Source of the DNA: Trebouxia sp. TZW2008
Lineage: Eukaryota; Chlorophyta; Trebouxiophyceae; Trebouxiales; Trebouxiaceae
Assembly: GCA_002118135.1 (NCBI GenBank)
Contig: BDIU01000186.1
Span: forward strand, 288,466-352,465
Direction: 5' to 3'
Length of the DNA: 64,000 nt
The stretch's first letter is position 1. Each line of letters opens with the position of its first letter. The notes under the pieces are model-generated. The model was not told where the DNA came from, searched no databases, and was given only the letters and a program-made list of their open reading frames with translations. Position numbers and translations under genes: made by a program. Below, one piece after another: positions 1 through 64,000 of the stretch.

Positions 1-654
1 CATGCATTCCTGAGTTCTGAGCAAGCTCATGAGGCATGCATGCTAGTTGAGCAGGCTTCTGAAGCAACAGTGTTTTGTCAACGAAGTGTACCAGATCTAG
101 ACCAGATTACCAGATGTGACAGGCCACGCATCTGTAGGACCGCTTTCACGTACGTGCAGGTGTGTTGTTGCTGTAAAAATGCAGAGCAATGTGTGAGCTG
201 GCGCTGCAACCCAGTAGCGATAGCCCCTGACTCTGTCGTCAATGTCATATATATGGAGCAGGCTGGTCTTGGTCATCACATACTGTTTTGAGGGTGACAT
301 GACATCTCATGGTGACATTGTTGCGTGTCGTGCAGCAGCTGCTGCTAGACAAGCTGAAATAATACACTCAGCACTGAGAGGAGGTGAGTAGATCAGAGTT
401 ACAAGAACAAGATATTGCTGAAAAATCCTGTACCATCATGCGTATACCAAGTCTGTCAAAAGCAACAAGCACAACCTTTGAATAGGCGCAATCAAAACTC
501 GAAATTATCTCATGAGCACAACATTGTCAAAGTAAGCAGCATCCACAATACATTGGCACTGCGTCAAAAACACCAACAACAATCAAAAAACAGTCACCAA
601 CAAACACAGACTACAGGTCAAACAGCTGACAAAATATCAGCTGACAGCCCCTTC
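1..654. other. 3' flank of PDX1, no gene seen
   Basis: This stretch lies beyond the PDX1 stop codon. The open frames in it are short, lack family signatures and are not joined by convincing splice sites. The 420-650 part is A-rich on the plus strand, that is T-rich on the PDX1 sense strand, as expected for a 3' untranslated region and terminator. I see no RNA gene or repeat. Confidence 0.4.
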
Positions 655-2237
655 TCACTCTGACCGTGCTGCGTAGCTGTTGAAATCCTTGGTGCGACAA
701 TCAATGCCCACCATGGCCTCGCCTAGCCCACATGACACCTCTGCTAGAATCTTGGGGTCATTGTAGTGCGTGACAGCTTGCACAATAGCGCGTGCACGCT
801 TGGCTGGGTCTCCAGACTTGAAGATACCAGAGCCAACAAACACACCATCTACTCCCATTTGCATCATCAAAGCAGCATCTGCTGGTGATGCAACACCGCC
901 TGCTGCAAAGTTGACCACTGGCAACCTGCAACATACATGCAGGCCTCAGCAACATACATCCAGGCCTCAGCAACAAAGCAATACAAGCTGCATTTTTTCT
1001 TTTAAAGACAAATTCAGCAGGACAGCATATATCTGGCTGTCAAGTCTTGACCATCTCCTAGTCAGAGCAGATGCAGGTTTGCCAAAGCGTCAGCGCGTCA
1101 TGTTGTGACAGAGAACAGAGCTGGTGTCAGTGCAGCAGCCCAGAAAGGTGGAGTTGCTTGCAAGAGATGCAGGCAACCTTGAACACCGTCACTTGCTACT
1201 TCTTGCATGGCACCAAAGAATTGAGCACAAACATGCCTGCAGAGTCTGCATAACGTGGTGATCAGAGCAAAAGCCCCATGGCATACAGGAGCTTGCTGAG
1301 TGCTTGTGTTGAGGCATTGCTTGAGGCAAAAGCTGACAGCTGCCAGCACAAGCACTGTACAGCATGCGTAGCACAATTTGCAATAACTTTTACCTGCCCA
1401 AGTGCTTGGTCTTGCGCACAAGCTCAACTGGCGCCCTGATCTCCTTGGCATATACATATAGCTCATCATCATCAATGGTCTGCAGCTGTCTGATAGCGCC
1501 TGTCACTGATCTGGTGTGTCGTACTGCCTCTACTACATTGCCTGTGCCTGCTTCACCCTTGGTCCTGATCATGGCTGCGCCTTCGGCAATGCGTCGCAGA
1601 GCTTCACCCAAGTCCCGACACCCACACACAAACGGCACCTTGAAGTTGTGCTTGTTGATGTGGTGAATGTCATCGGCTGGAGTCAATACCTGCAGGATCA
1701 AAGTGGCTAGAAAATAGCGTGAATCAAGGTGTGTCTATACTAATCCAGCATATGCAGGAAGTATTGTGGCAGACAGCATTCAAACAGGCAGCATTGCAAA
1801 GATTCCCGCAAGAAGTGACGAATCAACAAAGCATACCTCAGACTCGTCAACATAGTCCACTTCAAGAGCCTCAAGTATCTGTGCCTCAACAAAGTGCCCA
1901 ATGCGGGCCTTTGCCATGACTGGTATTGTAACAGCCTTCTTGATCTCTCTGATCATAGTGGGGTCACTCATGCGAGCAACTCCTCCCTCTTTTCTGATGT
2001 CTGCAGGTACCCTCTCCAAAGCCATGACAGCGACTGCTCCAGCTTCTTCTGCAATCCTGGCTTCCTCTGCTGTGGTGACGTCCATGATGACACCGCCCTT
2101 CAACATCTGAGCAAGCCCAACCTGCACGCCAGTATGGTCAGCACGCTACACGAGTCCAAATACAAGTCACAAACGGTGATGGCTTTTTCAGCTAAGCTGA
2201 CCTTCAAAGCATATGTCCCGGTCTGTGAGTCTGCCAT
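655..2237 (-). CDS. PDX1: Pyridoxal 5'-phosphate synthase, PdxS/PDX1 subunit
   Basis: PDX1 makes pyridoxal 5'-phosphate (vitamin B6) from ribose 5-phosphate, glyceraldehyde 3-phosphate and ammonia supplied by the glutaminase PDX2, in a cytosolic dodecameric TIM-barrel complex. Four exons join in phase: 2237-2202, 2121-1837, 1689-1394 and 925-655, giving 295 residues, the usual length. The ATG at 2237 opens a short N-terminus ([12 protein letters not shown]) before the first GT-AG intron. Key residues are present: Asp26 in GGVIMD, the ribose-phosphate Lys83 in MAKAR and the second lysine Lys151 in RTKGEAGTG, with the phosphate loops FAAGGVA and VGSGIF near the C-terminus. All three introns are GT-AG. 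The family assignment is certain. The product is the cofactor of both aminotransferases encoded further along the window, a link that may be coincidental. Confidence 0.97.
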
Positions 2238-2948
2238 GGCGTCGACGATCGTGCTTCAACCACAATAATCAACGGATCTCAACGCAAGTTGAATAAGCGC
2301 AGGGAAAGTTCGCAACAATTGACGACAAATCGCTGGGTCACGACTTGACCAGCCTCCAATTACGAATGGCGACCGTGGCTTCCCAGGGTTCGACCCTAGC
2401 TACCCATCGAAATGCTCGGGGGGTCCCCCTGTCATGATCAAAGCGGCAGAACCTTCGCAGAAGCTCTTGCTTGAATGGCCAGATACCAGGAGCGCAGGCG
2501 GCATTTTACAGCTGACACCAACATGCATGCTCCTGATCTATCAACACGACATTGGGCATTGCGGCAGCATTAGCACCTGCAGGTACGCTGAGCATCTCCT
2601 TCACAAGTATTCTGTTCAGGATGTGAGCGGCGCTTGCAGCTCAGACTGCAGCCTTCTGTTGTGAGATATGTCCATATACATGCAGAAGATTTACGCAGAG
2701 ATAATGCTCATTGCAGCAGATGCAAGGCAATTGAGTCATCTTGCAGATAGCGGACACAGATATTGCATGACAGAGCCATCAAACAATACGAATGACGGGT
2801 CGACCCCTCATAGGTCAACGTTCTGGTGTTTGCTGCTCTTGAAGCAGCGATCCTGGGCTGCATCTATACATGGAGGCTTCCGTTATGATGCCTAAAGGCA
2901 TAGCCCTTTCTTTTCTTTCTATATGAATATAGTATGGCATACACATTG
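2238..2948. other. Intergenic, PDX1 promoter side and ETFB 3' flank
   Basis: This spacer separates two genes read in the same direction, so it should hold the PDX1 promoter (2238-2450) and the ETFB terminator (2900-2948). Around 2380-2400 a GGTTCGACC motif looks like a tRNA T-arm, but no A-box or cloverleaf can be drawn around it. The short open frames at 2434-2664 and 2668-2895 show no homology or splice support. Confidence 0.4.
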
Positions 2949-4702
2949 TTACAGTACTTTGGCATCATTTCTCAGCTTGTCCATAAGCTCTGCCACTGAG
3001 CTGACAATGACACCACCTTTCCGCTTGGCTGGCTCCTCCACTTTGATGCGCTTGTAGCCATCAGTCAAGGTGACGCCAAGGGCCTGAACACAGCAGGATT
3101 GAGCAGGAGCCGCAACAGCTTGACTGCATACTGCTTCACGTTGATGATTAGCCCACTCCAAACAATCAAATATTCAACTACAAGCTGATGTCATGATAAC
3201 TTATGAGACAAAGCTCAAGTATGCTGCACAAGATGATGGCATGAGCTTGTTGACACTGCTAGTGATGGCATGCTTTGGCTTTCATTCACACTGTTGCCTG
3301 ACTTTTTTTGATGAAACAAGTGAACACAGCCAAGCCAGTGTTCAATATGCGCCATGTAGATGCTGCTGACCAAAAGTGGGTGAACAAGATGCTAGCAACC
3401 AAAAACCACACCTGTGGGTCAAGCACCTCAATAGGCTTCTTCTTAGCCTTCATGATGTTTGGCAGAGTGGCATAGCGTGGCTGGTTCAATCGCAGGTCAG
3501 TCGTAATGACAGCTGGCAGCCCACAGCGCAGTGTCTGCAGTCCACCATCTACCTGCAAAGGCAGGCCGTGAATCATATTTGACTGCATGTGCATTGATGT
3601 AAAATGAGTGCCCACATGACCGTTGTGTGCTGCACAATTCCTTTCCCAAATGATGGATCAGTTGCATTGTTTCAGAATGCATGCAAACACTAAATAGTCT
3701 TCATCAGTATTGCAGGCAATCAAGCTGCAACTGCAACGGGAGATGAGGCTCAGACCAGCAACTGCTGTACTTGAAATGGCACAGATCAAGTCACTTGGGC
3801 TTGACATAAAGCTGTTGAGACTCAAGGACCCACCTCACGCATGACTCTCGCTTTCTGTGCTTGTTGATCAATCTCGACTTTGGAGGCAAATGTTGCCTGA
3901 GGCCACTTCAAAAGCGCCGCAACCATCTGCCCTGAAGCAAATGCCTTGATCTGACTTCAAAGCATATTGGATCCAACAAAAGACCTCACCAGACGTTCTG
4001 CTGATGCAGATTGGCGGTGCATGGAGCTCAAAAGTGAGCGACCATTGCAATGCCTGTTGTGTAGAATGAGCAAAGGCCTCACCAGTCTGGTTGCAGTCAT
4101 CATCAATTGCCTGCTTCCCTAACAAGAACAGGCCTGGAGACTCTTTCTTAGCCACAGCAGCTAGCAGTTTAGCAATGTTGAGTGGCAAAAGAGGCTGATC
4201 TGTGAGGACGTGTGCAGCCCTGTCAGCACCCATGGCCAAAGCAGTGCGTATTGTGTCCTGCAAGATTGGACTTTCAATTCTGGCTTTTCTGCAAAGCTTT
4301 TGCTGTGTCAAGCATCTTGCCAGTGACAGTGTACCTGGCTACTTTTTGGCCCAATTGAGACAACCACCACTTCTTTGGCAACTTTCTGCTCCTTCAGCTT
4401 CAAAGCTTCCTGCGGTATGGTAGCAGCTTTCAAGACACATATGGTAGGTGTATGAACAGTCTGCTGTGTACGATGCATGAGGCAAGGCACCTCCACTGCA
4501 ATCTCGCAGAAGGGATTCATGCTCATCTTAACGTTCGCCAGCTCCACCCCGCTCTGTAGCATGCATATGTCTGGAGTGCACAACCCAAATTCAGCCGTGA
4601 GCAGAGCACGCACTGCACGTGTGGCTTCAGCACCTGATCTGCTTTGACCCGAATGCGAGCATTGTAGTCTACAACCCGCTTGACTGCTACAAGAAGCTTC
4701 AT
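2949..4702 (-). CDS. ETFB: Electron transfer flavoprotein beta subunit
   Basis: ETF beta pairs with ETF alpha in the mitochondrial matrix. It takes electrons from flavin dehydrogenases (acyl-CoA, isovaleryl-CoA and D-2-hydroxyglutarate dehydrogenases) and hands them to ETF:ubiquinone oxidoreductase. Seven exons join in phase: 4702-4634, 4553-4491, 4409-4335, 4257-4083, 3931-3834, 3552-3412 and 3083-2949, giving 251 residues (human 255). The family is shown by the N-terminal [17 protein letters not shown] strand, by [11 protein letters not shown], by [15 protein letters not shown] (AMP/FAD region) and by the recognition loop [14 protein letters not shown], which docks on dehydrogenases. No long presequence is visible; eukaryotic ETF beta often lacks a cleaved one. 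The start is the only ATG in frame before the conserved first strand. All introns are GT-AG. Confidence 0.97.
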
Positions 4703-5673
4703 ACCATCAGATCAATAGATCAAACAGCACCGGCGCGCTTATCATCGGTTACAACCATCTGTTGCGACGCTTGCTCGTCCATATGACTGCCGTCTGTGCA
4801 CTTCACGTGCCCCGAAGCTTGGAGAGATTTGCGTTGACGTGACGGGGGACCGGCCTAGCATTCAGCTTTTTCGTGCATACTACTGATACCCAGACAGATT
4901 ACGAATTCCACATGTTGCTAGGTCTGGATACACACTAAATTCTGCTCTTCCATCAAGCTATCCTGCTACCATCTTTTGACTGAGCAGATGCAAATGAGAC
5001 AAGTGGCTGCCGGACCCTGACTTGTAACTTGCAATTTCAACAATAGCTTGTATAAGCTCGATCATGCATGATTCGCATGCATATATATATGTATCGAGGA
5101 CAGCTCACATTGGTGCGGACTTGTGTTCACACACGTGAGTTGTCTCATGCAGGGCTGGTGTGAGATACACACACCACAAAACCTACGCTTTGAGCTCAAA
5201 ACAACACATAAGTTTTGCAGTTATTGTAAACAGTATCATGATCAGTGACATTGTTGGAGCCTTCATAGGGCAACACTGCCTTGTCAAAGCATCTTGGCAG
5301 CCTAATGTGCCTGCACATGTCTGTTGCTTGTGTATGGTCCAACTTGCTCTTGCTAACTCTGTACTCAATCTGTTTAGCCTACTGTGCCACTATCCTACCT
5401 ATCCGTTTGCAAAAACCTTCACTAAACTGATGCAGAGCTGCTCTATACTAGCCTATTGCATGCTGCTGCAGATTTTTGCACACTGTCTGAAACAGAGCAG
5501 CTGATCCCTGATTGTTCATCTACATTGCTTGCAAAAAGCAGCATGCCTAACAGCCAAACAATCAGTACTGTCTCATAGCAACTTCGCCATGGGTAGTCAG
5601 ACAGCGACAGCACTACATTGAAGTATGTCAGTAGGGGGTAAGCACCAGCTCCCTTGGACTTGACCATTTCATG
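4703..5673. other. Intergenic, ETFB promoter and sulfurtransferase 3' flank
   Basis: The first 150 bases upstream of ETFB are GC-richer than the rest and contain a TTGACGTGACG sequence (near 4833) resembling a bZIP/CRE site, so this is the likely promoter. The remainder (4900-5670) is AT-richer with only short open frames and no family matches. It is taken as intergenic. Confidence 0.4.
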
Positions 5674-8600
5674 TCACTTGCCAGTTTGTACAGGGAGACT
5701 TGTTTCATTGCCCCATTCGTTCCAACTGCCATCATAATTTGCAGTCCTGTCACCCAACCCAAGTCGATGCAATGCCAGCGCCAGACTGCATGAAGCCACC
5801 CCGCCATTGCAGTATGTGTAGATCTGCTGACCGTTGCCCATGTCCACACCTGCCTTCTCAAACACCTGTTTCTGGTCTTGCAAGGGTCTCAACAAGCCTG
5901 TGGACTTGTCCAGCAAGGACTTGCGGGAGATGTTGACTGCGCCTGGGATGTGACCACCGCGCTCAGCACGCTTTACCTAAAGCGCAAATCCAGCAGACAG
6001 CTTAGCTGCAATCAGCCAGATTCACTCAAACCACCAGCTAAGGCATACGCGCTTTGCCATTTGCATCTCAATAAGCCTGTGGAGTTGTCCAGCAAGGACT
6101 TGCGGGAGACAATGACTGCGCCTGATACGTGACCACCACGCTCAGCACGCTTCACCTGCAGCCCAAAACCACAGCAGACAGCTCAGCTGCAGTCATTCAG
6201 ATCCACTCAGGTCACCAGCTGAGGCGTACACACTTTGCCATTTGCATCTCAACAAGCCTGTGGACTTGTTCAACAAAGAGTTTTGGGACACGTTGACTGC
6301 TGCAGGAATGTGCCCACCGCGCTCAGCACGCTTCACCTGCAGCCCAATATTACAGTAGACAGCTTAGCTTCGATCAGCCAGATTTGCTCAAGTCACCATC
6401 TGAGGCGTCCACAGTTTGCCATTTATGTCTCAACAAGCCTGTGGACTTGTCCAGCAAGGACTTGCGGGACTTGTTGACCGCACTTGGGTTGTGAGCACCG
6501 TGCTTCACCTGCAAACCAAATCCACACCAGACGCCTCAGATGCAGTCAGCCTCAGCTATGCTCACGCCACCACCTGCTGCATACAAATGCTGGCCATTGC
6601 GGTTGACAAGACAGCAAACCAATTGCAGTATGACATCAAACCAAAGCAGGCTCAATGCACAATGGGTTTGAATGTGTGCTTGCACAGATGCGAGGTAGGA
6701 ATGGTGTGCAGCTGGTCTTGCTTTCGCACTAAAACCAGTACATGCAGCCAATGCTGTCAGGATCATTTTGCAGCCTGTTCAAGACATTGGTCAGCACCTC
6801 TGAGTACATGGGAGCCACACATAGTTGCTGCATTGCAAAGCTACAAGCTGGAAACTGTAACACAGCCAGTTCAATAATCTGTCCTGCCAGCACGATGCAT
6901 GTGAGTGCCATCTGACCTGCCCAGTGAACTGCACATCGTTGCGTGCATCCAGAATGATCAGGTTCTTGCCGCCTTGCTGGTCGTCTATTGCTTGCAGCAT
7001 ATCTTGCGATGTAGCGCGCCTGTGTGGCTGGGACTTGGGCTCAAAGGTTGCGTACACCTGTGGCGGCAGCTCAAGTTAGGTATGGCAGCCGGGGTAAAAG
7101 TCAACAGGAAGTGCATGGCTGCCGTCGCTGTGACTTACCCAAGCTGTGTAAAGCTTTCACAAGATGAGATGCTTGGATATGCGGAGCAAGGTAGAGCTCG
7201 CTCCAGACAGCTGCAGCTTGACTTGCGCATGCACTTTCCTGAGGCAATGGGTCAACTGCACAGTGCAATTTTGCAGAGCAAACAATGAGACTGACACCAA
7301 CCTCAACTTCCAACAGTGTATGATGAACACCGACTGCACAGTGCAATTTTGCAGAGCAAACAATGAGACTGACACCAACCTCAACTTCTCACAGTGTATG
7401 ATGAACACCGACTGCACAGTGCAATCTTGCAGAGCAAACAATGAGAGTGACACCAACCTCAACTTCCAACAGTGTATGATGAACACCTGGCATAACTAGA
7501 GTGTGTGCATATCAGTCATGAGGATTATTGAGGTGGTGGTTGATAAGCAGGGTCATGGCAGACACTTAGCAAGCGTGTGGATGCTGATGATAGTTGATTC
7601 GTGTGCATGACGGCGCGGTGTGCAGGGGCGGTAGGGACTTGCCGTGAGGGGGCAGGGCTCTGTCAAGTCTGTGGGCCTGCCCTCCTGGACCCATCTTGCA
7701 TACCCACCATCCAAAACAAGCGGCGCTGGGTGACCGTGGTACACCAGACTCCACCAGATTCGAGGTGCTAGGAGGCCATTGCCACTGTCATACACCTAGC
7801 AACATGTCACACAGTACACATCACGGATGGTTGCATGTGATAGATCCAACAGTGCGCAGTGCAAATAGCCCTCATATGCAAATCACAGCATGCCATACTT
7901 TCCTCATCAACTGCGCTGATGCCTTTGACTCCGATGAATGAAAATTCCCTTCCAGCAGTGTTTCAGCAGGTGAAAAACTCCAAATTTGCCTCTCATGTCT
8001 GTGCTAAAGCTGTCGGACATACGTCAGAGAACGGGCATGCACATTCCATGTCAAGCACAGCTTGCTATTCCAGTGCCTCATCTTGCGAATGGCTTGTGCC
8101 TCAGCTTGCAACTGGATTGAGACTGCCACTTGCTTGTACGCTTTGGGAAAACCCAAGCAATGCAATCCAAAAACATTGCTGTCTATAGAGGGAGAGGTAT
8201 GCTGCATCAAAGAAAGCAGGCAGCAGCGGCATGATGTGGCATGCGTCTGTCATTTCAATGCAGATCAAGACCTCACCACAACAGGTCTATCTGTGCCGAC
8301 GCCTTTCTCCTCCATTGCTGCTGCGAACAAATCAGGATCGGTCTGCAGCTGCACAGGCACCTCTTCATCTTCATCAACGCCGTCTTTGGTCCAGTCGAAG
8401 AATGTTGCGCCTATGCAGAAGCAGGAACATCACAAACTGGCTGCTGAGTCACTTGCAAGGGCAAGCGGCCTTGCGCTTGATGACTTGTACAAGTACACAA
8501 ACAGCATGCAGCGTTGCCAAGGACATTGCATTGCACACACAAAGTAGCAGTACATACTGGATTTGGAGTATTCTCACCAGGTATATGACCTTCAAGGTAC

Positions 8601-9252
8601 GTGTCATAATCTGCAAAGTATTCAGACATCTCTAGCCTGCATCCTTGGGCATTCTCAGAGTGCAGCTTGGTTTGAACTGTGCCACGCACATCTAGAATGG
8701 AGACATCCTGCAGACATGCATGTATTGACAACTGCTGCTTTTCACTTCCATATTCCTCTAAATTGCAACACGCAGATTGATCTGGGCACATGGCTGCAGC
8801 GTTAATCTGTTGTGCACGATATGTACATGGCAGTATACACCTCAAGATGCTCAGCCAACCACTCTGTTGACACAACTGGGTCGGCATGCCCTGCCAGATG
8901 CTCCTGTAGCGCAGCCCTGCATTTGGAATGCATGCATGTGGAAGTTGTCTGCATAGATTGCCACATGCATGTATTTGTGCAGCCATTTGCAAATGCCTGC
9001 GAACCTGCATTGAGCTAGATTTACTCTGCCAGACATTCGTGCGGCGTGCCAGCTCGTTTTGATGGCAGTCAGCGGAATTGCTGCTGGTGCGGTGGGCCTC
9101 GGCTCGGGAGCGCCGCCATGTGACAGTTTCCTTCGTTTGCATGCTGAGGTATCTGACTGCGCGTACGCACAAAGCCCCGACTGGGCGTTGCCAACAGCAC
9201 GGCAGATGCTGGCAGGTGCAGCAGGCAAGTGATGCACAGCTTGGCGGTACAT
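5674..9252 (-). CDS. Two-domain rhodanese: thiosulfate/3-mercaptopyruvate sulfurtransferase
   Basis: The enzyme moves a sulfane sulfur from thiosulfate or 3-mercaptopyruvate to cyanide or a thiol, usually in mitochondria. Exons: 9252-9005, 8916-8841, 8707-8578, 8410-8277, 7795-7643, 7057-6917 and 5976-5674 (394 residues). The N-terminal rhodanese domain contains STEWLAEHL, ILDVRG, GHIPGA, DSGNG (no cysteine at the active-site position, as in the inactive domain of the family) and LVLDGGYARW. The C-terminal domain contains LILDARN, the RGGHIPGAV loop and the catalytic Cys350 in YCNGGVASC, then YDGSWNEWGN. The fifth exon ends at an apparent GC donor (GCAAGT), which is the only join found that keeps phase. 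The start at 9252 gives an Arg/Ala-rich leader that could be mitochondrial; an internal ATG at 9036 is an alternative. Intron 6 contains three extra partial copies of the last exon, and intron 5 contains a 77-bp tandem repeat. Confidence 0.92.
5880..6520 (-). repeat. About 180-bp tandem repeat copying the 5' part of the last sulfurtransferase exon
   Basis: Four units begin near 5890, 6068, 6250 and 6431 (spacings 178, 182, 181). On the minus strand each unit carries a 3' splice site followed by a version of the coding stretch VKRAERGGHIPGAVNISRKS. Only the unit at 5880-5976 continues into the rest of the domain and is the functional exon. The other three read VKRAERGGHVSGAVIVSRKS, VKRAERGGHIPAAVNVSQNS and a shorter VKHGAHNPSAVNKSRKS, then diverge after the sequence for LLR. 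Open reading has been kept in all copies. Confidence 0.9.
7250..7490. repeat. 77-bp tandem repeat, three copies, in a sulfurtransferase intron
   Basis: Near-identical units start around 7256, 7335 and 7412, each containing TGCAGAGCAAACAATGAGA and ending in GTATGATGAACACC. The unit does not match an exon of the host gene. It lies in the GC-AG intron between the fifth and sixth exons. The copies differ by only a few bases, so the expansion is recent. Confidence 0.9.
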
Positions 9253-9861
9253 CCTTGCGCTGTATATGCAATGCGCAGCGCACCGCAAGCAGAAGCTCTG
9301 CCGCTGGCTCTGCCCGCCTGCAACGTCGGCGTGAACGAGGAGGTCAAAATTTGTGGCATGCTCGTTGGAATTACTAAGCAGACATGAGGCATGTGCCAGC
9401 TCAAACTTCAATTTGCAACACAGATGCATTAGCAGCAGCAACTGTTTATCTATAATCTGTGCGATATTGTGCAATGTCAATTTTGATCACTGGTTGTTGC
9501 AATCGCATAATGTACACTTGCAGAGCCTCATGAGCCAGCTGCTAAAAATATACAAAAATAAGATGTATTTCCTACAGTCTGATGCCCAATCAGTGAATAT
9601 GTCAAATGAATTCCAGGACGCTTCTGCTCCAGTTATGTTGCCTGATGGCATACAATCCTTTTGTCTTTTCATCCCTGTTTTGTCACATGGATTATCTGCC
9701 ACTCGAGGATGACTGTACTGTGATAGATTTACTGTTGAACTTGAGAGCTGCATCTGTCATCCAGCCCATGATGCCTCTGCCCTGAGTTTCATCCCTGTTG
9801 TTACAGCTGAAGTCATTGGCGGCTTGCTGCGTATCAGCTGGAACAGCTTCCAGCAAGGCAT
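9253..9861. other. Intergenic, sulfurtransferase promoter
   Basis: This is the spacer between the stop of the chitin-binding/glycosyltransferase gene (9862) and the sulfurtransferase start. A minus-strand open frame at 9877-9692 (ending SITVQSSSSGR) overlaps the last exon in another frame and might be an alternative C-terminus if a different splice phase were used. Otherwise nothing is recognised. Confidence 0.35.
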
Positions 9862-12800
9862 CTATCCTTTTGACCAAGGTCCAATCAGAATTTCCTGCAA
9901 CAGCAACTCAGGATTGAGCAGAATAACAGGAGCATTGTACTTGGTTGGCAACTGGCATTAACATGCTTGTATTTGCACTATTTGCCCTTTGAGCTTTCCT
10001 TTGAATATGATCTTCATCGCAACAGCACTCACCATGCTGAGCATGCTACGCATCAAACATGAATCAAATCACAGTGAAATGCAGCCAGCTACTGACCTTC
10101 AGAAGTTTCTTTGCCCTGAAAGCCGTCACCAACCAGTCCAAGAAAGCGGCCTGGGGCTTGTATGATTTGACGCCACAAAGGCACTGTCTTGATTTGCTGC
10201 TTGGCAGCTTGCTGTTGCTGAAGTGCCCAATCAGGGTGTGGCAAATGCCAGTGACTCCCATTGGGTATGAGAGGAGGGGTCAAATCCATTGTTCTTTTTG
10301 TCATGTCCTCAACCATCCTGCATGCATAGCAGAATGCAGAAAGTGAACTTTCGTTGTCAAAGCATGCGCTGCTGCAGCGCCCAACCAGGGTGTGGCAAAT
10401 GCCTGTGACTCCCATTGGGTATGAGAGGAGGAGGCAAATCCATTGCTTTTTGGTCATGTCCTCAACCATCCTGTGTGCATGGAAGAAGGTGCGCAAAATT
10501 CAATTGTGCATCTTCATTGCATCTTGAGAGCTGTTAGTGTCCTTGTCATGTGTGTTGCGACGCTTTCTTCACGCAAACATGGTATATCCAGAGCTGCCTC
10601 CAAGATGCAAGCAGCAACAACTCAATCATGCCAAGTCATGACACCGAACAGTTAGGCGACCAGCATAAATCTGCTTTCAAAGCTCTTGCATTTATACTAG
10701 AACACAGATGCATTCAGCACATACAATGGGCATCAACGTTTGTGTCGAAACCGTGCCAGTTGCTGACCTGATGAGTTGGGGAGGTATAAGGCCCAAGCGG
10801 TAGACATTGCCCCCATACTTCACCCAATGTAGCTGCAAAGGGTCTGCATGACAAACATATTTTGAGACTGCAGCAACGATGTGGCCACCTCTTTTGCAAA
10901 CTAGCGACAAGGTTCAAGAGCATGGTCAGCACCACAATGCCATGATGAGTGGGGGAGGTAACAAGCCCAATCGGTAGACGCTCCCTTCACACTTCACCCA
11001 ATGCAGCTGCAAAAGGTCTGCATGACAAACAGTTTGAGAGACTGCAGCAATGATGTGGCCACCTTGTTTTCAGACCAGTGACAAGGTACAAGAGCACGGT
11101 CAGCACCACAATGTAATAATGAGTTGAAAGGTGAAAGGCCCAAATGGTATACATTGCCCAAGCTGCAGGGGGTCTGCATGGCACACGGCTCTTCTACCTT
11201 CAGGAACAATGTGGTCAGCACCTGTTGACACCATATGTGAACACTGTCTGCAACACAATGCCACGATGACATCCAAACCATGACAACACTAGATAGTGGC
11301 AATGTCTGTTGCTGAAAGGGCAGGCAATGTTGATCCGAGACCCCAAAGCTGTCACTGTTACAAGCATTCAATGGCACAAGCATTGTGCCATTGTGCCATT
11401 GAACAAATGAGCTGCCATCATGTTGAAAGTGCTATCCCCAGATACTTCTGGAACCAAGAACGACTACAGCAGGATTGTGGTCATTGACCATGTCATAATC
11501 GAAGATGCAGTCAGTTCTCACTGTTGTGACACGGTAATTTGACTGCATTCTCCATCTGTCATCTTGCCTGTCTGACTCAGAAGGTACAGAAGGTGAAGAC
11601 TGTACCTGGCACGTTGCAGCAGAGGGTTGGGCTGGCGCCTGGCAGGCGACCCTTGCACTGCAGTCTATCGGGCTGGCGCCGCCAGTCAATCTTTAAGAAC
11701 TAGACCTTGGCTGAACAATCCAAAGGTCAAATCGATGTCTAAGACATGTCAGCCAATTGTGCACTGAATCTTTCCACACACGCGATCTTGCAGAGCATGC
11801 AATCATACCTGGGACGTCGCAGCAGAAGGTTGGGTTGGCGCCTGGCAGGCGGCCCTTGCACTGCAGCCTATCAGGTTGGCGCCGCCAGTCGATGCCAGCG
11901 TACTCATGCTGCAAGCTGGCTAGGTTATAGCCGTCAGCCAGTAGGGCCTGGCTGAGACCCACCTCCCCCCTCTCAATGTCTGTCTGATGGTCAGTGTAGC
12001 AGCCGCCCCAGGTGTCCAGCAGGTACCGGATGCCCACCCTGTGATCATATGACTGGCTGAAGGTGAGAAGAAGAAGGGGGAGAAATTGCTGCTCAGTGTC
12101 TGTCTGATGGTCAGTGCAGCAGCCGCCCCAGGTGTCCAGCAGATACCGCATGCCCACCCAATGATCACATGACTGCCTAAGGATGAGAAGAAGAAGAAGA
12201 AGAAAGCCCTGGTCAAATTGCGTCTGATGGTCAGTGTAGTAGCTGCCCTAGGTGTCCAGCAGAGACCGGATGCCCACCCTGTAATCACATGAATGGCTGA
12301 CATGATCGGCGTGCCTGTCATGTGTGGTCAAGCCAGGCAGCGTAAACAGCTCCTGTCAACGATCTTTGCTTCGGAGCTGTTGCACGACCGCAATAGCTCT
12401 GAGCTGGATGAATGCACTCAAAGCATGTCAGTCAGCATCAAAACCATTTGTTTGAAGCTGCAAAGCCCTCAAAGCCAAGGTTGAAGTAGTGTGGAAGTAG
12501 CCTAGACTTTGTACATGTCACAGACTTGACAGCAGCTGATGTGTAATGTCACAGTCACTAACACTGCCAATCATGGCTTGTCTACGCTTGTCTATGCTTG
12601 TTAAGACCATCTGCATGACTAGTCTTGCTGCTCTGTTGAGTGCATGTACACATTCATGGCTTTTCAGTCAAGCCAAACACAGCAAACAGCCGATGGACGT
12701 GTGTGACAAGCTGCTTTGTCATGTGCTTGTTGCAGAGCAGCTTTCTGTGCAGTCTCATCACACGTGTGCCAGCCTATTGTTTGCAGGGTCATCAAATGGC

Positions 12801-15800
12801 TTCCTAGATTCAGACAATTGCTGATGCTTAAAGCGGAAACAGTGACACCTTGATCAGTGCTTTCAAGTGGTCCAGCTCGTGAACAGACTTGGGTGCTCAA
12901 AGACAGTCGCTTGGTGACTATACGTACCTGGCAAGGCCTTTGAGCCCAAACAGTATGCTGCATGTATGTATGTATGTATGTATGTATGTATGTATGTATG
13001 TATGTATGTATGTATGTATGTATTATTGCCTGACAAATAGCTGACAGCATCAGAAGGACTGGCTGACAACAGTCAACACACACAACCTTGGTGCACCACA
13101 TGCAATGTCCGCATTTTGATGACACAGTGTGCCAGCCATCGGCAGTAGACAGGCTGAGAAGGGCACCTGTCAGTGACGAGGAAGGGCCCTTGAAGATGCA
13201 CTTGGATCTCGCAGGACAGGTAGGGCCCCACCAGCTTCACCTGCAGTTACCACCTGTAATTGGCGTGCAGCCAAGCCAGCAAAACGACTCACAGGACTGT
13301 CTGTCAATCAGTCAACTCATTTTGGCTATGACTTCTGTCTATGACTTCTTCAAGGTCACATGCCAGGAGCATGCAGGTTTTGCGCATTGCAAGGCTTACA
13401 TGGCTGTCTAGCTTGTCTATGAAAGGCTGGGTCCAGTTCCATCAATGTCATGATGCTGTGGTCACTTGGCAGAAGTGTGCACATCTCTTACATGGTGAAG
13501 CTCACATGGTTTTCAGATTGTCTATACCAGTCCTGTAATAGACCCGTGCAGGTCTTAGAGAAGGGGCCAAGGCTTACATGGTTGTCTAGTTTATCTATGA
13601 AGGGCTGGGTCCAGTGCTGCTTCTCATGCCCTTGGCTGGCAGCAGCAAAGGGGCCCCGCATGCCATTGTTGATCACCACAAAGTACTTGTACCTCCGCAA
13701 CAAGCTTGACCCTACATCACAGCAAAACAAGGTAGCATCAATGTGCTGCTGACGTCTTGTTGTTGACCTGAGACTGCATGACTGTACAAGGACCTCTCCG
13801 CCCTCCATGTCCAATATAAATGGTTTAGGTTAGTACATGATCGGACTGGCTGGAGACAGTTAGATGGGCCTGCTGAGCCTGCCTAGCCCACGTTTTTAAT
13901 GGATGAATGAATGAGTGAATGAAACTGCATGCTTGTCATGCAACTGTTGATCACTACAAACTACTTGTACCTCTGCAGCAAGTTGGCCCTACTTCACAAC
14001 AAAAGGCAAGGTCAACTTTTTTCACTGTTTTTTGTCACCATTGATACCAACTTATGCATCAGATCTTAGCCACCTGCATGCTTGTGACAAGATGAGCTTC
14101 TGGTGAAAGGTGCAAGCAACGGCGTTGATCATGTAAGACAATGATACAAGGCCATGTTAGTGTGCTGCTGGCATCTTGCTATTGACAGAAGACTGCATGC
14201 TTGTGACCACCACGCAGCTTGGCAAGTAGGAACAACACTCTTGCGTCATCAAGCCTTTGCGGAGTAACAAATCTGTCAAGGCTGATAGCGCTGTGCAGCT
14301 GCTAATCACGGGCCAGGACATGCCATCTTATCATCAGCGCAACCTTGCAGATGCAGTCTGAGCACACTAGACTAGCAACAGGCTTGAGAAAATAGCGTTG
14401 GCCAATCACTAGAGTGCTCAACTCAATTCTGACATCTGCTTGAAGTTTTGTCAGCTCACCAAATTCCAGCTAAAATAACAGAACCGGCTGTCAGGGCTTC
14501 CACATGAGCTCCTGGTACCCAAATACGAACAGGTATCATAGGCACTTTACAGCAGAAATGGCAGAAACCGTTGACCAAAGAAGATGTTTCAGCTTACCAA
14601 ACTCGAGCAGTGCTTTCTGGAAGGTGCAGAGGTCCGAGTGCAAGGTGGTGTTGTCCACAAAGCGCAGCCTGACATTGCAGTAGGGAGGAATCAGGTCCAG
14701 CAGGCTGTGACTAACCCTCCCTCCCAGGCTGATGACATAATCAGCGCCGTCATGCTCCCTCACTGCAAACCTGCAATGCACAGAATCTGACAACTGCCAT
14801 ATTATGATTGTATGTTCTTGTTCTGCCTGGCGACCGAAACCTGTTGCCAATTACTCTGCCTGGTGTTGTAGCATGAGCAAAGAGAGAGGGGTGCAGAGCT
14901 GCTGTGCTACCGACTTACATGATAGCATTGTGTGCCAATGTTCTGTATGATCAACAAATGTGGCAATTGATGCGGCAATGAACAGCAACGCCCATGGTGA
15001 GGCAAACAATAATTTCTCCTGCTGCAATGGACTACAGCATGCACGCGGAAGGTTCAGAAGAGGATGCACTGGGACTTGTTGTACAATGAGTTCATGACGC
15101 AACACCGAGCATAGTTTGACTTGAGTCAACAAAGAAAAAGGAAAGCAGAGCAAGGAAAATGTACGCCATTAGAAATCATAAGGCGTCACACTGGGAGCCT
15201 CTGGGAACAGAGGCAGCCCAGCATTGCAGCAGCAACCACCACTAGTTGACATATGAGGTTTGACCTTTCGGTCATGCATCACATAGTTCTGGGAAGTCAC
15301 CTCAGAAAGCTGAGCAGATTAGCCCTAATCAGCTGCACCTCCTCATCTTCCTCACACATGCTCAAGCTCTCGTAGTAATGATACACAACAAGAACCTGAG
15401 CTGCGCCTTCTGAGTCGACTATGCTGCCCTGAAAGGTTGTCAGGGGGGTGTCTTTGTACCCCTGGCTCTCTAGGGGGGCGGGGGTAACCCTCCCTGGTGG
15501 CTGAGCCATCTTGCCAGAAGCTGTCAGGCGAGGCAGGCTCAAGTTGGTCCCTAATGACAGCAGCATTCAATAATCACATCAATCACACACTCCAGCACAT
15601 GAGCTAGGTGTGTGTGGCGCAAGTCCTGTCTCGCCACAAAGGCTTATTCTGAGCATCTTTATTGGGAACATTATGATAATCAGACGAAACAGTGTCATCC
15701 CACACCTTCCTAGGCCGAGCTGGAGAGTTTGAGCCTGTCATCAATTTGAACTGCAATAAATGCAGTTGTGCCTCTCAGTGCAAGCACTGATCGAGGACAA

Positions 15801-17586
15801 CAAACAAGCTTAATGCGGTACACATAACAAATCAGATGCTGCAAACAGTCTCTCAGACAAACCATGTGTGAAACCCACAATTCTGTGAAGCATGTGCTGA
15901 AACATGAATGTACCCTCACCTGAGTTATGCAGAGCCAGCCATCTGCGGGTGTTGCATCTGGTGATGTTGGCATACGCACTGGTGGCATTGAATGGCCGAT
16001 GCAGGTCAGGCTGTAGGGCCCTGCTCTGTGACTCTGTGCCCTGAGGTAAATGGCCTTCAGATAGGGCCTTAGCCCCTGCTAGAACCTTGCTCAAGTCTAT
16101 GGTGCTGCCAGGCCAATGTTGGATCTCATCACCATCATTGACAACTGCCGCAGAAGATGCTGGCAAGATGACATCATCAATGGCAGCTGCTGCAAAAGAT
16201 GCTGGCAAGACATTACCATCATTGGCAGCTGCTACAGAAGATGCTGGCAAGATGACATCATCTTTGGCAGCTGCTGCAGAACTTGCTGCCAACAGATCGT
16301 GTCCAGAAGCCGAGTGGAAGCGAGGACGAGAGGAAGCATTAGTCAACCCAAGCTGCTGAGTCAGCGCCTGTGACTGCTCCTCGCTAAGTTTGAAGGCATT
16401 CTGACGCGTCAAGGTTGGCCTGATGTTTGGCCAAAACTGAGCTGAAGTTGTTGATGAGTGCAGCGTAGGGCTTTGATCACTGTTTTCTTGGCCAGTTTCT
16501 TGGCCTGACCAAAACCTACCTCGACCAACATGCTGGCGCTGCACGCTGAGTGGTGATGGTGACGCTGTGGCAAGCAGATGTCTGACGCCAAAAATCCGCT
16601 GCCAGAAGGGCTTTGTAGACTTTTGGTCTGGCTTGTATACATATGTACTGACTAATTGCTTGAGATACTCAGCAGTGAGTCTGGAGTCCTGAGTCCAATG
16701 GCCTGAGGCTGAGATCAGAAAAGGGGCTTGCAGGGGAGCGCAGCATGCAAAGCGCTCAAGCTGGCTGTTTGAAATAGTGATGGCAGAATGGATGATGACC
16801 TCCTGCTGGCTTGACAGCGCCTTGCCACCCTTCAATGCTGTTGACAAGTCTGTGTAGTTTTTGGTGATAGGCAGAAGGGCCTCCTCATGAGCAGACTGAA
16901 AGGTGCTTGGTATGCCTGACCTCCTCTGTTGAAGATCCGCCGTGAACTTTTCAAGAGCTGCATGTCACTGCACACTGTCGCCAACTTGATGGGCCCAAAG
17001 AGTTTCTGCCAGCAGAAACAGCAGCCAATGCAACTGCAAATGCCAGACCCTGAACACAAGCATTCTGCAGGACACTGCGCTGTGATGCACATTTTCAGAA
17101 CTTGCCTGTGCCTGTAATGTTCCAGGGTGGCTTTACTGCTTGTGCACAAAAGTCTGGCCCTCTGCCGCACCAGCCCCACTGGCTACAGCAATGCTGTTTG
17201 GCAAAAGGATTGCAGACAGAGGCGGAATGACTACTGGGCGCTGGGAATTTGCTGCCACAGCGCTCGTCTGAACGCCAGTTCGGTCTGTATGCCTGGTCTA
17301 CAGATGGCGGGAGATCTCGCTCTAGAAAAGGCTGTGGATTGTTGTGCTCACACAGCCACACGTCGCCTGCTGCGCAGAGCTGACGAAGCCGCGAAACCGC
17401 AGCCCAGCCAGGAAAGATAATCAGAAACAGCACGAGCCCGAAGAGTGGATGCGCAACAAGGCGCCTTGGTAAGCTCCGGATAGGTTCCCGCTTGCTTTCT
17501 TTGGCGCGTCGCTCGCTGCTAGGAGCCCAATCTTGCGCGTGCTCGTCGACAACTGAACTAGGTGCTGCAGGTGCACGCCTGCGCAT
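9862..17586 (-). CDS. Type II membrane protein with hevein chitin-binding domain and glycosyltransferase-like domain
   Basis: Probably a Golgi enzyme acting on cell-wall glycans. Ten exons join in phase (859 residues): 17586-17106, 16957-15920, 15520-15301, 14770-14598, 13711-13578, 13240-13167, 12038-11809, 10843-10768, 10217-10097 and 9894-9862. After a basic cytosolic tail comes one membrane anchor (about 43-64, [14 protein letters not shown]). A hevein/CBM18 domain follows (about 109-147; [17 protein letters not shown]), then a 350-residue linker with a 17-residue Ala/Ser/Asp repeat. The C-terminal domain (about 545-800) has [80 protein letters not shown] and [11 protein letters not shown]. 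This motif order I know from algal and bacterial proteins annotated as putative glycosyltransferases. Exon 1 ends at a GC donor (GCAAGT). The last short exon is the least certain. Several introns hold partial exon copies. Confidence 0.85.
10205..10500 (-). repeat. Two tandem units (about 152 bp) around exon 9 of the glycosyltransferase gene
   Basis: The segments starting near 10227 and 10379 are almost identical and share the sequence around GTGGCAAATGCC and CCCATTGGGTATGAGAGGAG. Each adjoins a CAG 3' splice site; only the lower-coordinate one continues into the coding exon 10217-10097. The second un-expressed copy lies upstream in the intron. Confidence 0.85.
10768..11215 (-). repeat. Three tandem units (about 160-170 bp) carrying exon 8 of the glycosyltransferase gene
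   Basis: The unit contains the branch/3' splice region, the coding stretch around QLHWVKYGG and the following 5' part of the next intron. The copy at 10843-10768 keeps a full open exon and a good donor. The copy near 11014-10930 reads [16 protein letters not shown] and the copy near 11170-11100 is more decayed. These are candidate alternative exons or relics. Confidence 0.85.
11590..11900 (-). repeat. Duplicated 3' half of exon 7 (period 196 bp)
   Basis: The segment encoding [18 protein letters not shown] occurs at about 11890-11810 (the functional exon) and again at about 11692-11600, with its 5' splice site. The second copy is identical over [19 protein letters not shown] and then reads [10 protein letters not shown] against [10 protein letters not shown] in the exon. 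High identity with mostly synonymous changes suggests recent duplication or retained constraint. Confidence 0.9.
11985..12300 (-). repeat. Three tandem units (120 bp) of the 5' half of exon 7
   Basis: Units repeat every 120 bases (near 11993, 12113 and 12233). Each encodes a version of [13 protein letters not shown] preceded by intron sequence with a polypyrimidine run. The unit ending at 12038 is spliced in the gene model; the outermost copy also keeps an ACAG acceptor, whereas the middle copy has lost its AG. Confidence 0.88.
12958..13026. repeat. (ATGT)n microsatellite
   Basis: About sixteen uninterrupted ATGT units lie in an intron of the glycosyltransferase gene. It is a simple-sequence repeat with no coding role. 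Confidence 0.98.
13385..13625 (-). repeat. Partial duplicate of exon 5 3' end (period 180 bp)
   Basis: The sequence encoding [15 protein letters not shown] at 13625-13570 (functional exon plus donor) is repeated at about 13445-13390 as [15 protein letters not shown]. The copy includes the donor-like GTAAGCC and lies in the next intron. Confidence 0.88.
16130..16295 (-). repeat. In-frame 51-bp coding repeat in the glycosyltransferase linker
   Basis: Within exon 2 four imperfect copies encode units such as [26 protein letters not shown] and [13 protein letters not shown]. The linker between the chitin-binding and catalytic domains is therefore length-variable. It is Ala/Ser/Asp-rich, possibly O-glycosylated stalk sequence. 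Confidence 0.85.
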
Positions 17587-17706
17587 GCCCTACAGCACTT
17601 AACTTCGTGGTCGGCGCTTTGACAGCTCCTGAACGCAACTCAATATTTGTGCACGATGAGGGGCTGGCATCGACCCGTCTAGGCCTTGAGGACACCCCTG
17701 AAGTTG
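17587..17706. promoter_or_regulatory. Possible bidirectional promoter
   Basis: Only 120 bases separate the ATG of the minus-strand chitin-binding protein gene from the ATG of a proposed plus-strand small gene. No TATA box is obvious. The assignment depends on the plus-strand gene being real. Confidence 0.35.
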
Positions 17707-18562
17707 ATGTGCATTGCGCATAGAAGTGTTGCAAGACTTGTTGCTGCACGCTCCGTAACCATCCTGAATGTAGAAGCTAAGCCAGAAGGTGAGTCAGGGC
17801 TGCGGCACGAACCTCTAGTTGGCTGGCAGCCTTTTTTGTCGGGGTGGGTTCCTGACGCTTTTCCATGCACACTAACATGAATCGAACTTGATGGATATGC
17901 TTTGATAATCATTGCCATTTTATGGCACATGCGATCGACTTGTTGTCTGGCTAAAGCATGTAGAAATCTCTCCCCTTTTACTTCGGAAGATGATGTCCAG
18001 CACGCCAGATACAACGAACAGCAGCCAGCCGTTGTTGAAGTCCACATTCTTACGATCTGATGATATAGCTACTACTGACGACTGTGTCCACCAACACGCC
18101 TGTCATTCTGTGGCATACAGATCTAGAGTGCTCGCTTGAAAGGATCTGTATACCTGCTTTCCTCCCAAACACCAAGGGTGCCAAAAACATAGACAATAAA
18201 AAGCCCTGCTGCTGATGACCACGTGAAGAACAGGCAGCTGTACTAAGCATATCATGTAGAGCAGGTCACAAGCTGGCAGAGCATATATCATTGCTCGGCC
18301 TGCTGGCGGCCAGCTTTGCGGGTATTGTACAGGTCAGTATTAATTGTCCGTAGTGAGATGTCCACACAATATTGAGCTGCCAATCGCCTTCGGTGACCGT
18401 TTCACATTTCTACAGGGGCCTCATTGCATACTGCCGATGGTTGTCACATCTGCTTTGCTTGTTAACGTTCCTTGTAGTTGGTACTGGCGAGTAAGCAGAT
18501 TACGAGGGATTGACGCGTCAGTGTTCCATTGCCCACTTGCAATAGAGTGGTCAGCAGCTTAG
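17707..18562 (+). CDS. Possible small mitochondrial membrane protein (tentative model)
   Basis: Exon 1 (17707-17788) encodes an Arg/Ala-rich leader, MCIAHRSVARLVAARS, and ends at a consensus GTGAGT donor. Exon 2 (18265-18332) continues in phase with GHKLAEHISLLGLLAASF, a hydrophobic segment, and also ends at a good donor (GTCAGT). A third exon beginning at 18417 would run to a stop at 18562 and overlap the last codon of the minus-strand RraA gene; this part is weak. No family is recognised. On the opposite strand, inside intron 1, another open pair of exons is also possible, so only one of the two may be expressed. Confidence 0.35.
17920..18252 (-). CDS. Possible nested small two-helix membrane protein (tentative)
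   Basis: Two open segments join in phase on the minus strand. The first (about 18250-18154) contains QQQGFLLSMFLAPLVFG and ends at a GTATAC donor. The second (about 18057-17920) contains NVDFNNGWLLFVVSGVLDII before a stop. Together they give about 77 residues with two hydrophobic helices. They would lie entirely within intron 1 of the tentative plus-strand gene. I do not recognise the protein. Confidence 0.3.
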
Positions 18563-19432
18563 ACCTTGAGCTCCTGCTCTGCTATCAGTACCCCATCCTT
18601 GTCAGCATATATCCAGCTGTGAGGCTTGACAACTGCACCAGCAATTGTCACAGGCACATCGCGCAGGCCCAGATCCCTCTTTGAGCTTTTCAGGGGGTAG
18701 GTGTTCAAGGCTTTAACTCCAAGTGGCATCTTCTCGATGTCTGCTGAATCCCTGATGCAGCCATTGATGATTATACCCTGCAAGCATCGCCACAGCAGGC
18801 TTGATGACGTGCTGTCATGCACTCATGTCTGCAAAGCAAGGTCCTGCAGCGTGGGCAGGTGACAACAATAGCCTACAAGCATTTTGCACATGTTTGCAAC
18901 TCACACTCCAGCCATTCTTATGTGCCATCTCTGCGATGTTGTCGCCAAGTAAAGCGCAACGCAGAGACCCTCCTCCATCAACCACAAGCACACGTCCCTG
19001 GCCTTGCTCCTCTAACGCCTGTAGCCAGTTAGCACATGAGCTGTGGCCTCATCCGATGCTCGTGCAAGCCCTTTGGTGCTGATGATGCACATGCTGTGAC
19101 GTACAATCCGGGCTGAAACTTGCCTTGCGAACCAAGGGATTGTTCTCAAAGCACTTCACAGTCGCGACCTGTCCTTTGAAGCGAGAATGACCCCCAAAGT
19201 TACGAAAAATGGGGTCCATGATCTGTACATTGCGTTCGTTCACAATGTCGACGGGGTCCTTGATGAACGTATCGCACAGATCGGCCGTCGCGCCGCGAGC
19301 AGCATCTGGAGGTGGTGTTTGACTTGACATGCGACTTTGGCTGCAGACGGGCGCACGAGAAGCTAGGATGCCCGATCGTATGCTGGACACCGCAGCGGCA
19401 CCACCGAAGCGGGCCCGCAGGCCTCCAAGCAT
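18559..19432 (-). CDS. RraA-like protein, putative 4-hydroxy-4-methyl-2-oxoglutarate aldolase / oxaloacetate decarboxylase
   Basis: Members of this family are metal-dependent class II aldolases that cleave 4-hydroxy-4-methyl-2-oxoglutarate or decarboxylate oxaloacetate; bacterial RraA instead inhibits RNase E. Exons 19432-19124, 19018-18905 and 18777-18559 join at phase 0 (213 residues). Core motifs are [53 protein letters not shown] (substrate and metal site) and the C-terminal [13 protein letters not shown]. The first 33 residues, from [17 protein letters not shown], form an organelle-type transit peptide absent from bacterial members, so I chose the ATG at 19432 over the one at 19330. Intron 1 has a GC donor (GCAAGT). 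The gene is divergent from the mitochondrial carrier 364 bp away. Old menG annotations for this family should be disregarded. Confidence 0.93.
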
Positions 19433-19796
19433 ACTCCCAGCCAAATCTACTGTATGCACTTGCGACAGATTACGCTCCTTTTGCTGCCGATCGCGGCACA
19501 AAGCCTGCAACGAATTTAAAGTGGGGGTCTGAAGACGAAGCAAGCTCGTTGACCAGGCACTCGGTTTTATCCGAAACATATCCCGCACTGCAGGCGACAT
19601 CGTCGCGAGGGCACGGTTGCGCTGCTTCTGACATAGCTCTTTCGTGTGATACTTGCCAGAACAGCATATTGCGGGAACCAGGTCCGAGCTCAAGCGTAGC
19701 AGCTGCAACTCGCAGCCTCGACCTAACGTTGACTTGCGTGACTAGTGTCTGGTCGACGCATTGCATCTTCCGCCCGGGCAGACAAGTCGGGCCAAA
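19433..19796. promoter_or_regulatory. Shared upstream region of RraA-like gene and mitochondrial carrier
   Basis: The two start codons face away from each other across 364 bases, so both promoters must lie here or in the 5' exons. The sequence is GC-richer than neighbouring introns. No TATA box is evident. Confidence 0.5.
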
Positions 19797-22700
19797 ATGC
19801 CCGAGCGGAGTGCGCCATCGCAGAGCCCGTACTTGAAGACTGCCAAAGATGTCATGGCTGGCACCTGCGGTGCGTTCATGATCAACCACACGGATCAACA
19901 CTTGCAGTCAAGCAAGACCAACTTACCGTTCAAAGCCCGCTTGCAGGTGGTATTGTCGTAACGTTTGTTGGGCATCCCTTCGACACTGTCAAAGTCCGGC
20001 TACAGACGCAAGACATGGCCAAGCCTATCTACTGTAAGCACAGCTGCTTGCACATGCTTATGAGACATTCAAGCCTGCTTTCAAGTCACAACTATTTACA
20101 TGCAGCTGGAGCACTGGATTGTGCCAAGAAGACTGTACAGTGGGAAGGCCTCACAGGTCTCTATAAGGTGCGCATTCCTAAGCATATAAGCATACAGAGT
20201 GCTGCGTCGCATGGCAGAGAAACAGGTTTGACTTGATTATGACCATGATCCTGCAGCTTACTTGAGGTTTGTACAGCCATGTGAGCCTTCCGTTCAAAAC
20301 GTGCAATTTTATCCCACAGGGTGTCACCTCGCCTCTGGCAGGACAGATTCTCTTCAGGTCAACCTTGTTCGGCGCATTTGGCCAAGCAAAAACATGGCTG
20401 GCTACAAACAGTGATGGCTCCAAGCGGCCTCTGCGTACTGCAGACTACTACAAGGCAGGCCTGCACGATTCCAAGCCATTTTGGCTGAATGCTATGCATC
20501 TTCTCGGCATTGCATTGTTGAGCCTAACATCACTGCCAGCTGCTGCAAACCTGTCCTCGTCACACTGCTGACGTGAAAATGTCATCCTGCACCTGGGGAC
20601 TGCTTCCTGTCACTGACGCTCATGCTCCCAGACAAAAGTATGTTCCTGGCACTTGAGATACAGTAAAGTCTCTTTGTAAGGACACTCAACGCAAGGACAA
20701 TCTTGATATAAGGACAGCGCCATCAGTAATCAAATACTGCATTCTCACTGCAGTGGTCCCATTAAGTAAGGACAATTTGATGTAAGGACAATTCTTTTTA
20801 TATCCAAAACAGTTGGTACAAGAGAATACTGCAATGCCAAGAGGTTTGCGTGTGAATGAGAGTGCAGCAAGTTGACGCTGGTGCTGTGATGTTGCGGCAG
20901 GCAGGTGCCATCACAGGCTTCATTGCAATTCCACATGTTGCACCTGGCAACTGCTTGCCATTGAACTCGTTACGTGAAATCAAAAACCCATTTCTTGTGC
21001 ATGAATTCTGTCTTTTCCTTTACAGCATTGAAAGTTTTGCTGTGGTGTTGTGGCAGGCAGGTGCCATCACAGGCTTCATTGCAGCATTTGTGGAGGGACC
21101 AATCGACTTCTACAAGTCTCAGATACAGGTCCAGATCATCCGGTCTAGGGCTGACCCCAACTACAAACGTAGCTATGCCAGCTCACACGCCTTTCTGCAC
21201 CCTCACACTCCTGCATACCTGCTGCACTATGCCCAAGTAGATGCATTTGCACCATGTGTTCCATGCTGATTATTGCACCATCTACAGCCAACCTGCATAG
21301 CATGCTGCACCTTGTCAGCAAGGCTTCTGCAATGCACCCCATCTCTCAAATCCTGCGCATATTTTGACAGCAAAAGCAGGCACGCTCTCCTTGATTGTTT
21401 GCAATGCTGACTTGAGGAACCTTAGACAGCGTGTGTCAAGGACTCGTCACTCTCCCTTGCATCACTCAAACGCTTTGCTCACCCCTGTCTTGTACAATGC
21501 AACCGCCTATACAGTGATATTTGACTGTGTCAAAGTCAGCCTGACTCTTGTGTTTGTGGGATGCAGCTGCTTACACAACAGTGTTTGATTGTGTGAAAGC
21601 CACACTAAGGAACAACGGTATCAGGGGGCCTTTCCAAGGGCTGTCAGCCACTTTGGTCAGAAACACCCCAGCCAACTCAATCTACCTTGGTAGCTTTGAG
21701 GTGATGAAGGAGCAGATGGCACAGTATAAGGGCTGTGAAAAGACACAGCTGCCTGCTGCCTGGGTAAGCCCAGTGCTTACCAATCCACTCAACCCTGTCC
21801 TCAAATGCCCAGCTGTGAATCAAAAAGCTTAACACAACCAGAAGACTTTTTGATCACAATGCGCGAGGCTCAACAGGGGGTTCAAAACACTGTGTCAGTG
21901 TAGCTGTGGTCTTGGGGTTCTTGAGCACAGACTCAGTCAGCATGTGCCAAGCACAGAACAAAAGGGCAGCTTGAAAGCTGAAGGCATGCTTGGCCATACG
22001 AGGCTATGAGACCATTCTCAGTATCTGTCAGCTAGTGATCAACAAGACTTAGCGCGGTGTACAATTGTGAAATGTGCACATGCTAGTCATCTCGGCACTC
22101 AGCTGAGCATGCAAAGCAGCGCTCAGCTGCCTTCGGACACTGTTGGCTTGCATGCAAGCATGTATGCAGAAAGAGGTCAGCAACCCGACAGGCAGGGATG
22201 TAACAGAATTGCCTCTCAAATCCAGAAAATAGCATGCCGGTGCTTAGATTCAGACTTTTGGCCAAATAGAGAACTGGTAAGACCTTAAGTTTGGGTCCTC
22301 TCCACGAAGTAGTGATGGGTTCGAATCCAGTATGTTGCATTGCATGCGCAACATTCACCAACATCAGTGATTGTTGGACTGCAGCCGGAGCTGCAGTGTA
22401 TGCTTTTGTGCAGCATGCACAATCATTACTGTGATGCTGCGCATAGGTGTTGTCAGCTGGAGGCCTAGGTGGGCTGTTTTATTGGCTAGCCATCTACCCT
22501 GTGGATGTTATCAAGTCAGCTATGGCTACTGACAGCATAGAACCCGGCAAGCGCAAATACCCTACGATGGCCACTACATATCAGGTACTGTCCACACATG
22601 TTTGTGTGTTGTGTGAGTGCAAGCCAATTGCATGATCCTGACTTTTGCTGCATGGCCCCCTTATCTGGCTCAATGTGCTTGCATGCGCAACATGATTGTG

Positions 22701-23079
22701 GGTGCACGCAACCTGTCCATGTGTGAAATGACACAGTTGTGTCTTGACTGAGTTGTCAAGCCCTGGTGATTGGCAGAGAGACCTCAAAGCTGTCATTGCA
22801 GTTGTGCAGAGCAGATCAGAGTCTGTTTACAGTCAAGTTTTGACCTACAAGCTCAAAGCTTTTAATGAGCCAAGCAATTTGATAGTAAAAGTTGAGGTCA
22901 CTTTGTAAGCAAAATGCAAGTAGAACGCTGAGGTGTCCTGCCTATTGCAGAAATTGATGGCAGAGGGTGGGGTTGGTCGCTTCTACAGAGGTTTCACTCC
23001 CTGTATTGCCAGAGCTATGCCAGCCAACGGTGTCATGCTGTACACAGTAGACAAGGTCACAGCAATGCTCAACAAATGA
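19797..23079 (+). CDS. Mitochondrial carrier family (SLC25) protein, carnitine/ornithine/BOU-like
   Basis: A six-helix inner-membrane solute carrier of 310 residues from eight exons: 19797-19869, 19947-20033, 20106-20167, 20320-20454, 21057-21168, 21567-21763, 22447-22584 and 22951-23079. The three repeats each show the PxDxxK signature: [13 protein letters not shown] (Pro35), [13 protein letters not shown] (Pro134) and [13 protein letters not shown] (Pro240), and each repeat ends with a matching aromatic/basic segment ([34 protein letters not shown]). The [13 protein letters not shown] ending is typical of the carnitine/acylcarnitine, basic amino acid and plant BOU group. Substrate cannot be told from sequence alone. 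The donor after exon 4 would be a weak GC site (GCAGGC). Introns 4 and 5 hold partial copies of exons 5 and 6, and intron 4 also contains MITE-like sequence. The gene converges with AGT. Confidence 0.93.
20659..20820. mobile_element. Decayed pogo-like MITE relative
   Basis: The sequence TACAGTAAAGTCTCTTTGTAA at its left end matches the terminal repeat of the complete element at 56616-56789, and the interior shares several AAGGACAAT motifs in both orientations. The right terminus is missing, so this is a truncated copy. It lies in intron 4 of the carrier gene. Confidence 0.6.
20880..21100 (+). repeat. Partial tandem copy of carrier exon 5 with its 3' splice site (period 160 bp)
   Basis: GCAGGCAGGTGCCATCACAG and the following bases occur at about 20898 and again at 21054, where they form the acceptor and start of exon 5 (AGAITGFIA). 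The upstream copy diverges after the same nine codons. A shorter 66-bp version of the same phenomenon affects exon 6 (copies near 21497 and 21563). Confidence 0.85.
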
Positions 23080-23948
23080 ACACAGTCAGCTTGCTCTACC
23101 AGAATGGATTTACAGACAAGATGAAGTCAAGAGAGTGAATTCATGTCAGTAAGATGCCATGCATAGCTACAGGAGGTGGTGTATCATGCTGGCATCATTG
23201 AGTGAAGCCTGCTTCTTTTGCAACCCATCATGCACTCCTGCACCCCAGCTGCATCAGCCAGCTGAATCTGCATGGCTTGCTGGGAGCAATCTGGGCACAG
23301 CTGTTTCAGCAGCTTGCAATGTCTTATCTTGGGTGTATACATCATCTGGACGTCTCTGCACAGAGCTTGTTGACATTTGATACTCCACAGTGTCTTGGCC
23401 TTTTGCTTTGATGTGACTTGGTCCCCATGATCTTGCCTGATTCGAATCCAGCCCAGGTTTGTCTGACTGAAGATCTGTTACATTGAACCTTTTCCCTTCA
23501 GATTTCACGCTTCAGGAGATCAACCTTGCAAGTGTCACCGCAAACAGCAACAGACGCAGAAGCTGTAGATACAGACAATCATGTATTGCTGATTCAACAT
23601 TCATCAGAGCCTGTCAATCCAATACACACTGCGAGCTCCCACATACGGTCATTGCATCACACGCTATACAGGAAAACAAGCGTACTTAAGGCACTCAGTC
23701 TTGCAAGGAAGGTCGGACAGCTTGGCAAACTTTCGGCCTTGCTGATTAAGTGACCAACAATCTGTCATCTGACTGTCCACCCCAATTGCACGTAGGAAGC
23801 TGGCCTGGCCTGTCAGCTGCTGCTAAGTGGCCACTGTCAAAGGCTTGCAACACACAGCCAGCACCCAAGACTCGTGTTAACAAAATCGAGTCTGCAGCTG
23901 GAGCTTTGATGTGAGCACAGCCTCATTCACCAAAATTGCGCAATGGGT
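23080..23948. other. Convergent intergenic region
   Basis: The carrier (+) and AGT (-) end towards each other here. The open frames present are short and not linked by splice sites. A GATTCGAATCCAG motif near 23430 resembles a tRNA T-arm or the B-box of a tRNA-derived SINE, without further support. Confidence 0.4.
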
Positions 23949-26900
23949 CTATTTTAGCTTTCCTTGTTGCTTGAGGCCGTCTCTGAAGGCAGCCAGCACC
24001 AGTTCGACCTTTTCAGGCTTTGCATTGTAACCCATCAAACCTACCCTCCAAACCTTGCCGGCTGTGCCGCCTAGACCACCTGAGATTTCTAGGCTGTACT
24101 TGTCCATCGCATTCTTGACCACAGCACTCCAGTCCACGCCATCTGGGACCTACAGCCATGCCGTGCAGTGTTGACATGAGATGTATGTGATGCAGTTGCA
24201 GTGTGTCTTGACCTTGAGCAATGTATAAGAAGCTGCATTGATGCAGATCTGTGTCTTGTCCATGCCATTTCTGAACATAGCACTCCAGTCGACACCATCA
24301 GGAACCTGCAGCCATGCCGTGCTGTGTCGACATGACATATGTGTGATGCATTTGCAGTGTGTTTTGACTTTGAGCAATGCATAAGGAGCTGCATTCACGC
24401 AGATCTGTGTCTTGTCCTCTGCATTCTTGACCACAGCATTTCAGTCCACGCCGTTGGGTACCTGGATGCATGCTATGCAGTGTCAACACGGCAGGCGCTG
24501 AGTACATTTGCAGTGTGTGTTGAACTTGAGCAACGCCCAGGAAGTTGCAGACATGTAGATTTGTGTCTTGACAGTCTCAGCATGAGACTGAACCTAGGCC
24601 CTCAAGCATCATGTGTGATGCTCCACTTTGATCTGAGTAGCATTGCAGTTATCCCTCACAACACAGACATGGCATGATAGAGTTTATACACCAATATGGG
24701 GCATTACATTCAGATGCAAAACACATGTGATGGTGTTAACATCTGATCATGTGGCGTTGCTTATGGCTGCAAGACACACTGTGAAAATGTTGACATCTGC
24801 AGTGTGGCATCACAAACAGCTACATACATACTGTGATGGTGCTGACTGTGATGAAGCGCTCATTGTCATTCTGCACAAAAGACTTGAGGTCCATGGACTT
24901 GAGGTCGTCTCACAGCAGATGGTGCGTATTCTTTGAGCAGCATCACAGTCACAACTTGCTGTGGTAAGCTGAGGGACGGACCCTGATGGTGTTGACTGTG
25001 ATGAGGCGCTCATCATCATTCTGTACAAATGACTTGAGGCCCATGGACTTGAAGCCGTCCCACAGCAGGTGGAGCATGTTCTTTGAGCAGCATCACAGTC
25101 CTGGCTCGCGATGCAACTATGCCAACAAATGCAAGGCATTGCATGCAGCTGAGAGACTTACTGTGATGGTATTGACTGTGCTGAGGCGCTCATCATCGTG
25201 CTGCAGGAAGAACTTGATCACATTGGCTTGAAACCCTCCCACAGCAGGTGGTGCATATGCGACAGCTTGCAATGCAATCATGCCAACATATGCAACTTTG
25301 TATGCAGCTGAGAGACGTACTGTGATGGTGTTGACGGTGATGAGGCGCTCATCATCGTTCTGTACAAAGGACTTGAGGCCCATGGACTTGAGGCCGTCCC
25401 ACAGCAGGTGGTGCATGTTCTCATGCCTCTCCCACTGCTCCTTCAATCCCTCCTCTGAGGAGATGGCCAAAGCTTCCCGCATGCCGTACCTGCCATAAAC
25501 ACATTGTAAACAGCATAGACATCTGACAATAACCAATGGGATGCATTACAGAGCCGCAGGTATACGCTTTGGACTTCACTGCGTATGACCACGGGCGACC
25601 CACTTTGGCCTTTTGCAATGCAGAAAGATGGTTGTACCTTGGTGCTTTACATCAGCGAGCAACAGGCATTCATTGCTTCAGAATGTCATAAGGACAATTA
25701 GCTCACAAGGCGACGTCTCTGCATTATTGGTCAACACAGCCAAGACCATGCGCAAGTGAAGCGCCTCGCCCTGCATCAGAAACGTTGGCTCAGTACATGA
25801 GGCAAGCTGAAGAAAACAGACTCAGGTCATCCACAACTAGCACCTGGACTGCAACCTGCAATCTGTTGTGAAAATCATGATGGATGTTGCTATTAGCATG
25901 ATCATCACTGTCACCATTGTTTTTGTCATGATGCTTATGCTGCTGAAGGGCATTGGTACGATGAACTTACAGTTGGTTGTTACCATTGCCAGTGTCTATT
26001 CAGTAATCAGGCCAGAGTGATCAGGCCAGAGAGGCGGGAGACTGACCATGTGCTGACCATGCCAGTGTGGTGGTACCAGCGCTTGCCAAAGAGGCCCCAG
26101 TAGTCTCCTACTAGGTTCAGGTCCAGGTTGTATGTCGCCACTTTGGTCTTGCGGTTCTGAATCTTCTCCAGAGTGCGCTGGTTCAAAAACAGAGGTGCAG
26201 CACCTGCACCAGGCATGGCATCGCTTCGACACAGGAGGGCGCTGGCTTAAATACAGTGGCGCAGCAGTTGCAATCCAAGTCATGTTGATGCTACAGAGTG
26301 CCCTGATGGTGAGGACACAGGTCCTACATGTTGCACGCTTTCAGTTAGGGCTTCTGTCACAGCACACAGGCAAGCTGTCAGGCTGCAGCGCTCTTTGAAC
26401 TGAGGTAAAAGCAACAAGGCACAAGGTTTGAAGCTGAAGTGTTGACCTGGTGGCGCACTGAGGCACTTCTGTGAGCCCGAGTAGGCAATGTCAATGCCCC
26501 AGGCATCAGCGAAGAAGGGCACGCCGCCCAGAGAGCACACTGTGTCCACAATCAGCAAGGTGCCATTCTTCTGACACAGCTCACCAAGACCTTCTAGGTT
26601 CTGGTAGACTCCTGTGCTGCTCTCACCCTGCACCGCCAACGCAAGGTTGTTGCAGTACTGTTTGCAGTACTTGCATGAGACTCAAGACATCTGGCCGCTC
26701 ATGTTCAAAACTCCAAGCGGGATTTCAGCTGAGCGCTATGCTTGCAAACATTCAAACGGTATGCTCTTGATATGCTGGGGCAACTTGAATGAGGAACAAA
26801 GTGAATGGTCGTAAACGCTCTAATCATTGCTCAATTTGACAGATATGTAACACTGTCATCAAGAGAACTTGCAGCTTGAACACCTTGACTTTCTGTCATG

Positions 26901-28439
26901 GCTTTGCCTGCATCTTGCAAATTGAACTTTGCAGCAAGTGTCTACCCTGCCAGTCCCAATTCAACAGCAACACTGGACACATGAGTGCATCAACAAAGGG
27001 TACAAACAACTTGTGATGTCTTGCAAGCAGACTGCATACTGTGATAGCAAAGCATGGACATAGCAATGTGCATTGATGCACTGAACAACCGGCACAGATG
27101 GCAGGCTGCATACTGTGACAACAAAGCATGGACGCAGCTGTGCACAGTCATGCACTGAATACCTGGCACAGAAATAGGGCAGCTGGTTTGTTCTTCTCAA
27201 TGGCTGCCTTGAGCTCTTTGTATGAGAAGCTTTTGCCTGGTGCTTGCTTCAGCTCAATCACATCACCTAAAGACAAACAGCAAATTGATGCAGACCCCTG
27301 TTGTGTGCGCATGGGAACTTGATGGTCGACTTCAGAGATTTGCAATGCATATGTCAATGTCATGCCTAAGCATGCAGGATTTGCTGGACAGTTCTGCTGC
27401 TCCATAGCTCTGACTTCATGTCATATCCCATGAGCAGCAGAACTGTCCAGCAAGCATCCAGGTGTCATAAGCAGGCACTGGCACTATGTGCTGCATTTAT
27501 CACATTTTCTGTAAGCAAGATGCAAGCATGTATCTAAGCATGTCAGAGTGCATTTGCAGCATCAGCATTGGAAGCATCTCAAAGTCACATGGCATGTCAT
27601 TGTGGCGCTGACACATAGTTGCATGTTTCGGACTTGGGGCGCGCCCACAATGCCAATGCTACCAATGCATGGTGGTCTGACATGCTTAGATGATGCAACA
27701 TCCAAGCATAAAGTGCTGTGCATACCGCCATATCGTTCAGCCAAATCTGCCACTCGCATGCCCCAAATCCCATTGTTCCCCACAACAATCTTCTCTCCAG
27801 GCTCGATACAGTTGGCTATACATGCCTCCATGCCAGCATGGCCTGTGCCGCTGATGAGCAATGTGTTGCCCAAGTCTGTCTGAAACACATACTTCAGGCC
27901 CTCTTGAATCTCATCCATGATTTTGAAGAAAGGGGGGTGCATGTGACCCAGCATGGGAAGTGACTGGGCTGCCAGAACACGCGGGTAAGCATTTGCTGGT
28001 CCTGGGCCCATCAGCAACCGTGATGGTACCTGAAACACAGGCCATAGCGATTCAGCCAGACAATGCAGCTTGGTTGCTTATGGCATGCCATCTAGTTGCC
28101 TAGTTGGGCTGTCATGACGACGTTGCTGCGCGGACTTCTTCAGAAGGTGAAACTTGATGCAGAAGCCCTCTGTAGGAATGTACCAAACGCGAAGGGCTCA
28201 GACCCTGTCTGCCGCTGGCTAGACAAGACGTAGTCTAGGCATGTTGCAGCTCGCAAAGCTTTGCAGTATAGCAGCGTCACCTGCAAAACGCCCACAGGAC
28301 CCTTGTGGTTGTCAGAGACCTCAGGTAGGCTGTTGTCTATGCCATGGGCGGGTGCGGTTGCCGCAGCACCGGCGAAAGATCGCTCCTGTGCTCGGGCAAG
28401 CCCAGACAGCACTCGCCGCCAAGCGCTGGGTCGCATCAT
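23949..28439 (-). CDS. AGT: Alanine-glyoxylate aminotransferase, mitochondrial type
   Basis: A PLP enzyme that converts glyoxylate plus alanine to glycine plus pyruvate. Seven exons join in phase: 28439-28281, 28029-27726, 27266-27163, 26627-26447, 26203-26047, 25489-25321 and 24149-23949 (424 residues). The first 53 residues begin [20 protein letters not shown], an arginine-rich amphipathic mitochondrial presequence. The enzyme proper starts with [15 protein letters not shown]. Further hallmarks are [20 protein letters not shown]-type [12 protein letters not shown], the PLP-binding Lys243 in [29 protein letters not shown] and [19 protein letters not shown]. The C-terminus, QQGKLK, is not a peroxisomal signal. 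It resembles human AGXT more than plant serine-glyoxylate transaminase, which is encoded separately 10 kb away. Introns 5 and 6 contain several partial copies of exons 6 and 7. Confidence 0.96.
24105..24475 (-). repeat. Three tandem partial copies of AGT exon 7 5' edge
   Basis: The acceptor side and first codons of exon 7 ([16 protein letters not shown]) recur about every 145-150 bases near 24110-24150, 24250-24300 and 24405-24465. The copies keep recognisable PDGVDWS sequence. Only the first is followed by the rest of the domain. Confidence 0.85.
24830..25425 (-). repeat. Four tandem copies of AGT exon 6 3' half with its 5' splice site
   Basis: Units begin near 24838, 24987, 25157 and 25326 (spacings 149, 170, 169). 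Each encodes a version of [18 protein letters not shown] followed by a donor-like GT. The 25326 unit belongs to the spliced exon; the other three lie in intron 6. Coding similarity is high, for example [18 protein letters not shown] against [23 protein letters not shown] readings. Confidence 0.88.
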
Positions 28440-28521
28440 GACTGCAGCTCTTTGCAGCCACTCAGATCAGTAATTCGCCGCGGTCGCTGCCAAAAAGAAC
28501 AGCCGGACCGGCTCTGGAACG

Positions 28522-29475
28522 TCAACGCGAACGGATTTGGCTGTGGTCAGCGCTGATCATGTCGTTGGCCGTCAACGCTCTCAACTGGCTTTTACTCAGC
28601 AAGGAAGACTCAGAGCAGAGTCGTGAGTCCTGCAGGCACAAAAGCCCAGAATACTTTGACAGGCTTAGGTTGCAGCGCCAGCGCATGGCATGCTTGGCTT
28701 TCTTTGCTGCAGCAGCCAGAGTTTCTGCTCCATATGCCATGTTGCATGGAACAGAAACCGCAGGTATCTGTACTCCCCAACTCGGTCCACCACTCTGTCT
28801 TGAAAGGCAAATGGAGCACAATCAGATCGTCTAGCCTCAAACGCCACAGCTTTGGTCTTACTAAGGTTGACTGCCAGCTGCCTTTGCACATCTGCAAATG
28901 GTTGTGCCTATGCATCAAGCACTCTAGACTTGCATCACAAGAGACCACTGTGCTTCAGCTTTTGCACTGCTATCCAAAACCCGTCTTCTTCCTCATGCTC
29001 CCTCACCGGAATGTGGCACAAGCCTGAAGCCGCATCTGCTTTCTGGACTGTGCCTTTGTCCAATGCTCTGTGCTCAATGACCACATGCTGTATCCTCCTG
29101 CCCTCACAGACACTGTGTGGTAATCAGAGCTGAAAGGTCAACGCCGCATGGTGCTCCTGTACAGCTAACATATCACCGTTGGTTTGAGTGTCAATCATTA
29201 GAGTCTACACCCCGCTGTAGGGAGCCAGGTGTGGCGCATCAAGCTACTTGGCTTGAAAGCACAGGTGAATGTGTCTGGCGCCCACCGGCAGCTGATCAGA
29301 GTTTGCTTCCAAAAAGAGAGCAATGTCCCCCTGATGAAAGGCTGAACCAAACAAAAGAAATTGTTTGCTTCAAATGATACCGTAACCTGGCAGTCAAACA
29401 GAAAGTGTGGATCACTCTCAACAGCTTGCATGGCACAATGATAGCACATGCGTGATTTCCTAGGGGGTTTGGAAA
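28522..29475 (-). mobile_element. Non-LTR retrotransposon (LINE) fragments
   Basis: Minus-strand fragments read LAVNLSKTKAVAFEARRSD and VVDRVGEYRYLRFLFHAT, which are the conserved downstream part of a LINE reverse transcriptase (NxxKTK and YLGxxF motifs), with frameshifts. A second fragment (29449-29198) has CYHCAMQAVESDPHFLFDC, resembling the zinc-knuckle tail of such elements. The tail lies upstream of the polymerase piece, so at least two broken insertions are present. No intact frame remains. Confidence 0.7.
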
Positions 29476-32400
29476 CTAGTCATCTGTCAGTCTCAATTCT
29501 GAGGACAGGTGCTCCTGGTTGACAATTGACAAGAGCAATCACAGGGCTTGATTGTGACAATGGACTCAGATATCCTAGCCAGTTGATCAGGGCTTGAACA
29601 CGTGAGTCAACGTAACAGCCAGCCTGTGGAGGAGTGGATGTTTGGCAGACTGAAATGGGCCAGGCGTCTGGCAAGATGTCAACAGCAGACGACACAGAAA
29701 AAGTGCCCTCAGTCAATATGCCTTGGAAGCGGTGGTCATCGAACTGAGTGAACACTTTTGAAACCAGCCTGTCCTGACTACACTGACATGTGTACAAGCC
29801 TTTTTGACGCATCATACAGCCAAAGTTGTACCAAAAAGAGCGCAGCAAACTGTTGGGGCCATGTGCGCGTATGCTGCTCCGATCCTCAGGGTCAGAAGCA
29901 AGCACAGCTTGAAGCCTGCCACTGCAAATGTGCAGGTCACCTGATGTGATGTTGGAGCCAGCAGCTGCACCCAAATGTGCTGACGCTTGACGTGTGGAAC
30001 CAGATAGTCAGTGCTGGTCAGCAATATGGATGCATTTACAGTCAATACACACATTGGCAGTCAGAGCCTGACATGATAGTCATGCCGTCACTGTACGTTG
30101 AAATGCAAGAGAGCTCTGTGTATTTGAGCCGTTCACATCCTAGTCATACAGGCACTCAGGCACCTGAAACAGACGGTGTTGGGGCCGCCGACAGCCCAAG
30201 GTGTCGCTGCTGCGCTCAAGTTGAATACATATGCCTTGGATCACTGCCAGCCAGTCATGCTGAGCACATTGCTGTATATGACAGTGGCTGATGCAGCATC
30301 ACAAACAGGCAAAAGGTGAAAACATTGCAAACCTGCCAAAAGCCTCAGTCCTGCTGCAAACCCAGAGGAACCAGCCAATGCTGCCATGCACACAAACATC
30401 TGCATGCACTTTGCTGCTTGTTCTGCTGTCACTGTGTGCATCCTTCATAGTGAACAGGAAAGTTGCAGCTGTGGATTCTCCAGCTGGACACCAATGTCCA
30501 CACCACCCCTATGCAACTCAGGGGATGCAGAGGCATGCAGTCCAAGAGCGGCAGGGAGGGCCAGTACGCGATGCACAGTCCTGTCTTCGGCAATTTGATG
30601 CTCAAACAACGCACTACTGCTGCTTGTGCTTTCGCGTTAAGCTGGCTTGCATGCACAAGTGCCAAAAGCAAGTGCCTGGCAGCCACTGCTGTCTAGTCAC
30701 ATGTCTGCGTCACATGCCTGACTCATCGATTGTGCAGAACTTGGGGATTTCTGAAATGTGGGGATTGCCGAAGCACGCCTACTTGAAGCCCTCGCACTCG
30801 CAAATTGACCAACCGACCACGACCCGCTCGCTGTTCATGAAAGCTCGGCATCTGCTTTCTACGTAATCTGTGACACAAGGAGTAGCTGCCATCTTTTGTT
30901 GTTGCGGTCGAGAGCTCAGATATCGGGACCCCGCCTTGGTACTGCTGAGTGCGTGAGGCCACTGCGAGGGCTTCTGCCCTTGACTGGCCCGGCTCAGTAA
31001 GGCCCTGAGTAGCCACACCAGGCAAGCTTTAGCGGGCCAGCGCCGGTCTGAGCTTGACACCTTTCTGCCATGCCTCTTGCTCTGCCCTCTTGTGACGTTT
31101 CAGCCTCTGCTACTAGCAAAGACAATGCACATGCAACCCTCTTGTGCTTTGAGCTGTCTGGCTGTGGGGTAGAGGAGAAACCAGGTAAGCCTATGCAGGT
31201 CAGCTTGGAGCCAACTATGTCTTGTCTGAGATGCGCTATGGCTATGCTCTCCTCTGCCAACAGTAGCACAACAATGTGCTGTTCCTGTGTTTTCTGCGGA
31301 CAATTTTTGAGAAGGAACAGAGTGCGCCTTGCGCAAGCCCAGAGACTGTCAAGGTGTGTGGACACCCTGTGTTGCCTGCACATGCTGTGATGCACATTTT
31401 GTGGTAGATCTGCCATTGAGTGGCCTGCTGACGCTATCCTGCAAGCAGGCGCTGAGCCTTGATACTGCTGTTTTGCAGGCTTGCTATGCCAACGAGGAGG
31501 ACATCGACGTCGCGCCATCCTCCAAAACAACTAGTCAGTCTGTGTGGTATCCATCTGAGAACTGCTGTTGAGTTGCTTGCCTGGTGCAGTCCTCGTGACG
31601 TCAAGTCTGGTGTTGCAGGTGGCTCAAACATAGCTGATCCATTGGCGGCCAGGCCAAATCCTTTTGCATGACAGGTCAGCTTTTCAATTACCGCTTTTTG
31701 CGCTAAACAATCATGTCCAGCATACACTTGATCCCATGTGTGTTGTGTACAAGAGAGGCGGCGTATGACACTGTTGAAACTAAACTCAAGCAGACAAAGG
31801 CGACATCTTCAGCATGGTCTATTCAGCAATGGTCTGTTTGTGTTTTGATTTGTTGCTGTGTGTCTTTCATTGAATGCTGAATGCATGCAGTAGATTTGAC
31901 ATTCAGCTCAATTGCATCAGGCACAGCAGACTGTTGATATCTGTTTGTGTACAATGTTGTGCGCTTGCTTTGCAGTTCGGGTTGCTGCACAACTTACATC
32001 ATTGGCATGGGTGTTTTGGTCTGTGTGGACAGGGCAAGCTGTGAAGGTCTCAAGGCCAAATAGCTAAACTGCATCGCGTCTGCTGATACCATCAGCTGCA
32101 TTCAAGGTATGTCTGGTTTTGCATTTCCTGTGAGTGATACTGCAATGCTTGCTGCAATTCACATGGCCAGTGTCCATGCGAAGCTGTGTTCTGCTTGACA
32201 AGATCAAGCCAGGCTTCACATGTGCTTGTGCGCTTGCAGGTGATAGCGGCATTTTCAGTCATAGAGCAGCACAAAGCCTTCATGACAATTCTGTAAATCG
32301 GGTGCTCAACAGCGTTTACCACCTGGAGGCATGCTGCTGAAAGCCAGGCATGGAGGTTAATGCGCTGCGTTGATATCAGGCGTCAAGCAACAGATGGTCT

Positions 32401-33281
32401 AGGCCTACTAAATGCTCAGATGCACATGCTTGAACTACACCATGCACAGCATTTATACATGCATCCGACTTGTGCGCAGCTGCGAAGTTTCGTCCCTGTG
32501 GACAATCATGCAAAGCTCTTTGCAACCAATTACAATTGGTAATGCTGCAGAACCTGTTGATGTGCCTTTTGCCTGCTCTGTGGTGCTTCACACAATACTG
32601 TGACTCTCTGCGACCCCATGATGACTTCAGTGGTCACTGGAACTTCGGCCAGCAGTCGACCTGTAACACCTGGCACAAGCTTCCTTACTCTGTTTGCGCT
32701 GCATGCCAACCATGTCGACTAGATCTGCGCAACGCTGAGCGAGCACATTTTCCTGTGCTGTTGATGAAGCACATGTTCAGACATGCAAATAGGTGTTAAG
32801 CAGAGTCAAGTACACAAAGCGCTATGGCAAGCCTTGACAACACAAAGCTTTGCAAACAGCTTGTTGGGAGGCGCAAGCCGTTCACAGAGTTTGCGTCTCA
32901 TGTTCACTCATTGAGAATGCTACTAGCTAGCTAGTAGGTCTACAGTAGTTCTCAAGCTGCATGATGCAGCCTTTCAACGAAAATTGAGACACAATTCCTT
33001 GAACTCAAAGCTGACATTTTGAGCGGTAAGCTCTTTTAACAATGGAGGGTACCGCGGTTGAGAGCATCGGTTGGCATCCTCTGATGCACCCTTCAGTTAT
33101 TCCTTTGACTAACCGTTCCAGCAATGCATGCATGCAATCTGCCCAACAACAACCGGGATCAGTCAATCATACAAACTGTTGGCATCTGTGCATGAATGGC
33201 AAAATGGTGACACATGCTGTATCTGTAGCATCTGTGCATTTGCTGCTTGTGACTGTGAAATTGCTTTGCAGCTCTGCTAAT
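29476..33281. other. Gene-poor region with unassigned open frames
   Basis: A 164-codon minus-strand frame at 29974-29480 and a 178-codon frame at 31530-30994 show no recognised domain. On the plus strand, two small open exons at about 31490-31528 and 31619-31671 could join in phase to end a protein with EEDIDVAPSSKTTSGSNIA, but I cannot place its beginning. A 93-codon minus frame at 31060-30779 ends ERVVVGWSICECEGFK. None is supported well enough for a gene call. An 18-bp perfect palindrome (CTACTAGCTAGCTAGTAG) lies near 32920. Confidence 0.35.
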
Positions 33282-36200
33282 CTACTTGCTGTACTGAGGG
33301 AACTTGTGCTTAGGCAGGTCCTTGGCGTTCACAATGCTTGGGGCTTCTCCTGGGATCTGCTCAAAAGGACCATCAACAAAAGCCAACATCGACTGGGAGG
33401 TGACTGGCTGCTGCTTCAGGACAGCTGTCACATTGCATGCTGCCAAAGTGGCCTGTGGCACACGTGCATACATAGTAAACTGGTTTCACACCATTGCGGC
33501 TGTGATACTTTTGCAGTGCTGTCACAACAAAGCAGCAGTCCTTGTGAGCCACCCACGTTCAAGAAAATAATGCACGTCATGCGTAAGGTTGCTGCCATGA
33601 TGTGACAAGTCTCAATGCAGCTGCACATGCTGTTTAGACATGACTGTCAATCAGCGTGGTGTCAGCCAGGTGACATGCATTTTACGGTATATCTGCATGA
33701 CATGCACCTTGTGAGCAACAGGGTTTGATTATGCAGTATCATTGTCTCCCATGCTACAAGGGCGCAGCCTGTCGCAGGAGAAACTGCATTCCATTTGCAG
33801 GCACGATTAATGATGTCAGCAGGTCAACAGTTTTTGCACTTACCATGCCTGCCCTTGTCCAGAAGGATGCGGATGCAATGTGAGGCACAATGACTGCATT
33901 GTCACACTCTTCCAGCCCAGGCTTCATGTTAGGTTCATCCTCGAACACATCCAATCCCACCCTGTACATAAGCATGGTCAGCCCAGCCTGTTTTTCAAAT
34001 TCCCAAGACGCCAAGCCATTTATAAAAGCCTTTTCAGACCGCTGAAGTGCATCTGTAGCAGGGCAGAGATGGTAGGCTTGAGTTGTCTGAGAAAAGGTCC
34101 TTTCTAGCTATCCTTTACAGCAAAGTCAGCTTATGGCGGCTGTACATGCAAGAATGAGCACAGCTGCATCTGATTGTTTGCAAGAATTTGTGTCACCCTC
34201 TGCAGCCTGGGGTGAACCTGAACTGCTCTGCAAGCAGCTGACACATGATGAAGCTGCTTTTGAGGGAGGCCTCCATTGCTTTTCAGGCTGAAAGAAGGTC
34301 AATTGTCGCCATGTAACAACTCAGATGCTGAATCACATGCCATGCAGGTGCTGATTGCAGGCTTCAAACACATTGCAACAACAGCTTCCAAGGCGCAATG
34401 CAGTTGGCTCCAAAAGCAAAAGGGATTCCAGGCCAAGGACATGTGCATACCTGAAGTTGGGGTTGGCTTTGAGGTGTTTCACCAAAGCTGTCTCATCTAT
34501 GACCGGCCCTCGTGACGCATTCACCAGGATTGCATCCTCCTTCATGATGCTCAACCGCTCCTCATTGATCAGGTGCTTGGTTTCATCAGTCAGGGCACAG
34601 TGCAGACTGACCACCTGTAAGAAGGCATGCACTTCTGGCAATGGTACTGTTTGTTGACGTCCTGTGACATCAACTCCAGACAACTGTATTCACCAGCAAG
34701 TAAACCAAGTGAGTTTGCAGCTGAGACTGTTCTCAGCAACAGTACTGTGTGGCCAATAACATGCTGACCAGCGCCATTAACCACACAAAGTCCTTGATGC
34801 GTTTGCAGGGGCAGATCGGAAAGACGCCAACCAGCAATGCTGGGCAGGAGACATATCTAAGAATATAGTGCGCAACATGGCTGTGCAGAAAGCCAAGATG
34901 CTTAACGATGTTGGCAGTGTTGCGCGTTAACTTGCTTGCTGATGCTTCCAGTGATGCTCCTGTTTGATGAGCATGAAGTCAGGCTGGGGAATATGAGCAG
35001 TATTGGATTGCTTCAACTTGGCCAATGCGCTATGCTTGAGCCAAACCCTGGTGAGGCTGACAACTGAACATTGTCAGACAACCCAGCATCATTTGCAGTT
35101 CAGGCAGCTTCAGAGATGCTTACATTGGACTCTTTGAGCACTTCCTCCACTGTGTCCAGCTTGCGTATGCTCACAGGCGGCTCTTTTGCATGCTCCAACA
35201 CCTGCGAGGCAACATCTGCAGTCAGTCCTTCAACAACCATGCATCTGTGGAGTTCAGTACCACAGCAAACATGCCTTGGCGCTGGCAGGCACATCAACAG
35301 CAGCGTAGAAAGATTGCACCTGCAACTGCTGCAAATGCAGCAGGTGGCCTGTTAGAAAAATTTAACCTGAGGTTCCAGCAAGTAGGATGCTGATACTCCA
35401 TTGCATGAGCACAGTCACAGACATGTCTCGACAAGCAACTCCGCAATTTGGCTTGCAGCTCAGCAGCCCAGCTGGCTCAAAACAAGCCAGTCTGCAAGCT
35501 TTGTATGCTTGACAGCATGTTGCGATAGTTTACTGGTCAACAAAAGGTGCTGCTGAGCCAGCTCAGCAACAGATTGCAGCCACTTTGCCGGCGCAGCATG
35601 TCCAACGACATTGTGTAACACTCTTGCCAGGCACCGTACACAGGACATACCAATGCAAAGTGTCCTGCCTGCCTACTTATTGACAGCATGCACAGCTTGC
35701 CCTGTGCTCTCGGCGCTCGATATGCAGCATGCATACTACTCAAGGTACAGCATGCCTTACTGACTACACTGAGCACTTTGACATGTGGCATTGTACCTTG
35801 TACTGCTTGACATAGTCCTCAAGGAATCTATTGGGGTAGGGATCAAAACGCCCAATATTGCAGGTGTGGTTCTCCATGCAAAATCCTAGGACACTGACAT
35901 TGCCAGCATACCTTGTTGTACTGCTTGACATAGTCTTCAAGGAACTTGTTGGGGTAGGGATCAAAGTACACAATGTTGCACTTGTGGCCCTCCATTAGCA
36001 TGCGGGCATAGGCAGCGCCAATGCGACCAGCTCCCACAATGCCAACAGTCTTGTTCTGCAGTAGCTGACCCACAAACAGGTTGGGCAACCAGCCCTTGTA
36101 CTGGCCCCCTCGCATGAACTTGTCTGCCTCTACAATACGGCGTGCTGCTGCAAAGGTAAGCGAATGAGCCAGCTCTGCTGTGGTCTCTGTCAACACACCT

Positions 36201-37474
36201 GCATGCATTGACCATGTGTTGGCTTCAGTGACTCATGGTTAGCATGAAAGCACATCGGCTTGCAGTTGCTACTCATGAGCTGCCACTGTTGTCGTTGTCA
36301 AGGCACCTACAAGGACTGGTGGTTAGTCCCTGCTGCGGCCATTGTCACAGCATATGCATGCATTGACTGCTTATCAGCCCCTGCTGTGACCTCTGTCAAT
36401 ACACCTGTATGCAACGACCATTTCTCAGCCCCTGCTGTGGCCTTTAGCATAGCATATGCATGCGTTGACTCCTCAACAGCTGTTGCTGCAGTTTCTGTCA
36501 AAAAGCCTAACATGCGTTCAGTACTTGAGTTGCTGCACTGAGCTGCTGTGCAACACAAGATGCCAATGGCAGCAAGTCAGACACCCATGCAGGCCAGGAA
36601 TGAGTCACCTGGCGTGTTGCCGACAGCAATGCCATGTTTGGTGGCGTCTGGTACTTTCACATTGTTGTAGCCAACTGCATAATTGCTGTACACAGATCCC
36701 CCAGCCTTGGACAGCGCCTCAAACAGCGTGCTGTCCCATTGCTGCAGACAGCAAAAGAGTATCAGGTGCATGGAACACAAGCTACCCAGATACCTATGCG
36801 CTCTGAGATGCGCACAGCTCCTGGCATCAACTGGTGGACATCTGGCATTTCACCATGAAAGCAACACGCTCCTGAGGCCAAGGCTCATGCAAATTTGTCT
36901 GCATGACTATAGAAATGTGCCGGACAAACTGCTGCTGTGCTTCAATACAAGCTCTGGGTATCACACCTCTGTGAGTTGACCCAACACACCATGTGTTTCT
37001 CCAGCTGCAATAAGCTTTTTGATGATGTCTTGGCTGAGAATTGTGTCTGAGTGTTTGCAGACGTCCACTTGACATCCTGCCGAGAGCAGAGTCTGCAGCC
37101 ATCTGTCTCCTGGCAAGTCCTTTGTCACTACAACCCGGAACTTTCTGTCAGTGGACGGTGCATGTATCTGCAGGCACAATTGCATAAGTTCAGCTCGGAC
37201 AGCCCATGTGCGCGGGCCAAAAGGTGCATTGACATCTCCATTGAGCATGTGAAAAGTTGCAGTTTTGCGTTGCTCAGGCATTAATGAACAATCGCATTGC
37301 CTTGCGACGTAGGACTATGCTCACCGCTACGGGAATGCCGTCGATCTTGTCCTGCTTTGGCTCACTGGCAAATGCGCGCTGCTGCATACAACATATACGC
37401 GCAGCAGACTGTGCGAGAGCGCAGCGCTGCTGCGAAAGCTCTGCTAATGAGCTTCCGAGCCTGTGCAGAGCCAT
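33282..37474 (-). CDS. HPR1: Hydroxypyruvate reductase, NAD(P)H-dependent (HPR1 type)
   Basis: Reduces hydroxypyruvate to D-glycerate in photorespiration. Eight exons join in phase: 37474-37325, 37167-36967, 36741-36609, 36198-35912, 35201-35124, 34614-34451, 33961-33844 and 33452-33282 (433 residues). It aligns along its length with plant HPR1: VVVTKDLPGDRW, NYAVGYNNVKV, GNTPGVLTETTAELAHS, the dinucleotide fold GIVGAGRIG (214-222), catalytic Arg318 in NASRGPVIDE, Glu347 in DVFEDEPNMKPGL, His365 in VPHIASASFW, and the C-terminal APSIVNAK. The N-terminus MALHRLGSSLAELSQQRCAL is a mitochondrial-type presequence, and the C-terminus PQYSK is not a peroxisomal signal, unlike land-plant HPR1. The gene is head-to-head with SGT. 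Introns next to exon 4 contain copies of both exon edges. Confidence 0.97.
35790..36510 (-). repeat. Partial copies of both edges of HPR1 exon 4
   Basis: The 3' end of exon 4 (FDPYPNKFLEDYVKQY) is repeated 116 bases downstream at about 35870-35797, reading FDPYPNRFLEDYVKQY with its donor. Upstream, three degraded copies of the exon's acceptor and first codons (GVLTETTA) occur near 36384, 36435 and 36480, reading for example GVLTEVTAGA. The functional exon therefore lies between two small duplications. Confidence 0.85.
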
Positions 37475-37771
37475 CTTGGCTGTCTCGGCTTTATCTAGCA
37501 AGATGAACGAAAGCTACGTAAAGCTTCGCTTTCGACACGGAGTGCCAATCCGTCGTGATCAGAGCTTTTGCGCACCTCTGCTTGCCGAGAGCAAAGCGGC
37601 AATTCTGCGCAGCAGCGGGACGAAATAGCGACACCAGGCCTGAACTGACGCTTCCTTTACAAACTGTCGCAGTCAACTCGTTGACCAATCTTGTTACGAG
37701 TCCACCCTCTGATCTGATCGAACGCCCTCTTTTGCCGCACAGCGCACGGCACTGAGATCGCAAGTCAAACG
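37475..37771. promoter_or_regulatory. Shared divergent promoter of HPR1 and SGT
   Basis: The 297 bases between the two start codons must drive both genes. They contain a perfect inverted repeat, GTCAAC-TC-GTTGAC, at 37672-37685, immediately followed by CAAT (giving a CCAAT box). The half-site TTGACC also matches the WRKY W-box core. No TATA box is visible. The compact shared spacer implies co-regulation of two enzymes acting in consecutive steps. Confidence 0.7.
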
Positions 37772-40700
37772 ATGAACAAGTGGCAGACTGCCCTTCGGCG
37801 CTTGCCGCGCGGGCTTGCGCAAGCTGAGACTTTTGCACAGGTCGAGATCCCATGCAGCGTTCTGGCGGTGACTCAGCTAGTTTCTGACAAGCATGTAACG
37901 ACTTTCTGCATGCTCAGGAAGCGACGTGTACAAGCTGTCGAGGCTTCGCTAGCGGTGCTCCCTATAGCTATGACCCTCCCGGAAGAAACCACCTGTTTGT
38001 GCCGGGTGAGACAGTTGTGATGCCTCGATAGCCTGCTAGGCACATCATCAATGTGTATCTTTGTTTCATTTGGCTTGAGCGAAAGGCGCACAGCATGATT
38101 GCTTCAGAAGGCAGTTCTACTGTGACACATCTTCTGGCCATACAGGTTGCAGACAGTCTCTGCAAGCTGCTACTATTGCTGCTGGTCTTGCTGCATCGTT
38201 TGGCTGTGCTTGCAGGGCCTGTCAACATCCATTCCTCAGTACAGCAGGCAATGGACAGACCAGCACAGAACCACCGTGACCCTTGGTTCAACCCATTCTT
38301 CAGCAGCATTTTGGAGGACTCAAAAATGCTGTTTGGCACAACAAATGCACAAACTTTCATCTACCCTGGAACTGGCACTGGTGGCTGGGAAGTTGGTCTG
38401 ACCAACACATTGTCACCAGGGGACAAGATTTTGACATTCAGATACGGGCAGTTCAGTCTGTTGTGGGTTGACATGATGGAGCGGCTAGGGCTTGATGTAC
38501 AAGTGATTGATGAGAGATGGGGCAATGGAGTAGATGAGAGTAGACTAGAGAAGGTCTGACGCAGTCTCTGCGTATCAGAGTCAAAGGCAAAGAGCTACAA
38601 CCCATGCCAGACACCAGCAAGCTGACATGTCAGTGATGAACACTGGACTGACTGCACTCACATATTGTGCAACAGCACATTGCAGGTTACAAATGTCAAT
38701 ATGAGTCTTGCACACCTCAAGACCAAATCAAGCTCTTTGCAAGGCATTCTCTGCTCTCTGCTTTTCATAGTAGGTGTCCTGATACCTTTGACTGCTTGCA
38801 GGCACTGAAAGCAGACACGGACAAGAAGATCAAAGCTGTTGCAGTAGTGCACAACGAAACGGCGACAGGCGTCACTAGTGACCTACCCAAAATCAGGGAA
38901 ACTATGGATGCCTGCAACCACCCTGCTTTGTTTCTGGTAGACGGTGTCTCCTCCATTGGTGCCCTAGACTTCCAGATGGACAAATGGAAGGTGGACGTTG
39001 CAGTCACAGGCTCTCAGAAGGCTCTGTCCCTGCCAACAGGCCTTGCAGTTGTTGCAGTCTCAGACAAGGTGAAGACTGCATTCAATGTATGTTGTTGTTA
39101 TGCTTTTGGGCAGAGTAAGTGCTGCACTCTTTCAGCCCCAAGTATAGGCATCTGTTCAGAATCTTGCTGGTATTGCATTCTCAGACAAGGTTGACGCTGC
39201 ATTGCTTTAATTAGAGGTGTAGCCAGCCCCTTGCTTTTGTTGCAGTCTCAGACAAGGTACGCACTTGTTACTTCAGCCCACCATCAAAGGCAGCTTTCAG
39301 AAGCTTGCTTTTGTTGCATTGTCAGTCAAGGCAGATGCTGCATTGCTTCAGCTCGAATTTACATTTAGGCTTGCGTTGCAACATTGCTATTGTGCTGTGC
39401 TGATTGCCAACAGGCCTTGCTATTGTTGCCATCTCAGACAATTGCACCCTGCATCGCTTCAGTGTCAAGATAGAGTCAGCCTTGGCCTGCAACATTGCTG
39501 TTTTTCTGGCTCTGCTCGTGCTGCACAGCTGTGCAAATGAAAATATGCTTTAGCCCTGCATCGCTGACTGCACAGTTGGGGCTTGGTGAGTTTCTACAGC
39601 ACAGCAGGCAGTGACAGCAGGGCTGGTCAAGGTTTGCACGACCAGTACAGGCAACACTGCATGGTGCTGCATGCTGCTTGCTGCGTTCGTCAGTCAGGCC
39701 CATGCCACTCCATTTTACTTTTATTGTATCCTGTAATCCCATGGTCACATTCATCTTACATTTACAGGCTCTTGAAGCGCGCAAGACAGCCAAGCTAAAG
39801 AGGGTGTACTATGACTTGGAAGACATGATCAAGACAAACAAGGATGGCCAGACGCCCTACACACCTGTGCTGCCGCTGCTGTATGGCATGCAAGCCTCCA
39901 TGAACCTCATGAAGGCAGAAGGCTTTGAGAATGTCATAAAAAGGCATAACAGGTCTGAGCCCTGTGCTTACTTTACACAACCCCATTCATTGTCTCTTAC
40001 ATGATATGCGTACAATTGCACGAGAAAACACGCCCGAGCTGTGCAATAGACACAGACAAACGAGGTCAAGGCAAACGGAATAGTATACCACACAACCCCC
40101 CTTCCCCCACCCTGCTCCTCGAATCTTTCAGAATCGCAGTGTTGTGGTGTGCTGCAGCTTCCTTAGGATGTGCGGATATGAAAGTCTTCCTGTTTGCAAT
40201 GCTTTAAGCTTCAGAGCTTCACACGCGTTCTGCAAGGGTGTCAGCAACTTATTTTACAAAAACTGCTGACAATAAGTGCTGATGACAAGTACCATCGACA
40301 CTCGACATGACAGGGCTTGCAACAGAAAAGTCTCCCGGCTCAGCCAATGCATGAGTGACATTACATGCACCGACGCAAATCAATGCACACCATCAATCTT
40401 GGAAACCCCCAGTGGCTGTTTGATCCAGCTACTTTGCACACAGCTGTGTCTGCTTTGCTCGGTTCAGATGCTTGGGTGTATGCAGACTTGGGGAGGGTGC
40501 CAGGAGGGCCACCAAGGGGTGGGGCCTGGAGCTGCTGTGCAAGAACCCAAGGTGGAGGAGTGATGCCCTCACTGTCATTGAGACCCCCAAGGTAAGCAAC
40601 TTTGCCCAGACTGTCAAGTCCTGGTGGGGTTGACAGTGCTCGTTGTTTTGTTGGCTGCGCTGCTGGTCTTCTGATGACAAAGAATCTGCGGCCTCACACA

Positions 40701-41253
40701 GAGGCTGGTGATTGGCTAACGATGGCATTGCTGCCTGCTCAAGCTGCAGCTGCATGCTAGGATGAACAAGCAGCTAAGCTTCACATGCTATTGACGGCCA
40801 GCATGTGATCCACTTTGCATGTGATGCAGTTTGTATGCGAACTAGTCCATGTCATATGCATCTGTTTGCATGGTATCTGTTGACCTCGCGAGCTTGCTGA
40901 CAGAGGTGCTGAATGTAATGAAGTTGGGCACTGAGGAATCAGTCATGCTGAAATGCCGACAAACACTGCAGGGCACGGACTCAAACCTCGTGGTCAAGAA
41001 TGCCTATGCCAAGTACAACTTGTCACTTGGAGTAGGCCTGACAAAGGTTGCTGGCAAGGTCTTCAGAATTGGCCATCTGGGCAACATGGATGAGGTTATG
41101 TTGCTGGGCGCTCTTGCTGGAACTGAGATGGCTTTGATTGATGCTGGCATCAAGATTGAGCCTGGCAGTGGAGTGAAAGAGGCTGTCAAGTACTTCCAAG
41201 AAACAAGTTCGGTCATCCCAACCCGCCAAGCCCCTCCCAAGATGCAAATGTAA
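37772..41253 (+). CDS. SGT: Serine-glyoxylate aminotransferase
   Basis: A PLP enzyme that moves the amino group of serine to glyoxylate, giving hydroxypyruvate and glycine. Seven exons join in phase: 37772-37840, 37918-38005, 38216-38553, 38802-39068, 39768-39952, 40486-40591 and 40972-41253 (444 residues). It matches plant SGT/AGT1: GRNHLFVPGPVNIHSSV, PGTGTGGWEVGLTNTLSPGD, YGQFSLLWVDMM, VHNETATGVTSDLP, LVDGVSSIGALDFQMDKW, PLP Lys238 in TGSQKALSLPTG, TPVLPLLYGMQA, NLSLGVGLTKVAGKVFRIG. The leader MNKWQTALRRLPRGLAQAE is mitochondrial in character, and the end PPKMQM lacks the peroxisomal tripeptide found in land-plant orthologues. Its product is the substrate of HPR1, encoded head-to-head. Intron 4 carries repeated copies of the end of exon 4. 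Confidence 0.97.
39035..39470 (+). repeat. Repeated copies of SGT exon 4 3' edge in the following intron
   Basis: The exon end and donor (encoding VVAVSDK, CTCAGACAAGGT) recur with drift near 39180, 39245, 39325 and 39433. Each copy is accompanied by a variant of the downstream GCATTGCTTCAG sequence. Unit length is 60-110 bases. The functional splice uses the first copy at 39068. Confidence 0.75.
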
Positions 41254-41861
41254 ACTTCAGTCTGTGTACGTAAAATATTGTACAGTCATACTGGCTGCAA
41301 AATTCAGCCACACACTAGACATCATTAGGCATGACAAAGCTTCGCCTGAGAGCCAGGGTGGCAGCTGGCTTTGAGAGACTTGCACACAGTTTCTGCTCTT
41401 GTGGGCTGTCACGGAACATCAATGAGTCGTACCGACTGTATGTAGCAGTCAAGCACATGTTGCGGTTTTATGTACACTGAGCAAGCGTATTGCTTAATAC
41501 TGCTTGAATTTTGGCACAAACACGTTTCTGCAATGATCATGGTTATGACGCTTATAGCACTGTGGTTCACACATGGCTGACAGTCGTGACTAGAGTGCGA
41601 CGCCGTCCTACTGCACAGACAGGCATTGCATGCTGCGCTCTGGCACTTGTGCTATAGTAGAGATAAGGACTCGCCAGCGCCCTAGAAACCCTAAAACACG
41701 GGGCGGTTGTCGAGGGCATGGCGCTCTCGTAAGCAGGGGCGATCGCTGGCGAGCTAGGGATTGAACCTTGTGCTGACGCTGCCACACCTTGCACTTTCAA
41801 GCGGTGCTTTGGCCCGACGGGTGAGCTTTTTACGGGCTGCAGTTGAGTATTGAGTTCAGAT
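41254..41861. other. SGT 3' flank and GYD1 promoter
   Basis: The two genes are in tandem here. The 3' part (41580-41861) is GC-rich and contains a GATCGCTGGCGAGC stretch, the likely GYD1 promoter and 5' untranslated region. No other gene is seen. Confidence 0.45.
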
Positions 41862-44800
41862 ATGGGGCGCCGTGCTGCTGTGCGCGCTCTAGACCGTATC
41901 GTCAGGCAGCAAGCAGGCGCACGAAAAGCAAGCACAGCTGGTGCTAGAGTCTTTCCCAACAGCTCAACAGGCTTGTTCGGTGCTCAGCCGACAGCTGTTA
42001 CCCCTCCAGCAAGTGCATGGTCAGGCTCGAAGGCTAGGAGGTCTGCTTTGGCGCAGCCTGTGGAGGAGACTGCTATTATTCCAGACACTGTGGTGGACGC
42101 GTACGGCGCGGTTTCTGTGGTCTCAGAAGAGGATGCAGACTTTCAGGAGGGCATGTACAGAAACATCGACGGTCGACGCTACGAGGACGGCAGATACGCA
42201 GCGTTCATTAACGAGATATCAGCTTTCATACCCAAGTCTCGTCAGTTCACCGATCCCGTCAGGACTTTTGCATACGGCACAGACGCCAGTTTCTACCGTC
42301 TAAACCCCAAGCTTGTCGTCAAAGTGCACAATGAGGCAGAGCTTCAGCGGATTTTGCCAATCGCGCGGCGGATGGAAGTGCCGGTCACCTTCAGAGCAGC
42401 TGGAACTTCACTATCTGGCCAAGCGATCACCGACTCTGTTCTGCTCAAGCTCAGCCACACCGGCAAAAACTTCAGAAATTATGAAATTCACGTAAGTTCT
42501 GCTGTCATGTGCCTAGCTTTGCTGTGTAAATTGGTCTGTGAGCATCTGTCTGACCTACCTGTCTAGGTAGTGCTTTGCTACTGCACCCAAGAATTCTAGA
42601 TAGATTAAGGGGTTGCTTCTGGCAGCTGTGGCTTTCTTCTCCAAGTGTCATATTGCGTGATGCGCAGCTAGGCCACTGTGCCAGCGCGCAACCTGTAGCT
42701 TGATCTACCAGGCTTGCACTCAGTGCCCAAGCTCAAATGCTGGCATCCTTGCAGGGTGATGGCAGTCAGATCACTGTTGAGCCTGGTCTTATCGGTGGCG
42801 AGGTTAACAGGATCCTTGCCCGCCACAAGGCTAAGCACAACCACCCCATACAGTACAAGATTGGACCAGACCCGTCATCCATTGACAGCTGCATGGTTGG
42901 CGGCATGGTGTCCAACAACTCTTCAGGCATGTGCTGTGGTGTATCCCAGAACACATACCACACCCTCAAGGACATGAGGGTGGTGTTTCTGGATGGCACT
43001 GTCCTGGATACCAAGGACCCCAAGAGCAGAGAGGCATTCCTTGAGGTACACTTGATCTGCTGTGCTCCTGGCCCAGCACGTGTAGTGCTGATTCTCGTGC
43101 CTTGCTGCCTCATCATGTCTCTGCGGTGCTTGGGTGTGCTGTGCTATGCTGTTGCGCAAGTTTGAGCTTCATAGCCCAGGGAGGCCTGTGTTGTTCTTGC
43201 TTGTTTGTGCAATCGCTTGTTGTACAATCATTCTAAGCTGTGCACTATGAGCTATGTCTTGCCATCATTAGTGCTTGACCATTGCTGAATTGCCTCCTGT
43301 GTCTCATTTTACATAGTCTGCTTTTGTTTACATAGTCTGCTTTTGTCTGCAGAGTCACAAAGACTTGGTGGCTGGTGTCCTAGACTTGGCCAGAAGAGTA
43401 CAAGCAGACAAGCAGCTGACAGCCTTGATCCGGCGCAAGTTTGCCATCAAGTGCACCACAGGCTACAGTCTGAACGCTCTGGTGGACTTCTCCATTGATG
43501 ACCCAATTGAGATCATCAAGCGACTTATGATTGGCAGTGAGGGCACATTCGGCTTTGTGTCCCAGGCCACATACAACTGTGTGCCTGAGTGGCCCCACAA
43601 GGTATATTGCCCAGCACAATTGTGTCGCAGTCTGTCTTGGCTTCATGTGCGTGCATTGGCAGAGCCAGCAGTGCCACCTTGTAGTGCTGTGTCAGCTTGT
43701 CATCTGAGCAGTCCTGACCTGGGTAGTTACAAGCAGTCAACTAGTTGAAAGAAGGATTGCATATGCACCCACTAGCACTGACAATTCTACTTTATGGCTC
43801 TGTTTTGGCAGCAGCTGCAGCAATCACACCATGTGCCTGCTGTGGAACTCTGAATTTCATTGTAGTGTGGATACTCCTACGTCCAACAGTGGCTTGATAC
43901 TGTTGTCAGCAATGACAGCGTTGCGTCTTTTTTGGAATTTGAGCTTGTTTGTGTTCTGTGCAGGCCTCAGCCTTCATGATGTTCCCAGACATGAACACAG
44001 CCTGTAGAGCAGCAGGAGTCCTCAGGACTGACACAGCAGTGGATGCTGTGGAGGTGTTTGACAGGGCAGCCTTGAGGGAGTGTGAGGCTGATGAGGCACT
44101 GACCAAGCTGGTGGTGGACATCAAGGGAGCAGACCCAGGCGCTGCTGCCCTGCTGATTGAGTGCAGAGGAGAGGACGCTGAGACCCTGCAGGTTCGTGCT
44201 GCTTACTGAACATTTCAGCACATGGCAATGGAGATTTGCACAGTCAGGGCCCTGCTGGACCCTGCAAAGCTGTTTCTCATAGCTTGTGACTGCAGCCTTC
44301 GCAAGTGTTGTTCACATGAAAGCTGCTGGTACAGCAGGACTAAGGTCTGACTCTAGCAGACCATCTATGAATTTGGCAGTGGTTTTGTGGTCCACCTTTC
44401 TGTACCCTGTTCCTCAGTTGAGGAACAAAGCTGCTCTTTGATCTGAGGGATTGCGCAGAAAGGTGCAATACAGTTCTTGATAGCAGTGTGCCTGCTGACA
44501 TCTGCTGCAGTTTGTGTCTGTCAGAATGTATGCTGCAGAAGTCGTCTGCATTGGGTGATGTTCAGGCTGGTCAACACCTTGGCCTTGTATAAAGGACGCT
44601 GCATAGCAGCTTTTGAGCTTCATACAGCAGGGGTTGGCCATTCTCAACGCTGCACTGCAGCTAATTGAGCTTTAGACAGCAGGGTCTGGCCATTGTCAAC
44701 AACCAGGAAGCAGCTCTGTCTGAGTTTTTTCTGTTCATCATAGGAACGTATTGATGAGGTCAAGGGAGCCATGTCACTTGCCAATGTGACATTTGGGGCA

Positions 44801-47800
44801 AAGCGATCAGACCCAAAGGACGTGGACACATATGATTTTAAGAAGGACCCCAAGGACTTCACTGTGTACTGGGATGTGCGCAAGGGTCTCATCCCCATTG
44901 TTGGTGGTGCACGTGAGACAGGTCAGCGTTTACTAGTGGTTGATCATGCATCCAGCCATGCATACTACGCCTGACACTTTCCCAGTTGCCTCTGAGCCAT
45001 TGTTGTCAGTATATTGTCAGTTGCATTAGCATCAACAGACCAAGCACGTAAATTTGCTTGCTGCCTCCATTTGTTCCCTCGTCTGGCATGCTGGATTGCT
45101 GATGCGACTCCAAAGTGTTACTGCAGGAACCAGTATGCTGATTGAGGATGTGGCCTGCCCGGTGGACAAGCTGGGTGACATGACCCAGGACTTGGTGGAC
45201 ATGTTCCAGAAGTGGGGCTACAAGGATGCCTCCTGCTTTGGCCATGCACTGGAAGGCAACCTTCACCTTGTCTTCTCACAGGTCAGACAAGTGTCTGCTG
45301 CTTGACCTCGTTTGACAGTCTATGTGTGCCATGGCATGTAAACTGCATGCTTTGAATGCTGCTGCACCTTTCCTTCAGCTTTTCTGCAGCTTGCATGTAG
45401 GATAAGCATGACATGGTGCCAAGTGTTCATCATTCATTCAGCTGCTGCAGCTTTGTTTCTGGTCAGTGGTGGCATTTTGACTCCAACTGCACTACTGTAG
45501 CACTGAATTGATCCTTGTCGTCATTGCAGGGTTTCAGGAGCCCAGAGGAGGTGCAGCGCTTCAGTGACATGATGGAGGAGATGTGCTACATTGTTGCCAC
45601 CAAACACAGTGGCTCACTGAAGGGTGAGCATGGCACAGGCAGGAATGTAGCTCCATTTGTGGAGATGGAGTGGGGTACCAAGGCCTATGAGCTCATGTGG
45701 GAGCTCAAGCAGCTGTTTGACCCCACATACGTCCTGAACCCTGGTGTCGTCCTGAACAAGGTCAGCATGCTTTGACATTCAAGAAGTGCACCTCTGTCTG
45801 TTAGCATCCCAGCAGTCTTTCAGTGTCACATGAGTCATCAGCTTCCGCTCATGGCTTGTGCATGCAAAAACCCCAGCAAGGCGTCAGCTGATTGTGCATT
45901 GAATACACTTGCATCTGTAGCAAGCAAGACAGCTTTCAGCATGCACAGCTAATGCCACAAATCTTGATCTGTCCTATGTGCATGTCTTGTCTGCTGCCAA
46001 TGTGATGCTGTATTCTGCACATAAACATGTAAAGCAAGAAGCATTGCTGGGCACAAAGCAGTCTTGCAAGCAGGATTAGAGCTGCTCTTTCTGAAGGTGC
46101 AGCAAGCCCAACAGCCATAGCCAAACAAAGCTGTTGCAAGACTCACCCAGCTAATGCTGGCCTGTGTTATGCAGGATCCTGACCTGCATCTGAAGCACCT
46201 GAAGCCCTCACCTCCTGCCTCCTCCATTGTCAACCGCTGCATCGAGTGCGGCTTCTGTGAGAGCAACTGCCCATCACGCGACATCACCCTCACGCCTCGT
46301 CAGCGCATCACCACATACAGAGAGATCAGCAGACTCAGGGATTTGGATGACCGCACTGCAGCTCAGCAACAGAGGCTGAATGACTTTGAGCAGTCATATG
46401 ACTACCAGGGAGATGCCACATGTGCAGCTGATGGCATGTGCCAGCAGAAGTGCCCTGTCAAGATCAACACGGGGGAGCTGATCAAGCAGCTGAGGTCAGA
46501 TGAGCTGGAGGGCGGTGACCACCCTAGAGCCACAAAGGGTGCCATGGTGAGTCTCCCTTTCTTGTCTTGTCCTTGTCTGTTGGTCAGTGATACCAATAAC
46601 TTGATTTTGCAAGCAGACGTAACATGTGGCAGTCAAATGCAGCAGAAGCAAGCTTCCTTTCACTGACTGTCTAGATCTAGTTGATGGATTGTGCATTTCT
46701 CCACACCACTGAGGCCGTGAATGTGGTGAAGTAGTGGTCAACTGCATTGCCTGCCTGCATTGCCTGCATGCTGCGGATCTGTTAACTTATTGCATGCTTC
46801 TGCGTGTGCAGACTTTGGCCAACAACTTTGGCACCTTTGCTGCTGCCATGCCTCCTCTGCTGAACACAGTGGACCTGATCCACCGGGTGGTGGGCCCCAA
46901 GCCTCTGGAGTTCATCAGCAAAAACCTGAACAGGATGTCTGGCAACATCGTACCTGTGTGGAGCCCATCCATTCCAACTGTAAGTTTGCATCTGCCACCC
47001 TGTCATGTCAAGGCAATGCTTGCTGGGGCAGACACTGCCTAGTTTGCCATGGTCAACAGTTGCAATGCCCATGCTTGTCTTTGTTGCACGCTTGCTGTCA
47101 AATAATTACGCAGTGTAAGATTGCTATGTTCATCACATTGTTGCTGCTTGGACATTGGCGCCCACTTTGGGGCTGGTTCGTGCAAGTTCCCCTGATTGCA
47201 CGGCACCTATGCAGCCTATTGCATCGTCCTATTGCACATTGCTGTGCGACCCTGCAACACTGAATTCAGCGTGAACATCTGTCAATAACTGTTGCTTCTT
47301 GTAGGGTGCCTCCAAGCTGAACATGAGCCCCCGGGTGCCTGAGCAGCCCAAGAAGGGCCTGCCACGCCAGGTGGTGTACGCCCCAGCCTGCGTCACCCGT
47401 ATGATGGGCCCTGCCAGCAGTGACTCTGAGCAGGCCTCTGTCCATGAAAAGCTGCTGTCTTTGTTTGACAAGGCCGGATATGAAGTCATCTACCCAGAGG
47501 TCAGTTGCCTGTCATCTGCAAGCTGGTTGTGGTTCTATGTGCATGTTTGCAGCTTGATTGCAGATGTGCTTGTGCTGTCAGCAATTGCTACTCGAGCATC
47601 ATGTTGTCATGTTAGCAGCTCGCTACAGCCTTGGTTGAGCTGCCTTGTGAAGCAGCTTGCTGCTTGCTTTGCGTCTGCTGTGTTTGCTGCATGCACAGGA
47701 TTAGTGTCAATAGTCATTTCAACAGCATGCCTTCAAAGGCTGTAAGCCTCCCCACTTTGCATGCCATGCTAGTCATGATGTTTAGTCTATTCAACCCATT

Positions 47801-49149
47801 TCCATACCCTATCAAAGCAAATGTGCTGACTTTCATGACATCTTGTGCAGGGTTTGAGCAGCAGCTGCTGTGGCATGCTGTTCAACAGCAGAGGGTTCAA
47901 GGGTGCAGCCTCTCACAAGGGTCAGGAGCTGGAGCAGTCTCTTGTCAAGGCGTCACAGGGCGGCAAGATCCCCATTGTTATGGACACCTCCCCTTGCCTG
48001 GCTCAGATGAAGGGCGCCCTCACAGACCCCTGCCTCAAGTAAGCCAGCATCTGTGATGCCCTGATCTGCCTGTTGATTTGCCTTTAGCATGTGGAATGAC
48101 AGTCGCTGTACTCCTTCAAAGTTGATTTATTATCAGACTGCTGCTTGTGCCATGCAAGCCATCTTATGTTGTATGCTTGGACCTTTGTATGGCAGGCTGC
48201 TCTGCAAACATATCTGCCATGCAGATTATGCATCACAACATATAGCTTTAGTACCTGAGCAGTGCATTGCTGCATCAAAGCTTGCAGAAAAGCATGCACA
48301 TTATGCCTAGAGAGCATTCTTCTGTGCGCACCATTTGTATTACTGACTGCTCAAGCGACAACAAGAAGGCACTGTGCTGACTCTCACATGCGCACAGGTT
48401 CAACTTGTATGAGCCTGTGGAGTTCATCTCCCGTCACCTCATGGACAAGCTGGAGTGGAGCAAGGTCAGGGACAATGTGGCAATTCATGTGCCCTGCTCT
48501 TCCAAGAAGATGGGCATTGAGGCTGCCTTCAACGCAGTCGCCCAGAAGTGCTCACATCAGATCACCTCAACAGACGTACCGTGCTGTGGTGAGTGGCCCT
48601 GCACATGTTGCTGTTGTGCTGACGCCCATGTTGGTGACAAAGAAGGCATTGCCATTGAAATCCGCCTGACTGTCAGCTTGTTGCAAATGTCAGTCGCAAT
48701 ATCATCTTCAAGCAAACTTGCGTTTTGCTGTTGCCTTTGTCCAGCATGGCGGCAGAGATGCATGTCAATGCGACGTATTTGCTTTCAGCATGGGCGTCTG
48801 TGACATTCTTACTGCCTGCTCTTGTATAGGACATGAAGTGTATTGACATGCAGACAGCCTGCACCGATGCTTACATCACACTGTGCATGAAGTGATTTGA
48901 CTGTTGAGCATCAGAAACTTACCAATCTTTTGCCACATTGCAGGTATGGCTGGAGACAGGGGCATGAGGTATCCAGAGTTGACTGGAGCTGCCTTGCAGC
49001 ACATCCAGACCAATGGATGCACTGATGGTTACTCGACATCCAGGACGTGTGAGATCAGTCTGTCCAACCACAGTGGCATCAACTTCAGAGGCCTTGTGTA
49101 TCTTGCTGATGAAGCAACAAAGCCTAAGCAGCAGCAAGCAGCGGCGTAA
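41862..49149 (+). CDS. GYD1: Glycolate dehydrogenase, fused flavin and iron-sulfur type
   Basis: Oxidises glycolate to glyoxylate in green-algal mitochondria, replacing the peroxisomal oxidase of land plants. Thirteen exons join in phase: 41862-42491, 42755-43045, 43353-43601, 43964-44191, 44744-44921, 45127-45281, 45530-45760, 46175-46546, 46812-46979, 47305-47499, 47851-48038, 48398-48588, 48944-49149 (1093 residues; as I recall, the Chlamydomonas protein is of nearly the same length). N-terminal part: FAD-binding type 4 fold with TFRAAGTSLSGQAI, CMVGGMVSNNSSGM and IGSEGTFGFVSQA, plus KGEHGTGRNVAPF. C-terminal part: two 4Fe-4S motifs, CIECGFCESNCP (Cys676-686) and CAADGMCQQKCP (from Cys737), then cysteine-rich CCG domains (PACVTRMMGP, SSSCCGMLFNSRG, VPCSSKKMG, VPCCGMAGD). 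It thus fuses the equivalents of bacterial GlcD and GlcF. The leader MGRRAAVRALDRIVRQQAG suits mitochondria. D-lactate is a possible second substrate. Confidence 0.96.
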
Positions 49150-49980
49150 GCCACACTAGTTTGACAGCCTAATAGGCACCAGGCTCAGTCAACGCTGGTG
49201 ATGATGCCAAGTTTAGGGCAAGGGTGCCCTTCCTTGTAGATTTTGTTTCTGAATTGATGTGTCTCAGCGTCGTAGAAAGCAGAGTGGCAGTGTACACTCA
49301 GCAGCCAAGCTTGCCAAATGCTTCTTCAGCTGAAACACGGGGAGATTGCTGAGAGATGTGTCCCTTTTTGTGTCAAGTTGTACTGTGTCAACGGTTTTGC
49401 TGAAGATTTTGAGTGGCACTATAGCTAGGCTGTCCAGATTTTGCTTGCATTCTTGCAAGGCTGTCGTAGCTGAATTTCATTGAACGAGGTGGTGATTTTG
49501 GACTGATGTTGATGGTACCATGCAACATGTCTCGAGTGTATATTTCTGTATTGAACAATCCTTACTGAAGTGATCTGTGCATTCGCTTGTAAATTTGTTT
49601 CAAGCACGCCGACTTCCTTTCTATGTCCAGAAAGAAGTGCTATACATATGCATGCCTGCTGCAGCCTTGGCAGGCAACGCCCCTCTGTGTCTGATGCTGG
49701 CTACTATGAATGATGCACGATCACTGACCATGCTTCAATCAAAGTGGAAGGATAGTCCAGCTTTGTACATGGTCTTGAAAGCAGAACTTCTTCAGAAGAG
49801 GTCTCCTCTGCTTAAGCAGAAGAGGGCATTGGAGCCAGCATTGACTTTCTCAGTGCAGCATGCCTGTCAAACGCGCAACCCGAGCAATGGTCATGAGCAA
49901 ACATCGCAGCCGCATTCGCTTTCGGTTCAACTTTCTGAACTGAACGTGATTGAAGCTCATGCTCCTCCCGAAGTAGCGTT
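49150..49980. other. Intergenic between GYD1 and the HARE-HTH/DCD gene
   Basis: Tandem spacer containing the GYD1 terminator and the downstream promoter. A 145-codon plus-strand frame (49577-50014) overlaps the next gene out of frame and shows no family signature, so it is not called. Confidence 0.4.
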
Positions 49981-52900
49981 ATGGCGCCTGAAGGTCCCAG
50001 TCAAGATCACTTGACCAACCCCTTCAAGTCGCGAACAAGCGTGCCAACGTTTCCTCAATGTATATGGGATGTACTACGCCATCATGCAGATGGCTTGACC
50101 ATTGCCGAGATCATTGAGGGGCTCAAGTCTCAGGGTCTGAGGGACTTGTCTGGCTTGAAAAAGCCTAGCGGTCAGGTTGGCTTCCAACTATCCCTGAAGG
50201 CATCCTTTTGCGCACCAGCTTCTAGAAACCTGCTTCCTTTTCAGGTGTCAAACAGTCTTGCTCGTCATCCTGAGCATTTTCAGCAAATTGGCGGCAACAA
50301 CCGCCTATGGGGACTGGTGTAAGTCCTGCTTACTTTGCTGCAAAGCCTTACGTCAGGCGTGCTGACTTGCTCTGCCCCAAGCGCTAAGCACAGACGGTCT
50401 GTTGCAGAGCTTTGCAGCCGACACCAGAGCTCTTGGCAAGCAAAGCAAGCACCACACCCAAGGAAGCACATTCAGCATCAGCTGAAGCACAGCAGGTACC
50501 AGAAGCGCAGAATGCAAAGCCAAGGCCACCTGTGCAGCCAGCATCGCAGCCTCCAGCAAGATCTGTCAGCAATGTCAGCACCAGAAGAAGTACTAGGAGC
50601 TCATCACCTCCTGTCAAAGCAAGCGGCAATGATCTTGTTGATCTCAGCTGCCAGATCTGGTGAGCCTGTTTGCGCGCTTGGTGTCATGCAAGTCCGCAAA
50701 AAGGAAGTGGCCAACTGCAAGTGCATTCTGTATTTTGAGGCTTGCCTGCCTGGGTTGCTTGCCTGCTTGCAGTTGCTATTACAGCAATTTCATTTTCAGT
50801 CAGTACTGTGTCTTTGGCAAGATTGAGTCAATACCAAGCTGCAAAAGCCCTGGACGCAGCATATTGCATTGCCCTTGGCTCAACTTGCTGAAGGCTGTAC
50901 ATAGTGTTCACATGAATGAAGCCATGTTAATTCAGATGCTGTGATGCTAAACAGGTGGGATGGAGAAAAACAGTGGTTTGCTGGGAAAGTCACAGCTTGG
51001 GATGCAGCAACAGATACGTTCACAGTAAGTCTGACCTCACATTCATGCGTGGCAAATTTGACCAGCAGTTTGCACCTGTACATGCGTGCTGCGCACATCC
51101 GCTTGTGTCCGCTTGAACATGCTGGTGAAGCTGCAGAACATCGTGTACAATTGTCCTTGCACAGTCGTATGCGATTGATGCTCACATGCACCTCTACTGT
51201 TTGCAGCAGAGGCAATGGTCAGTGGTGTGGTAGTGAGTGCGTGACACATGTTGACCATGAATGGCACATACTGGTCATCTTCCCTGGACAGACACCAGTG
51301 CTTGCTTTCCTAGGGCATGCAATGCAAGCCATATAATGCTGTGCCGCTTGAGACAGACTGGCACTGACGTCATGCAGGTGCAATATGCAGATGGCGACAC
51401 AGAGCACGGCACGGCCTTCATCAAATATGAGCTGGAGCAAAGCAGTGATGGCCAGTTGGTGAAAGTGCATGACTACAAGGCAGGCATGTATGTATCGCAA
51501 CAGACACCTGAGGATACACCCACTCCTGAGGGTTCACCTGACCCTGGCACAACCCAGGGCAGATCACCTAGGGCTGCTCAGAACCCTGACAACTCACATC
51601 AGCAAGAACCAGCACAGCCATCTGCAGAAGTGAGGCCTGTGGCTGCTGCTGGTGATGTTGGTGATGGTCCTCGTGAAACGGCAAGTGTGGACAATGCAGC
51701 TCCTGGCAATGTCAGGAGGAGCGCCCGTTTTGCTGAGGCTGCACCAGCGGCTAGCCCAGCACGTAGCCAACAGACTGCAGGTGTGCTGTTCTCTATGCTT
51801 CATGAACATGTTGCGGATAGAATGCTTCATGATAACTCCATGAGTGGAATGCATTGCAATCACTCCATGCTGCTTGCCCTGTTAATGCAGTCAGACAGAC
51901 CACTCTGTATGAATTGACATAGACCAGGAAGCATCCTTGCTTCCAATCTGGTACAGCAGAACATGCATTCAATTGACAGTCACAATGCAGAATCAACTCA
52001 ACACTCAAGTACAATAGCTGGGGCAAAAATATGCAAGGTGCATGTGAGGGAGCTGCTCTAACATAACTTGCGTGTTCTCTGCACGTCTTTGTCATTGAAG
52101 CTCTGCTGGTAAGGTACTCTTGCCATGCTGGATCGGCAGAACCTGCATTCAATTGACAGTCACAATGCAGAATCAACTCAACTCTTGAGTAAAATAGCTC
52201 TTGCACAAGTGTGTAAGGTGCCCATGGGTGAGCTGCTCTGTCATGACTTGCGTGTTCTCTGCACATCTTTGTCATCAAAGCTCTGCTGGCAAGGTACCCT
52301 CGCCATGCTGGATCAGCAGAGCATGCATTCAAGTGACTGTCACAATGCAGAATCAACTCAACTCTTGAGTAACATAGCTCTCGCACAAGAAGGCAAGGTG
52401 CCAGTGGGCGAGCTGCTCTCTCAAGACTTGCGTGTTTCCTGCATGACTGTGTCATTGAAGCTCTGCTAGCAGGGTCCCCTTGTCATGCGATAGCACTCTT
52501 ATCACGACCATTTTCCAGGACTGTGAAGAGGCAGCTAGCCACTCTTGCCTCAAATGCTGTTCAGCAGTCTATGCTTTCTGAGCTGTGTCAATGGCTGCTG
52601 GTCTCATGGCAGATGCAGCTGCAGTCGGCATTGAGAGACATCATGAAGCCCTCCTGCATGTCCTTGCATGTCCAGATGTCCAGATTGGTGTGCCAGAGGT
52701 CACTGACACTCAGCTCTTGCTGCGCTTCATGTGAGCAGAGTCTTATATCACTTCATTACCACCCCAGGTTGACAAGACACGCAGGCGCTTGAAAAAGCTT
52801 CATCCAAACGGCATGCCTCTGCTCCTTGCATTTGTCTTCTATGTACTGTCACAATCTCCCAAATGTGCACGACAGTCCTCAAGATGTTGTGCCTTGATAT

Positions 52901-55900
52901 CTCAGAACTGCTGGTCTCAACCTTGCAGCTGCTGAAAGCAATAACAGCAAAGTTCTGTCATAATCTGGCACAAATGCAATGTGTGTCTGGCCCAACAGTA
53001 GAGCTGCTGGAGGCTACTCAAACGGCATCCTATGTTGACATATGGACAGTGCTGTTGAATTCTTGCAGGTGGTGATGACAGCTCTGAAGAAGACATGCCG
53101 TTGGTGGTCCTGGCTGGCAGACGTTCCCTGCCCACTAAACCCAGCCTTGCAGATCAGGCTACACCAGCACCGTCTTCTGACAAGACTGAGTCGGGCTCAG
53201 CAGCTCAAGCCCAAGAAGCAACAGAAGCACAAGCTAGTGACCCTGCTACCAAGGATGATGTCCCGCACCCAGCACCATCAACAGCTGAGGTCTCAGCTGA
53301 CACAGGCAAGCTTTTGCCAGGCGGCAGCTCTGACCCAGCATCAGCTGCTCAGGGCAATTGTGAGGGCAGTCCTGAACCAGTCACAGTCCCTGAGGGAACT
53401 TCTGAACCTGCATCAGCCCCTGATGGCAGTCCTGAACCAGCCCCAGCCCCTGTTGAGATCAGAACCACAAGGTCCAGGAGCCGACGCATGTCCAGCGAAG
53501 CATCCCCTGCTGTCACTACCAGCAATACAACCAGGAAGTCTGTTCGGCTGAGGTCTGAAACCAAAGCAGACCCACCACATCATCATGCCAATGACGCCAA
53601 GGTCAGCAACCCTCAGCATCATGCCAATGAAGGACTCAGGTCCACTGCTTCGGCAGCTGCTGATCAAGCATTGGGATCAATGCCATCATCCCTTGCACCA
53701 GGCAGTAACAAGCGGCGGAGGTCTGGCTCAATCTCAAGTGACAGGAAACAGCCTGTAGCCCCACGAAGGTCAAGGAGGCTATCCACAGCAGGAGACACAG
53801 CTGCTGAGCCTATAGCGCCTGAAGCTGCACCAAGCAAGCCTGAGGAAGCTGATGGCCCTGCGCCTGATGATAACCTGACTGATGACCAAACACCTGCAAG
53901 ACATCATGCTGGCAATGATGCAGAGCCTGAAACTTCAGCTCAGGCACCTCCCATTCAGCAGCTTGATCAACATGCAGAGTCTGTCATCAAGGTTCTGCCA
54001 GGTTTGGAACACAAGCCTTCAGCAGAACAGGCAGCAGGTCAGGCTGCTGCAACTGTGGCGGCAGCTGACAGTGCCAGAGCTGCTGACAATGAAACACCAG
54101 AAGCAGACCTGGGCCAGACGGAGGAGATGGGTCCACCACTGCAAGGGCAAGCTGCCCAGCAAAGTGAGCTTGATGCTGACAGCAAGCAAATACCGCAAGA
54201 GCAAGCTACCCAGCAAAGCGAGTCTGACTCTGACAGCAAGCCTTTGGTGGGCAGAATTCAACAGCCTGAGGCAGAGTTTGCAGAGGTGCACTTACAGCCA
54301 GTCACAGCTGCTCAGCAGAGCAATGGTGAGACAGCCGCTGAGAATTCGGCTGCACCTGCCATCAACCTAAGTCACATTGGTGCTGCCAGGGTGCCAGAAG
54401 AGACAGAGCCAGAACCTGTTGAAGCTGCTGCGGCTGCCCCAAAGCTGGCTGACGTAAGGCCCCCAGGCCATGGAGATGCAATCAGTGCTGACACCTCACA
54501 GGCTGCAGCAACAGGAGATGCGGAGCAAGACTATGCCGTGGCAGACCCTCACCCAATAGTAGCTGCAGCAGAAGGCAATGCCGCACCAGAAGCAGCAGCA
54601 GCAGCAGGGGATCAAGACGCAGATGGCCGAGAGGCGCCAGAAGTGAAAGGAGCAGCAGCAGCACCAGTAGCCACAGCAGCAAGCCCTGCTCCTGTGCAAA
54701 CCAATGCGCCAGATGCTGTTGTACCCAAAGCTGCTGCAGAAGGCGGCACGACAGCTCAGTCAGCAGACAGTGCTGCTGCTGCTGCTGCTGCTGCTCCTGC
54801 TGCTGCTTCTGCTGCTGGGCACTTTGCTTCACCAGTCACTGCAGCCCCAGAGCCCACACAGCCAGCAGTCACAAGTGCTGCTGGTGGGACACAGGCATTG
54901 CCCAAGTCATCCGACAGCAAGGCTGCTCCAGAGTCTCTTTCCAGCTTCAAGGCAAAGCTGTTGGCAGCGCCCAAACCTTCTGGCACAACGCGCATTGGGC
55001 TGCCCAGTAGACCCGCCACTTTAGGTGCAGCATCCTTTGGCAACCCCAAGTCAACCAGGATTGGCCTGGCGCCCAGTGGCTTAAACTCTTCTTCCTTGTC
55101 TAAGAGCAGAAAGCCTGAGGCTAGGAAGGAGCAGCAGAGCAAGCAGAGCACCTCAGCCGACAGCTCAGGTCAGACACATGGCTTGCGTTGTACTTTTGCT
55201 CTTTGTCTATTTGTTCTTTCGCATGATGATGCTCGTAGAAGGGACGTTCAATGAGTCTGCAAGTGCAGCTGCTGTGCAGCACAGTAGGTTCCATGGACTG
55301 CCACCTTTGACTCACTTGGTTGGTTTGAATGGTGACTCATGTTTGGCATTGATCCTGAGGCAGGCGAGCACAAAATATTCATTGTTGTTGCCGAATTCTT
55401 TCCATACGATGCATCCAGCTGTATCAGCTGTCACTCATCTTGGCAGGTGCGATGTTTCAGCATTTCCCTGCAACTCTCAATTTGACACATTCAGCTTTGC
55501 CAGTTGCCCTTCATCTTGGCAGGCGGTAGTGCTTTGGCATCTCCCTGCAAGTGCCTGCTCAATCCAGACATTCCGCTTTGCCAGTGGTCTTTCATCTTGG
55601 CAGGAACAGCGTTTTGCCATCTCCCTGTAAATGCCATCTGCGGCAGCACCAGCAGCGTGGAAGATGTCCTTCCCTTGATAAGGTGTTGCAAAAGCGTTGC
55701 AGAGCTAATAACAATGATGATGAATTCACTTTCCAGCAAGAGTACTAGGTGTGTGTCGCACCAGTCTTGTCTCTTTGCAAGCTGAAAGGGTCATGTCATG
55801 AACGAACTGCATCCACTGAGTCTGACAAACAGCAAAGAGTCTCCTGTGGGACCTGCCCCAGGGTCAGGTGTCGCCTGATGGCAGGCAGACAGAAATTCCA

Positions 55901-57867
55901 TACATAAATGCATGTTGTTACTGTGGAATTTGGCAGACCCTTTCAGCGAAACATTCCCACAGCCTGGTGGCAGAACTGGATGTGTATAAAGTAACATCGC
56001 TGTGTGGTTGACTCTTCTTGCGGTGGTGTTTGTCTGATGTCTAGCTTGCTGATGCAGGCCAGAAACGGAAGCGAGATGCATTAGTTGCTGTAGCTGGCAC
56101 AGCGCAGGGAGCAGATCCAGAATGCAGGTAAGCTAACGCCATGTTGCATGCTGCGTTTGCCTTGTCAGTAATTGTTTTGCTAAGGTGCGGCAAGCATTAG
56201 CTGATTAGCACAGGCTCTTGCCGCCGAGCAACGTGTAGTCAACGTGCAATTGCTGGGCACATGCATTGAACAAGGCGCTATGCCTGCCTTAGTGCGTATG
56301 AAAGTTTTCCTAAACGCTGATTACAATTGTCGATAATTGCACATCCAGCTGAGCTGCATTGCCAAGTTTTGCATGTGTTGTCAAAGACAGCCATTTCCAT
56401 TGCTGCTTGCACCATCGTCTCTTTCATGAAGACCAACGACGCTACAGCCTGTGTTAGGTGAAGCGACCCCTCAAGGCCGCAATGCACCTGATGACGTCCG
56501 AATCAGCATGCTGAGCGACATGGTGAATTGTAGGTCAGCAAGCTCAAGGCAGACGTCTAGTTTCTCCAAGAGCAGCGCCGTCAGCCCTGATGATGCATCT
56601 GGCCCAAAACAGGTACAGTAAACTCTCTTTGTAACGACCGCTTTGATTAATAAGCAGTTTGTCTTTACATCAAAGTGTCCTTACTCAGAGAGACCACTGC
56701 AGTCGGAATGCAGTGGTTGGTCACCAGTGGCGTTGTCGTTACATCAAGATTGTCCTTGCATGGAGAGTCCTTACAAAGTGAGTTTACTGTACGATTGCTG
56801 CAGTTCTGCTGCAATGCATTCACTGACTCCTCTATGCATCGTCATGTGGCTTGCATCCACAACAAAGCTGCAGGCAACCGCCCAGATCAGCGCGAAGTAT
56901 AATGTACAATGCTCATCTGCAGCTGCAACTGTTATCTGTGCAGCTGCATGCTGTAAAGCACGTGACTGCCTCAAATTAGTGTCTGTCGCATCTGTGACTT
57001 GTGAGTCTTGCCTTGGGTTGGAGTATGTTCTCTCTCTGAGGATGATACTTCAAGAAAGCAATTGTTTGTCATGGGGCTTTGTGCTCTGGCCTGAGCAATC
57101 CTATTGTTTTAGGACGCTGCTGTTATTGCCTCTGGCCCAACACAACAACCACATGTGTCAAGATGCCAGCACGCATGCCATGACACTGTTGTTGGCTACT
57201 GCAGTTGCCAAGGGATCAAGACCCATCACCTCCAGCAAAGACAACATTCAATGTATCTTTTGCACAGCCTGGACCTGAACCCCAGACCCAACCCAGCTCA
57301 CCTACCCCACCCCATGTCCATCACCCTGCAGCCACTACTGAAGCCCATGCACCAGCACTGCCTCCTGTACAGCCTAGGGAAAAGCCACCTTCTCAGACAC
57401 CTCTCAGCCCTCAGCAAGCATCACCAATCACGCAGTCCGCCGCTCAGCAGCAACCCAACTCAGGCATACAGCCAAGCCTCGTCGCGCTGCAAGGTGCACC
57501 GGCCGCTGAAGCACCAGCCAGGAAGCGCGTTCCTCTTCACCAAGGAGTGGGTCTGGTTCAGCTGAGCATGGCTGATGCCGTTCCTGCCAGCGCTATGCAG
57601 CTGAGCGCTGCCGCTCAGCAAGCTGCCCTGTCAACGCTGCTGGCCAAGTATGCAGACTGGCCCCTGGCTTGCCTTTGGCCTGAAAGGCCTCCCAGTCTGC
57701 CTCCCCCTTTGCCCAGTAGGAGCCCTTCCCCTTTGCCCCTTTCAGAAGACCCCGAGCTCAATCGGGCCCAGTCAATTGCACAAGAGCAAGACTGGTCAGC
57801 TGCTGATCAGCGGCAACAGCAGCAGGCGCAGCATCACCAGCAACAGCGTCAGCATCACCACCAGCAT

Positions 57868-57899
<32 letters not shown>

Positions 57900-60593
57900 A
57901 TCAGGGTTGCCTGTGCCTGCAGCAGTGGGTGACAAACCACGCTCAGCAGAGAGGCAGGCACCCAAGAGGTTGCTGGACGACAGTGTGTACAGTGGTGGCA
58001 AGCGGACTCGCTCAGGGGAAGCTGGGGGTCATTACAGGTGTGCTGCCTGCTTTATGGTGCAGCCACTGCCAGTGAAACATACATGGCAGCAGCAGCAGCT
58101 GTTGCTGACATGACATACTGCAGTGTTGCCATCTTGACTGCCAACAGGATGCAGAGATATGATTTTGTGCATTCATCTGATCAGGTGACATTGCCATCAC
58201 ATGCTGTTCAGCACTGATGCTACCCTCTGCTTGTGCTCAACCCCATGGGACGCTTTAGTTCTTGAGGACTGTGCAACAAGCTGATTGCTGTACATGCAGA
58301 TGCAGTATCTGATGCACTGTCTGTGCGAGTGCAGGAATGAAGCAGACAGGTCTGCCAGAGGAACCAGCAGTAGGACTGAGACTGCATCTTTTGACTCTGC
58401 CAGTCAGAGACGCCAAGATCAGCCTGCATTCAACAGGCAGCCTGCCTCATACCAAGGCCACAACTCAATTCGTGACAGAGACAGCGGCCGAGACAGACAT
58501 GACAGCTCACATAGACGCTATGATCGTGACAGACGTACTGACCATGATAGACCTCATGACTACGACAGGTCTGAGCGGCATGGCAGGGGTCATGATAGAT
58601 TTGATGAGGGCCGCCGACAGCATAACCATGATAGGCAGCGCAGACGCAGCAGAAGCACCTCCTCCAGCAGCCGCACTTCTTCACCAAGCAGAGACAGGCA
58701 TAGGCAGCACAGCAGGCATGGTTCCCAATATGACAGCAGGTCTAGGCACAGCAGTCAGCAGCGTCATGATAGATCCCATCAGGACAGAAGCTATTCGCAC
58801 AGTCACAGGGAGACAAGTCACAGGGGTGGTGAGAGCAACAGGCGCACGGACAGACAGCATGACAGGCATGCTGGTGACAGAAGCAGAGGGTCTGAGAGAG
58901 CATCCAGCCGAGACAGGTATGACTGATATTGTATGCATCAGAAGCGTGCAGCTCAACAATGCGTACTGTGCTGACCTTGTCTATTCACAAAACAGCAGCG
59001 CGAGGACTAAAAAGCTGCAGCTTGACCACCCTGCCTTGCCTACTGTACAGCACTTACCATTTCTTAGCAGTACTTTGCAATGCACAGGCAGAAGCCAGTC
59101 TTTCTTGGCATTGCTGCATGTAGAGCAGACACGTCAGCTGCATCTTTCTCAGCTATGTTAACTGCAGCTGATATGATATGTAACTGGCTTGAGACCAATG
59201 AGAAATGTGCAGCTGAAAGTGAGATTTCACTTTCAGCTGCACAGCTGGTAAACATGTCATGCCATTCATGCTGACTGATGCTGAGTACAGGCATGATGGT
59301 GTCAGAAGCTGGAGCAGAAGTCAGCAACAAGATCGTAGAGTCTATCAAAGGCGCCACAGCAGTATCAGTAGCGAGTATCGCTCAAGGAGCAGAAGTAGGA
59401 GTAGGGACAGACCCACAAGCAAGAGGAGAAGGAGTGATAGTCCCACTGCACCTGCCTCTCACCTGTCAAATGCCTCTCAGCCACATGGTGGAGATCTATC
59501 TGTAGACTTCCAGAAGGGCAGGATCTTCTGGTCAAGGTACATATGTATCAAGGTTGCGCAAGACAAAAGAAGCATCACTGTAACAGCTGCAACTCAGTGC
59601 TGTGTTGCTGTCAAACGCAGCATAGGGTTGGAGGCATGAAGCGCATCAATATTTGCATGTATATGCAGCAACACAATCTGTTGATTGGTGTTTTGCATGG
59701 CATACAAGGGATGTCTGCCCTTATCTAATGCTTTTTCCTGAAAACACTGCTGTCTACTTTGAGGTTTGCGCCAGAGCTTTGAACAGACCACACAGCATGC
59801 TTGCCTTCCTGTGCACATGCATAAACATTGTTGTCTACCATCACATCAAAGCTCTTTACATGCAGCGACCGCACTTTCAAGGAATGCCTGGAAAAGAAGC
59901 TTTTTGCCACCAAGGATGCTCAGGATATCAGCAACTTGGGAGAAGACACAGCTGTCTTCCTGTGGAATTGCTTTCAAAGGGAGCTTCATGGGGTGTGGGT
60001 TAGTGTAGAGGAAGGAATGCTTGAGCATCGTGCGTTTGGTGGCAGATTTGCACATCAGGTGTGCACTCAGAGGCTCTTGTTCATGTGGCGCACTTGTGCA
60101 TTGTCAACTGCTGATATGCACTTTTGCAGTTGGTGTGTTTCTCTGAATTGGCATGTGAGCTTCAGAAATGTAAGCTTGAGGCTGCTTTTCCCTGCTGGAT
60201 GTACTTCCTGATTTTGGCACCAACAGTCTAGCTGCCAGAGCGTTGCTGTTCCTTGTAGTCATGCCATTGTCACAAGAACACAGCGCCAGCCAAGCCTTAG
60301 CAGACTCAGTTGACATTACCGGCAATCCACAATCATTGAGGCTCTAAGTAATTGATACATTGACCCGTCAAGCAAAATGGAATAGTGAGCAATTTGATTT
60401 GGCTGCAGCTTCTTGTAATGTGCAGGCACGTGTGAAAGAGGTGCACAGATTTCTCAAGCCACTCCCAGTTGACAGGGTTCTAGACATTCTTCCGCGCAAA
60501 CCCAACACTCCTGGCACAACCTTTGAGCAGCACTTGGACAGACATAGTGTCTGTCAGCTTTGGAACGCATTTGTCAGATACAATGAGCAGTGA
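49981..60593 (+). CDS. Large nuclear protein: HARE-HTH, Tudor-like, SR-rich and DCD domains
   Basis: Probable chromatin or RNA-associated protein. Supported exons: 49981-50175, 50245-50318, 50408-50659, 50955-51024, 51378-51780, 52613-52698, 52768 to about 52807, 53069-55168, 56058-56127, 56432-56612, 57205-58037, 58335-58916, 59291-59536, 59866-60058, 60426-60593. The part between 52807 and 53069 is unresolved. Exons 1-2 form a HARE-HTH fold (FPQCIWDVLRHHADGLTIAE, NNRLWGLV). Exons 4-5 give a Tudor-like barrel (KQWFAGKVTAWDAATDTF, VQYADGDTE). Exons 6-7 (HHEALLHVLACPDVQIG, VDKTRRRLKKLHPN) resemble a TFIIS-N/LEDGF helical domain. Then come a 700-residue Ala/Pro/Glu-rich disordered exon, a poly-Gln exon, and Arg/Ser-Asp/His dipeptide-rich SR exons. 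The C-terminus is a DCD domain (KGRIFW, FKECLEKKLFA, VFLWNCFQRELHGVW, GRFAHQ). Domain names are my inference from motifs. Confidence 0.75.
51945..52470 (+). repeat. Three 180-bp tandem units in the HARE-HTH/DCD gene
   Basis: Units begin near 51954, 52134 and 52315. They share GCATTCAATTGACAGTCACA-type sequence and a reading such as STQLLSNIALAQEGKVPVGE. The open frame is continuous through the last two copies, so this could be either an intronic repeat or a repeated cryptic exon. None was needed for the gene model. Confidence 0.88.
55430..55640 (+). repeat. Three short tandem units in an intron
   Basis: Units of roughly 75-90 bases each contain CATCTTGGCAGG, TTTTGGCATCTCCCTGCAA-like and TTCAGCTTTGCCAG-like segments (near 55436, 55512 and 55588). 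They lie in the intron after the 2.1-kb exon. No coding meaning is seen. Confidence 0.8.
56614..56791. mobile_element. Pogo/Tc1-mariner-like MITE with TA target duplication
   Basis: A 174-bp element (56616-56789) begins CAGTAAACTCTCTTTGTAA and ends with the near-perfect inverse TTACAAAGTGAGTTTACTG, flanked on both sides by TA. It has no coding capacity. TA target duplication and CAGT-type termini fit a non-autonomous pogo-like element. It sits just inside an intron of the HARE-HTH/DCD gene, three bases after the exon ending at 56612. A truncated relative is at 20659-20820. Confidence 0.82.
57866..57900 (+). repeat. CAG trinucleotide run encoding poly-Gln
   Basis: Ten or so consecutive CAG/CAA codons follow a His/Gln-rich stretch inside the coding exon 57205-58037. 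The run adds a glutamine tract to a disordered segment. Confidence 0.95.
59206..59243. other. Perfect 17-bp hairpin in an intron
   Basis: TGTGCAGCTGAAAGTGA, a four-base loop (GATT) and the exact reverse complement form a hairpin of 17 base pairs, 48 bases upstream of the SR-rich exon beginning at 59291. No small-RNA precursor of usual length can be extended beyond it. It might influence splicing of the next exon or be a foldback relic. Confidence 0.85.
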
Positions 60594-63040
60594 GAGCATC
60601 GTGACCGTGACTTGAAGCCAGCGTTGCTGTCTCGGACATATGAAAACAAAGCGCATGTGGTTTGAAGTGGTACATTGCATGCACTGCAACGTGGTATAAC
60701 TATCACATCTGTTTCTGCATTGTGTTTAGCTTATACGTGAGTCCTCGAGTCAGCAGTGGCTCCTGCAGCTCTCTTGGCTGTTGAGCCACTGTTGTGAGCC
60801 ACTTTGATGGTCACATCAGCTGGCAGGCCTGCCAGGGCCGAAGCTTGCAGCATCAGGCTGTTGCAACTGTCATGCACGCCCTCAAATAAGGCAGTCACAG
60901 CTAGCACGCAAGCAAAAGCCTCTTGATAGCGGCAGCAGTTGTCAGGAAGTTTCGGGATGGGCAAGTCAACGGGGTGTTGCTAAGATCAGTCACGGCTAGA
61001 ATGATGGCATTGCTGCAGAAACTGCCAATCAGGGCCTTCGTTCAAGCAGGACAGATATGTGTCTGCCAGGGCCCAATATGCCAAAGCAGAGACGATTTAG
61101 AAGCACCCCATATCCCACACGCAAGCATTGTACATCTTGCAGTGAACGACGGGTCATGTCAGCTCAATGAGCATGAAGTGATTGTAGCTGGCTCAACCTT
61201 AGTTGCATGTCGTCTGTAAGTTGCATGTCGTCTAAATTCCAGTGGCACATGTGCTCACCGCGGCCGCAGCAGCTAGCAGGTCAGTGTCAGCTACAAAAAA
61301 GGCTGATGGCAAATGCCAAAAGAGCATGATGGCAAAGACACGCGCAAAAAAGGCAGGGCAAGAACAAGAGCAAAATCGACTAAAACAATGCCTGCACATG
61401 CGTACACCAGGAGATCCGTGTGAGCTGCAATTGAGCATGATGACAATAACATGTGCAAACAGCAGGATGGCAAAACAAAGAGCAAAACCAGCCAAAAAGA
61501 TGCAAGCATATGTGTACATCTCAGCAGCAGCTCAGTGTGAGCTGCAAATAAATATGAGGGCAAAAGGGCGCCTGTCTGCCCAGCTTTGTCCAGCATGCAC
61601 TTGGCTTTGAGATTGAGCCTGAGCCTAGTATTGTGCATGGTGATGCTAGTGCTCGCAATGATCACAGCTGGCCTGCGAACCAGGTTAAGTGAACTTGTGG
61701 CATCAACGTGTCATTGCGCAACATGACCCGAGCTTGCACAGCCTCATGCAGTCAGCTCATCAGCCTGTCAGTGATGCGATGCCAAGCAGGCAAGCTCATG
61801 ACTCATCAGTAATACCACGGTGTGTCCACACGATGGTAACATTGTGTGACAACTTGAGCTGCCACATGACATTGCCCTCAATGGGGAATAAGCAAGGAAC
61901 TGCTTCAAGGCTTCACCCTTTTGCGAGAATATGCAACGATGGCCATTTTGCATCACAGCATGCAAGCCTACACAGCCTGCCATGCTGCAGTTCAGGAGCA
62001 GTCACACCTCACTGGACAACACATAGAGACAGCAGATCATTGCATGTGCCGTGGCTGGCCAGTGAACGTATGTGTTTTTTATATAAAAGTTGCGTTGTGC
62101 TGCTGAAGCCTTGCTGAACATTTGACTGCACTAGGGCACATTGACAACATGCAAGGTGGATTGCTGGTGCTTTGCATGAATACTGACAGCCCAAAACTTG
62201 CCGCCACAAATGCTGGCATCAGCATGCATCTGCACAGGTTTCGTATGCGCAACCAGTGCTGGATTTGTTGTCAAGCCTGACTGGTTAGTTACGTTGTGGT
62301 GACACAACAGACGCAGCATCTCTGGAAGTCTAGTTGAACACACAGTCGTTCTTGCTTGATCAGCAATGCTTTCTATTGCTTGCCTGCCTGCCTACCCACC
62401 TGCCTCCAAAACTGTGCAGATCCTGCTATGCAACAGCTATCAAATGCTTGCATTGATGAATCAGCCATCGACCCCATTTGTTCCAACTTCACGAGAAATC
62501 CACAAACATGACTATGAGCTGTGCGATGGTTTGTTGAGCTTTCGTGAACGCTGCTGGCCAGTGGAGTCAGCGGTCCTGCCTGCACAATGCCTGAGCAGTT
62601 GCAAACACGTCTCGAATTTAGACAGGCCTAACATATTGCGTGCGCGACTTTCCACAGAAGTAAAGGCATGGCCTCGATGACAGCAGGCTCGGCGCTGCAG
62701 CAGTACTGGCAGGTGCAATTCTCGGTGAAGTGCACAAATCAGCGGACGCCTTTTGGGCAATTGTCTTTGGACAGCGTGCTGATGATCAATCAGCGCATTT
62801 GCTCAGCATAAAGGGTCTATCCTCCTGCAGATACGGCTCGTCGCGCAGGAATGGCGCAAGCGACATTGACCTGTGCTGCTGCAAAAACGGATTCTAAAGT
62901 CACTGTCCTCCGAGCTAGAAAGTTTCAACTGACGCAGGTAGCGGACCCTGCAGGGGTCAAGGCATGGTCAGGAAAACAGGTATTTTGATTGCTGCCATGA
63001 AAAGCGTGTGTTCTACAGCACCACTAGAGAGGCAAAGTGC
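60594..63040. other. Mostly non-coding or unassigned region
   Basis: A minus-strand frame at 60964-60731 (ending AKRAAGATADSRTHV) has coding-like composition and a possible acceptor, but no partner exon could be found. Between 62660 and 62940 the GC content rises, and short plus-strand frames begin with ATG (for example MAQATLTCAAAKTDSKV at about 62869, ending at a GT). I cannot decide which strand is used. The 61290-61560 part belongs to a dispersed repeat described separately. Confidence 0.3.
61290..61565 (-). repeat. Copy of a dispersed repeat, inverted relative to 63360-63650
   Basis: Two to three imperfect tandem units contain GAGCATGATG, GCAAAACAAAGAGCAAAACC and GTGTGAGCTGCAA segments. 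Their reverse complement is found as tandem units at 63360-63650. The two blocks are about 1.8 kb apart and could pair as a long imperfect hairpin if transcribed. Confidence 0.75.
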
Positions 63041-63044
63041 TCAC

Positions 63045-63207
63045 CGTAAGCACGAGTGTCGCTCACTTTGCCGCTGACAGCCTGGACTAAGGTGTTTGAC
63101 GGGTCCAATAGGCAGTGAATCAAGCAAGCGGTGAGCAAGACCCAACGCAATCTGTTGTAACAGGCGCAAGACGCGGACGTCGTGACGACGAACTTGCGAA
63201 ACTCCAT
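63045..63207 (-). CDS. First exon of an unidentified gene with signal or anchor sequence
   Basis: From the ATG at 63207 the frame begins MEFRKFVVTTSASCACYNRL, followed by the hydrophobic RWVLLTACLIHCLL, and ends at a good GTGAGC donor after DTRAY. This looks like a signal peptide or signal anchor. Later exons were not identified with confidence. The gene is divergent from the next one with about 80 bases between start codons. Confidence 0.4.
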
Positions 63208-63285
63208 GCTGTTCGAACAAAAGTGACGCAAAAGAAAGGGGTTCAAGCCAACGCAAAGTTGGGCTTTGACAAGCTGCAAGTCTAA

Positions 63286-63753
63286 ATGGCAAGGAAGAAG
63301 AAGAGCGGTAGTTCTTCTCAACCGGCCACAAGGCAGGAACACAATGCTCGAAGTCCCTTTCTTTGCTTTTTGCGCGCCTTTTCCTGCTCATACTCATTTG
63401 CTGCTCACAATGACCTGCTGATGTGTCGTACACACGTGCAGGCAGCCTTTTGGTTGGTTTTGCTTTTTGCTCTTCTTTTCTGCATCCTGCTCTTTGCACG
63501 TGTGTTTGCTATCATGCTCATTTGGAGCTAACATGCAGCTCACTCTGAGCTCTTTGCGCCTCTTTCTGCCCTCAGTGTCAGTTGCAGCTCACACTGACCT
63601 GCTGTTGCGGTGTCCACATGTGCAGACATCCTTTTGGTTGGTTTCGCTTTAAGTCTTAGAATGAGACTGATGCCTCTTGAGCTTTGGACCAACAGGGGAA
63701 AACCTGAATCAGATCAACGCCTCGGCATGAGCCACAGCAGACACTTTCAGCTT

Positions 63754-63786
<33 letters not shown>

Positions 63787-63978
63787 ACACCCAAGACAGG
63801 CACTCTATCCGTCACGTGAGGCATGCTGACACCAACCCGATGCAAGCAAGCAGCCACAGAACTTGAAAAATTGAAAGCACTGTCCTCAAAAGCATCGCTC
63901 AAGCTGTCCAACAAGACAGTATGGAAAAAGCTACCCCCTGGCAAGCTCGCTATGCCATTCCAGAACCTGAGAGTCTGA
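63286..63978 (+). CDS. Possible short basic protein (tentative two-exon model)
   Basis: The ATG at 63286 opens MARKKKSGSSSQPATRQEHN. A second open segment (about 63860-63978) reads TELEKLKALSSKASLKLSNK, continues KTVWKKLPPGKLAMPFQNLRV and stops. Joining them through a weak GT donor near 63350 and the acceptor at GCAAGCAG keeps phase and gives about 63 residues. The lysine-rich composition suggests a nucleolar or ribosome-associated protein, but no family is recognised. The intron contains the repeat block 63360-63650. Confidence 0.35.
63360..63650 (+). repeat. Tandem units of the dispersed repeat
   Basis: Two to three units contain GCTCACACTGACCTGCTG-like, TGCAGACATCCTTTTGGTTGG-type and CTTTTTGCTCTTCTTTT segments, near 63395, 63530 and 63585. 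They are inverted with respect to 61290-61565. Confidence 0.75.
63757..63784. repeat. (GA)n microsatellite
   Basis: About fourteen GA dinucleotides form a simple repeat, located in the proposed intron of the tentative gene at 63286-63978. Confidence 0.98.
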
Positions 63979-64000
63979 CGCCACCAAAACACTTGCAAAG

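Follow-up and report, generated by a model that had tools for sequence, protein, structure and literature searches.

The window, that is the whole stretch of 64,000 nucleotides from Trebouxia sp. TZW2008 that was analysed, encodes four enzymes of photorespiration, namely AGT, HPR1, SGT and GYD1, as intact spliced models that all lie within positions 23949-49149 (Table 1). All introns of these models are of the GT-AG type and one stop closes each frame. The acceptor of SGT exon 6 was placed by alignment to relatives, and the SGT protein has the same length as its counterpart in Trebouxia sp. C0005, to which it is 90% identical. HPR1 and SGT are arranged head to head, and the short region between them may act as a shared promoter; the end of SGT is separated from the start of GYD1 by 608 bp. 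The window is free of N bases, and scans of its whole length for Rfam families (gathering threshold) and tRNAs returned no hits.

Table 1. Coordinates of genes and other features of the locus (positions within the window)
Feature	Position	Strand	Details
Mitochondrial carrier family (SLC25) gene	19797..23079	+	8 exons, 310 aa; three Mito_carr repeats; converges on AGT
AGT, alanine:glyoxylate aminotransferase, class V	28439..23949	-	7 exons, 424 aa, Arg-rich N terminus; Pfam Aminotran_5
Three 156-nt tandem units of the AGT last-exon region	24099..24566	-	True copy 24099-24254; two diverged copies in last intron, 85% and 72% to true copy
Partial AGT exon 6, four copies in tandem	24817..25421	-	True copy 25306-25421; rest intronic
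Second dispersed repeat fragment, AGT-HPR1 gap	28673-28882		DNA matches elsewhere in genome
Dispersed repeat fragment, AGT-HPR1 gap	29191..29808		DNA matches of 71-86% on many other contigs
HPR1, hydroxypyruvate reductase 1	37474..33282	-	8 exons, 433 aa, presequence-like N terminus; Pfam 2-Hacid_dh + 2-Hacid_dh_C
HPR1-SGT intergenic region	37475..37771		297 bp separating divergent start codons
SGT/SGA1, serine:glyoxylate aminotransferase	37772..41253	+	7 exons, 444 aa; exon 6 from 40486
GYD1, glycolate dehydrogenase	41862..49149	+	13 exons, 1093 aa; FAD_binding_4, FAD-oxidase_C and Fe-S domains

The gene names are borne out by Pfam and, for AGT, SGT and HPR1, also by a PDB sequence search. 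The top PDB matches of AGT are alanine:glyoxylate aminotransferases, whereas the nearest entry for SGT is a serine--glyoxylate aminotransferase (6pk1, which we take to be the Arabidopsis enzyme) with 435 bits as compared to 152 bits for the runner-up. Residue K238 of SGT, presumably the Schiff-base lysine within the SQKA motif, is invariant in 10/10 aligned rows. HPR1 is 77% identical to the protein of Trebouxia sp. C0010 and 82-83% identical to those of other relatives. The FAD domains, the C-terminal Fe-S region and a match of 68% identity over 95% to Chlamydomonas reinhardtii GYD1 (CHLRE_06g288700) point to an orthologue of the latter. The preliminary description had placed the four genes at this locus and on these strands with closed gene models; our models, Pfam and the PDB search agree with it. 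AGT and SGT both belong to class V but are only distantly related (30-41% identity in matched exons), which argues against a recent tandem duplication. Thus, three enzyme families (GYD1, HPR1 and SGT/AGT) are packed into 25 kb, that is, non-homologous genes of one pathway are adjacent.

Such packing is poorly explained by chance. If 10-20 pathway loci were placed at random, a stretch of 25.2 kb would hold four of them only ~4e-8 to 1e-6 times per genome. SGT has a single locus in the genome and HPR1 a single clear one plus two weak matches elsewhere, while a second AGT locus, a paralogue, is found on contig C127. Genes for a PGP-like protein (contig C101), GDC-P, GDC-T and SHMT all reside on other contigs. 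The cluster spans four enzymes rather than the whole pathway initially claimed, and the set lacks the PGP-like gene in addition to GDC and SHMT, which had been named as the only missing members.

The gap between AGT and HPR1 had been described as holding LINE debris and unassigned frames. Dispersed repeats, which may or may not be LINEs, are present (40 of 173 candidate matches were scored, one of the 40 being the query itself), and none of the 10 ORFs scanned, out of 41 of at least 60 aa, reached the Pfam cut-off. That a dispersed repeat stands between AGT and HPR1 was counted against membership of AGT in the cluster. Such a repeat could also host a false join, and a misassembly might then have brought together unrelated loci. 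However, the sequence is gapless and core pairs are also found linked in genome assemblies from other species, an argument that covers the core but not AGT or the carrier. We therefore regard a misassembly as very unlikely.

Gene order in relatives, the comparison proposed at the outset, was assessed for GYD1, SGT and HPR1, and core pairs are linked in other trebouxiophytes as well. In both Chlorella vulgaris (D9Q98_005775/005776) and Nannochloris (g09647/g09646), the tags of SGT and GYD1 directly follow one another, and HPR1 and GYD1 of Micractinium are two tags apart (ABPG77_007856/007858). With a common contig judged from the equal size of the contigs carrying each hit, and pairs among these three genes only, at least one gene pair shares a contig in 9 of 10 comparable trebouxiophytes as compared to 1 of 13 other green algae; four of those ten do so via megabase contigs alone. 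Apatococcus (5.8 Mb), Myrmecia (4.9 Mb) and C. sorokiniana (4.1 Mb) show linkage in this manner only. Auxenochlorella, in which two hits bear different source names, was counted as unshared, and Coccomyxa and Trebouxia were left out as their listed genes derive from differing species or strains. Exactly equal contig sizes of at least 10 kb occurred 8 (46 x 34 rows), 5 (46 x 41) and 4 times (34 x 41), whereas jittered sizes gave means of 0.004-0.008; this test used the rows whose longest contig was at least 10 kb (46, 34 and 41 out of 120 each). One further equality at 3,756 bp (P0041 and P0208) fell under the 10-kb limit and was not counted. In Apatococcus, Symbiochloris, Elliptochloris and Myrmecia, the two genes that share a contig have widely differing tag numbers. 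A contig of 170 kb holds both tags of the Elliptochloris pair, 005753 and 003164, so the numbering cannot track position there and the two genes are not necessarily close.

On the GYD1 tree, in which Auxenochlorella was left unlabelled, the distribution of linked (12 rows) and unlinked (9 rows) genes requires a single change, whereas shuffled labels required 7.1 on average and none of 500 shufflings was as low. Since the branch joining the linked rows has only 62% support and the SGT tree needs three changes (shuffled mean 10.3), linkage may have been gained twice or lost in some lineages. Linkage of the GYD1/SGT/HPR1 pairs is conserved beyond chance.

This conservation could reflect a neutral relic, i.e. 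one chance meeting of the genes followed by slow erosion of gene order in the Trebouxiophyceae without selection. All linked cases may go back to one event and would then not be independent, and HPR1 of Nannochloris and SGT of Myrmecia have left the group and lie on other contigs. A promoter motif was likewise not found: k-mers common to the regions upstream of HPR1/SGT, SGT-GYD1 and AGT were not above those in random segments of the window, and we dropped a shared motif as support for co-regulation. There were no 8-mers in all three regions (mean 0.99 in 300 random draws), 18 9-mers in at least two regions (mean 26.7) and 8 10-mers (mean 14.8; 300 random draws each). However, the genes kept together all belong to one pathway, and their linkage spans Chlorellales, Trebouxiales and the Elliptochloris clade, across which GYD1 of the 11 other linked rows is 66-75% identical to the protein in the window. 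Moreover, just 1.2-2.8% of chlorophyte genes reside in conserved neighbourhoods according to PMC7826186. A neutral relic is thus an improbable explanation.

The arrangement also recalls the serine-cycle operons of methylotrophs, whose genes are presumably sga-hprA. A D-2-hydroxyacid dehydrogenase match lies near 48 of 80 bacterial SGT loci, Methylobacterium included (HPR1 as tblastn query, E-value limit 1e-6, at most 4 kb of flanking sequence), and SGT and HPR might thus have been acquired as a pair by transfer of a bacterial operon. However, GYD1 has no match in any of the 80 loci, the bacterial SGTs are only 47-56% and the HPR matches ~28-39% identical (45 of 48 listed), and AGT, HPR1, SGT and GYD1 all contain introns. 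In addition, the 25 SGT rows of algal type group separately from 14 bacterial rows (of the 80 loci), albeit in a tree that was rooted on the latter and therefore tests nesting weakly. On the basis of the SGT tree, the low identities and the absence of GYD1, we consider such a transfer extremely unlikely, and the likeness looks convergent. A search for SGT relatives on viral contigs yielded three pattern matches, none of which was confirmed.

The preliminary description knew of no photorespiratory cluster. In PMC7826186, however, photorespiration is one of five earlier-reported functional gene clusters conserved in green algae (Foflonker et al. 2016, Picochlorum), and the Picochlorum cluster is mentioned again in PMC12198440. 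It concerns the same pathway in the same phylum and its clustering is conserved between species (Foflonker & Blaby-Haas 2020, PMC7826186); the two are likened here without regard to gene composition. The green-algal nitrate assimilation cluster likewise serves primary metabolism in chlorophytes and includes transporter genes, but belongs to another pathway, and its eight co-localised genes are reported to be jointly downregulated under two herbicides (PMC12198440). Chlamydomonas possesses orthologous GYD1, HPR1 and SGA1 genes, with GYD1 and HPR1 both on chromosome 6 (Cre06.g288700, Cre06.g295450). These two are far apart by tag, however, and the SGT orthologue sits on a different chromosome (PMC12174325), namely chromosome 1 (CHLRE_01g005150), so that there is no compact cluster.

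Thus, the clustering looks real and functional, yet it has a precedent. We consider it likely that the locus is a conserved metabolic gene cluster for the mitochondrial arm of green-algal photorespiration, whose core came together in a trebouxiophyte ancestor and was selectively kept. GYD1 would convert glycolate to glyoxylate, which AGT and SGT would turn into glycine; following conversion of glycine to serine by GDC and SHMT, both encoded elsewhere, SGT would yield hydroxypyruvate and HPR1 glycerate. A mitochondrial location is suggested by Chlamydomonas, in which HPR1 was localised there by imaging (PMC8264790) and to whose mitochondria GYD1 is assigned (PMC12174325, PMC7020209). The HPR1-SGT-GYD1 core most likely formed once, in the trebouxiophyte ancestor, and would then have been held by selection, probably for joint expression. 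The most likely gain is that joint expression of linked steps would prevent build-up of glyoxylate and hydroxypyruvate as CO2 drops. Transcripts of the Chlamydomonas orthologues GYD1, HPR1 and SGA1 are reported to increase upon transfer to low CO2, apparently under control of CIA5 (PMC11548211); photorespiratory proteins are described as accumulating at high CO2 and in cia5 too, and gyd1 mutants as growing like wild type (PMC12174325). AGT is a less certain member of the cluster, and the adjacent carrier is still less certain.

This mitochondrial carrier gene, absent from the preliminary description, lies just outside the range covered there and ends 869 bp from AGT. Its model closes, with one GC-AG intron (after exon 4) and GT-AG introns otherwise. 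It is the sole strong locus in the genome, other carriers matching at 24-43% over parts, and its PDB matches (11 sequences: ADP/ATP carriers, uncoupling proteins and others) give superfamily placement only. When aligned with UCP2, both proteins show RN and, further on, R at equivalent positions of repeats 2 and 3; by the contact-point scheme these positions might indicate a carboxylate-type carrier, a reading that was not counted as evidence. Tentatively, and with considerable doubt, the carrier may be a fifth member, a putative inner-membrane transporter of the photorespiratory arm (e.g. for glycolate/glycerate exchange), and the five genes one transport-plus-enzyme module. We know of no named transporter for this role in green algae; if the proposal holds, the carrier would be a candidate for a mitochondrial photorespiration transporter through guilt by association. 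It may resemble CCP1/CCP2 or BOU, which likewise belong to the mitochondrial carrier family. CCP1/2 are low-CO2 induced and mitochondrial and BOU is linked to photorespiration, with roles or substrates described as unsettled (PMC5102585, PMC11548211, PMC8146403); bicarbonate was proposed for CCP1/2 in a review (PMC10096703).

Taken together, our data add a lichen-photobiont lineage to the green algae with a photorespiration cluster, which had been reported before but, in the accessible literature, described in little detail. If the carrier belongs to the cluster, the transporter candidate that it provides would be of relevance for CO2-concentrating algae and for engineered bypasses that employ algal glycolate dehydrogenase. 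The data further indicate linkage of the core across the Trebouxiophyceae and delimit the cluster to enzymes of what is probably the mitochondrial arm.

The window extends to the end of its contig (G000:C178:288466-352465, of 352465 bp), G000 being the genome under study (68.5 Mb in 527 contigs). Models of its genes for alanine:glyoxylate aminotransferase (AGT), hydroxypyruvate reductase 1 (HPR1), serine:glyoxylate aminotransferase (SGT) and glycolate dehydrogenase (GYD1) were rebuilt from the sequence (see table); all introns are GT-AG and each frame is closed by a single stop. The names given to the four genes in the preliminary description agree with Pfam and, for AGT, SGT and HPR1, also with PDB sequence searches. 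The best match of SGT was serine:glyoxylate aminotransferase 6pk1 (435 bits; runner-up 152 bits), whereas AGT retrieved alanine:glyoxylate aminotransferases (1vjo, 2huf, 3kgw) and HPR1 glyoxylate/hydroxypyruvate reductases. SGT is 90% identical to its counterpart in Trebouxia sp. C0005, and GYD1 is 68% identical to C. reinhardtii CHLRE_06g288700, the locus called GYD1 in PMC12174325 (excerpt). With the exon 6 acceptor placed at 40486 by alignment to relatives, SGT has 444 aa; its tree and all SGT searches used a 450-aa form in which this exon begins with six surplus residues. Across the whole window CpG is strongly depleted (0.41 of expectation; TpA 0.49; CpA 1.65), a skew that would fit CpG methylation and decay.

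Features in the window and related loci on other contigs of the genome (C, contig)
Feature	Location	Strand	Remarks
ORF	17098-17589	-	chitin recognition domain barely above Pfam cut-off
RraA-like stretch	19052-19741	-	weak match, below cut-off; upstream of carrier
Mitochondrial carrier	19797-23079	+	intact, 310 aa; one GC-AG intron; three Mito_carr repeats
AGT	23949-28439	-	
Exon copies in AGT	24099-24566; 24817-25421		last intron; exon 6 and last-exon region, each as diverged tandem copies
Repeats, AGT-HPR1 gap	28673-28882; 29191-29808		matches scattered across many contigs
HPR1	33282-37474	-	
SGT	37772-41253	+	
GYD1	41862-49149	+	
Stop-free frame	53059-55251	+	731 codons, downstream of GYD1; zero Pfam matches
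Second AGT locus (L024)	C127:92500-100500		tandem partial exon copies
Second FAD-oxidase_C gene	C295:84204-87285		
Gap repeat, further copy	C295:84876-85126		inside FAD-oxidase_C gene span
GDC-P	C185		
SHMT	C172, C15, C314		
PGP-like gene	C101		exon-by-exon matches below family cut-off
GDC-T matches	C38, C114		

The genes are tightly packed. HPR1 and SGT are divergent with 297 bp between their start codons, GYD1 starts 608 bp past the SGT stop, and 4.8 kb separate AGT from HPR1. In the latter gap, where LINE debris had been described, two stretches match dispersed repeats, but the LINE label could not be confirmed; 10 of the 41 gap ORFs of at least 60 aa were scanned against Pfam, and none matched at cut-off. 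If 10-20 pathway loci were placed randomly in 68.5 Mb, four of them would be expected inside 25.2 kb 4e-8 to 1e-6 times. Chance therefore explains the cluster badly, even when we allow for hundreds of noticeable pathways.

Further pathway genes are dispersed. GDC-P, SHMT, GDC-T matches and a PGP-like gene lie on other contigs, and thus the cluster comprises four pathway enzymes rather than everything but GDC and SHMT, as had been claimed. SGT has one clear locus in the genome, as does HPR1, which has two additional weak matches elsewhere (33-35%). GYD1 cannot be called the sole gene of its kind, because a second FAD-oxidase_C gene is present on C295. A further AGT locus lies on C127 (52-80% in matched exons). 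The copies within the last AGT intron amount to repeated in-place exon duplication, and since the C127 locus also carries such partial copies, both AGT paralogues display exon-level duplication.

Linkage in other green algae was assessed by gene names and contigs of identical bp size, obtained from protein searches with GYD1, SGT and HPR1 (best 120 matches per search; longest contig of each match). Among the matches listed, there were 8 exact coincidences in size between contigs of at least 10 kb for the pair GYD1-SGT (46 x 34 rows), 5 for GYD1-HPR1 (46 x 41 rows) and 4 for SGT-HPR1 (34 x 41 rows), as compared to means of 0.004-0.008 when sizes were jittered by up to 10% (500 runs per pair). 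Judged from identical size, all three genes share one 323,881-bp contig, and GYD1 and SGT one of 13,245 bp. The preliminary description had proposed to compare gene order in other chlorophytes, and linked pairs indeed recur: among the matches listed, at least one pair shares a same-size contig in nine of ten named trebouxiophytes for which two or more of these genes were matched (Micractinium sp., C. vulgaris, Nannochloris, Apatococcus, Symbiochloris, Elliptochloris, Myrmecia, C. sorokiniana and M. conductrix), but in only one of 13 other green algae counted alike (C. reinhardtii, Volvox reticuliferus, Haematococcus, Edaphochlamys, C. eustigma, two Scenedesmus, Sanguina, Raphidocelis, Monoraphidium, Astrephomene, Bryopsis and Pedinophyceae sp.). 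Class membership (Trebouxiophyceae) was verified for Apatococcus, Symbiochloris, Elliptochloris, Micractinium, Nannochloris, Trebouxia and Myrmecia, and assumed for the remaining species counted. The non-sharing trebouxiophyte is Auxenochlorella, whose two matches carry different source names; the sharing species outside the class is C. reinhardtii, in which a single 9-Mb chromosome carries GYD1 and HPR1, and a different one SGT.

Provided that locus tags track chromosome order, GYD1 and SGT are neighbours on same-size contigs in Chlorella vulgaris (D9Q98_005775, D9Q98_005776) and in Nannochloris (g09647, g09646), a genus close to Picochlorum; Nannochloris HPR1 (g04604) lies on a different contig, and in Micractinium CCAP 211/92, GYD1 (ABPG77_007858) and HPR1 (ABPG77_007856) are two tags apart on a same-size contig. 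Of the ten species that share a contig, four (Apatococcus, Myrmecia, C. sorokiniana, C. reinhardtii) do so solely by megabase contigs. Those of C. vulgaris and Nannochloris reach megabase size too, yet their tags are adjacent. The same-contig pairs of Apatococcus, Symbiochloris, Elliptochloris and Myrmecia have tags thousands apart, which counts against closeness. However, the contigs of Elliptochloris (170 kb) and Symbiochloris (444 kb) are too small for such a gap, and thus these tags are probably not positional, the pairs indicating a common contig without implying adjacency.

In the GYD1 tree (29 rows, 8 unlabelled), linked (12) and unlinked rows (9, with C. reinhardtii scored unlinked) are separated by one change (shuffled mean 7.1; 0/500 as low), and in the SGT tree (39 rows) the linked label changes three times (shuffled mean 10.3; 0/500 as low); both trees are quick searches. 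We read this distribution as a single old assembly in Trebouxiophyceae with losses afterwards. Support at the branch of the label change in the GYD1 tree is only 62%, and it is possible that linkage was gained twice. Out of 584 confirmed loci, 80 bacterial SGT loci were kept, with flanks of up to 4 kb: 48, Methylobacterium among them, have a D-2-hydroxyacid dehydrogenase match, a pairing resembling HPR1-SGT, but none of the 80 has a GYD1 match. Algal SGT is separate from the 14 bacterial rows used in the tree. The bacterial and algal pairings look convergent.

The preliminary description knew of no described photorespiratory cluster, but one had been reported. Photorespiration (Foflonker et al. 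2016) is one of five earlier-reported functional clusters that, according to an excerpt of PMC7826186, were recovered as conserved in green algae; in that study, 11 of the 145 neighbourhoods found in C. reinhardtii show significant co-expression, among them four already described ones that the excerpt leaves unnamed. A Picochlorum genome with a photorespiration cluster is mentioned in PMC12198440 (excerpt). The SGT-GYD1 adjacency in Nannochloris suggests that the Picochlorum cluster and ours have an overlapping core. A literature search by title, with most subscription journals outside it, found no further title pointing to such a description. Hence, the present cluster is a further case of a known type, and the detail in Trebouxia sp. 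TZW2008 is possibly unreported.

A mitochondrial carrier gene, outside the originally described range of 23949-49149, is convergent with AGT, their stops lying 869 bp apart. Elsewhere in the genome there is no strong match to it, other carriers reaching 24-43% over partial alignments. From its position in this one genome we would guess that it is a fifth module member. According to excerpts, it is unsettled what CCP1/2 do and which substrates BOU carries (PMC11548211, PMC5102585, PMC8146403), which makes this idea worth testing; for CCP1/2, bicarbonate transport is proposed in one review (PMC10096703, excerpt). The RraA-like stretch is possibly a divergent neighbour of the carrier.

According to the gene models, each of the four cluster proteins has an N-terminal extension that contains Arg, and a terminal SKL is absent from all of them. 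Chlamydomonas HPR1 (PMC8264790, excerpt) and GYD1 (PMC7020209 and PMC12174325, excerpts) are mitochondrial. Taken together, these features suggest that the cluster encodes the mitochondrial arm of the pathway. Following the established roles of the families, glycolate would enter mitochondria and be converted to glyoxylate by GYD1, AGT and SGT would form glycine, GDC/SHMT would yield serine, and SGT and HPR1 would convert the latter via hydroxypyruvate to glycerate. In Chlamydomonas, GYD1, HPR1, SGA1 and other transcripts increase upon shift to low CO2, apparently under control of CIA5 (PMC11548211, excerpt), and blocks past glycolate oxidation are termed deleterious (PMC12174325, excerpt). 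However, according to the same excerpt, photorespiratory proteins were also found in cia5 and under high CO2, and gyd1 mutants showed wild-type growth. A shared promoter motif was looked for among the cluster genes and none was found; the divergent HPR1-SGT promoter may be common to both. We infer that selection for joint expression, through which the linkage would have been retained, is the simplest reason why these genes stayed together.
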